From assembly GCA_005778115.1 (NCBI GenBank), contig SXKJ01000441.1, positions 1 through 43,437 on the forward strand: a DNA stretch of 43,437 nucleotides. The letters run 5' to 3'. Positions within the stretch are counted from its first letter, which is position 1. Every line of letters starts with the position of its first letter. Positions 1 to 43,437 of this stretch are shown one piece after another. The translations under genes and the position numbers were made by a program. The notes beneath the pieces are model-generated. The model made no database searches. It worked only from the letters and a program-made list of their open reading frames with translations, and was not told the DNA's origin. This DNA comes from Planctomyces sp. GTDB taxonomy: Bacteria > Planctomycetota > Planctomycetia > Planctomycetales > Planctomycetaceae.

Positions 1-1085
1 CCGACATCACCGCTGAACAACGCTTGGGGAGGGGGAACCTCCGCGCAGACTCCGACATTCCGGACTCCCCACCAGCCTCCATCCACAGCGCACCCGAAAA
101 AACTGGCCACTGACCGATGCATGAATAATGCGGGCTAGCGACCATCTCACGCAACCGCTGCGCGGACCAACTGGCGGGATGCTGTTTCTTCATTTGCTGC
201 GTTGCAGCATCAAATGCCGCAGCCGCATCATCTTTCCGTCCGCGCTGATGTTCCACGAGCGTCAGAACGAACGCGGCGGTTGTGTTGCCGTCGGCGAGTA
301 ATTGACGCGATTCTTTTGCAAATCGCTCGGCCGCATCGGTGTCTCCCAACTGAGCCTTCGCCAAACTGAGAAGCGTCAGCAGCCGGACATTGTCAGGCAC
401 TCGCGCCCTCAGCCGTTCCGCGATGGTGACGGCGAGCGTCGGATCGCGCACCGTTTCCTCCGCGCAGGTCAGTAGCAGCCACAACTGTCCGATGTGCAGA
501 TCAAATTCACCGGGCAGATCACGCCACAAGCTGCTGGCTTGCCGGTAAAGCGGAGCGGCTTCGTCGCGGCGGTCGATCGCAAAGAGCACGTCGGCCCAAT
601 GACGACAGAGCGCGGCGAGCGCATCCTTCGAAACAGCATCGGCATCGTTGTCGGCGATCAATGTGCGGAGTTCCTCGTCCGCCTGACGAAAGAGTCGTAA
701 CCCTTCCTCCAGTTGGTCAGACTCGGCCGAGATGCGTGCTAGTTGCCCGACGACGACGGCGGCCCGTCGGCGAACACCAGGCGTCAGTCGGTCCTTCGGC
801 AGTTTCTGGAATAGCTCACGCGAGACAAGCAGGGCCTCTTCCGCTTCGACAGATTGATCGAGGTCACGCAGCGCGGCACCATAGGCTGCATGCGCGAGCG
901 CGGCGGTCTCAATGAGATCAGGCTGCGGTTCGTCTCCATCCGCAAGCTCAGCGACTCGGCCAATCGACGAGGCCAGCAGATCACGAGCGAGCGGCGCTTG
1001 TCCGAGCGTCAACCGCAGCAGCGCGGTATCGGTGCGAGCCAGGATTCGGAGATGTTCGTAATGCGGCACGCCGGGGATCGCGCGC
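1..1085 (-). pseudogene. Frameshifted continuation of the kinase TPR tail, runs off the left edge
   Basis: Reading the minus strand in a second frame from about 1085 down to base 1 gives about 360 codons without a stop. The translation is rich in Ala, Leu, Glu and Arg and TPR-like. It includes helical pairs such as EAAPLYRQASSLWRDLP and AERFAKESRQLLADG, matching the style of the upstream kinase tail. The switch falls in the GC-alternating run at about 1078-1087. Losing one GC dinucleotide there, or gaining one base, turns a sequence ending FDDLAR into out-of-frame residues; restoring it gives DDLARAIPGVPHYEHL. The last 45 or so codons before the window edge look less TPR-like. Coding potential is directly visible. 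Whether the shift is a mutation or a sequencing error cannot be decided here. Confidence 0.75.
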
Positions 1086-3476
1086 CAGGTCATCGAAGTC
1101 GCCGACCGCTTTCTGGTACGTACCGAGCGCCTCGATGTCACGGCCTTGGCGGCGTTGCAAGTTGGCCAACGTCACTCGGCACAAGGCTTGGCCGTCCAAC
1201 CAAACCGGGTAGTTCTTCTCGACCGACAACAACGCGGCATAGTGCTGCAAGGCACGAGCCAATGAGGCCGCCGCCGCATCGAGCTGGCTGGTTGCCATTT
1301 CCAATTGAGCCAAAGTGTGCTCGGCTTTGGCCGCGACACGCCGAGCGTCACGGCTGAGATTCGCTCCGGGCTTTGGATCAAGCGACTTGAGCGAGACACT
1401 GATGTGAATGCGTGCTTCATCGAAGTCGCCAAGCTGTTGCTGTACTCGAGCCAATCCCAGATGAGCCTCGACCAGTTCCGTGTGTCGAGACGAAGCCGCG
1501 GGCAACGCCGCAGCGCCGCGGTCCAGGAGTTCGAGTGACTTCTCGAAGGCCGACTTAGATTCGTTGCTCCGACCGGTGAGATACAACGTCTCCGCACGCT
1601 GCGCCGCGGCAACGCCACGCTCGAACGTGGCGATGCTTTGTTGAGTTTCGATTTCAGCGAGTCGTTTGTCAGCAGATTCAAACTCAGTGATTGCGCGATC
1701 GAATTGGCCCAGCATCAGCCGCACGTTACCCAGCCGAATCTGTGCTCTCGCCGCTTCGAGTTGCAGCTTTTCGTCGTCGGAGTTCACGCTGGCAAACTTG
1801 GCGTAGTCCGTCGCCGCCTGCTCCAACAGTTTCAGCCGCACCGACTGCGCACTGGGATAAAACTTGAGCACCTCGTTCACGCCGGTCAGCGAGACATCGA
1901 CCGCTTGTTCGGCTTCGGACAATCGATCGACCGCCGTTTGCTTGGCGAGTTCCTCGCGGCCGCGTGCCCGATTGATGAAGACGGTCGCGATGGAAGCCGT
2001 CGTTGCAATCGTGAAGACAATCAAAGCCGCCGTAGTCGCCGCCGCGCGATGTTTGCGGAGCCAGCGCAGCAGGCGGTCAGTCCACGGTTCCGGATAGGCC
2101 GAGACCGGTTCTCCGGCCAGCCAGTTGCGCACATCGTCTGCCAGATCGAGCGCCTGCTGATAGCGGTCCTCGCGCTTCTTCGCGATCGCCTTCGAGCAAA
2201 TGGCATCCAGCGCCGCCGGAATGCGTGGGTCTCGGTGTTTGGCAATGGGCGACGGTTGCTCTTTGATGAGATCGAGGATGTCTTTGCCCCGTTTGCCATC
2301 GTGCGGTGAGTGCCCTGTCAGGATCTCAAACAGGATCGCCCCCAGCCCATAGATGTCGGACCGCACGTCGACTTGATCGAGCAACCCGGCGGCCTGTTCG
2401 GGAGGCATGTATCCGGGAGTCCCCAGCACCTGGCCGGACTTGGTCTCTTCCACTTGTCCGGCTTCCGTGATGGCGATCTGCGAAACGGTGACGTTCGGTT
2501 CGATCTCCGCCTCGAACTTCGCCAGTCCCCAGTCGATGACGATCGCTTCGCCATAGCGGCCGATCATCAAGTTGTGCGGTTTCAAGTCGCGATGCAGCAC
2601 GCCGCGCGAGTGCGCATAGGCCAGGGCCTGACAGATCGCGACGAAGGCATCCAGCAATCGGCGAAACTCGACCGGATTCTCGGTCCCGTCGCGACACGCG
2701 GTGTGGTACTCGTGAATGACCGCCTTCAGCGTCCGTTTGCCACGGACCAGTTGCATGCTGAAGTACGGCCGTTGATCGCCGGAACCGGGAGACAGCTCAT
2801 ACACGCGAATGACATTGGGATGCTCCAACTGTCCGGTGATCTGAGCTTCGCGTAACAGTCGCGCGACCGCTTCTTGATTGCGACCAAATTTTTCCTTGAG
2901 CGTCTTAATCGCCACTTTGCGATTCAGATCGACGTCGCGTGCCAGCCAGACCTGACCCATGCCGCCATGACCGGTTTCTTCATTGAGGTGGTAATGAGCC
3001 TGAGTACTGCCGACGTTCCACGTTCCCGAACTGGAGCGTGATGGGGCTGACGGCGATGGCGTGGCCTGCTCGATCTGGGTGATGTCCGACGAGGGCAAAT
3101 CATCTCCAGCAATCTCAACCAGTTTGACCAGCGAGACTTCATCCAGCACATCATTGAGCGTCTTGCGGACGTCGCCATCGAACTCCGCGAGCCGTTCGGC
3201 CATGACCCGTTCGATCTGCGCACGCTGCTCGTCACGAATGAAGAGCCCTCCTTCAATGACGTCCGCCAAAGACAGACTCTGCTCACTTTTGCGGACGCGC
3301 CAGTTCGTGACCGTCTCCGCCAGTTGGTCAAAGCTGATCAAGCCGCATTGGACGCAGAGCGCTCCAAACAGCAGTTGTCGTTCAGTCTCCAAGTGACTCT
3401 CCCACAAAACACCCAGCGGCCGCCGTGTTTCAGATTCCCTGAGAATAGATGGCCTGTTCCCGCCGAAACAGGCCAT
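981..3476 (-). CDS. Transmembrane Ser/Thr protein kinase with TPR tail (frameshifted near its C-terminus)
   Basis: Hanks-type protein kinase, expected to phosphorylate Ser/Thr at the inner membrane. Residues count from the ATG at 3476. A conserved-looking N-terminal helical region (29-115) precedes the kinase domain. The glycine loop GHGGMG lies near 169-174, the VAIK lysine near 191, catalytic HRDLKPHN near 295-302, DWG (instead of DFG, common in this phylum) near 315-317, and GTPGYMPPEQ in the activation segment. One transmembrane helix lies near 478-502, followed by coiled-coil and TPR-like repeats. The first 28 residues look non-coding and overlap an inverted repeat; a TTG at 3392 behind GGGAGAG is a more likely start. 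The open frame ends at 981 after about 30 residues of out-of-frame sequence; true coding continues leftward in another frame. It is divergent from the sigma factor gene. The kinase assignment is firm; its ligand and substrates are unknown. Confidence 0.9.
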   Translation of the reverse strand: MACFGGNRPSILRESETRRPLGVLWESHLETERQLLFGALCVQCGLISFDQLAETVTNWRVRKSEQSLSLADVIEGGLFIRDEQRAQIERVMAERLAEFDGDVRKTLNDVLDEVSLVKLVEIAGDDLPSSDITQIEQATPSPSAPSRSSSGTWNVGSTQAHYHLNEETGHGGMGQVWLARDVDLNRKVAIKTLKEKFGRNQEAVARLLREAQITGQLEHPNVIRVYELSPGSGDQRPYFSMQLVRGKRTLKAVIHEYHTACRDGTENPVEFRRLLDAFVAICQALAYAHSRGVLHRDLKPHNLMIGRYGEAIVIDWGLAKFEAEIEPNVTVSQIAITEAGQVEETKSGQVLGTPGYMPPEQAAGLLDQVDVRSDIYGLGAILFEILTGHSPHDGKRGKDILDLIKEQPSPIAKHRDPRIPAALDAICSKAIAKKREDRYQQALDLADDVRNWLAGEPVSAYPEPWTDRLLRWLRKHRAAATTAALIVFTIATTASIATVFINRARGREELAKQTAVDRLSEAEQAVDVSLTGVNEVLKFYPSAQSVRLKLLEQAATDYAKFASVNSDDEKLQLEAARAQIRLGNVRLMLGQFDRAITEFESADKRLAEIETQQSIATFERGVAAAQRAETLYLTGRSNESKSAFEKSLELLDRGAAALPAASSRHTELVEAHLGLARVQQQLGDFDEARIHISVSLKSLDPKPGANLSRDARRVAAKAEHTLAQLEMATSQLDAAAASLARALQHYAALLSVEKNYPVWLDGQALCRVTLANLQRRQGRDIEALGTYQKAVGDFDDLARDPRRAALRTSPNPGSHRYRAAAVDARTSAARS

Positions 3477-3477
3477 C
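3448..3477. promoter_or_regulatory. Perfect 11-bp inverted repeat between kinase and sigma factor genes
   Basis: GATGGCCTGTT at 3448-3458 and its exact reverse complement at 3467-3477 flank an 8-base loop. It sits in the divergent gap between the preferred kinase start (3392) and the sigma factor start (3547). It could be an operator shared by both genes or a leader hairpin. No T-run follows on either strand, so a terminator is unlikely. Confidence 0.5.
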
Positions 3478-3546
3478 GTCTCTGTGGTTCGACTGGAAGA
3501 CTCTCACATTGAAGACCCGTCCGAGGGTGTTGGTTATGCTCAGCTC

Positions 3547-4110
3547 ATGGATTCTCAGCCATTTGAACAACTCGTCGCCAGCTTTGCGGCCGGGGAGCCG
3601 GTCGCGACGGCCGAGGTGTTTGATCGCTTCCGTGCACGGCTGGTGGCGTTGGCTCGGCAGAGAATCAAAGACCCGCGGTTGCTGGCGAAGTTCGATCCTG
3701 AAGACATCGTGCAGTCGGTGTTCCTCACGTTTTGGCGACGCTGCCGTGATGGCGAGTTCGTCCTCGAAGACTGGGATTCCTTCTGGAGCTTACTGGCCAA
3801 GATCACCGAGCGGCGTTGCCACAAGTATTGGAAGCTCTATCGACAGACCTCCAAACGGGACACCGATCGAGAATCGGCCGATGCCGCCGAAGTCGGCTCG
3901 ACCACCACCGATCCCGTCCGAGCAGCGATCGTCAGCGATCTGCTGGATCGACTCCTCGGCCAGCTTGACGAGAACTCACAACTCACACTGGTGCTCAAGC
4001 TGCAGGGCTGCACGGAAACGGAGATTTGCGAAACCCTCAAGTGTTCTGTCCGCTCGGTGCGCCGCCGCGCCGCACGTATTCGCGAGGTCATGGAAGAGGT
4101 CAACGAATGA
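3547..4110 (+). CDS. ECF-type RNA polymerase sigma factor
   Basis: Directs RNA polymerase to alternative promoters. From the ATG at 3547 the protein has 187 residues, normal for the family. Sigma-70 region 2 spans roughly 27-100; the stretch DPEDIVQSVFLTFWRR (50-65) matches the core-binding and -10 recognition helices. Region 4 spans roughly 135-183 with a helix-turn-helix around TETEICETLKCSVRSVRRRA. The frame is open to a GTG at 3484, but those 21 extra residues look unconserved. No strong ribosome site precedes 3547; a GAGGG lies about 18 bases upstream. The general form is that of the planctomycete ECF group encoded beside Ser/Thr kinases, which fits the divergent kinase here. A canonical anti-sigma factor is not seen. 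The stop is followed after four bases by a palindromic repeat. Confidence 0.9.
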   Translation: MDSQPFEQLVASFAAGEPVATAEVFDRFRARLVALARQRIKDPRLLAKFDPEDIVQSVFLTFWRRCRDGEFVLEDWDSFWSLLAKITERRCHKYWKLYRQTSKRDTDRESADAAEVGSTTTDPVRAAIVSDLLDRLLGQLDENSQLTLVLKLQGCTETEICETLKCSVRSVRRRAARIREVMEEVNE

Positions 4111-4114
4111 AACC

Positions 4115-4208
4115 AGCACGACGCGCCAGCGAGTGTTCCATTCGACACGCCAGTGGGTGATTTTCACCGATTGGCTCGCACTGAGACCACTCGCTGGCGC
4201 GTCGTGCT
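4115..4208. repeat. Palindromic repeat, GCGAG-arm family, copy 1
   Basis: A perfect 21-bp inverted repeat (4115-4135 and 4188-4208) encloses 52 bases that include a degenerate half-copy (ACGCCAGTGGGTG). The arm core GCCAGCGAGTG is shared with copies at 39828-39890 and 40499-40591. It begins four bases after the sigma factor stop. It could fold as a long hairpin and act as a terminator or mRNA stabiliser. No transposase is nearby. Confidence 0.8.
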
Positions 4209-4228
4209 AAGTTCGAAGGAGCCAGCTT

Positions 4229-4666
4229 ATGCAGAAATCCAACATGACCTCCGCCGCCTGGCGGGAACTCGAAGCAATTGTGTCTCGCTTTGAAGAGGCG
4301 CTGCACGAACAACAGCGTCCCCAAATTCGAGACTTCCTCTCCACTGAGTATGTGGACCAAGTCTCACTGCTGCTGGAGTTGATCGCAGCAGAAGCCGAAC
4401 AACGCTGCCGGCTAGGGGAGCCGGTGACTTGTTCGGACTACGCGACGGCCTACGCCGACCTCCTCGCCGCGACTGCGGACCTGGACCGGCTGGCGGTCGT
4501 CGTCGCCGAAGCGTGCGAGACCATTTCGCGGTGTGTCCCGAACAAACTCGCGACCAAGACCAGCACTCGGACAAAACGTGTCGGCACACCGAAACCTCGC
4601 GATCACCACCAGTTGATCGAACCGCTTTCGCCGAGCCCCCCAAGTAGGTCAGCCTTTCCAGGCTGA
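4229..4666 (+). CDS. Orphan protein resembling the pre-kinase region of planctomycete kinases
   Basis: A 145-residue protein starting at ATG 4229 behind a strong AAGGAG (4216-4221). Residues 10-85 (WRELEAIVSRFEEAL, QIRDFL, LLLELIAAEAEQRCRLGEP, DYATAYADL) resemble the segment that usually precedes the kinase domain in planctomycete Ser/Thr kinases: a helical region followed by the motif ELI..D.E.R...GE.....DY. No kinase domain follows. The last seven residues are encoded by a GTAG palindrome, so the 3' end may have been cut or remodelled by that repeat. It lies downstream of, and co-directional with, the sigma factor gene, so an adaptor or anti-sigma-like role is possible but unproven. Residues after about 95 are Pro/Ser/Thr-rich and featureless. 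Confidence 0.6.
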   Translation: MQKSNMTSAAWRELEAIVSRFEEALHEQQRPQIRDFLSTEYVDQVSLLLELIAAEAEQRCRLGEPVTCSDYATAYADLLAATADLDRLAVVVAEACETISRCVPNKLATKTSTRTKRVGTPKPRDHHQLIEPLSPSPPSRSAFPG

Positions 4667-4725
4667 CCCGAATAACGATCGACGCGGTTTGGCCAATTCG
4701 AGTCAGGCTAGAAAGCCTGACCTAC
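4644..4725. repeat. Head-to-head pair of GTAG palindromes (units A and B)
   Basis: Unit A (4644-4667, plus) is GTAG followed by an 8-bp stem GTCAGCCT, loop TTCC, and the matching arm. Unit B (4702-4725, minus) is GTAG, stem GTCAGGCT, loop TTCT, matching arm. The stems differ at position 6 (C versus G) with the partner base also changed, so both remain perfect hairpins. Unit A overlaps the end of the upstream ORF. The remaining gap to the giant gene (4726-4913) shows no gene and no convincing sigma-70 promoter. Confidence 0.85.
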
Positions 4726-4913
4726 GTGTCACAAAACGCCGCGGAACGCAGGCAAAAACGGATTGCCGTCGCACCTGGTTCAATGTTTTTTTGACGCTAT
4801 CTACCGAACATTTCGGACGATACCGTGGTGCCGCTTTTCTGCCGCAATAACGACTTGCCCGCCCGTCGGTTCCGACGAGGCCGCAAATCGCAGTGAGTAA
4901 TGGAACTCAACCT

Positions 4914-5036
4914 ATGAAGTTTACGAACTGGCTCAGGAATTGGCGGCCCAATCGTCGGCGGTCGCAACGGATGGACCCGCGACGCTTGCAACGTTGCGTC
5001 GAACGACTGGAGCCACGTCTCGTGCTGACGTCGTCC
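4914..5036 (+). other. LEPR-type N-terminal signal region, out of frame with the protease
   Basis: In the frame starting at ATG 4914 the first 40 codons read as a basic, Arg-rich leader (NWRPNRRRSQRMDPRRLQR) followed by VERLEPRLVLTS. This matches the LEPR-x-LL type N-terminal motif seen on large planctomycete secreted proteins. The frame then runs to a stop at 5076-5078, while the protease continues in another frame from about 5033 (VPSGDWFSVVHP). One missing base in TCGTCCCC (5031-5038) accounts for it. The N-terminus of the open frame beginning at the TTG of 4940 is therefore probably not natural. Confidence 0.7.
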
Positions 5037-8000
5037 CCTCGGGCGATTGGTTCAGCGTCGTGCATCCGGCTGACCTGAGCAGCGGGACATTGCAAGGAGC
5101 CAGCGGAGGCAGCGGCACCGTTTCGTCAGACGCGATCGTCGGCACCTGGATCGTGCAGCTCACGCGCGAGTCGCTCGCTGGTGCGCAGGGACCGGCAGAA
5201 GTCGAAGCGTTGCTGGATGGCTTTGGTGCCGACTTCCAAGTCATCCACGGTCTCGGCCTGCCTGGCCAAGTCCTGGTGCAAGCGAGCCTCAACACGCGCG
5301 ATCTGGCCGAGTCCTCATTGCAGAACAACGCGCGCGTCTTCGCGTTTGAAGCGGACACCTACATCATCGGCCCGCAGGAGATGCCCGCGCAGCTTCTTCC
5401 CAACGATGCGAACTTCTCCGAACTGGCGGGGCTGGACAATCGAGGCCAGACCGGCGGAGCCGCCGACGCCGACATCGACGCGCCGGAAGCTTGGAACTTC
5501 GTGGACTCGAAACTTGCGCCCGATGCCACGCGGACGCAGGTCGGCAGCCGGACTATCGTCGCCGGTGTAATCGATTCGGGAATCGACTACCGGCATCCGG
5601 ACCTCTATCAAAACATCTGGATCAATCCCGGCGAGATTCCTGCCAGCGTCCGTGCCGCTTTGATCGACACCGACGGTGACGGCTTGATTTCGTTCGTCGA
5701 TCTCAATGCCGCGGCCAACGCCTCGCAAGTGACCGATTTGGCCAACGACGGCAATACGTTCATCGATGCGGAGGATTTGCTGGCTGATTTGCGCTGGACT
5801 CGATCGCGCGACGCAAACGGCATCGATCTCGGTCTGCGAGACGACGACGCCAACGGTTTCGTCAACGACCTCTTCGGTTGGGATTTTTCACAGATCTCCG
5901 AAAACTCTGCGACAACACAACTGGGCCTGGGTGACAACGACCCGTTCGATGAGCATCGTCACGGCACGCACGTCAGCGGCATTTTGGGTGCCAGCGGCAA
6001 CAACAACGTCGGTGTCACGGGACTCAATTGGACGGTCTCGCTGTTGCTGCTGCGATTCCTGGGAGCGGACAACAAAGGCTCGACCTCCAACGCCATCCGC
6101 GCGATCAACTACGCGACGATGATGCGTCAGCGTTACGAGGCGTCGCTCACCGATCCGGCGATCGTGGATGGCTCGGTCGGCGCGAACATCTCCGTCACGA
6201 ATAACAGTTGGGGCGGCTCGGCCAGCGGCGGAGCGTTACTGCGCGAAGCGATCGTCGCTCATGGTGCCGAGGACATCCTGTTTGTTGCAGCCGCCGGAAA
6301 CGGCAACGCGCTCGGCCAAGGGAACGACAACGATCTGCGGCCGTTCTTCCCGTCCAACTATGACTTGGAAAACGTCATCTCCGTCGCGGCCGTTGATGCG
6401 GCGGACGAGCTGGTGCCGTTCAGCAACTTCGGAGTCCGCTCGGTCGATCTCGCCGCGCCGGGACTCGGCATTTTGAGTACCGTCCCAAACGGTCAGTTTC
6501 GGCGTCTCAATGGCACGAGCATGGCCGCCCCGATGGTCAGCGGTGTCGCGACATTGATCGCCTCGATCAACCCCGACGCCACTGATGCCGAGATTCGCGA
6601 CGCCATCCTGTCGTCGGTCGATGTCGTCCCCACGCTGGCCAATCGCCTGGCCACGGGCGGAAGACTGAATGCGTTCGAGGCGGTCACCATCGACACCTTC
6701 CGCCCGCGCGTGACGGAAGTGTCTGACGTGACCGACCCCCCTCAAGGGCCGCTGGTCACCGACGCCGACCTCGGTGCGAGCATTCAAGAATTCTCCATCA
6801 CCTACACTGACAATGTCGCCCTCGACCTGCTGAGCATCGGCGCGGCCGATGTGCGTGTGACACGCCTCGAAACTGCGGAACAATTCTCCACGACGCTCCG
6901 GTTTGTGGAGCCGGGCAACAATCCCACGTCGCGATTTGTCGTGTATGCCTTCGCGCCGCCGGGCGGTAGTTGGGACGTCGGCGACAACGGCACCTATCAA
7001 ATCGACCTGGTCGATCTGCAAGTCCGCGACACCAGCGGCAACTTCGTCAGCGGCGGAACGCTCGGCACGTTCCGAGCCGCGATCTCGCGCGTCGGACAGA
7101 TCAACGTCGATAGCACCGTCGATTCACTCGATGCCGACCCCGGCGATGGGCAAGCGGTCGATCAACTCGGACGGCACACGCTGCGCGCCGCCATCATCGA
7201 AGCCAACGCCGACTTCGGCGAGAACACTATCGCGCTTCCCTCTGGTCTCTTTCGACTGACGATCGACGGAACCGGCGAAGACAGCGCGGAGTCCGGCGAT
7301 CTCGACATCGACGGCGTGTTGACGATCATCGGTTCCGCCGACGGCGGTACGATCATCGACGCGGCCGACCTCGACCGCATCTTCGACGTGCTCCCCGGAG
7401 CACGTCTGACTCTGCGAAACATCACGCTCCGAGGGGGCCTCGCTCCCATCGACGAGCAGCATGGCGGAGGCATTCGCAACGCCGGCACACTGGTCGTCGA
7501 GACCAGCACGCAGCAAGACAACGAAGCGGCCGGAGACGGCGGAGCGATCACCAACCTCGCCGGAGCCACCGCCACGCTGACCAACGTCACCCTCTCCGGC
7601 AACCGAGCCGATCGCGGGGCCGCCATCGCCAACAGCGGCTCACTGTTCCTCTTCAGTACAACCATCGCCGCCAACACCGCCACGAGCACCGCCGGCGGCA
7701 TCATCAACCTCGCTGGAGGCACGACCCGCGCGAAGAACACGCTCATCGCCACGAACACCGCACCGATTTCAATGACGACCGGCCCCGATCTCACCGGCGC
7801 GTTCGCCTCCGACGGCAACAATTTTATTGGCAACCCATCGTCCTCCACCGGCTTCAACCGCGACGTTGCCGGCAACAAGGTCGGCACGCCCGAACTGCCG
7901 CTCAATCCAAACCTCGGCCCGCTGGCCGACAACGAAGGTCCAACCTTCACTCACGAGCTGCTCCCCGGCAGCAAGGCCATCGACGCCGGCAATAACTCCG

Positions 8001-9466
8001 GCGCACCGCTCACCGATCAGCGCGGGCTTGTCCGCCGCGCCAACAACTCCGGCACCGTCGATATCGGCGCGTTCGAGCAACTCTTCGCCGAAATCCGAGG
8101 CGTGAAGTTTCACGACGAGAATGCCAACGGAGTTCAGGACGCCAACGAAGCCGGCCTCCCCGGCTTCGTCAGTTACCTCGACCTGAATCACAACCAGCTC
8201 CGCGACTCCGACGAACCCTCGCGAGTCACTGCCGCCGACGGCAGCTATGTCTTCAACCGACTGCAACCCGGAGCCTACACGGTCCTCGAAGAACCGCGCG
8301 ACGGCTACGAACAAACCGCTCCGCACGAGTTGCAATTCACCTCAAACACGCTGACGACAACAGCCAACGGCGGTCCCTCGGCGGTCGTCGCGCTCGACCT
8401 CAACGGCGACAGCCGACCCGATCTGGCCGTCGCCAATCGTCTGACGCACGACGTACAGATTTTCCTGAACACCGGCCGAGGCACTTTCCTCGCACCCCAA
8501 ACCATCATACTGCCGAACACTGCCGCACCCGTCGCAATCACCGCCGGGGACTTCACCGGCGACGGCCGCGTCGATCTGCTCGTCGCCAGTCAAGGAGACA
8601 ACGCCAACCAACTGATTCTGCTGAGCAACTCCGCCGAGTCCCTCTTCACGACGTCCACCACGTTCGCGCTGACTGCCCCTCCCACGTCCGTGACTGCCGG
8701 CCGCATCGATAGCGACAACGACCTCGACCTGATCGTCACCTTCGGCGAGACCGACTCCGCCTGCGTTCTGTTGAATGACGGCACCGGAGTCTTCACGTCT
8801 GTTGCGACCCTGACCACCGGCGACGATCCCCGCGCCGCCGCACTGGCTGACTTCGATCACGACCATGACCTCGACCTCGTGATCGCCAATCGCGGAGCGG
8901 ACTCACTGACCTTCTTCGCCAACACCAACGGCACGTTCAGTTCCGGCACGACGATTAACTCCGGAGGCCGCAACCCGCAGTCGCTCACTGCCGCCGACTT
9001 CGATCTCGACGGCGACATCGACTTAGTGGTCGCCAACAACGGCTCCGCGAGCGGCACGTCGATCGCGCTGCACCTGAATCGCGGCAACGCCACGTTCGCC
9101 GGCGGCCTCACCCCCGTCGCCATTCAAGCCGCCGACTTCGACAGCGACGGAGCGCTCGACCTCGCGGTGCTCAACCAAAACACGAACACCATCTCGTTGC
9201 TGCTCAACACCAGCGAAACCTCGGCCGGGACCAAGAACGGCCAGTCGGCACCGACTCTCTTCAGCGACGGTACTGTCAACAGCGCGAAGAGCGTGAAAAT
9301 CTCCAGTGGAACGAACGGCGGCCCCACGCTCGCAAGCAGTGACCTCTTTGGCAGTTCCGTGACGGCGCTGGGGGATCTCGACGGAGACGGGGTGATGGAC
9401 CTGGCCGTTGGTGCCTTCCGTGACAACACGGGGGATATGACCGTGGAGCAGTGTATGTCCTGTTGA
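4940..9466 (+). CDS. Giant gene piece 1: subtilisin-like (S8) protease with CSLREA beta-helix, SdrD-like and VCBS repeats
   Basis: Residues count from 4940. The S8 catalytic residues are all present: Asp 212 (VIDSGIDY), His 341 (HGTHVSGI), oxyanion Asn 454 (AAAGNGNA) and Ser 527 (LNGTSMAAPMVSG). An Asp-rich, dockerin- or EF-hand-like stretch (DTDGDGLISFVDLN) is inserted between Asp and His. A CSLREA-type module starts near nucleotide 7100 (HTLRAAIIEANA) and leads into beta-helix repeats and a choice-of-anchor-Q-like end (GPLADNEGPTFTHELLPGS). An SdrD-like domain (about 8095-8340) and about six VCBS/FG-GAP repeats (about 8350-9230) follow. The frame enters the first tandem FG-GAP unit and is lost at the G-run 9430-9434. 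The gene would encode an extracellular protease with adhesion-type modules; the substrate is unknown. Third-codon positions are notably C-rich here compared with the later FG-GAP region. Confidence 0.85.
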   Translation: MAAQSSAVATDGPATLATLRRTTGATSRADVVPSGDWFSVVHPADLSSGTLQGASGGSGTVSSDAIVGTWIVQLTRESLAGAQGPAEVEALLDGFGADFQVIHGLGLPGQVLVQASLNTRDLAESSLQNNARVFAFEADTYIIGPQEMPAQLLPNDANFSELAGLDNRGQTGGAADADIDAPEAWNFVDSKLAPDATRTQVGSRTIVAGVIDSGIDYRHPDLYQNIWINPGEIPASVRAALIDTDGDGLISFVDLNAAANASQVTDLANDGNTFIDAEDLLADLRWTRSRDANGIDLGLRDDDANGFVNDLFGWDFSQISENSATTQLGLGDNDPFDEHRHGTHVSGILGASGNNNVGVTGLNWTVSLLLLRFLGADNKGSTSNAIRAINYATMMRQRYEASLTDPAIVDGSVGANISVTNNSWGGSASGGALLREAIVAHGAEDILFVAAAGNGNALGQGNDNDLRPFFPSNYDLENVISVAAVDAADELVPFSNFGVRSVDLAAPGLGILSTVPNGQFRRLNGTSMAAPMVSGVATLIASINPDATDAEIRDAILSSVDVVPTLANRLATGGRLNAFEAVTIDTFRPRVTEVSDVTDPPQGPLVTDADLGASIQEFSITYTDNVALDLLSIGAADVRVTRLETAEQFSTTLRFVEPGNNPTSRFVVYAFAPPGGSWDVGDNGTYQIDLVDLQVRDTSGNFVSGGTLGTFRAAISRVGQINVDSTVDSLDADPGDGQAVDQLGRHTLRAAIIEANADFGENTIALPSGLFRLTIDGTGEDSAESGDLDIDGVLTIIGSADGGTIIDAADLDRIFDVLPGARLTLRNITLRGGLAPIDEQHGGGIRNAGTLVVETSTQQDNEAAGDGGAITNLAGATATLTNVTLSGNRADRGAAIANSGSLFLFSTTIAANTATSTAGGIINLAGGTTRAKNTLIATNTAPISMTTGPDLTGAFASDGNNFIGNPSSSTGFNRDVAGNKVGTPELPLNPNLGPLADNEGPTFTHELLPGSKAIDAGNNSGAPLTDQRGLVRRANNSGTVDIGAFEQLFAEIRGVKFHDENANGVQDANEAGLPGFVSYLDLNHNQLRDSDEPSRVTAADGSYVFNRLQPGAYTVLEEPRDGYEQTAPHELQFTSNTLTTTANGGPSAVVALDLNGDSRPDLAVANRLTHDVQIFLNTGRGTFLAPQTIILPNTAAPVAITAGDFTGDGRVDLLVASQGDNANQLILLSNSAESLFTTSTTFALTAPPTSVTAGRIDSDNDLDLIVTFGETDSACVLLNDGTGVFTSVATLTTGDDPRAAALADFDHDHDLDLVIANRGADSLTFFANTNGTFSSGTTINSGGRNPQSLTAADFDLDGDIDLVVANNGSASGTSIALHLNRGNATFAGGLTPVAIQAADFDSDGALDLAVLNQNTNTISLLLNTSETSAGTKNGQSAPTLFSDGTVNSAKSVKISSGTNGGPTLASSDLFGSSVTALGDLDGDGVMDLAVGAFRDNTGDMTVEQCMSC

Positions 9467-9960
9467 TGAACGCCGACGGCACAGTAAAGAGCAACGTCAA
9501 GATCGCTAACAGCACAAACGGTGGCCCCACTCTGGCTGATGGAGATTTCTTTGGCAGCTCCGTAGCGACTCTGGAGGACTTGGACGGCGATGGTGTGAAT
9601 GAGCTGGCAGTCGGAGCCATTAGGGCTAATTCCGGCCTCGGAGCAGTGTATGTCCTTTTGATGAATTCAAACGGTACGGCTAAAAGCAGCGTGACGATTG
9701 GCAGTGGCTTGAACGGTGGTCCCACTCTCAGCGGGTCGACCTACTTCGGCCGAGGCATGGCATCGCTGGGCGACTTTGATGGTGACGGCGTGGCCGATCT
9801 GGCTGTTGGAGGCAGTAATGATAGTACGGGAGGCACGCAGCGCGGGGCCGTGTATGTGTTGCTGCTGAACGCGAACGGCACGGTTAAAAGCAACGTCAAA
9901 ATCGCCAGCGGCACGAATGGTGGCCCAACGCTGGCGAACGCTGACTTCTTCGGGACGTGA
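9451..9960 (+). CDS. Giant gene piece 2: FG-GAP units up to an in-frame TGA
   Basis: This frame continues the FG-GAP block after the frameshift; real coding is visible from 9436 (codons for YDRGAVYVLLMN). It contains nearly three repeat units with GDFDGDGVADLAVGG and similar motifs. It ends at TGA 9958-9960, where every sibling unit has a small residue, usually Ser, between FG. and VASLGDL; TCA to TGA is a single-base change. It has no secretion signal and is unlikely to be an independent gene. Confidence 0.6.
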   Translation: MYVLLMNADGTVKSNVKIANSTNGGPTLADGDFFGSSVATLEDLDGDGVNELAVGAIRANSGLGAVYVLLMNSNGTAKSSVTIGSGLNGGPTLSGSTYFGRGMASLGDFDGDGVADLAVGGSNDSTGGTQRGAVYVLLLNANGTVKSNVKIASGTNGGPTLANADFFGT

Positions 9961-10146
9961 GTCGCGTCGCTGGGCGATTTAGACGGCGATGGTGTTATCG
10001 ACCTCGCGGTCGGGGCCGATGGTGATGATACAGGCGGCTCCTATCGTGGTGCGGTGCATGTACTGTTGATGAATGCCAACGGGACGGTGAAGAGCAGCAC
10101 AAAGATTGCGAGCGGAACGAATGGCGGTCCCACGCTCACGAACTAG
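9961..10146 (+). pseudogene. Giant gene piece 3: FG-GAP unit between two in-frame stops
   Basis: In the same frame as the piece before it, this stretch encodes VASLGDLDGDGVIDLAVGA, then GAVHVLLMNANGT and a further ASGTNGGPTLTN, and ends at TAG 10144-10146. Sister units have Phe, Tyr, Arg, Gln or Asn codons followed by Asp at this point, so a substitution such as CAG or TAC to TAG explains it. It has no plausible start. Confidence 0.7.
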
Positions 10147-12132
10147 GATGCCTTTGGCAGCTCCGTCGCGTCACTGGGCGACCTGGATGGCGATGGCATT
10201 CCAGATCTGGCCGTTGGAGCCGCGCGTGATGACGCGGGAGGGTACATCAATTTGAATCGTGGTGCGGTGTATGTGTTGCTCATGAACGCCAACGGCACCT
10301 TAAAGAGCAGTTTGAAGCTCGCTAGTAGCACGAATGGCGCTCCCGCACTGGCCCCCGATGACCAATTCGGACATTCCATTGCTTCTCTGGGTGACTTGGA
10401 CGGCGACGGGGTAATCGACCTCGCTGTTGGAGCTTTGACGGATAATACGGGCACATCGGATGCCGGGGCGGTGCATGTGCTGTTCTTGAATGCGACGACC
10501 AGTTTCGACTTCGGGGACGCGCCGGATACTGGTGCCGGCACGGGCACCGGCAACTATCAGACGTTGCTTGGCAATGATGGTCCCAGACATTCGATTCACA
10601 CGACGCATACGACGTTGTTCCTGGGAGCGCGTGTGGATAGCGAGGCCAATGCCACTCAAGGCGTTCGCGCGAATGGTGACGACATCAGGATCTCGCCGGA
10701 CGACGAGGATGGTTTGATCGAGCCGGCTCAGGACTTGTTGCTGACGATTGGTTCGGTTCCGGTTGTGCGTGTGCGTGCAACGAACACGACCGGCTCGGCA
10801 GCGACGCTGTTCGGCTGGATCGACTTCAACCGCGACGGCGTATTCGATAACGACACGGAACGGACCTCGGTGGCGGTTGCGACCGGCACGAATAACGGCA
10901 CGTTCACGCTGACGTTCCCGACGCTTCCAGCCAGTGCGTCGGCCGGCACAACTTACGCGCGTTTTCGGTTGAGCACCGACGCGGCGGCGGCGAACTCGAT
11001 CGGCGTAGCGATCGGTGGTGAGGTGGAAGACTACGTCGCGACGATCACGCAACGCAGCGACGGTACCGTCAACAGCACGAAGACCGTGAAACTGGCCAGC
11101 GGAACGAACGGCGGGCCGGGGTTCCCTGACGATGAGTCTTTCGGCAGTTCAGTCGCGTTGCTCGGTGACTTGGACGGCGACGGTGTGTCCGATCTCGCTG
11201 TTGGGGCGAGCGGAGATAGGACGAACGGGACTGGGCGCGGTGCAGTATTTCTGCTGCTGATGCACGCGAACGGCACGGTGAAAAGCAGCATGAAGATTGC
11301 CAGCGGCACGAACGGTGGCCCCACGCTCGCGAACTTTGACCGCTTCGGCATTTCCGTGGCGTCGCTAGGTGATCTGGACGGCGACGGAGTCTCGGATCTG
11401 GCTGTCGGAGCCTTTGCGGATGATACGAATGGCACGAACGGTTCTGAATCGGATCGCGGGGCGGTCTATCTTCTGTTGCTGAATGCGAACGGCACGGCGA
11501 AGAGCAGCTTGAAGATTGCCAGCGATACGAACGGCGGGCCGGTGCTCGCGAACCGTGATGGTTTCGGCGTTTCCGTAACGTCGCTGGGCGACCTGGATGG
11601 CGATGGCGCGACTGATCTCGCTGTCGGGGCCTGGCAAGATGACACGGGTGGCGCTTCTCGCGGAGCGGTGCATGTGCTGCTTCTCAACTCGAACGGCACG
11701 GTGAAGAACAGCGTGAAGATTGCCAGCGGCACGAACGGCGGCCCCACGCTCGCGAACAATGACTACTTCGGTAGTTCCATGGCGTCGCTGGGTGACGTGG
11801 ATGGAGACGGCGTGACCGATCTCGCCGTTGGAGCAACGGAGGGCGGCGCTGCGCCAAGAATCGGTGCGGTGCATGTGCTGCTGCTGAATACGAATGGATC
11901 GGTGAAGAGTAGCGTGAAGATTACCAGCGGTACGAATGGTGGCCCCATGCTTGGGAGCAACACCAGTTTCGCCGGTGCCATGGCGTCGCTGGGTGACCTC
12001 GATGGTGACGGTGTGACCGATCTGGCAGTCGGGGCCTATCGGGATGGCACAAGCGGCTTGGATCGCGGCGTGGTGCATGTGCTGTTCTTGAACCCCGCGA
12101 CCGACTTTGGCGACGCGCCGGATACAACTTAG
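10147..12132 (+). CDS. Giant gene piece 4: FG-GAP block, GEVED domain, second FG-GAP block
   Basis: Open from the second stop to TAG 12130-12132; the first ATG is at 10252. The piece encodes the last two units of FG-GAP block 1, then a GEVED domain (10504-11058: FDFGDAPDTG start, WIDFNRDGVFDN, GGEVEDYV end), five FG-GAP units (11056-12102), and the first residues of a second GEVED domain (DFGDAPDTT). The terminating TAG replaces a codon within what should read DAPDT..GTGTGNYQT, as shown by the first GEVED copy. No signal peptide is present. It is probably not expressed as a separate protein. Confidence 0.65.
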   Translation, partial: DAFGSSVASLGDLDGDGIPDLAVGAARDDAGGYINLNRGAVYVLLMNANGTLKSSLKLASSTNGAPALAPDDQFGHSIASLGDLDGDGVIDLAVGALTDNTGTSDAGAVHVLFLNATTSFDFGDAPDTGAGTGTGNYQTLLGNDGPRHSIHTTHTTLFLGARVDSEANATQGVRANGDDIRISPDDEDGLIEPAQDLLLTIGSVPVVRVRATNTTGSAATLFGWIDFNRDGVFDNDTERTSVAVATGTNNGTFTLTFPTLPASASAGTTYARFRLSTDAAAANSIGVAIGGEVEDYVATITQRSDGTVNSTKTVKLASGTNGGPGFPDDESFGSSVALLGDLDGDGVSDLAVGASGDRTNGTGRGAVFLLLMHANGTVKSSMKIASGTNGGPTLANFDRFGISVASLGDLDGDGVSDLAVGAFADDTNGTNGSESDRGAVYLLLLNANGTAKSSLKIASDTNGGPVLANRDGFGVSVTSLGDLDGDGATDLAVGAWQDDTGGASRGAVHVLLLNSNGTVKNSVKIASGTNGGPTLANNDYFGSSMASLGDVDGDGVTDLAVGATEGGAAPRIGAVHVLLLNTNGSVKSSVKITSGTNGGPMLGSNTSFAGAMASLGDLDGDGVTDLAVGAYRDGTSGLDRGVVHVLFLNPATDFGDAPDTT

Positions 12133-12655
12133 GGGACGGGGACTGGCAATTACCAAACGCTGTTGGCCAATGGCGGTCCGAGTCACGACATCAGCCTGAC
12201 CAAGTCAACGCTGTTCCTCGGTGCTCGCGTCGGTGGCGAGGCCACCGGTGCTCAAGGCAGTCGCGCGAACGGCGATGACATCACAACATTGCCGGACGAT
12301 GAGGACGGTTTGATCGAACCGGCTCAAGATTTGGTGCTGACAGTCAGCACGGCTCCGGTGGTGCGCGTTCGAGCCACCAACACGACTGGTTCGGCGGCGA
12401 CGCTTTACGGCTGGATCGACTTCAACCGCGACGGCGTGTTCGACAACGCGACCGAACGGACTTCGGTGACGGTCGCGAATTCGACGAACAACGGCACGTT
12501 CACGCTAACCTTCCCCACGATTCCGGACAGTGCGTCCGCAGGCACGACCTACGCGCGAATCCGATTGAGCACCGACGTGGCGGCGGCGAACTCGACTGGT
12601 GCAGCGACGGGCGGCGAGGTGGAAGACTACGTCCTAACGATCACCCAACGCAGTA
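10504..12655 (+). repeat. Two GEVED domain copies bracketing FG-GAP block 2
   Basis: GEVED copies at 10504-11058 and 12103-12655 are highly similar at DNA and protein level. They share the phrases WIDFNRDGVFDN, ERTSV, NNGTFTLTFPT and GGEVEDYV. Between them lie five FG-GAP units. The offset of about 1.6 kb indicates duplication of a GEVED plus FG-GAP block. Confidence 0.8.
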
Positions 12656-15600
12656 CCGGAATCGCCGACAGCGGGAAGAGCGTCAAGTTGGCCAGCGGCA
12701 TGAACGGCACCCCAACGCTCGTAGACAAAGACCGATTCGGTCACTCCGTCGCATCACTGGGTGACCTGGACGGAGATGGTGTCACTGATCTGGCCGTCGG
12801 GGCCATTGGCGACATAACGGGGGGCGGAGATTTTTCGTATCGCGGAGCCGTGCGTGTCCTGATGATGAACGCAAACGGCACCGTGAAGAGCAGCGTAAAA
12901 ATTGCCAGCGGCACGAACGGCGGTCCGACGCTCGCGGACTTTCATCGCTTTGGCAGTTCGATTGCCTCGCTGGGAGACTTTGACGGTGACGGCGTAACCG
13001 ATCTGATCGTTGGTGCGATTGGCGATGACACGGGCGGAGCCGTCTCATCTCAGGGTCGCGGTGCCGCGTATGTGCTGCTGTTGAACACAAACGGCACCGT
13101 GAAGAGCAGCGTGAAGATTGCCAGCGACACGAACGGTGGACCGACGCTCGGCGGTGGAGTTCAATTCGGCAGTGCCGTGTCATCACTGGGGGATCTGGAC
13201 GGCGATGGCGTGACCGACCTGGCCGTCGGAGCCTACAGCGATTCCACCGGGGGCACCGAGCGCGGTGCGGTCTATGTGCTGCTGATGAACATGAATGGCA
13301 CCGTGAAGAGCAGCGTGAACATTGCCAGTGGCACGAATGGCGGCCCCACCCTTGTGAACCAAGACCACTTCGGCACTTCCGTGACGTCGCTGGGTGATCT
13401 GGATGGTGACGGTGTGACCGATCTAGCCGTCGGAGCTTATCGCGATGGCACGGGAGCCACATATCCCGGAGCAGTCCATGTGCTGTTTCTCAACTCGAAC
13501 GGCACGGTGAAGAGCAGTACGAAAATCGCCAGCGATACGAACGGTGGTCCCACGCTCGCAAGTTTCGACTTCTTTGGCAGCTCCGTGGCATCAGTGGGTG
13601 ATTTGGACGGTGACGGCGTGACCGATCTGGCCGTCGGAGCCAGAGGCGATAACACGGGTGCCACATATTCCTCAAAACGCGGCGCGGTGCATGTGCTGTT
13701 CTTGAACTCAAACGGCACGGTGAAGAGCAGCGTGAAGATTGCCAGCGACACGAACGGCGGCCCCACTGCCGCGAACGCTCACTCCTTCGGCATTTCCCTG
13801 GCGTCGCTGGGTGACCTGGACGGTGACGGTGTCACTGAACTCGCTGTCGGCGCAGATCGCGATAACACGGGAGGTGAATATCGTGGGGCGGTGCATGTGC
13901 TGTTCTTGAAGAGACAGTTTGGTACTACGGGATCGGACATCATCACGGGGACCACAAGCAACGACGATATTGCCGGCGGCGACGGCAACGATCTGATATC
14001 GGGGCTGGGTGGTAACGACTCGCTTCAGGGCAACAGTGAAAATGACACGCTGATTGGTGGACAGGGAAGCGACTCAATGAGCGGCGGGAGTGGCAACGAT
14101 CTGCTTCAAGATGGTGTCGGTAATGACCTGCTGCTGGGTGACGGCGGCGATGACGTCATTGTCGTCTCTGGTTCCATCACGACACTCTTGATTGACGGTG
14201 GCTTGGGAACAGACACGCTGAGTCTGTCCAGCGCGGGGATCGTCATTGATCTCACGACTTTGTCGGACGCATCACTACAGGGGATCGAGCAGATCGACCT
14301 CACCGGCAGCGGCAACAACACGCTGACGCTGACTCAGCTCGAAGTGCTCAACCTCTCCGACAGTTCCAACACGCTGCTGGTCCGCCGCGACTTTGGCGAC
14401 ACCGTCAACATGGGCAGCGGCTGGACGCGCGGGGGCACGGAAACCATCGGGACGGAGACCTTTGCCGTCTTCATCCAAGGAGCCGCGACGCTCAAGGTTC
14501 AGAATCCTTCGGTGCTCAACCTGAGCGCCTTGAATGGCACGAGCGGCTTTCGACTCAATGGAGATGAAGCGGGCGCACTCTCTGGTTTTTCGGTGTCGAG
14601 TGCGGGGGATTTCAACGGTGATGGATTCGACGACGTGTTGATCGGTGCGAATTTGGGCGGCCACGGAGTTGGCTTTGCCGTGGGCGCGACCTACGTCGTG
14701 TTTGGGAAGCCGAGTGCCTTCAGTTCGGAATTTGACCTGAGCAGTCTCAATGGCACGGATGGCTTCCGCATCGACGGGATTGATCCGGATGACCAGAGCG
14801 GGTTCTCGGTCTCGGACGCGGGGGATCTCAATGGCGACGGCTTCGATGATCTGATCATCGGGGCTGAGCAGGCCGATCCGAATGGGAACAATGATGCGGG
14901 CGAATGCTATGTCGTGTTCGGAAAAGCGAGCGGCTTTGGAGCGACACTGAGCCTGAGCGCACTGAACGGCACGACCGGCTTCCGGCTGGAAGGGATTGCC
15001 GCGAACGACTTCACCAGCCGCTCGGTGTCGAGCGCGGCGGATGTGAACGGTGATGGCTTCGCCGATTTGATCATTGGCGCGGCTTCGCGACAGTATGGAG
15101 CCACCGGCGCGGGCAAGACCTTTGTCGTCTTTGGGAAGTCAAGCGGCTTCTCGGCCGTCGTGGACCTCAACACGCTGAATGGCTCGAACGGCTTCCGACT
15201 CGATGGTGCGAACGCCGGCGATCTCGCGGGCAATTCGGTGTCGAGCGCCGGGGACATCAACGGCGACGGCTACGGCGACCTCATCCTCGGAGCCAGTGCG
15301 GCGGATCACACGGAAGCCACGAATGTGGGTGACAGCTATGTGATCTTTGGGAAGTTGGGTGGGTTCACTGCCGTCATTGGCCTGGGAACATTGAATGGCA
15401 CGAACGGATTCCGCATCCCCGGTCTCACGTCGAACGACTCCACCGGTCATGCGGTGTCGAGCGCGGGGGATGTGAACGGCGACGGCTTCGACGATTTCGT
15501 GGTCACGGCTCCCTACGCGGATGCGAACGGCCGGACGGATGCGGGCCAGGTCTATGTCGTGTTCGGCAAGTCGAGCAGCTTTGGAGCGGAGTTGGACCTC

Positions 15601-16545
15601 AGCGCTCTGAATGGCTCGAACGGTTTCCGGCTCAACGGCATTTCCCCGAATGACGCCGCCGGCTTTTCGGCATCGAGCGCGGGAGACGTCAACGGCGATG
15701 GCTTCGATGACTTGGTCATCGGCGCTCGCTACGCCGATCCCAACGGACGCAACCTCGCGGGCCAAAGCTACGTCGTCTTCGGCAAATCGAGCGGCTTCTC
15801 GGCCTCGATCAACCTCTCCACGCTGGATGGTGCCAGCGGATTCCGAATCAACGGCACCGACGCCGAGGACCGCTTCGGCCACTCCGTCTCCAACGCGGGA
15901 GACCTCAACGGCGACGGCTTCGACGATCTGATCATCAGCTCGCCCAGCGCCAACACCACCGTCGGCAGCCTGACGGGCGAAAGCTACGTCCTCTTCGGTG
16001 GTAACTTCACCGGCGGACCAGAGACGAAAGTCGGCACCAGCACCGCGAACACACTCACCGCCACACGCGGTGCCGAAGCCATCGACATCCTGATCGGCGC
16101 ACAGGGGAACGACATCCTCATCAGCGACGGCGGCGCGGATGTGTTGCGCGGCGGGCAAGGCAACGACCTATTTCAAATCTCAAATTTGACATTTCAAATC
16201 ATCGCCGGCGGCACTGGCACGGACACGCTGCGGTTGGACGGCAGTGGGATCCATCTGAACCTGCTGGCGATTGCGGACAACAAGCTGACGGGGATCGAAG
16301 CCATCGACTTGCGCGGCAGCGGTGTGAATCGTTTGCTGTTGAAGCCGCTGGAGGTGCTCAATCTGTCGGACTCGTCGAACTCGTTGCTGGTGATGGCGGA
16401 CCAGGACGACTCGCTGTTCATCGGCGGCGGCTGGGCAACGCTCGCGGATCAGCAGTTTGACGGTGCGTCGTATCGCGTCTTCACGAACGGCGCGGCTGAT
16501 GGTCTCCACGGCGGTCGGTCTGGAAAACATTCATCAAGGCTTTGA
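12133..16545 (+). CDS. Giant gene piece 5: GEVED, FG-GAP block 3, RTX, integrin-like FG-GAP, RTX
   Basis: Open from the third stop; the first ATG is at 12163. Order: remainder of GEVED copy 2 (to 12655); six FG-GAP units (12655-13914); RTX/hemolysin-type calcium-binding repeats (about 13920-14160, GGDGNDLISGLGGND style) with a linked beta domain containing LEVLNLSDSSN; seven integrin-alpha-like FG-GAP units (14509-16005) with NGDGFDDLIIGA and YVVFGKSSGF; then a second RTX plus LEVLNLSDSSN domain (16010-16490). The final 15 or so residues after TNGAA are out of frame; correct reading continues in another frame from 16496. The calcium-binding motifs suggest an extracellular, calcium-stabilised rod. 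Confidence 0.75.
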   Translation, partial: GTGTGNYQTLLANGGPSHDISLTKSTLFLGARVGGEATGAQGSRANGDDITTLPDDEDGLIEPAQDLVLTVSTAPVVRVRATNTTGSAATLYGWIDFNRDGVFDNATERTSVTVANSTNNGTFTLTFPTIPDSASAGTTYARIRLSTDVAAANSTGAATGGEVEDYVLTITQRSTGIADSGKSVKLASGMNGTPTLVDKDRFGHSVASLGDLDGDGVTDLAVGAIGDITGGGDFSYRGAVRVLMMNANGTVKSSVKIASGTNGGPTLADFHRFGSSIASLGDFDGDGVTDLIVGAIGDDTGGAVSSQGRGAAYVLLLNTNGTVKSSVKIASDTNGGPTLGGGVQFGSAVSSLGDLDGDGVTDLAVGAYSDSTGGTERGAVYVLLMNMNGTVKSSVNIASGTNGGPTLVNQDHFGTSVTSLGDLDGDGVTDLAVGAYRDGTGATYPGAVHVLFLNSNGTVKSSTKIASDTNGGPTLASFDFFGSSVASVGDLDGDGVTDLAVGARGDNTGATYSSKRGAVHVLFLNSNGTVKSSVKIASDTNGGPTAANAHSFGISLASLGDLDGDGVTELAVGADRDNTGGEYRGAVHVLFLKRQFGTTGSDIITGTTSNDDIAGGDGNDLISGLGGNDSLQGNSENDTLIGGQGSDSMSGGSGNDLLQDGVGNDLLLGDGGDDVIVVSGSITTLLIDGGLGTDTLSLSSAGIVIDLTTLSDASLQGIEQIDLTGSGNNTLTLTQLEVLNLSDSSNTLLVRRDFGDTVNMGSGWTRGGTETIGTETFAVFIQGAATLKVQNPSVLNLSALNGTSGFRLNGDEAGALSGFSVSSAGDFNGDGFDDVLIGANLGGHGVGFAVGATYVVFGKPSAFSSEFDLSSLNGTDGFRIDGIDPDDQSGFSVSDAGDLNGDGFDDLIIGAEQADPNGNNDAGECYVVFGKASGFGATLSLSALNGTTGFRLEGIAANDFTSRSVSSAADVNGDGFADLIIGAASRQYGATGAGKTFVVFGKSSGFSAVVDLNTLNGSNGFRLDGANAGDLAGNSVSSAGDINGDGYGDLILGASAADHTEATNVGDSYVIFGKLGGFTAVIGLGTLNGTNGFRIPGLTSNDSTGHAVSSAGDVNGDGFDDFVVTAPYADANGRTDAGQVYVVFGKSSSFGAELDLSALNGSNGFRLNGISPNDAAGFSASSAGDVNGDGFDDLVIGARYADPNGRNLAGQSYVVFGKSSGFSASINLSTLDGASGFRINGTDAEDRFGHSVSNAGDLNGDGFDDLIISSPSANTTVGSLTGESYVLFGGNFTGGPETKVGTSTANTLTATRGAEAIDILIGAQGNDILISDGGADVLRGGQGNDLFQISNLTFQIIAGGTGTDTLRLDGSGIHLNLLAIADNKLTGIEAIDLRGSGVNRLLLKPLEVLNLSDSSNSLLVMADQDDSLFIGGGWATLADQQFDGASYRVFTNGAADGLHGGRSGKHSSRL
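12655..13914 (+). repeat. Tandem FG-GAP-type repeats, block 3 (six units)
   Basis: Six units of about 200-215 bp with the same core phrases as blocks 1 and 2 (IASGTNGGPTL, LGDLDGDGVTDLAVGA). With six and five units in blocks 1 and 2 the gene has 17 such units in all. None of the units in this block carries a stop or shift. Confidence 0.85.
14509..16005 (+). repeat. Seven integrin-alpha-like FG-GAP units of a second type
   Basis: Seven units of about 210 bp with the phrases LNGTNGFRL, SVSSAGDVNGDGFDDLIIGA and YVVFGKSSGF. They are distinct from the 17 earlier units. A seven-unit array is the number expected for one closed beta-propeller. Confidence 0.8.
16169..16200 (+). repeat. AT-rich direct repeat inside RTX domain 2
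   Basis: ATTTCAAATC occurs at 16170-16179 and 16191-16200, around the palindrome CAAATTTG (16181-16188). The stretch is much richer in A and T than its surroundings and encodes FQISNLTFQI in frame. It may be a small repeat inserted without breaking the frame. Confidence 0.5.
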
Positions 16546-16883
16546 GTTCACGGTCAGCAGCACGCTCGACACCGTGGACGCCAACCCGGGGGATGGCATC
16601 GCTGCGGATTCGCTCGGCCGCGCGACGTTGCGCGCGGCGATCATGGAGGCTAACTCGCTGCCGGGCAGCCATCGCATCGTTTTGGCAGGTGGCCTCTACA
16701 CGCTGACACGCGCGGGGGCGAACGAGAACGCCGCGTTGACGGGTGATCTGGACATCACCGGCGACATCACCATCGTTGATCAGCAGATCGAATCGACGGT
16801 CATCGACGGCGGCGACTTGGATCGGGTGTTTCATGTCTTGCCGAGCGGCAAGCTGACGGTGACCAGCATCACGATTCAGAATC
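16496..16883 (+). pseudogene. Giant gene piece 6: CSLREA module 2 in a third frame
   Basis: Between two frameshifts the correct reading lies in a short frame with ATG at 16499. It encodes the end of the RTX-linked domain, then [43 protein letters not shown] and VTSITIQN. On the left the join is near 16491-16499, where NGAA.LMVS is restored by supplying two bases. On the right an extra base near 16883 turns [14 protein letters not shown] into out-of-frame residues. The frame stays open to 16993 but is meaningless after 16883. Confidence 0.75.
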
Positions 16884-19800
16884 GGCAACGTCAGCGGCAG
16901 TGGCGGCGGAGTTTTCAACCAGGGAAATCTCACGTTGCTGAATGTCGGGCTGTCGGACAACGTGGCCACGGCGGGCGGCGCGGTGATGAATGAAGGGGTG
17001 GCCGATCTTCAAAATCTGTCTGTGCGGGGGAACTCGGCGACATCGAGCGGTGGTGGCATCAGCAATTCGGGGTCGGCGACGTTAGGGCTGGCATTCAGTT
17101 TCTTTGTCAACAATACGGCGGGGGGATTCGGCGGTGGATTGGAGAACACAGGGACGGCGACGATCTTCGACTCGCGGTTCTTTGAAAACTCGGCAAGCAG
17201 TACCAGCGGAGTCGGCGGTGGGCTGTATCACAACGGCGGCACGACGAGCGTGACATTCAGCGAACTGCGCGGCGGGGCCGCTCAAGATGGGGCCGGTTTG
17301 TACGCGATCGGCGGCACGCTCAATGTGTCCAACAGTCTGATCTGGGCGAGTGTCGCCAGCCGCAACGGCGGCGGCGCGTTCCTGGACAATCCCACTAGCG
17401 CGACCTTCATCAACACGACGTTCTCGGGAAACTCGGCGGTGAATGGCGGCGGATTGCACACGCTCAGCCAAGAACTCGCCACGCTGCGCAACGTGACGGT
17501 CACGGCCAATACGGCCAGCGGACTCGGCGGCGGCATTCGGGGGATCGGAGCGTCGCTCTTCAACACGATCGTGGCAGCCAACAACGGGCCGACCGATCCC
17601 GACATCAGCGGCATTATCTTTTCGGGAACGCACAACGTGATCGGCGTGCCGGCCTTCAACACCTTCACAGACGGCGCCAACGGAAACAAAGTCGGCTCGG
17701 TTGGCTCGCCACTGAATCCGCTGCTCGGCCCGCTGGCCGACAACGGCCCGTTCAGTTTCGATCCGATCAAGACCCACGCGCTGCTGGCAGGTAGCCCGGC
17801 GATCGACGGCGGCACCAACACCGGCGCGCCAGAGATTGATCAGCGCGGATTCGCTCGGCCGAAGGACGGTGACGGCAACACGACTGACGTGACCGACATC
17901 GGTGCCGTCGAAGCGTTCCTGGGGGCCATCACCGGTCTGGTCTATCACGATCGCGACGGCGACCGAGTCCGCGATCTGGACGGGACCGAACCGGTCTTGC
18001 GGGGCTTCACGGTCTACGCCGATCTCAACAACAACGGCCAACTCGACGAGGCCGAACCACGCACCGAGAGCAGCTTCTTCGACGATCTCTCAACGCCGGC
18101 CATCAACGAGATTGGGGCATACAAGCTCTTCGGTCTCGACCCAGGTACGGTCAAATTGCGTGGATTGCCGCCGCTCGGCTTTGAATCGACGACGACGTTT
18201 CCCCTCACGTTCACGCTCAGTCCCGGCCAGCAAATCAACAACGTGGACATCGGCAGCCGCTTCGTAAACGTGGCACCGGTGCTCGCCGACACCAACGTCT
18301 CCGCGCTTCTTCCGCTGGGAACCAGTGTCACTCAGGATCGCGGTGTGCTGGTGCAGCGGTTACTCGGCGGAGCGACCGATGTAAATGCGAACGCGCTGCA
18401 AGGGATCGCGGTCACGGCGGTGAATACGTCGCAAGGGACGTGGCAATTCAGTCTCGACGATGCGGCGAATTGGGAGGACATCACGGCGGTCGCGGGACTC
18501 GGCGATGCCAACGCACTGCTGCTGCCAGCCGATGTGCTGACACGCGTGCGGTTCCGGCCGAATGGCGGAGTCTCCGGCACGATCAACAACGCGCTGACGT
18601 TCCGCGCGTGGGATCGGACGGAAGGCTCGATCGGCGGCACGTTCGACGCGCGCGTGAACGGGCTCAACACCGCGTTCAGTTCAGCAACCGATTCGGCGAG
18701 CGTGACGCTGACCGCGACGTTCTTCGGCGGCGGTGGCGATGGGGTCAATTGGTCGGATGCGGCGAACTGGAGCAACAACACGCTGCCCGCGATCGGTGGC
18801 GATGTCTATCTCGACTTGGCTGGCGAATCAGCCACCGTGACGAACGGTCTGACGGTCAGAAACATTCAGAGCGAAGAAGCAATCACGGCCCAGACAGGAG
18901 CTTTGACCGTGACTGGACTCGGCCGTTTGTTTGGTCCGGTCGCGGTGCGCAATGGAGGAGTCGTTGAAGCCAATGGCTCTGTCGCGGATCTCTTCGTCGC
19001 GCAAACGGACAACTCAGTTCAGGGCTTGTTGACGGCCACGAGTGGCGGCCGTGCGACGTTTGCCGGCCTCACGGCAGCGACGACCAGTAACGTTCAAGGT
19101 TTCATCGCCGCCACGAACTCTGGCTCCGTACTCAATCTGCCGGACTTGGTGAGTGCGTCGGCGTCGAGCTTGGGACTGGGAATCAATGCGAATGGTGGAA
19201 CGCTCAATGCGCCAAGACTCGCGTCCCTCTCCGGGGAAATCCAACTCCATGCAAACAGTGGCGGTGTCATGAATCTGCCGGCGTTGCAATCCATCAACAA
19301 CGCCACGATTCTCGTGGACGCCAACACCACGCTTGACCTCCCGCAAGTGGCTTCGTTGAACAGCGTCGCTCTGCCCGTCTCCGGTACGAATGCGATCTTG
19401 GACTTGTCGTCCGCAACCACTTTGACGGCGACGAATGGACGAGGATCGAATTGGACTGTCAGCGGCACCGGAGCGCGGCTTGATTTTTCCGGGCTACAAA
19501 GTTTGTCCGGGGCTGAAGGGAATGAGATTCAGGCCAGCGTTTCCAGCGGTGGAGCACTCGACCTCTCGCAGGTGGATTCGATCACTGGGAATGTGGGCGT
19601 GTTCGTGGCCCATTTGAATTCGACGGTGAACCTGACGGACTTGGACCAGTTGCAGCGCGGCACGGACAATTCATCGCCAACACTGGAAGCGCTGATTGAC
19701 GGACAACTCCGGCTGAATCCAGGAACGACGACCGTGATAGACGATGCCTCGATCACAGGCTTCGACGACACCGTGTTGGTGGGCGCTTTGGAAGTGGCCG

Positions 19801-22800
19801 CCGGTGCGACGTTGCGTTCTGGAGGACTCGTGACCGGGCAACTGGTCAATCGTGGTGTTCTCGACTTGCAGGGAACGCTGATGCTCACGGGCAATTTCAC
19901 CCAAACGGCAACCGGCAAACTGCAAGTCGGTTCGTCCACGACCGCCTTCGAGCGGCTGGCGATTTCCGGCTCGGCAACGCTCGACGGTGAACTCGGCGTG
20001 TCGTCGCGCAACGGGCCGTTTGATGGCGCGGACGACTTTAACGCCGCCTCCAACTCCGTGCATTCGGTGGTGATGTTCGGTTCTCGAATCGGTGACTTCG
20101 CCACGCGCACGCAAGACCCCGCTGGCGGACATCGTTTCGTCTTCAGTTCGGACGCGAACAGCGTGGATCTGCTCACTCAAATCTTCATCGAGAATACCAG
20201 CGACGAAATTGATGCCGTCCCCGGAGACGGAATCGCGAAAGCGGCGTCGGGAGTGTCCTCCTTGCGATCCGCGATCATCGAAGCCAATGCATTCGCGGGT
20301 CACGACACCATCGTGCTGGCGGCGGGCACCTACACGCTGACCCTTGCCGGCACAAACGAGGAGGCGGCGGCTACGGGCGATCTCGATATCAAGGACGACG
20401 TGACGATCATCGGAGCCAGCGCGGGGTTGACGTTCATCGACGCGGCGGATTTGGATCGTGTGTTTGATGTGAAGGCGGGGAAGAAGCTGCGGCTGGAAGG
20501 GGTCACGGTGCGGAATGGGCATTTGGCTGGCGGAGCGGATGGTGGCGGTATCTTGAACTCCGGCACGCTGGAATTGGTGGGCGTGACGCTGGATAGCAAT
20601 GACGCGCTCAGTTCCGTCACGGCTCAAGGCGGAGCGATCTACAACCAAGGGGCGCTGACGATCACGGATTCGTCGTTGACGAATAACACATCGAACGGAG
20701 CGGGCGGTGGGCTGTTCAATCTGGGCGGTCACACGGCGACGATCAGCAACACGACCTTCGACAACAATACTTCGACGGCTCGCAGCGGCGGAGCCATCGA
20801 CAACGACGACAACGCCACGTTGACCGTCAGCAACAGCACGTTCACGAACAATTCCGCCTCGAACAATGGTGGCGCGATTACCAACCCCGGCGGCACGGCC
20901 ACGATCTCTAACAGCCTGTTCGATCAGAACTCGGTCTCGACCGGCACCAGCGGCGGTGGCGTGTCCAATTTGGGTGACGGCGTGATGACGATCACCGCGT
21001 CGGCGTTCACCCGGAACTCCGGCCAAGGCGGCTCCGCGATCCTGAACTCCAGTTCGGCGCAGCTCACGGTGACCGGCAGTTCCATTACGAACCACTCCAG
21101 CGCCGGTTCGACCGTGTCGAGCAGCAGCAGCGGAGTGTTCACGATCACCAACAGCACCATCTCCGGCAACACGACGTCGGCAGGCAGCACGCTCGGCACG
21201 ATCTCGCACTCGACTGGTTCTTTGGTGCTCATCAACAACACGATCACGAACAACGCGGTCGGCACCAGTACCAGTGCGGGCGGCGTCTTCATCAATGGCG
21301 GCACGGCGACGTTGCGAAACAATGTGCTGACGGCCACTGTGGGTAATCGCGCGGACGTCGTTGGCGATTTCATTTCGGAAGGGGGCAACTTCATCGGCAA
21401 CGTCGGCACGGCAACTGGAATTACGCAATCGACCGACCGCACCGGCACCAGCGGATCGCCGCTCAACGCGCTGCTTGGCCCGTTGGTGAATTACGGCGGT
21501 CCAGTGCGAACTGGGGCATTGCAAAGCGCGATTACATCGGGCAGCACGCAGCTCACGCTGACCAGCGCGAGCAAGTTTCCGAATCTGCCGTCGTTCACCA
21601 TCAAGATTGATTCGGAACAACTGCTGGTGACGGCGGTTTCGGGAACGACCATCACCGTGACTCGCGGAGTGAACGGCACGACGGCCGCTTCGCACAACGC
21701 CAACACGACGGTGACACTGTTGTCGGTTCCGAATATCACGACGCCCGCGTTTCATTCGCCGTTGGTTGGTAGCCCGTTGATCGAAGCGGGCGTGAACGGC
21801 GTCGGAGGCACGACCGACCAACGCGGAGCCGCTCGAACACTCGATGCCAATGGGGACGGCGTGGCGACCACGGATATCGGCGCGGTTGAGTTCTCATTCT
21901 TCGTGACCACGACGGCCGACACTCGCGACGCCAATCCCGGCGACGGCATCGCGGCGGATGCCAGCGGCCAGACGTCGCTCCGAGCAGCGATCATGGAAGC
22001 CAACGCGCTGGCGGAACACGACGTGATCTACGTCTCGTCAGGCACTTACACACTGACGCGTGCGGGAGCGAACGAGGAAGCCGCGGCGACGGGAGATCTC
22101 GACATCGTTGGCGAACTGACCCTTGTTGGCGAAGGTGCGATTACTTCGATCGTTGATGGCAATTCGATCGACCGCGTCTTCGAGCAACAATCCGGCAGTC
22201 GATTGGTTTTGCACGGCGTGACTGTTCGAAATGGCAAAACATCGGCGACGGAAATTGGCGGCGGATTATTTGCCAACGGGCTTTCGACGCACGTGATTGA
22301 CAGCCGCTTCGAGAACAACACTGCTTCGTCCGGCGGCGGGCTTGCGAGTTATGCGACGGGCAGCACAGTACTTGTCGAAGGCTCGACATTTACGGGCAAC
22401 ACAGCCAGCGGAAGTTCGATCTCCAGTATTCTGGACCAGATTGGCAGCGGCCTGTTTGCGGGGATCGGCACCGTCGACATTCGCGGTTCGACGTTCACGG
22501 GTAATAGCGGTGCTCGATCGCACGGCGCGGTTGGTGTTGGTGTGTCGGCGACCGTTTCGATCGTTGATTCGACTTTGGCGGACAACCTTTCCGACGCGTT
22601 GGTTATTGATGGAGGTCGAGTCACGGTCACTCGCTCAACGATCTCTGGCAACAACGGGACGAACAGTTCACCATCACGGGGCGGCGGCGGTATCACCGGA
22701 TTTGGTCCAGACCTGACGGTCATCGGCAGCACGATCTCCGGAAATCTGGGGGCGCAAGCCAATGGACTGCTGACTTTGGGCGGCACTGTTGTCATTCAAA

Positions 22801-25800
22801 ACTCGACCATCTCAAGTACTGGGACTTCGGTATTTGCAGACTACACAAACGGAGGCATGTCAGTGAGGAACTCGATCGTTGTTGGAACGATCGACGCACG
22901 CAGCACGTTGACATCGCTTGGGAACAACCTCATCAGCGCGTTCAATGGGGTCGGAGTTTCGAACGGAGTGAATGGCGACATCGTCGGAACGGTCGCGTCA
23001 CCTGTGGATGCGAAGCTCGGTGCGTTGGCGGACAACGGTGGGCCGACGAAGACACATGCGTTGCTGGCGACGAGTCCGGCAATTGATGCGGGGGAAGCGG
23101 ACGGCGTAATGCTGACCGATCAGCGCGGATTGCCGCGCAGCCTGGATGGCAATGACGACGGAATTCCGCGCCCGGATATCGGCGCGTTCGAGCGATTTGT
23201 CGGATTCCTGGTGAACAGCACGCTCGACACGGTGGATGCCAATCCCGGCGACGGTATCGCGGCGGACTCAATGGGCCGGACCACTCTGCGAGCGGCGATC
23301 ATGGAAGCCAACGCACATGCTGGGCGAGACAGCATTGTCGTGCCAGCGGGGACGTATCTCTTCACCTTGGCCGGAACGGTTGAGGATGCCGCCGCAACGG
23401 GCGATCTCGACATCACCGGCGACCTGACCATCACCGGACTCGGTGCGACGGCGACGATCATTGATGCCGCGGACCTCGACCGAATCTTTGATGTCAAGAA
23501 TGGAGCGACGCTGCGGCTGGAAGGAGTCACGCTGCGTAACGGACAAATCATTGGTGACGGTGGAGCGATCCTGAATTCTGGGACATTGGATCTGGTCGGA
23601 CTGACACTCGACAGCAATCTGGTGACTGGCTCGTTCGCGTCACAAGGGGGAGCCATCTATAACCAAGGCACGTTGACGATTGCGGACTCCGCATTGACGA
23701 ACAACGAAGCTCAAGGTGAAGGTGGTGCGCTGTTCAACGCCGACGGATTCACGGCCTCGATTACGAATTCGACTTTCAACAACAACCGCTCTCAGAACAG
23801 CAGCGGCGGAGCGATCGACAGCGGGATCAATTCCACGCTGAACATTGTGGGAAGCAGCTTCACGAACAATTCCGCGTTCGGCGGCGGAGCGATCTATAAC
23901 CGGAGTGGAACGGTCTCCATTGCCAGCAGCCTTTTTGGCGGCAACTCGTCACTGCTGGATGGCGGGGCATTGTTCAACGCAAGTGGCGGATCGCTGACGA
24001 TCGACCGCAGCACCTTGCAGAATAACTCGGCAACCACAGTCGCGGGGGGCCTCTACAACATCGGGCAAGTAACGATCACGCGCAGTACGTTCAAAGGCAA
24101 CACCGCCACTCAAGGAGCCGCCATCTCCAATAATGACGGAGCGGGCACGTTCGATGGGCTATTGACCATCTCGCAGTCCCTGTTTGTCGGAAACACCGCC
24201 ACGAACCAAGAAGGCGGAGCCATCGATAACAACGCCGGGGCGAAGCTGAACGCAGAGAACTCCACGTTTTCCGATAACTCCGCCACCGAAGGCGGCGCGA
24301 TTTTCAATAGCAACCTGGGGCAGGCGACACTGACGCATGTGACCATCACGCAGACCACGTCCGGGATCAATGGTGGCGGTCTTCATAACAACAGTTCCGC
24401 TAGCGAAGTTGTCGTGAAATCGTCCGTGATCGCCGGACTGCCGGGTGGTACGCCGGGCGCGGATCTCGTCGGCGCGTTCACGTCGCTTGGCCACAACTTC
24501 ACCGGCGACAAGGGGACGGCAACCGGTTTTGCAAATGCCGTCAACGGCGATCAGGTCGGCACCAGCGCTGCGCGGCTCAATCCGCAGCTTGGCCCACTCG
24601 CCAGCAACGGCGGACCCACACAAACTCACGTGCCGTTGCGAGGCAGTCCGCTGATCGAGGCTGGCGTGAACGGTGTCGGTGGAGCGACCGATCAGCGCGG
24701 TGCGGGACGTGAGCTCGATGGCAACGGCGATGGCATTGCGACCGCCGACATCGGCGCGGTTGAGTTCGCGTTCTTCGTGACGACGACCGCGGACACCGTT
24801 GATGCGAATCCCGGCGACGGACTCGCTCGCGACGCCAACGGTCAGACATCACTGCGAGCGGCGATCATGGAAGCCAACGCGCTGGCGGGATACGACGTGA
24901 TCTCGGTGCCGGCGGGGACGTATCGCATCACTCGGCTGACCGGAGGCAACTCGGGCGATTTCGACATCAACAGTTCGCTGTCGATTGTCGGTGCGGGTGC
25001 CGCCGCGACGATCATTGACGCGCGGCCCAGTGCGGGCGGAACTGCATCGACGCGGGTGTTTGACATCTCGGCGAGCGCGGTGGTGACGCTCGCAGGCTTG
25101 ACTGTCTCCGGGGGCCTTGTGGATGGCTTCGTCAACGGCGGCGGCATCACGAACGCCGGTGATGTGACTTTGCGCTCCGTGGTTGTTCGTGATAACCGCT
25201 CGACGTTTCCCAATGGTGCCGGAGCTTTGGGCGGGGGTGTTTATTCTTCCGGCTCCCTGCAAATCTTTGACAGTGAGTTCCGAGACAATCTGGCTGGGAA
25301 TGGCGGAGGCGTCTATGCCGTTGGAGCGCTGGAAGTCCGCGACAGCTTGTTTACGCGGAACAATGCCCTGCGAAGCGGTGGAGGATCGGGAGGTGGACTC
25401 GCAGCCGACTTCGCGGTGACCATCGTCAATTCGGTATTCACTCAAAATATGGCGACCCGATACGGCGGCGGTGCCGCCATTGGAGGTCCATCTGGCTCGC
25501 AGGACGGGGCAATCCGCACGATTCAGAACTCAACCTTCGACGGAAACACGGCGTTGGATGGCGGTGGTGGATTGTTGATTGGAAATCCGATCGCCACGGT
25601 GTCGTCCAGCACGTTTTCCAACAATGTGACGGGGTCACATACGGGACCGCTTGGCGGCGGCGGAATCCTCGTGACCGATGGCACGCTGCTGGCCACGAAC
25701 ATAACCGTCTCTGGGAATTCAACAGGCTCGTCGGCGCCGTTCGGTGGCGGGCTGCGCGTCTTCCGGGGTGTGGCCACCGTGGATCACGCCACCATCACCG

Positions 25801-28800
25801 GTAACACGGGTGGCGGCGTCGAAGCGGTGAGTGGAGGAACGGTCAATCTCCGCAACAGCATCGTGACGGGAAACTCCGCAACATCGAATCCCAACGTTTC
25901 GGGGACAGTGACGTCGGGCGGTCATAACTTGATCGGCGTCGGCAATGGCGCGACGGGCTTCACCCACGGAGTCAACGGCGACCAAGTTGGGACATCCGCG
26001 ACTCCCCTGAATGCGCAGTTCGGCCTGCTGGCTGACAACGGCGGCGTGACCAAGACGCATGCGCTGCTCGCCATGAGTCCAGCGATTGATGCGGGGGCAA
26101 TGCTCGGAACGGAGTCCCAAGCGACGATCCGCGATCAACGCGGTGTCCCGCGTCCGCAAGGGGCGGCTCCCGATATCGGCGCGTTTGAAGTCGGTGCGAA
26201 TCTGCTGTTCGTCAACAGCACGGCGGACAGCGTCGATGCGAGTCCCGGCGATGGGATTGTGGCAGATGCTCAGGGCCGAGCGACGCTGCGGGCGGCGATC
26301 ATGGAATCGAACACACTGAGTGGCGTGCAGACGATCGTGATTCCTGCGGGGACGTATCGGCTGGCTGCGGGTGCGGATGAAGCGATCGAGATCGCTGGCG
26401 ATCTCGATGTCTTAGCAGAGGCGATTTTGATCGGGGACGGTTCTGGTGAAACGATCGTCGAAGGCAATGGGGATCGCGTATTCGATCTCCATGCGTCAGC
26501 GGGGGCCGTGACGATGAGGGGGCTGCAAGTCCGGGGCGGCGGTGACAGCGAGACCGGCGCGGGGGGCGGCATTCGAGCACTCACCTACGTCACGCTGCGC
26601 GACCTCGTGATCACCGGCAATCAAGGGGGGCTCGGCGGAGGGCTGTATGTCGGTGCTGACGGTGGATTACTCGAACATGTGGAGATCTCTCAGAACTCCG
26701 GGCCGGGTGGTGGTGCGGGAGTGTTCTTCGACAGCCTGACCTTTGAGAGTGAATTTCCGCAAAAGCTGCTACGCATCGAGGACTCGTGGATTCACGACAA
26801 TGCGACGCTCAACGGATTAGGTGGCGGCCTGCACATTCGGGGCGGACGTTTGGAATTGGTTCGCACCCGTGTCTCGAGTAATTCGGCAACGGAGGGTGGC
26901 GGACTGTTTGTCAGCGGTATTGGCAATACCTCGGCAGAGACTTTTGTCGTCCAGGACAGCTTGTTCGACCAGAACTCCGCCAGTGAGCGTGGCGGTGCGA
27001 TCTACAATTTCGATTCGGGTGACACCAGCGTCGTTGTCGAGTTGGTCAATACGACGCTCGCCGGAAACTCCGCCGTCCTGAATGGCGGCGCGGTCCATGC
27101 CGTGGGCGGCCGCGTGGATCTGACGAACGTCACGGTGGCGGAGAACTCAACGCTCGGCGATGGTGGCGGACTCTCCTGGCTTGGCAATGGCGGCTACCGC
27201 TTGCTCAATACCGTCGTGACAGACAATTCCGCCGGTACGCCGAGCACATCGAATCTCTCGGCGAACGCCTTTGTGTCGCTGGGGCACAATTTCATCAGCG
27301 CGCTGGGGAACGCAACCGGCTTCGCGAATGGCGTCAACGGCGATCTGGTGGGGACCACTCTGAATCCGCTCGATGCGAAGCTCGGTCCCTTGTCGGACAA
27401 CGGCGGGCCAACGCTGACAATGTTGCCGAGGCTCGGCAGTCCGTTGATCGATGCGGGAGACAACACCGGTGCGTCGGCGACCGATCAACGTGGCGCGGCG
27501 CGCGTGGTCGATGGGAACAACGACAGCACGGCCACCATCGACATCGGCGCGGTCGAACGCGTTGAAGGCGCGAATCGCGGTCGGGTCTTCTATGACGCCA
27601 ACGGAAACGCTCTCACGGATGCCGGCGATCGTGGACTCGCGGGGCGGACTGTGTTCCTCGACGCAGATGAAGACGGCGTGTTGGATACGAGCGAACTCCG
27701 CACGGTCACGCTGGCCGACAATTTGGCGACGAGCGGGATCGACGAAGCGGGCACCTACGAATTTGAGATCGTTGCGCCGGGAGACATTGATGTTCGCACT
27801 CTGATCGTGGCCGGGGAGCAATTCACGACTCCAAGCGGCGGCGTTCACGAAGCGACCGTCGTGTCCGGGCAATTGTCATTTGCGGACTTCGGCCTGGTTG
27901 TTCCGTTGACGATCACGGACCTGTCGTCGAATCCGGCATCGGTCTCTGGCATCACAGAAGGGGATGCGGGCCAGGCGATCCTGACGTTCCGAGCGGAGCT
28001 GCCGGCGGCGGCTCCGGTGGATGTTTCCTTTTTGGCCACGATCACTGGCGGCGCGGCGACCGTGGGAACAGATGTCGTCGAGCGAGCGGTACCGCAGCGG
28101 ACGATCGTGATTACGGCCGGGCAGACCAGCGTGGATTGGAGCTATGCGGTCCCGGCGGACTCGACGGACGAATTCGACGAGACGATTGTCGTCACGATTT
28201 CCAATGTGACGAACGCATTGCCGCCGGCCAGCGCGATGATCACTGGGGTGATTCTCGACAACGATGCTCCGCCGACCGTTTCGATTGGAGACGCGCAACT
28301 CGTCGAGGGTGATCGTGGTCCGAATACGCTGATGTTTCCGGTCACGTTGTCGGCTCCCAGTGGCAAGCCGGTTTCGGTGACGTTCACGGTCGCGGCGGGC
28401 ACAGCGTCCGCGGGCGTGGATTTCGTCGCTGCCGCGCAGCCGGTCATGGTCAGCTTTGCTCCGGGTGTCACATCGGCGACAGCGCTCGTGAACCTGGTGA
28501 CGGACTTCACCGATGAAGCGGATGAAACGCTGACGGTCACGTTGGGAGAGCCGATCAACGTCACGATCGCCGATGGACAGGCCACGGGAACGATCCTCGA
28601 CGATGACATCAACCTGACGGTCACGACAGACGCAGACAAAATTGATCAGACGGCTGGCGACGGCGTGGTCAACACGGGCGTGGCCAACGAGATCACGTTG
28701 CGTGCGGCGGTGATGACGGCCAATCAACTTGCCGGTGACGACGAGATTGTCCTGCCGGCCGGGACGTTCACGTTCACGCTGGGGACACGCTCGGAAGATG

Positions 28801-30100
28801 CGGCGGCTTCGGGTGATCTCGATGTGACCAGCGGCTATCTGCGGATTCGGGGGACAGGGACGATAGAGAACCCGTCGATCATCGACGCGGCGGATCTCGA
28901 CCGAGTGTTTCATGTCCGCAACGGCGCGACGCTCGAATTGATCAACGTGACGCTGCGCAACGGAGACCTCGGAGATTCTCAGGACGGCGGCGCGATCGCG
29001 GTCGATGCTTCGGGAACGTTGATTCTGACGCAGACGAAACTTGAGAATCACACCGCGCGCACGGGCGGAGCGTTGTTCTTGCTGGGGAACTCGACGCTGA
29101 CGGTGTCTCAGGCAACGTTCACCGGTAACACGGCGTCGGGAGCGACATCTCCGGGTGGCGCGATCGCCACATCGGGATCGGGGATTGTGCTCAACGTGGC
29201 GGACAGTACGTTCCGTAACAACACGGCGGTCACCGGTGGCGGTGCGATCTTCAGCACGGGAACGTTGACCGTGACTGACAGCACGTTTGAATCGAATCGC
29301 GCGGAGGCGGTCGGTTCGAGCCAGTCGTCGCGTGGCGGTGCGATCTTCAGCAGTTCGACGACGATGCTGTCGATCGAGTCGAGCACGTTCTCGCAGAATT
29401 CCTCGATCTCGCGTGGCAGCGGGCAATCGACGGGTGGTGCGGTCGCGGCGGATACCAGTACGACGGTCACGATCACGTCGAGCACCTTTGAACGGAACGT
29501 GGCGACGGCGGCGGCGGGCGCGACCGGCACGATACGAGTCGGCGGCGGATTGTGGACACGCGGCACGGCGACGATCACCAACTCGACGTTCTCGGCCAAC
29601 ACGGCGGACTTCGACGGCGGCGGGATGTTCGATCAGACCGGCACACTGTCGCTCAATCATGTCACGATCGCGCGGAATGTCTCTGGCCGAAACGGCGGTG
29701 GTGTGGCTGTCGCGATCGGCACGGCTAACATCAAGGACTCGTTGATCGCCACGAACACGGCGACCACCAGCAACCCCGACGTGCATGGCACGTTCGTCTC
29801 GCAGGGACACAACCTGATCGGCAATCGTGGAACGGTGACGAGCTTCGTTGCCGGACAAAACGGCGATCTGGTGGGCGAGTCGGGAGCGGTCATCGATCCG
29901 AGGTTGCTCGATCTGGCAGACAACGGCGGGCCGACTAAGACACACGCGCTGGAGGTACGACAGATCGGCGTGTCCGTCGTCTTCAGTCCGGCGGTCGATG
30001 CGGGCGATAACTCCGGCGCTCCGCAGTTCGATCAACGTGGTTTGCCGCGCGATGTGGACGGTCGCGATCTCGGTACGGCCACGCCCGATATCGGCGCGTA
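16550..30100 (+). repeat. Array of seven CSLREA/beta-helix/choice-of-anchor-Q modules
   Basis: Module starts near 16550, 20180, 21895, 23205, 24770, 26205 and 28610 share the phrase [27 protein letters not shown] with variations. Modules 3 and 5 are closest to each other in the helix region, and the boundaries into modules 4 and 6 are almost identical, so the array has a two-module period of about 3 kb. Confidence 0.75.
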
Positions 30101-30641
30101 TGAGTTGCCGCGTAACCGGATGCCATCGCTCGCGGCACAGACTTTCAACGTTGCCGAAAACACGTCGATGGGCAGTCTGATCGGTCGTGTGGTCTTCAGT
30201 GACCTGGATGGGAATCTGCGCTCGCCCGCGCTCTCGATCACGGAGGGCGATCAAGACCACTTCGAGTTCATCGCCGCCACTGGCGACCTGAAGGTCAAAA
30301 CGCCGCTCGATTTTGAATTCAAAGCGTCGTACTCCCTGAAGATTCGCGCGACTGACACCGGCGTTTCTCTGACGGACACCGCCGACGATCTGTTTCGCGA
30401 GGCATTCATCACGATCAACGTCACAAACACCAACGAGCAACCGGAGTTGGTGGGGAGCGGTCTCGATAACCGATCGCGACGTGATGGAGATGAAACCGAG
30501 ACCGTTGATCTGAGACCGCTCTTCGTGGACCCGGACAACGGCGACACGCTGACCTTTACGCTGGTGGGCAACACCAATCCGGAACTCGTCGATGTGCGGC
30601 TGGTCAATGGAGGTGTGGCAGTGCGCGAGAGCAGAGGCTGA
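16884..30641 (+). CDS. Giant gene piece 7: CSLREA/beta-helix modules, Calx-beta and cadherin-like domains (about 4,580 residues)
   Basis: Largest intact frame in the window; first ATG 16935. Order by nucleotide: beta-helix and choice-of-anchor-Q end of module 2 (to 17920); SdrD-like domain (17930-18260); Ig/cadherin-like region (18260-18720); an unusual beta-solenoid-like region (18720-20170); CSLREA modules 3 to 7 starting near 20180, 21895, 23205, 24770 and 26205, each with a (T/S)LR(A/S)AIMEANA-type motif, GGAIYN-type beta-helix rungs and a [16 protein letters not shown] end; SdrD-like domain (27570-27890); two Calx-beta domains (27900-28610); module 8 (28610-30100); cadherin-like domain (30110-30450). 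The last dozen residues (VRESRG) look foreign to the domain and a hairpin straddles the stop, so the frame is probably truncated. Such proteins are exported and probably fibrous; no function is established. Confidence 0.8.
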
Positions 30642-30652
30642 AAGGCAGCCTC
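30634..30652. repeat. 7-bp hairpin across the giant frame's stop codon
   Basis: GAGGCTG (30634-30640), loop AAAGG, CAGCCTC (30646-30652). The loop is all pyrimidine on the other strand, as in the GTAG palindromes, but no GTAG flank is present. It marks the point where the giant frame ends. Confidence 0.4.
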
Positions 30653-30757
30653 GTCACCGAGGGCGAACTTCGCAAATCCGGCGCTGGTGCGATGGGCACC
30701 AACGTCCTGCAAACGGGGAATGACGATTCGCACGCTGACGAGGCTGGATGGAAAGGT

Positions 30758-30781
30758 GAGCCGCAATTTGCGGCTCTTTTC
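30758..30781 (+). terminator. Intrinsic terminator, plus strand
   Basis: GAGCCGCA (30758-30765), loop ATT, TGCGGCTC (30769-30776), then TTTT. It would stop plus-strand transcription about 120 bases after the truncated giant frame. The minus strand has no T-run after the hairpin. The stretch 30642-30757 shows no recognisable gene. Confidence 0.65.
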
Positions 30782-30817
30782 GTTGCCGTCGATTGGGACT
30801 TTGTTCTGACCGTTTCG

Positions 30818-32169
30818 TCAAATCAGCTCGCGAATCGGTGCCGCGCCATCGGGAAGCAGGTATTGCGGGCGGCCAGATTGATCGACGTACTGCGTGTGCG
30901 GATCAATTCCGAGCACATGGAAAATCGTCGCCATCAGATTCTTCGGTTGGATTGGTTGCGACTTCGGGACTTCGGCCTTGGGTGATGATTCACCCACAAC
31001 CTGTCCCATCTTCAATCCGCCACCCGCCAAGGCCAACGTGCAGAGCGGTCCCCAGTGATCGCGGCCGTTGTGGCCGTTGACGCGAGGCGTGCGACCGAAC
31101 TCGCCGGTGATGACCAGCAGGATCTTCTCGCTTAATCCACGTTGAGCCACGTCTTCGAGGAAGGTCGCGATCGCGTGATCCATCGGCGGGCAGGCCTGTT
31201 CAAGCTGTTTTCCAATCGAGAGCGTCGCAGGCTGACCGGGATCACCGTGCATGTCCCAGCCCTGCGGAGAATTCACGTAGTTGAGCGTCACGAAGCCACA
31301 ACCTGACTCGCACAATCGGCGTGCCAGCAGCAATTGATCGCCAAAGCCCGTCCCGGCGTGATTGTATTTGGCGCGAAGTCGTGGATCTTCACGCGTCAGA
31401 TCGAAGGCTTCTTTGGCTCGGCTGAGGATCAACTGGAATGCTTGGCCTTCAAATTTTGAAACGCTATCCAATAAGCCGTTTCGATCCATGTGCCTGTCGA
31501 GTCGATCCACCTGTGCGAGCAGTGATCGGCGATCTCCCAACCGCGTCATATCGGTTCGCAGATTCATGTTGTTCCGCGCTTCGCCGCCGACATCGAACGG
31601 GCTATAGGTTGCTCCCAGCCAATTCGCTCCATCGGCAAACAGTCTGATAATCGGATGTAAGTCGGCACGCCAGATTGCGGATGATTGGTGCCACGCACGC
31701 GCGCCGCGATTGATCCGAATGACGGCTTGATCGGCCCGACACCGGCGTCGACTGCGGGATGATCTGCACCGGTCATGACATAGTGCACGCCACTGCCATG
31801 CCCGGAATTCCCGTGAGCAAACGAGCGGACAAACGCCATCTGATTGGCTTGCTGAGCCATCTTCGGAAACACTTCGCCAATCTTGACACCGGAAATCGAC
31901 GTGGAGACCGAACCGACCACGCTCCGAAACTCAGACGGAGCCTCCATTTTTGGATCGAACGTCTCGATATGAGTCGCGCCGCCGCCGAGCCAGACCCACA
32001 CGACGGACGTGTCTTTGACTGACCGACCTTCGGCCGCCGCCACCGCTCGTTGTCGAAGCAGCCCTGGCAGGCTGAATCCCGTCAGGCCCAGCGCCCCGAC
32101 TTTCATGAACTCGCGACGATTGGTTCCTTCACATGTTCCAGCGAGTGGTTGACCCCAAAGATTCAGCAT
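30818..32169 (-). pseudogene. DUF1501 family protein, one-base frameshift
   Basis: Starts at ATG 32169 behind AGGAG, with a twin-arginine-like leader (NRREFMKVGALGLTGFSLPGLL shortened: RREFMKVGALG). It is a typical DUF1501 protein: WVWLGGGATHIETFDPK, SFAHGNSGHGSG, LLVITGEFGRTPRVNG, GRDHWGPL and the ending QYLLPDGAAPIRELI. The family is exported and related to sulfatase/phosphatase-fold proteins; its role is not established. The reading frame breaks near 31642, where restoring one C on the minus strand turns SDCLPMERIG into SDLFADGANWLGATYSPF. The two open pieces are 31564-32169 and 30818-31567. Full length would be about 450 residues, normal for the family. DUF1501 genes often follow a DUF1549/DUF1553 gene; none is present. 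The gene sits antisense between two parts of surface-protein sequence. Confidence 0.85.
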
Positions 32170-35100
32170 GATCGTGCTCCTGAATGGGAGGTTGGAAGGT
32201 TCGATTCAGGCAACGCGGCAGATTGCGTTTTAAGCGGCAGGCGGGACGGCACTATCGGGAGTGAGGTATCCCGGTCATCGAAGAACGGTCAAGAAACGCA
32301 TCAGGCCAGCGCCAGCGATACCGTAACTCCCGACGTCAGCCTGCTGCGGAACGACGGCACCGCGAATTTCCTGTCGCCGGAGTCAGCCGGTGTGCTCAAT
32401 GAATCGTCCGGTGCACTCCGATTCTCCATCGCCGCACGCGATATTGATGGCAACGGAACCCCTGATTTGATCATTGCCGACAAGGACAGCGAACGAATCT
32501 CCGTCCTGAGAAACACGCTGCAACCCGGCTTCGTCACCGTGCGCGTTGTCGAATCGATGGACGTGACCGGCGTCAGCTTTACGCTGGAAACCTTGAATCA
32601 ACCGCCGAGCTTCACGAAGGGAGCGAATCAGTTGGTCGATGAGGATGCCGGCACGCGGACGATCACGAACTGGGCCACGTCGATCAGTTCGGGTGGCTCG
32701 AACGAACCGGCGCAGGCGGTCGATTTCGTCGTGACGAATGACAATGAGAATCTCTTCAGCGTGCCGCCGGCGATCTCCGCCAACGGCACGCTGACCTACA
32801 CCACCGCCGAGAACGCGAATGGCATCGCGACTGTCACCGTGCGAATTCATGACGACGGCGGCAGCGCGAACGGTGGCAAGGACACCAGCGAACCGCAATC
32901 GTTCACGATCACCGTCACGGCTCTCAATGACCAACCGGTGGCCAATGCGCAGTCGGCCAGCACTCCCGAAGACATCGCTGAAGAAGTGACGCTGGCTGGT
33001 GCCGATCGCGACCCGGAAGTGACTCAGTCGCTGACGTTCTCAATCGTTACGCCACCGTCTCACGGAACACTCGGCACTCTGGATGCTTCCACGGGGCGAG
33101 TGACTTACACGCCCGACGAAAACTATCGCGGCCCGGACAGCTTCACCTTCCGAGTCACCGATGACACGCTCGCCGGAGGAGCGGCTCTCGATAGCGAGGT
33201 GGCCACAGTCTCACTGACGGTCACTCCCGAAAACGATCGCCCCGTCGCGACCGCTCAACAGGTGACGACGGATCAAGACGCAGCGATCTCGTTCAGCCTG
33301 ACGGGAGTCGACGGCGATGCTGGGGAGAATCAGGCACTGACCTTTGCCATCGCGTCCCAACCTCAACGTGGAACGTTGAGTGGATTCAATCCGGCAACGG
33401 GAGCGGTCACCTACACGCCGAATCCGGGAGTCATTGAACCGGACAGTTTCACGTTTACCGTGACGGACGACGCCTCAGCGGGTGGCTCGGCATTAACCAG
33501 TCTGCCGGCAACGGTGAACCTGACGGTGAATCGGCTCTTTGACGTGGTCTTCACCGGCAGCGGCAGTAATCCGCTGACGGCAACCACTCCCGATGGACGT
33601 CTGCAGATCACCGGGACCGGGGTGCTGATCCAAGTCAATCAAGCGGTCGTCCCGAACACGAACAACGTGGAGAGCCTCTTCATCCGCTCGCTGACCATCA
33701 ACGGTGCTGGTGGTAAAGACAACCTCAACCTTTCAGGACTCTCGCGAAGCCTGTTTCCGAGACTGCGTGAGATTGTCTTGAGCGGCAACGCGGGGGACGA
33801 CGTCATCATCGGCACGAGCTTCGATTCGAATAACGTTGTCGAACGGATCAGCGGCGGGGCCGGCAACGATCTGCTCAACGGCAGCGGAGGCCGCGATCGA
33901 CTGGTCGAAACTCAAACGGGAACGTCGGCGCTGAACGTCAGCCTCAAGGCCGTGACCGGTAGCTTGACCAGACTGACGCTCTCTGGCTTTGGCACCGACA
34001 CCATTGAAGCGTTTGAAGAGATGTCACTGACCGGCGCCGGCGGTGCGGACAAGATCATGGTCGATCTCTTCCCTGGCAACGTGACTCTGATCGGCGGGCT
34101 TGGAAATGACACCTTGATCGGCGGTGCTCTTGCGGACTCTCTCAACGGCGGTGTCGGCAACGACTCGTTGACCGGAAACGGTGGTGACGATCAGCTTCTT
34201 GGTGACGATCCTCTCGTTGCTGGCAGTGGGATCGACACCATCACCGAATCGGATTTGGCAAATACATTGGCAAGCAACTTCGTGCTGACTCCGATCAGCC
34301 TGCTGGGACGCGGCTCGGACACGCTCAGTTCGATCGAGAAGGTGAAGCTGACCACCTCCAACGTCGGCTCGCGGATTGATGCCTCCGCTTATGGCGGCGA
34401 TACCACGCTGACGGGAGGAAATGGAAACGACCTGCTCATCGGCGGCAGCGGAACCGATTCCATTGTGGGAGGCAAAGGGAACGACACTATCACGGGGGGC
34501 TTGGGCAAAGACACTTTGACAGGCGGAACCGACGCCGGCACCGCCGACACGTTGATCGAAAACGTCAGCGGCACCGTCACGATCACCGCCACGACGCTGA
34601 CGACGGTCATCTCCGGTCCAACCACGACCGTCATCGAAGCTCTTTCGGGATTTGACGCCGTCTCGCTCACCGGCGGCAGCGGTTCCGACACGATCAACGC
34701 GAGTGCGTTGCTCTTCGCGGTGACGTTGCTGGGAGGTGGCGGAAGCGACACGCTCACTGGAGGAAGCAGCGGCGATCGCCTGGATGGCCAAAGTGGCGAC
34801 GATGTTCTGACAGGTGGCTTGGGAGCAGACACGATCAGCGGCGGTGACGGCGTGGACCGGCTGGTCGAAGTCAGCAAGGCGACGGTTGCGACGAACTTCA
34901 CACTGACCGATTTCCAGGAGAGCGACGCTCAAGTTACCGGATTCGGTATCGCCGCAGTCCCCGAAACTTTGTCGAGCATCGAGTCGGCCAGTCTGACCGG
35001 TGGCAGCAACAATGACACGCTGACCGCCGCTGGGTTCACACGCGGCAGCGTCACGCTGACCGGCGAAGCGAATAACGATCAGTTTGACGGTGGCGCGGGG

Positions 35101-35997
35101 ACGGATCGCATTGTCGAAGCGGGATTCAACTTCACGATCAGTTCCGTCTCGCCGCTCGTGAATGGTGTGTCGACCGGTCATGGTTCATTGACCGGCAACG
35201 GCAACGACATCCTGCTTAACAACAACATTGAGGAAGCCTCGCTCACCGGAACGACTTCCGCCAACACATTGACGGCGATGAACTTTTCGGGAGCCGTCAC
35301 GCTCAATGGCCTGAGTGGCGATGACAAACTCTTCGGCGGCAGTGGCAACGATCAACTCAATGGCGGCGATGGCAAGGATTCGCTGGAAGGCAACGGAGGT
35401 GGCGACACGCTCTTCGGGAACGGCGGCATTGATACGTTGAACGGTGGTGCCGGAGCCGACTCGCTCGACGGCGGCAACGACAACGACAGCCTCGGTGGCC
35501 AAGCTGACCAAGACACCCTCATCGGAGGTGCCGGACAAGACACGTTGATCGGTGGCGCTGGAGCCGACACGTTGAGCGGCGGAGAAGGCAATGACATTCT
35601 GGATGGTCAGGCCGATCAGGACTCGCTCATTGGTGATGATGGTCGCGACATATTGATCGGCGGCTCTGAGTCCGACACGCTTCTGGGAGGACTCGGTGAG
35701 GATGTCCTGATTGGCGAGAGCTTCATGGTCAATGCGACCGTGCAGCAACGAACGGCGGCTTTCAACGCCATCCTCGCCGAATGGACGTCGAGTCGCACTT
35801 ACGAGCAGCGAGACGCGAACCTTCGGCTAGGCGGAGGCTCCGTCGGCACAACGCGGCTGTATGCCAGCACTCTGCAAAACGACAACGCGATCGACCGCCT
35901 CTTCGGAGAAAACGCCCGCGACTTGTTCTTCGGATTGGATAGTGAAACTCCCGATCGGATCACCACTATTGGAGCCGACCAGGAATTCCCCCGCTAA
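32170..35997 (+). CDS. 3' piece of a large surface protein: VCBS, cadherin/Ig-like and RTX repeats
   Basis: The frame is open from before 32050, but that part is antisense to the DUF1501 gene. Convincing protein begins about 32320 with a VCBS-type unit (VSLLRNDGTANF, DIDGNGTPDLIIADKD). Two to three cadherin/Ig-like tandem domains follow (about 32590-33530: TPEDIAEEVTLAGADRD, YTPDENYRGPDSFTF). From about 33700 to 35720 the protein is dense with RTX calcium-binding repeats of the type GGAGNDLLNGSGGRD, separated by beta linkers ending in SLTG. The C-terminus (AFNAILAEWTSSRTYEQR, then GENARDLFFGLD) looks natural. There is no signal peptide, ribosome site or good start, so this is probably the severed end of the giant gene or of a similar one. 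Calcium-dependent folding outside the cell is expected. Confidence 0.75.
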   Translation, partial: DRAPEWEVGRFDSGNAADCVLSGRRDGTIGSEVSRSSKNGQETHQASASDTVTPDVSLLRNDGTANFLSPESAGVLNESSGALRFSIAARDIDGNGTPDLIIADKDSERISVLRNTLQPGFVTVRVVESMDVTGVSFTLETLNQPPSFTKGANQLVDEDAGTRTITNWATSISSGGSNEPAQAVDFVVTNDNENLFSVPPAISANGTLTYTTAENANGIATVTVRIHDDGGSANGGKDTSEPQSFTITVTALNDQPVANAQSASTPEDIAEEVTLAGADRDPEVTQSLTFSIVTPPSHGTLGTLDASTGRVTYTPDENYRGPDSFTFRVTDDTLAGGAALDSEVATVSLTVTPENDRPVATAQQVTTDQDAAISFSLTGVDGDAGENQALTFAIASQPQRGTLSGFNPATGAVTYTPNPGVIEPDSFTFTVTDDASAGGSALTSLPATVNLTVNRLFDVVFTGSGSNPLTATTPDGRLQITGTGVLIQVNQAVVPNTNNVESLFIRSLTINGAGGKDNLNLSGLSRSLFPRLREIVLSGNAGDDVIIGTSFDSNNVVERISGGAGNDLLNGSGGRDRLVETQTGTSALNVSLKAVTGSLTRLTLSGFGTDTIEAFEEMSLTGAGGADKIMVDLFPGNVTLIGGLGNDTLIGGALADSLNGGVGNDSLTGNGGDDQLLGDDPLVAGSGIDTITESDLANTLASNFVLTPISLLGRGSDTLSSIEKVKLTTSNVGSRIDASAYGGDTTLTGGNGNDLLIGGSGTDSIVGGKGNDTITGGLGKDTLTGGTDAGTADTLIENVSGTVTITATTLTTVISGPTTTVIEALSGFDAVSLTGGSGSDTINASALLFAVTLLGGGGSDTLTGGSSGDRLDGQSGDDVLTGGLGADTISGGDGVDRLVEVSKATVATNFTLTDFQESDAQVTGFGIAAVPETLSSIESASLTGGSNNDTLTAAGFTRGSVTLTGEANNDQFDGGAGTDRIVEAGFNFTISSVSPLVNGVSTGHGSLTGNGNDILLNNNIEEASLTGTTSANTLTAMNFSGAVTLNGLSGDDKLFGGSGNDQLNGGDGKDSLEGNGGGDTLFGNGGIDTLNGGAGADSLDGGNDNDSLGGQADQDTLIGGAGQDTLIGGAGADTLSGGEGNDILDGQADQDSLIGDDGRDILIGGSESDTLLGGLGEDVLIGESFMVNATVQQRTAAFNAILAEWTSSRTYEQRDANLRLGGGSVGTTRLYASTLQNDNAIDRLFGENARDLFFGLDSETPDRITTIGADQEFPR

Positions 35998-36018
35998 GAA
36001 CGTCGAACCGAAGAGAAT

Positions 36019-36044
36019 CTCAGTCGCGGGAGCGACTGAGCTAC
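36019..36044 (-). repeat. Single GTAG palindrome
   Basis: On the minus strand: GTAG, 9-bp stem CTCAGTCGC, loop TCCC, matching arm. It has the same layout as the pairs at 4644-4725 and 37576-37631: GTAG flank and an all-pyrimidine four-base loop. It lies 22 bases after the RTX piece ends and may act as a terminator or REP-like element. Confidence 0.75.
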
Positions 36045-36178
36045 ATAGGCGATTCGCTCCCTCGACTCGCATTCCGAACGCCGATCAGAGTTCATTCTGC
36101 GAGAAGCTCTCAATCTGTTGGCCCCGCCTCCCATCGGATTTTGGGACACCCCCCGGCGGTGTGTGGAACGTGTCATGC

Positions 36179-36209
36179 ACCGGGGATATGCTCCCCGCCC
36201 GACCGGGGA
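36179..36209 (+). promoter_or_regulatory. Mutually exclusive hairpins upstream of the oxidoreductase
   Basis: ACCGGGGA occurs at 36179-36186 and 36202-36209, with TCCCCG between them at 36192-36197. The middle segment can pair with either copy (6 bp, loops of 5 or 6). If the region is transcribed this could be a switch; it may also be chance in GC-rich DNA. The rest of 35998-36273 holds only the GTAG unit and the ribosome site. Confidence 0.3.
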
Positions 36210-36273
36210 CGTGCTTCAGATTCGCGAACGCTGTCCTGTCGGTTCGGCGAGCACCACGATCAGGAGAGCAGTC

Positions 36274-37572
36274 ATGTCGAACAAGGGAACGCAGCTTCCT
36301 CGGCGTCAGTTTTTGAAGACGGCAGTTTCGGCGGCCAGCGCCGCCGTGATGGCACCCACGATCATTCCCGCCTCTGCCTTGGGGCTGGAGGGAACGGTGG
36401 CTCCCAGCGAGCGGATCATTGTCGGCGGCATCGGCATCGGAAACCGCGGGCTGTATGACCTCGGCTGTTTCCTGGAGCAAAGCGACATTCGGTTCGCGGC
36501 CGTGTGCGACGTGAAAGAAGCTCGCCGCACGTTGGTCAAGAAGATGGTTGATGAGAAGTACGGCACTACGCTCTGCGACATGCACCGCGACTATCGAGAC
36601 CTGCTCGACCGCAGCGACATCGACGCGGTGTTGATCGCGACCGGCCCGAACTGGCACTGCACGATGTCGATGGCCGCCGCGAAGGCCGGCAAGGACATCT
36701 ACTGCGAAAAGCCCTGCACGAAGAACATCGAACAGAGCCTGATCCTGCGGGACACGATCAAGCGCACCGCGCGAATTTTTCAGGCGGGAACCCAACGTCG
36801 AAACCTGCCGCACTTTGCGTTCGCGTGTGAGTTGGCTCGCACCGGAAAGCTCGGAAAGATGAAACGAGTGTTTGCACATCCGGCCGGGATGACCTCGATG
36901 TTGAGTGGTTGGCTGCCGGCTGAACCGGAACCGGAGAAGGAAGTCATCGATTATGACAATTACCTCGGCCCGGCCGCGTGGCGACCGTTCAACAAGGCAC
37001 TGCTCGCCGGCTTCCACTTTGAAAAGGGAGGCGGATTCATCGGCGCGTTCGGCGGCGGCGGCGTCCTCGAATGGGGTTCGCACTGTGTGGACCTCTGCCA
37101 GTGGGCGATGGGAGATTGCGAACCTCCCATTGAATACAACCCGCCGAAAGACGGGCACCTTGTCGCGAAGTATGCCAGCGGTGCCGAACTGATCTTCCGC
37201 GAAAAGGATTGGATTCCGCTTGGCTCATGCCCCGTGCGATTCGAGGGAGAGACCGGCTGGGTCGAAGCGGGTGACAGCGGCAAGATGGTGCTCAGCTCAC
37301 CGGAACTGCTCGCCGGCCGCACGGTCCTGGAGATTGGCGGCTATCCGGCCACGTTCCATGTGCGAGACTTCCTCGACTGCGTGAAAACTCGCTCGCAACC
37401 GAAGACGAACGCGCTCGCAGCCTGCAACGCTCACATCGCGTGCCACGCGGCCAACGTCGCGCTCTATCTCAACCGGCAAGTCAAATACGACAACAAAACC
37501 AACACGTTCATCGACGACGAACCCGCCAACCGCATGCGCTCCGAAGCGCTCCGCGAACCCTGGCGTCTGTAG
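36274..37572 (+). CDS. Tat-exported Gfo/Idh/MocA family oxidoreductase
   Basis: NAD(P)-dependent oxidoreductase, probably acting on a sugar or cyclitol outside the cytoplasm. From ATG 36274, behind AGGAG (36262-36266), it has 432 residues, normal for planctomycete members. A twin-arginine signal is clear (RRQFLKTA at 10-17, then a hydrophobic stretch). The Rossmann motif GGIGIGNRG lies at 51-59. The family motif EKP is at 145-147 (YCEKPCTKN), with GPNWHC before it at about 124-129. The C-terminal half has the usual alpha/beta dimer domain (GGGVLEWGSHCVDLCQWA). The frame stays open upstream to 36118, but that extension covers the hairpins and lacks similarity. The gene stands alone; a repeat pair separates it from the next gene. 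Substrate not predictable. Confidence 0.9.
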   Translation: MSNKGTQLPRRQFLKTAVSAASAAVMAPTIIPASALGLEGTVAPSERIIVGGIGIGNRGLYDLGCFLEQSDIRFAAVCDVKEARRTLVKKMVDEKYGTTLCDMHRDYRDLLDRSDIDAVLIATGPNWHCTMSMAAAKAGKDIYCEKPCTKNIEQSLILRDTIKRTARIFQAGTQRRNLPHFAFACELARTGKLGKMKRVFAHPAGMTSMLSGWLPAEPEPEKEVIDYDNYLGPAAWRPFNKALLAGFHFEKGGGFIGAFGGGGVLEWGSHCVDLCQWAMGDCEPPIEYNPPKDGHLVAKYASGAELIFREKDWIPLGSCPVRFEGETGWVEAGDSGKMVLSSPELLAGRTVLEIGGYPATFHVRDFLDCVKTRSQPKTNALAACNAHIACHAANVALYLNRQVKYDNKTNTFIDDEPANRMRSEALREPWRL

Positions 37573-37575
37573 TTC

Positions 37576-37631
37576 GTAGGACGGGCACTCCTGCCCGTCT
37601 CCGTCATGACGGCCAAGAGTGGCCGTCCTAC
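37576..37631. repeat. Head-to-head pair of GTAG palindromes (units D and E)
   Basis: Unit D (37576-37599, plus): GTAG, stem GACGGGCA, loop CTCC, matching arm. Unit E (37608-37631, minus): GTAG, stem GACGGCCA, loop CTCT, matching arm. The units again differ at stem position 6 with the partner base changed to match. They fill the gap between the oxidoreductase stop and the HEAT-repeat gene. Confidence 0.85.
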
Positions 37632-37669
37632 CTTCAATCACATCGTCCTCAACGACCAGGACCGCAACC

Positions 37670-39811
37670 ATGCTTTTGAATCAACGATTCCTTCACTCTG
37701 TTTTGCTGGCCGCATTGATGTTCGCGGCCCTCACCTCAGCCAAAGCCGCCGATGGCATCAAAGCCTCGCCGGAGAAAGAAAAAGAATTGATCGCCATCCT
37801 GCGATCCGACGCACCGCCACAGGACAAGGCGATTGCCTGTAAGAAGCTGGCGATCGACGGGTCGAGCGAATCGGTTGCCGATCTGGCGAAATTGCTTTCC
37901 GATCCCCAACTGGCCTCGTGGTCTCGAATCGCGCTTGAGGCGATTCCGGGAACCGCTCCCGACGAGGCGTTGCGAAAAGCGTCCGAGTCGCTCGAAGGTA
38001 GACTGCTGGTCGGCGCGCTGAATTCGATTGGTGTCCGCCGTGACGCGAACGCAGTCGAAGCATTGACCAAACGATTGAGCGACAAGGACGAAGAAGTCGC
38101 ATCCGCGGCCGCAGTCGCCTTGGGCCGCATCGGCAGTGAAGCTGCCGCGAAGCCACTGCGACCGCTGTTGACCAGCGGTCCCGCCAAAGTCCGCTCAGCC
38201 GCCGCCGAAGGCTGTGTGCTTAGTGCCGAACAATGGCACGCTGCGGGCAAGTCGGCAGAGGCGGTCGCGCTGTACGACGAAGTCCGCAAGGCCGAACTTC
38301 CGAAACAACGCATCGTCGAAGCGACTCGCGGTGCGATCCTCGCTCGCAAGGACGAGGGAATCCCGCTGCTGCTGGAACAATTCCGATCCGCCGACAAGAA
38401 GATGTTTGAACTCGCACTGTTCACCGCTCGCGAGTTTCCCGGCAGTGAAGTCGATAAAGCGCTTGCCTCGGAATTGGCCAAGGCCACTCCCGAACGTGGA
38501 GCGTTGATCGTTCAAGCGATGGCCGATCGCAAGGAGACTGTCATCGTCGCTGCCATCTCGGAAGCCGCTGGCAGCGGACCGAAGCCGGTGCGCCTGGCTG
38601 CGATCAAAGCCCTCAGCCAAGTCGGCGATGCGTCCTCCGTCGATGCACTCTTGGAAACCGCTGTCGATAAGGACGAAGACTTGGCTCTCGCCGCAAAGGC
38701 AACGCTCGCCGATCTGCCAGGCGAGAAGGTCAATTCGCAAATCGCCGCGATGCTCCCCAATGCCAAAGGGAAGACGTACCCACTGCTGATCGAACTCGTT
38801 GGCCAACGTCGCATCGAAGCGACTCCGGCTCTGCTCAAGGCGATCGAGAATTCCGACAAGAACGTGCGAAGCGCCGCGCTGATCGCGCTGGGTGAGACGG
38901 TCTCTCTTAAGAATCTGCCGGTGTTGATCACGCAAGCCATCAGCCCGAAGAATGCGGACGATGCCGCGACCGCTCAGCAAGCGCTGAAGTCGGCGAGCGT
39001 CCGTATGCCTGATCGGGAAGCGTGCGCGACGGAACTCGCCGCCGCGTTTGAGAAAGCTCCCGCTGCCTCGAAGGTCTTGTTGCTCGACATCCTGGGTGAT
39101 GTCGGTGGTGAGAAGGCACTGAAGACGCTCAGCGCGGCCGCCAAGAGTACTAGCCCACAGCTTCAAGATGCTGGCAGCCGAGTGCTCGGCAAATGGGCCA
39201 GCCTGGATGCCGCGCCGGTGCTGCTCGACTTGGCCAAGACCGCGCCGGCCGCTCAGTTCCGCAACCGCGCGTTGAAGGGCTACATCAGTCTCGCCCGACG
39301 ATTCGCCATGCCCGACGAACAGCGAGCCGATATGTGTCAAAAGGCGTTTGATCTCTGCAAGGAACCAGCCGAACAAAAACTGGTTCTGGATGTCTGCCGC
39401 ATCCAACCCAGCGCTGAGACTCTCAAAGTGGCGATCAAACTCATGAAGGTTCCGGAACTCAAAGAGGACGCGACGCAGACAACGTTGCTTGTTGCTCAAA
39501 AGCTTGGAACCAAGGGGATCAACGTCAGCGAACAACTCAGTAAAGCTGGCTTTGAGAAAGTGAAAGTCGAAATCGTCAAAGCCGAATACGGTGCCGGTGC
39601 GACCCAAAAAGACGTTACGGCGATCGTCCGCAAACAGGTCACCGACTTGCCGCTGATTGAGTTGGTCGGAGACGGCTACAACGCCAGCTTCGGCGGCGAC
39701 CCGGCTCCGAGCACGGTCAAGCAATTGAAGATCCAGTACAAGATCAACGGCAAAGCGGCCGAGGCCACGTTTGCCGAAAATGCCCTCATTGTTCTGCCGA
39801 TGCCGAAGTAG
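37670..39811 (+). CDS. Secreted HEAT-repeat protein
   Basis: A 713-residue protein. The start at 37670 gives a clean Sec signal peptide (MLLNQRFLHSVLLAALMF, cleavage after AKA near residue 26); the open frame begins at 37619 inside the GTAG pair and is not preferred. Residues about 35-600 are HEAT-type helical repeats (for example DKDEEVASAAAVALGRIGSEAA and DKNVRSAALIALGE), forming a superhelical scaffold that binds other proteins. The last 75 residues (YGAGATQKDVTAIVRKQV, YNASFGGDPAPSTVKQLKI, then a hydrophobic end) form a separate beta-rich domain reminiscent of the DnaJC11-type C-terminal domain. The role is probably structural or adaptor-like in the periplasm. No catalytic residues are apparent. 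Confidence 0.85.
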   Translation: MLLNQRFLHSVLLAALMFAALTSAKAADGIKASPEKEKELIAILRSDAPPQDKAIACKKLAIDGSSESVADLAKLLSDPQLASWSRIALEAIPGTAPDEALRKASESLEGRLLVGALNSIGVRRDANAVEALTKRLSDKDEEVASAAAVALGRIGSEAAAKPLRPLLTSGPAKVRSAAAEGCVLSAEQWHAAGKSAEAVALYDEVRKAELPKQRIVEATRGAILARKDEGIPLLLEQFRSADKKMFELALFTAREFPGSEVDKALASELAKATPERGALIVQAMADRKETVIVAAISEAAGSGPKPVRLAAIKALSQVGDASSVDALLETAVDKDEDLALAAKATLADLPGEKVNSQIAAMLPNAKGKTYPLLIELVGQRRIEATPALLKAIENSDKNVRSAALIALGETVSLKNLPVLITQAISPKNADDAATAQQALKSASVRMPDREACATELAAAFEKAPAASKVLLLDILGDVGGEKALKTLSAAAKSTSPQLQDAGSRVLGKWASLDAAPVLLDLAKTAPAAQFRNRALKGYISLARRFAMPDEQRADMCQKAFDLCKEPAEQKLVLDVCRIQPSAETLKVAIKLMKVPELKEDATQTTLLVAQKLGTKGINVSEQLSKAGFEKVKVEIVKAEYGAGATQKDVTAIVRKQVTDLPLIELVGDGYNASFGGDPAPSTVKQLKIQYKINGKAAEATFAENALIVLPMPK

Positions 39812-39827
39812 AGGCAGCTTCAAAACC

Positions 39828-39890
39828 AGCACAACACGCAAGCGAGTGGTTGTTTTTGCGGCGATTGACCGCTCGCTTGCGCTTCGTGCT
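39828..39890. repeat. Palindromic repeat, GCGAG-arm family, copy 2
   Basis: Arms 39828-39850 and 39868-39890 pair at 19 of 23 positions around a 17-base centre. The core GCAAGCGAGTG matches copy 1. It begins 17 bases after the HEAT-repeat gene's stop. Confidence 0.75.
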
Positions 39891-39933
39891 AGGTTCTGCG
39901 ACCGCCTCAAATCGTGAACTGAAGAGCTTCTCG

Positions 39934-40473
39934 ATGCTCGCTCCTATCCTCATCGGCCTCGCAGTTCTTGTGATCCTGTTTCTCATCGTCGTGGCGATCC
40001 GCCCCTCCGAGTTCCGTATCACGCGGACAACAAGAATTGCCGCGCCGCCATCTGCCGTCTTCGCGCAGGTCAACGATTTCCATCGTTGGACGGCTTGGTC
40101 CCCGTGGGAGAAACTCGATCCAGAGTTGAAAAGAACTTACTCAGGACCGAACTCCGGAACCGGCACGATCTACGCGTGTGCCGGCAACAAACAAGTGGGC
40201 GAAGACCGCATGACGCTGACGGAAACCTGCCCTCAAGATTTGACCCGCATCCAACTGGAGTTCATCAAGCCCTTCGCAGCCACCAGCCTCGCGGAGTTCA
40301 CCTTTCGGCTCGAAGGCCAACAGACGGTCGTCACCTGGAGCATGTCGAGCCGGCACAACTTCATCAGCAAGGCATTCTGCATGTTCATGAATATGGACAA
40401 GATGGTCGGTGGCGACTTCGAGAAGGGACTGACGCCTCTGAAATCCGTCGTGGAAACCGGGCCTCTGCATTAG
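39934..40473 (+). CDS. SRPBCC (polyketide cyclase-like) protein with N-terminal membrane anchor
   Basis: A 179-residue protein from ATG 39934. Residues 3-22 are a membrane helix (APILIGLAVLVILFLIVVA). The remainder is a START/SRPBCC ligand-binding fold of the polyketide cyclase type: FRITRTTRIAAPPSAVFAQV, then WTAWSPWEKLDPELKRTYSG, the glycine-rich GTGTIYACAGNKQVGE, and the late MVGGDFEKGLTPLK helix. The family binds hydrophobic ligands; a specific role is unknown. The open frame extends to 39850 within a palindromic repeat, which is why the later start is chosen. The protein is intact and of normal length. Confidence 0.88.
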   Translation: MLAPILIGLAVLVILFLIVVAIRPSEFRITRTTRIAAPPSAVFAQVNDFHRWTAWSPWEKLDPELKRTYSGPNSGTGTIYACAGNKQVGEDRMTLTETCPQDLTRIQLEFIKPFAATSLAEFTFRLEGQQTVVTWSMSSRHNFISKAFCMFMNMDKMVGGDFEKGLTPLKSVVETGPLH

Positions 40474-40498
40474 TCCGAATGATTCCTGGATTCCTACG

Positions 40499-40591
40499 AA
40501 CCCGACGCGCAAGCGAGGCCGAATTCTTCGATCAACACCGCTCAGGTGATCGAAGGCTGGAGAAGCGTTCGCCCTCGCTTGCGTTTCGAGT
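40499..40591. repeat. Palindromic repeat, GCGAG-arm family, copy 3
   Basis: Outer arms 40499-40519 and 40571-40591 share the core GCAAGCGAGG. Nested inside is a perfect 9-bp stem CTTCGATCA (40526-40534) with TGATCGAAG (40547-40555). It begins 25 bases after the SRPBCC stop. The rest of the gap to 40676 shows nothing recognisable. Confidence 0.75.
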
Positions 40592-40676
40592 GAGTGTCGG
40601 TTGTTGCTGAGGAAATTCGGCGGCAAAAGAGTGGGCCGCCGGTCGATCGCAAGCGGCGGGGTGCGGAGTTGGTTCG

Positions 40677-41297
40677 ATGACGTTGTTGTTGTGTCCCGAA
40701 TGTTGCCAGTGGCGCGAACCGGTTGAGGGGCGTTGTCCCGTATGTGCCGGGTCGCTTGATCTCGCCATTCCCGATCCTTCTTTGGAGACGGTGGCCTCCG
40801 AAATCGGAGAACTGCACGGATTACTCGGCGAGGCGGAGGTGAAGCGCGGCGACTTGCCGAAGCGGGGCCGGCTTTGGGCGACATTCAACGGGTTGCTGTT
40901 TGTGCCGTCCGAGTCTCGAGTCATCGTGTTTGCAAATAACAAACGTGCGGGGAATGCAGTCCCCTCCGGAAGACTTGGCCGATGGATTGGTTGCTGGTGG
41001 TCGCGGTTGAGCGGACGCGAACGGGCAGATCGATTTGCTTGCGAACATCGACCAAGCGCGTTGGTTGCCCGCGATCCGCTCGCGTTGGCAGAGTTGCTGC
41101 GATCTGATCCGGCAATTCTGTTTTGGTCGCGCGGAACGATCGCCACGTGGCGGAGGCAACGCGGTCATTGGGTATTGATTCGACCGAACACATTCTCGTG
41201 GCCAGAGCGGATTGCGATGCGCGATCGTGATGGCGACCGTGCTCTACAAACCTGGTTGGAGACAACAGCGTGCCCGCTCCCCGTGAATGTTCGCTGA
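40677..41297 (+). CDS. Zinc-ribbon protein of unknown function
   Basis: A 206-residue protein not matched to a named family. The N-terminus carries a likely zinc ribbon: CPEC at 6-9 and CPVC at 20-23. The middle (about residues 85-150) is Arg/Trp-rich and basic (RLGRWIGCWWSRLSGRERADRF), and the C-terminal third has WRRQRGHWVLIRPNTFSWPERIAMRD. There is no signal peptide or membrane helix, so it is likely cytoplasmic, possibly nucleic-acid binding. Its end overlaps the start of the methyltransferase gene by 28 bases, implying translational coupling and a linked function. Start supported by GGAG about 12 bases upstream. Confidence 0.7.
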   Translation: MTLLLCPECCQWREPVEGRCPVCAGSLDLAIPDPSLETVASEIGELHGLLGEAEVKRGDLPKRGRLWATFNGLLFVPSESRVIVFANNKRAGNAVPSGRLGRWIGCWWSRLSGRERADRFACEHRPSALVARDPLALAELLRSDPAILFWSRGTIATWRRQRGHWVLIRPNTFSWPERIAMRDRDGDRALQTWLETTACPLPVNVR

Positions 41298-42487
41298 CGG
41301 AATTCCTCGATCTACTGCGTGAGTCGCTGGCCAGAGACGCCTGTTGGGGGGTCGTGCTGAGTCAGCCATGTCGTGGCGGCACCTTCGCGGATTGCCCAAG
41401 CAAATTGACCGTTCGCCCGATCGAGTTGTCCGGGAGCCGTTGCTTTCAACTGGCCGAGCGGCGCGGGAAGCAAGAGTTTCATCAGAACCTCGCTGCCGAC
41501 GAGTTGCTGATCCGGATCACGTCTGAGTTCGGTGAACGGTTCGAGCAAGCGGATCTCTTCACGCCAGACGCTGACTATTCAGCGCGGGTGATTCGGCAGG
41601 GCGTTGCGCGAGTGACGTGCCGCAAACCGTCGAAGTCAGCTCCGGCGCTGACGCATGATCGCGGCAAGCAATACTTGATTCCGGAAGGGCGGCCGTGTCC
41701 GTTCTTAGCGGAGATTGGCGTCATGACTCCTTCCGGGCAGGTCAAAGCGGCTAAACAGGCTAAGTTCCGGCAAGTGAACCGGTTTCTCGAATTCGTGGAC
41801 GACGTCTTGCCGGAGCTACCGCCGAATAGACTCATCCGCGTCATCGACTTCGGATGCGGCAAAAGTTACCTGACGTTCGCGATGCATTACTTGCTGACCA
41901 AACTGCGTGGCCGTGAGGTCGAGATCATCGGTCTCGATTTGAAGGCGGAGGTCGTCGCCGATTGCCAGCGGATTGCCGAGAAGCTTGATTGTCGCGGCTT
42001 GCGATTTGAAGTCGGCGACATCGCGGGCTACGCGGCAGTGGGACCAGTGGATCTGTCGGTCTCGCTGCACGCCTGCGACACGGCGACCGATGCGGCGCTC
42101 GCTCAAGCGGTGCGATGGAAGGCGAAAGTCATCCTCGCGGTGCCGTGTTGTCAGCATGAGGTCTTTGGCCTGCTGACAGATGATTCGCTGCCGGGCTTGC
42201 TACGGCACGGCATCTTGAAGGAACGCTTCGCGGCTTTGGCGACCGATGCACTGCGAGCCGCGCTGTTAGAGGCGATCAGTTATCGAACTCAAGTGGTCGA
42301 GTTCATCGACTTGGAGCACACGCCGAAGAATCTGCTGTTGCGAGCAATTCGATCCGATCAGCCGCTCGCGAATGTGTTCGAGCGTTACGAGCAACTCAAG
42401 CAACAACTTGGTCTGCGGGACTTCGCATTGGAACGACTGCTACAGACGGAACTCGTCGCACTGGCACGAAACCGGGGACATGTTTAA
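41270..42487 (+). CDS. Class I SAM-dependent methyltransferase (Methyltransf_32-like)
   Basis: A 405-residue protein starting at GTG 41270 behind GGAGA, inside the end of the zinc-ribbon gene. The N-terminal half contains the segment DRGKQYLIPEGRPCPFLAEIGVM (about 130-152) and KFRQVNRFLEFVDDVLPEL (about 165-183), typical of a widespread bacterial family. SAM motif I is VIDFGCGKSYLTF at 191-203, followed by EIIGLDLKAEVV (219-230) and FEVGDIAGY (246-254). SVSLHACDTATD (263-274) and the conserved VPCCQHE (291-297) are features of the Methyltransf_32 (METTL25-like) group. The family often acts on RNA, but no substrate is established. The coupled zinc-ribbon protein may be a partner. Confidence 0.88.
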   Translation: MPAPRECSLTEFLDLLRESLARDACWGVVLSQPCRGGTFADCPSKLTVRPIELSGSRCFQLAERRGKQEFHQNLAADELLIRITSEFGERFEQADLFTPDADYSARVIRQGVARVTCRKPSKSAPALTHDRGKQYLIPEGRPCPFLAEIGVMTPSGQVKAAKQAKFRQVNRFLEFVDDVLPELPPNRLIRVIDFGCGKSYLTFAMHYLLTKLRGREVEIIGLDLKAEVVADCQRIAEKLDCRGLRFEVGDIAGYAAVGPVDLSVSLHACDTATDAALAQAVRWKAKVILAVPCCQHEVFGLLTDDSLPGLLRHGILKERFAALATDALRAALLEAISYRTQVVEFIDLEHTPKNLLLRAIRSDQPLANVFERYEQLKQQLGLRDFALERLLQTELVALARNRGHV

Positions 42488-42526
42488 CGTGTCGCCTCAC
42501 CTCCATCCCCTTCTCAGGAGCCTCTC

Positions 42527-43437
42527 ATGCCGAATCAGACGTCGTTGGAGCAGACCGAATTGGCGGAACTCACGCAGTCGGTGGATGACGGCCGAGCCGC
42601 CACGGACCCGTTCAAGTTGCTCGCGGCGACGCGGACGTTGCTCGACACGCGGCTGGCGGACTTGAAGGCCAAGGATGCCGCCACGCTCACGAGCGCAGGG
42701 GGTCGCGCCACCGCGTCGGCCAATGTGCGAGCGGCTCTCGATCAACTCCAGAAGCTGTTGCGGGACGGGTACAACTTCGTGCAGGGCTTGGGGAGCTTCG
42801 CCATCAGCGACGCCGATCGGTTGGGCGTGTTCACGGCGTATGGTTGGGAGAGCGGACTGGTCGGTGACTTCAGCGATGCGCGGATCGAGTCGCTGGCGAA
42901 TCAGGCGATCACGGCGACGCCGGGGATTGCCGACCCGGCGCATCGGTATCCCGCTGCGCTCTTGGCGTTGATCACCACGCAGCTTGGCCTCGTGAACACG
43001 AATCAGCCGCTGGCCACGGGCGGCTCGGCGCAGGCCGCGACCGACGCTCGCGACGCCGCGCTGGAGCTGCTGCAATTGATCAACGCGCGGGTGCGCTTCT
43101 TTTACTGCAACGCGAGCGACGATCTGGACCAGACGGCCGAACTGGTGAAGATCGGCCGCCAACCCCGCCGAGCCTCCGGCGAAGCCGAGTCACAACCGCT
43201 CCCGCTGGTCCCCGGCACACTGACGTTGAATGCCACCGCCCTGACGCTGACCGCTCCGGCGCTGCCCGATCATGCCACGACGTTGCGAGCCTATCGCCGA
43301 CCGGCCGGCGGCACCGCCGAACTGGCCGGCACGTCCGCGACCACCACGGTCTCCCTCATCGAACTCGGCCCGTTGACTTCCGGCGTCTCCTACGAGTTCT
43401 GGCTCGTCGGCCGCAACTCCCAAGGCGAAGGCCCGGA
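42527..43437 (+). CDS. Hypothetical protein with fibronectin-III-like end, cut by the window edge
   Basis: ATG 42527 follows AGGAG (42517-42521). The frame is open for 303 codons to the right edge. Residues 1-215 are mostly helical and Ala/Leu-rich (FKLLAATRTLLDTRLADLKAKD, LDQLQKLLRDGYNFVQGLGSF, ALELLQLINARVRFFYC). From about residue 220 a beta domain resembles fibronectin type III (LRAYRRPAGGTAELAG, then LGPLTSGVSYEFWLVGRNSQGEGP). No signal peptide is seen. It lies 39 bases after the methyltransferase and in the same direction, so they may be co-transcribed. Function not recognised. Confidence 0.75.
   Translation, partial: MPNQTSLEQTELAELTQSVDDGRAATDPFKLLAATRTLLDTRLADLKAKDAATLTSAGGRATASANVRAALDQLQKLLRDGYNFVQGLGSFAISDADRLGVFTAYGWESGLVGDFSDARIESLANQAITATPGIADPAHRYPAALLALITTQLGLVNTNQPLATGGSAQAATDARDAALELLQLINARVRFFYCNASDDLDQTAELVKIGRQPRRASGEAESQPLPLVPGTLTLNATALTLTAPALPDHATTLRAYRRPAGGTAELAGTSATTTVSLIELGPLTSGVSYEFWLVGRNSQGEGP

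Follow-up and report, generated by a model that had tools for sequence, protein, structure and literature searches.

GTAG palindromes in a Planctomyces contig as REP elements of three families, with unlike paired ends that very probably reflect copying by RAYT transposases

Introduction

What are the short GTAG-footed palindromes found in a 43,437-nucleotide stretch of Planctomyces sp. DNA (assembly GCA_005778115.1, contig SXKJ01000441.1; referred to here as the window), and why do the two members of each head-to-head pair have perfect stems that differ from each other at stem position 6? A sequence-only reading had proposed that five such elements form one family of REP/BIME-like units in which matched base changes are the signature of structural selection, possibly mobilized by a RAYT-type enzyme encoded elsewhere. 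Here we examine the units in the window, in the genome that contains it, and in related genomes.

Results

All five elements described by the sequence-only reading are present where it had placed them, with the layout that it gave them, namely a GTAG foot, a perfect stem of 8 or 9 bp and a four-base loop. The features of the window are as follows.

4644..4667, plus strand: F1 REP unit of the C6 type with stem GTCAGCCT, TTCC loop and GTAG foot
4668..4701, no strand: polar 34-bp spacer of the F1 REPIN, between the C6 and G6 units
4702..4725, minus strand: F1 REP unit of the G6 type with stem GTCAGGCT, TTCT loop and GTAG foot
36019..36044, minus strand: single third-family REP with 9-bp stem CTCAGTCGC, TCCC loop and GTAG foot
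37576..37599, plus strand: F2 REP unit with stem GACGGGCA, CTCC loop and GTAG foot
37608..37631, minus strand: F2 REP unit with stem GACGGCCA, CTCT loop and GTAG foot

In both pairs position 6 is the sole stem difference and the partner base has changed to match, as had been claimed. In the spacer at 4668..4701 the CCGA end borders the C6 unit and the CCAATTCGA end the G6 unit, and the F2 unit at 37576 begins 3 bases past the stop codon of a Gfo/Idh-type gene that ends at 37572. A scan for hairpins with stems of 7 or more and loops of 3-6 recovered exactly these five GTAG hairpins in the window, compared with a mean of 0.03 and a maximum of 1 in 100 dinucleotide shuffles, and when all 256 tetramers were compared as the foot, GTAG ranked top, followed by TAGG, which is the same units read with a shift. 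All five units have the arrangement that defines GTAG REPs (a hairpin with a stem of at least 7 and a loop of 2-5, abutted on its 5' side by a GT[AG]G foot), while the stem bulge or mismatch of the E. coli type (subclass 2.2) is absent from them, as their stems are perfect. Rfam and tRNA searches of the whole window gave no matches.

The shared layout does not extend to a single family, as the genome-wide copy sets divide the five units into three: the two pairs, which have different stems, and the single unit. The genome scan gave 256 matches to F1 (GTCAGSCT-TTCY; 131+125) and 138 to F2 (GACGGSCA-CTCY; 65+73), with none for the control of either in this genome. High copy number is established by whole-genome search for F1 and F2, and for the third family by the further CTCAGTCGC-TCCC and GCGAGTCGC-TCCC copies in the genome sample alone. 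In that sample of 746,233 bases GTAG is first of the 256 feet, with 78 hairpins against a median of 5. The units have the extragenic bias of GTAG REPs, with 43 of 83 being intergenic compared with 132 of 1949 random points (by crude ORF calls), and they lie close behind stop codons (median distance 12 bases, n = 38), the TAG of the foot itself serving as the stop in 13. Among 64 exact F1 units, C precedes GTAG in 53% and G in 3%, and no clear CT site emerges as a conserved flanking cleavage dinucleotide. The two pairs are REPINs, that is, two inverted REPs and a spacer copied as one unit, and the unit at 36019 is single. The window is an ordinary example of the REP/REPIN kind, and the REP/BIME-like identity first suggested for it is borne out by the genome-wide excess and by the presence of a RAYT.

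The latter, the RAYT-type Y1 HUH gene that had been supposed to lie elsewhere, is an open frame on contig C185 of the same genome and ends at an F1 REP. Its protein scored 81.1 bits against the NF047646 profile in the genome search, above the cut-off of 80, and 79.4 on the ORF, which is 0.6 bits below it; among PDB entries the profile matches TnpAREP best (4er8, E 1.2e-9). The protein contains NHIH, WQ and YIENNP, and the HxH, WQ, Y and NP columns are invariant in a RAYT alignment that includes it. Hence it has the HUH motif, catalytic Tyr and family profile that make up the Y1 HUH core of RAYT/TnpAREP enzymes, and it also has the NH[IFV]H, WQ and YIxNNP motifs of TnpAY1 subclass 2.4, as listed in PMC6006769.

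The RAYT genes are found together with the REPs of their family, in the arrangement known as a REPtron. Within the stretch tested, the C185 gene has REPs on its 3' side only, and its orthologues in G114, G057 and G047 (90, 63, and 56% identical in the alignment) have F1-type REPs on both sides. The RAYTs seen with the other two families are in other genomes: that on contig C337 of G049 is situated between two F2 REPINs, and a RAYT frame with two stops on contig C27 of G142 has third-family REPs, with the family stems and loop TCCT, on both sides and inside it. A footed hairpin is present at an edge in 22 of the 30 RAYT loci fetched, and on both sides in 17, compared with 170 and 5, respectively, of 1930 random places in the own-genome sample. 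The association of the C185 gene with F1 is shown by these arrangements, and the enzyme is the likely cognate RAYT of this family, its activity being assumed by analogy with published enzymes.

RAYT presence and F1 presence overlap only partially among the relatives. F1 is found in 14 of 120 genomes, of which four contain an orthologue and one (G083) has broken pieces only. Matches to the C185 protein of at least 57% identity over at least 129 residues are found in 4 of these 14 genomes and in none of the 106 others, where the best matches are ~33% over ~200 residues or 49-55% over ~72. G008, G049 and G056 have 228, 149, and 37 F1 matches and no C185 orthologue. The distribution of C185 matches over the 120 genomes at first pointed strongly to a simple link between having the F1 RAYT and having F1 REPs, and this is weakened by seven further genomes of the same genus, six of which carry 56-199 F1 units. 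No match fetched from these is close to the C185 protein: the best RAYT matches from G139, G142 and G143 share 36, 29, and 38% identity with it, and the match search in G138 and G141 returned none at all. At the site of the 37576 pair, the same unlike F2 pair is found in five related MAGs, with point changes in some, and where one site was compared across relatives the occupying repeat varies, indicating turnover.

The nature of the position 6 difference becomes clear when pairs are compared across the genome. There are 29 head-to-head F1 pairs in the own genome, 24 of them with spacers of 32-34, and position 6 is unlike in 22. In the 21 unlike pairs with a spacer of at least 28, the orientation of the spacer follows the C unit, an agreement that was not matched in any of 5000 random flips. 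The difference between the F1 ends is therefore a fixed left/right polarity of the copied unit. Unlikeness is not a universal rule, as this is ruled out by the own-genome F2 pairs, of which 12 of 13 are alike, with spacers of 10-28 bases, the window pair being the exception. The F1 pairs of G049 are GG in 15 of 17, those of G114 are unlike in 35 of the 50 pairs listed, and for all families in the own-genome sample 18 of 27 pairs are unlike. The 100 loci examined in relatives contain 31 head-to-head pairs, 12 unlike and 19 alike, with the differing positions scattered over 1-8. By hand calculation, position 6 is the best break of inter-unit pairing, in that it leaves the shortest longest duplex for an 8-bp stem and 4-base loop; this optimum was dropped because those 31 pairs either differ at positions throughout 1-8 or, in 19 cases, do not differ at all.

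Unlikeness does have a calculated structural consequence. The energy of the long hairpin minus that of the two-hairpin clover is +0.5 and -1.2 kcal/mol for the two window pairs, compared with a mean of -9.8 for seven like F1 pairs and a range of -6.3 to -13.3 kcal/mol for 12 like F2 pairs. The mean for unlike pairs is -2.6 versus -9.8, and the preference for the long hairpin is reduced by ~7 kcal/mol. For the two window pairs the sequence-only reading was therefore correct that local folding is kept perfect while pairing between the two units is weakened.

Position 6 is paired in all 36 F1-like units (up to 4 mismatches) of the own-genome sample. Other stem changes were tallied in F1 units with at most 2 mismatches, a ceiling that disfavours seeing compensated pairs. 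Outside position 6, the own sample has 11 one-sided changes, 2 that are two-sided and unpaired and none compensated; G138 has 53, 1, and 1, respectively. The claim of compensatory changes is upheld in part: the stems of a window pair show matched changes at position 6, and other stem changes in F1 units are nearly all one-sided. Compensation was rejected as a contrast between the genomes, since 11 versus 0 resembles 53 versus 1; the genomes are set apart by the proportion of their units that are exact and fully paired. In G138, where a RAYT of this clade was not detected, most stems have decayed, leaving full pairing in 17 of 70 units. Decay after RAYT loss is not uniform across genomes, as G083 still has 80 exact F1 pairs despite its broken RAYT and G139 has at least 34 pattern-exact units. 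Stem pairing is probably maintained by copying more than by selection at the level of the host.

Discussion

We propose that the window units are planctomycete REPs, forming two REPINs and one single, that were copied by RAYTs and whose F1 ends come from one polar master, and we consider this very likely. The REPs would be non-autonomous elements of three families, and a cognate RAYT, a Y1 HUH transposase, would recognize the GTAG foot together with the single-stranded hairpin and copy the two-ended unit to intergenic sites at a low rate. The unlike F1 stems would represent the left and right ends of that single master, so paired ends would be unlike mainly because copying transmits the difference, and each end would remain a perfect hairpin because new copies depend on the RAYT, which probably passes over degenerate ones. 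By calculation, heterology brings the clover near the long hairpin in energy, a near-balance that may ease recognition by the RAYT, and it would not be required because like pairs are also abundant. Counting against the proposal are the partial overlap of RAYT and F1 presence among the relatives, the uneven decay after RAYT loss, the restriction of REPs to the 3' side of the C185 gene within the stretch tested, and the location of the F2 and third-family RAYTs in other genomes; transposition is deduced here from sequence comparison.

The matched changes were originally attributed to structural selection, and this interpretation is not upheld: the two F1 ends differ by a fixed polarity, stem changes at positions other than 6 are nearly all one-sided, and F2 pairs, the GG pairs of G049 and the pairs of relatives are predominantly alike or differ at scattered positions. 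One form of it, in which the ends are selected to be unlike so as to prevent inter-unit pairing into long hairpins or cruciforms and their cleavage by SbcCD, a protection proposed in PMC3733652, is in our view unlikely. The ~7 kcal/mol effect is what it would predict, as are the majorities of unlike pairs in F1 of the own genome and G114 and in the all-family sample, but 12 of the 13 F2 pairs, with spacers of 10-28 bases, are alike, 15 of 17 in G049 are GG, 19 of 31 in relatives are alike, the differing positions are not where an inter-unit duplex would best be split, and descent alone accounts for the F1 polarity.

Even less probable is that the units are host RNA or DNA hairpins, such as terminators or mRNA 3' stabilizers, with host-selected pairing and true compensatory mutations at each site. 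Their position a median of 12 bases behind stop codons (n = 38), the pairing of position 6 in 36 of 36 F1-like sample units, and the retention of the 37576 pair in five related MAGs would fit such a role. However, a terminator needs neither a GTAG foot nor a head-to-head layout, the same units flank a cognate RAYT, the repeat at one site changes between relatives, full pairing survives in only 17 of the 70 G138 units, and one-sided changes outweigh compensated ones by 53 to 1 there and 11 to 0 in the own genome (at most 2 mismatches). It is extremely improbable that the units are hairpin ends or deletion derivatives of IS200/IS605-type (class 1 TnpA) elements rather than RAYT-dispersed REPs. 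The own genome does contain nine class 1.2-like TnpA genes, one with an internal stop, and four of them are flanked by inverted footed hairpins, but their stems (CCCCAGGCT, CCCAGGGC) are different and none is in the 78-unit sample list, whereas F1 units are found at a class 2, RAYT-type gene.

The RAYT-copied REPs proposed here have clear counterparts. With the GTAG REP families of Di Nocera et al. (2013; PMC3733652) they share the GTAG foot, stems of 6-9 bp, short loops, head-to-head homo- and heterodimers, sub-families with alternative complementary stem bases, and the occurrence of several families per planctomycete, R. baltica being named; a search of the open-licence literature for REP palindromes in R. 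baltica found no paper. Compared with the families of Di Nocera et al., what differs here is that the F1 heterodimer state is tied to spacer polarity, that a cognate RAYT and its orthologues are present, and that stems have decayed in a relative without a detected RAYT. The REPINs of P. fluorescens (Bertels and Rainey, 2011; PMC3116915) are likewise copied units of two inverted REPs with a less conserved spacer, can adopt long-hairpin and clover forms, and are associated with a RAYT; they differ from those described here, which have perfect 8-9 bp stems and, in F1, two ends distinguished by stem position 6. The RAYTs differ as well, the F1 enzyme being subclass 2.4-like and the pseudomonad enzymes being listed under 2.5 in the table of PMC6006769. 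The REP/BIME and TnpAREP system of E. coli (PMC8266576; PDB 4er8) shares the GTAG foot, a Y1 HUH enzyme of the same family, and BIMEs composed of two unlike REPs in inverse orientation, but activity there depends on a conserved bulge in the REP stem and the planctomycete stems are perfect. In TnpAY1 subclass 2.4 REPtrons (PMC6006769) the NH[IFV]H, WQ and YIxNNP motifs are the same, REPs flank the gene, and intragenic REPs are described, as in the G142 frame, which has them together with stops; here such REPtrons are in planctomycetes.

According to PMC3733652, the frequent heterodimer state of REP dimers had no obvious explanation in 2013. A speculative and rather unlikely reading is that end unlikeness is a mobility dial, with heterodimer masters being mobile and homodimers dormant, and that within the clade the foot changed from GTAG to GTAC, with the RAYTs following suit, which made it a shared guide. 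If so, unlike ends would hold the single strand as two hairpins, a form readable by the RAYT, and like ends would lock it in a long, silent hairpin, with elements switching back and forth between the mobile and the dormant state, while the self-complementary GTAC would allow two tail-to-tail REPs to share the guide for both strands. The clade provides cognate RAYTs, a family with both like and unlike natural dimers, genomes with broken or undetected RAYTs, and natural foot variants, and therefore the heterodimer question can be tested by comparison and by in vitro cleavage assays.

Foot degeneracy at the second and third positions is reported in PMC3733652, where GTAC is absent from the main text, and a search of the open-licence literature for GTAC feet with REP and RAYT found no paper. 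Natural REPs with a GTAC foot, in which the fourth base is changed, are present in the relatives, and some of them share one foot tail to tail.

GTAG hairpins of three families

The window holds five GTAG hairpins, each a fully paired stem of 8 or 9 bp closed by a four-base all-pyrimidine loop, a layout that the sequence-only reading had described and that was recovered at every one of its positions, and there are none beyond these five (stem of 7 or more, loop of 3–6). Shuffled versions of the window contained 0.03 such hairpins on average and never more than 1, and GTAG ranks first among all 256 possible feet. The two stems of both pairs differ at position 6 with the partner base changed to match, also as described. 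The five had been taken as one family, and here that reading fails, as they represent three.

GTAG hairpins in the window
4644/4702: F1 pair, GTCAGSCT-TTCY
36019: single unit of the third family, CTCAGTCGC-TCCC
37576/37608: F2 pair, GACGGSCA-CTCY

The F2 REPIN (two inverted REPs and their spacer) begins 3 bases past the stop codon of a Gfo/Idh-type gene; 21 bases separate the single unit from the stop of the gene before it, which encodes RTX and cadherin-like repeats. The window, which also contains an open reading frame of 4568 codons (16935–30641), is one of the 515 contigs of a 7.43 Mb genome, and the closest named relatives of one of its genes are planctomycete MAGs, some called Planctomyces or Schlesneria, with isolate names that suggest a freshwater origin.

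Genome-wide excess and associated transposases

A scan of the genome revealed a large excess of these hairpins, with 131 forward and 125 reverse F1 matches at up to 3 mismatches (none in the reversed control) and 65 + 73 F2 matches at up to 2. Across 60 systematically sampled stretches (746,233 bases) there were 78 GTAG hairpins with stems of 7 or more, compared with 5 for the median foot; next in rank came TAGC and TAGG, apparently GTAG units read out of register. By our own grouping, the 78 include at least eight stem-loop families. Intergenic positions account for 43 of 83 units vs 132 of 1949 random points, and many of the units placed inside ORFs are doubtful because the simple longest-first calls cover 91% of the sequence. 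By these crude calls, 13 of 38 measured intergenic units (sample and window) provide, through the TAG of their GTAG foot, the stop codon of the open frame before them. Another sampled family (L101, L118, L127) has two hairpins one base apart, CCGAACTC-GTGA and CCGAAGTC-GTGA, each of the three head-to-head pairs seen being unlike at position 6; the L127 copy has ATGA in one loop and a further difference at position 2 of its second stem.

The genome encodes 16 Y1 proteins by PF01797 and 12 by the NCBI REP-transposase model. According to the subclass motifs tabulated in PMC6006769, nine are class 1.2 TnpA-like, one with an internal stop; RAYT-like and class 3-like proteins are among the remainder. 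A RAYT-type enzyme, which had been suggested as possibly encoded elsewhere in the genome, is encoded on contig C185; it has NHIH, WQ and YIENNP motifs, and its gene terminates at an F1 REP, the GTAG of which supplies the stop codon, followed by a second, slightly changed unit. Its relatives among 120 family genomes include those of G114, G057 and G047 (about 89, 64, and 57% identity), which have F1-type REPs on both flanks, those of G047 on a GTAC foot. Overall, a footed hairpin is present at an edge of 22 of 30 RAYT loci and at both edges of 17, vs 170 and 5, respectively, of 1930 random places in the sample, and a profile of ten such RAYTs matched TnpAREP (PDB 4er8, E 1.2e-9).

The other families have RAYTs in related genomes. 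A G049 enzyme (C337) sits between two F2 REPINs, each unlike at position 6. A G142 RAYT frame with two stops (C27; L279, about 149–1000) is flanked on either side by GCGAGTCGC and CTCAGTCGC hairpins with a TCCT loop, and two third-family units lie between its two matched pieces. A G139 RAYT, 36% identical to the C185 protein, lies between GACGGCCT-TTCC units. Only broken pieces of the F1 RAYT remain in G083 (L198, about 1210–1683), with an F1 REP within the open frame there, and 319 F1 matches persist in that genome. A REP/BIME identity with a RAYT, as first suggested, is well supported by the genome-wide excess and by the C185 gene ending at an F1 REP. Such systems are of a kind already known, planctomycetes included, and R. 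baltica, a planctomycete, is named for GTAG REPs in a passage of PMC3733652.

Like and unlike ends

The genome has 29 exact F1 pairs with spacers of 16–46 bases, of which 22 are unlike at position 6 (p 0.008), including 20 of the 24 with spacers of 32–34 (p 0.0015). When the C unit (C at position 6) was used to orient 21 unlike pairs whose spacers measure at least 28 bases, the spacers aligned in one polarity, equaled in none of 5000 random flips; one end of the element that is copied is therefore always the C unit, and the opposite end the G unit. In G114, 35 of the 50 listed F1 pairs are unlike, a count not independent of ours because some share spacers. Head-to-head pairs of all families in the sample are unlike in 18 of 27 cases. 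As a general rule, unlike ends are countered by F2, in which 12 of 13 exact pairs are alike and the window's is the exception, by G049, where 15 of 17 F1 pairs are GG, and by 100 loci of relatives, where 12 of 31 distinct head-to-head pairs are unlike, at stem positions 1 to 8. G008 yielded no exact F1 pair with a spacer of 16–46, and one of two loci extracted has a GG pair 131 bases apart. Most listed F2 units of G049 (e.g., C337:14678–15556) start with GATGG and have a 3′ arm ending CCGTC, and a T-G mismatch thus recurs at position 3 of the stem.

Folding energies from DNA parameters were compared for the long hairpin, in which the two REPs pair together, and the clover, in which each folds alone. 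On average the long hairpin is preferred by 9.8 kcal/mol where the F1 ends are alike (7 pairs) and by 2.6 where they differ (22 pairs; p 0.0002). For F2 the long-minus-clover values are −6.3 to −13.3 in 12 like pairs and −1.2 in the window's unlike pair, and in the window's F1 pair the clover is favored by 0.5. Because of these energies, the proposal that pairing between units is weakened while local hairpins stay perfect is correct for both window pairs. A passage of Bertels and Rainey (PMC3116915) suggests that RAYTs are unlikely to recognize the long form and likely to recognize the clover, a step that may apply here.

Probable copying rather than repair of stems

Structural selection had been proposed to explain the compensatory changes. 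Position 6 is paired in all 36 F1-like units of the sample (up to 4 mismatches). G138, a 91%-complete MAG of the same genus, gave no match to two RAYT queries that did find the C185 gene, neither being the C185 protein itself. Its F1-like units are exact in 8 of 70 cases vs 19 of 32 in our sample (p 1e-6), fully paired in 17 vs 22 (p 3e-5), and without a Watson-Crick pair at position 6 in 16 vs 0. Among stem changes outside position 6, G138 has 53 one-sided, 1 compensated and 1 two-sided unpaired; the corresponding numbers in our sample are 11, 0 and 2. Both counts were made under a limit of 2 mismatches, at which compensated pairs are hard to see; at up to 4 mismatches our sample has 6 compensated pairs, contributed by three GACGG-subfamily units. 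Site-by-site repair of single stems does not look apparent in either genome, and the F1 units of our genome seem to be more recent or to have been replenished by copying. G083, with 80 exact F1 pairs, and G139, with at least 34 pattern-exact units, lack decay of the G138 extent and may have lost their RAYT recently or use another. The compensatory pattern is real, but it is mainly an inherited end difference combined with RAYT-dependent copying: the F1 difference would be inherited with the copied unit, and such copying, more than selection on the host, probably maintains the pairing of stems.

Turnover behind the Gfo/Idh-type gene

Contents of the gap in 16 of 17 related loci (L047–L063)
L047, L049, L052, L054, L062: F2 pair, with point changes in L052, L054, L062
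L050: other GTAG hairpin, slightly imperfect
L048, L051, L053, L056: longer inverted-repeat elements (by eye)
L055, L057, L059: gap of 19–77 bases without such a repeat
L058: other hairpin
L061, L063: long gaps, unclassified

The unlike F2 pair is common to five loci and is therefore probably older than their split. The gap after window position 37572 carries different repeats in relatives (L048, L050, L051, L053, L056), as if it were a favored landing place.

Other feet

GTAC feet occur at RAYT loci of G047, G112 and G157. A word search found none in the main text of PMC3733652 and PMC6006769, those in passages of PMC8266576 are engineered, and a search of open-licence papers found none combining GTAC with REP and RAYT. 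G047 has tail-to-tail REP dimers, GTCAGCCT and GTCCGGCT, that overlap by having a single self-complementary GTAC foot in common (L197:1387–1430, L202:2295–2338 and other places; about 17 copies by our reading), one directly behind the RAYT gene. The G112 (L192/L196) and G157 (L239) hairpins are of the GACGGGCA-TTCC and GACGGACT-TCC types. A GTGG-foot family, GGCAGGTT-TTC, flanks a G143 RAYT on both sides (L275, 1401–2381) and is also present in our genome (L103, L148, L150). The class 1.2 TnpA subclass is entered as without REPs in the table of PMC6006769; four class 1.2-like genes (L001:1413–2049, L005:1407–2002, L006:1336–1940, L008:1336–1941) are bracketed by inverted hairpins whose outer feet match (GTAG, TCAG, ATAG, and AAAG).
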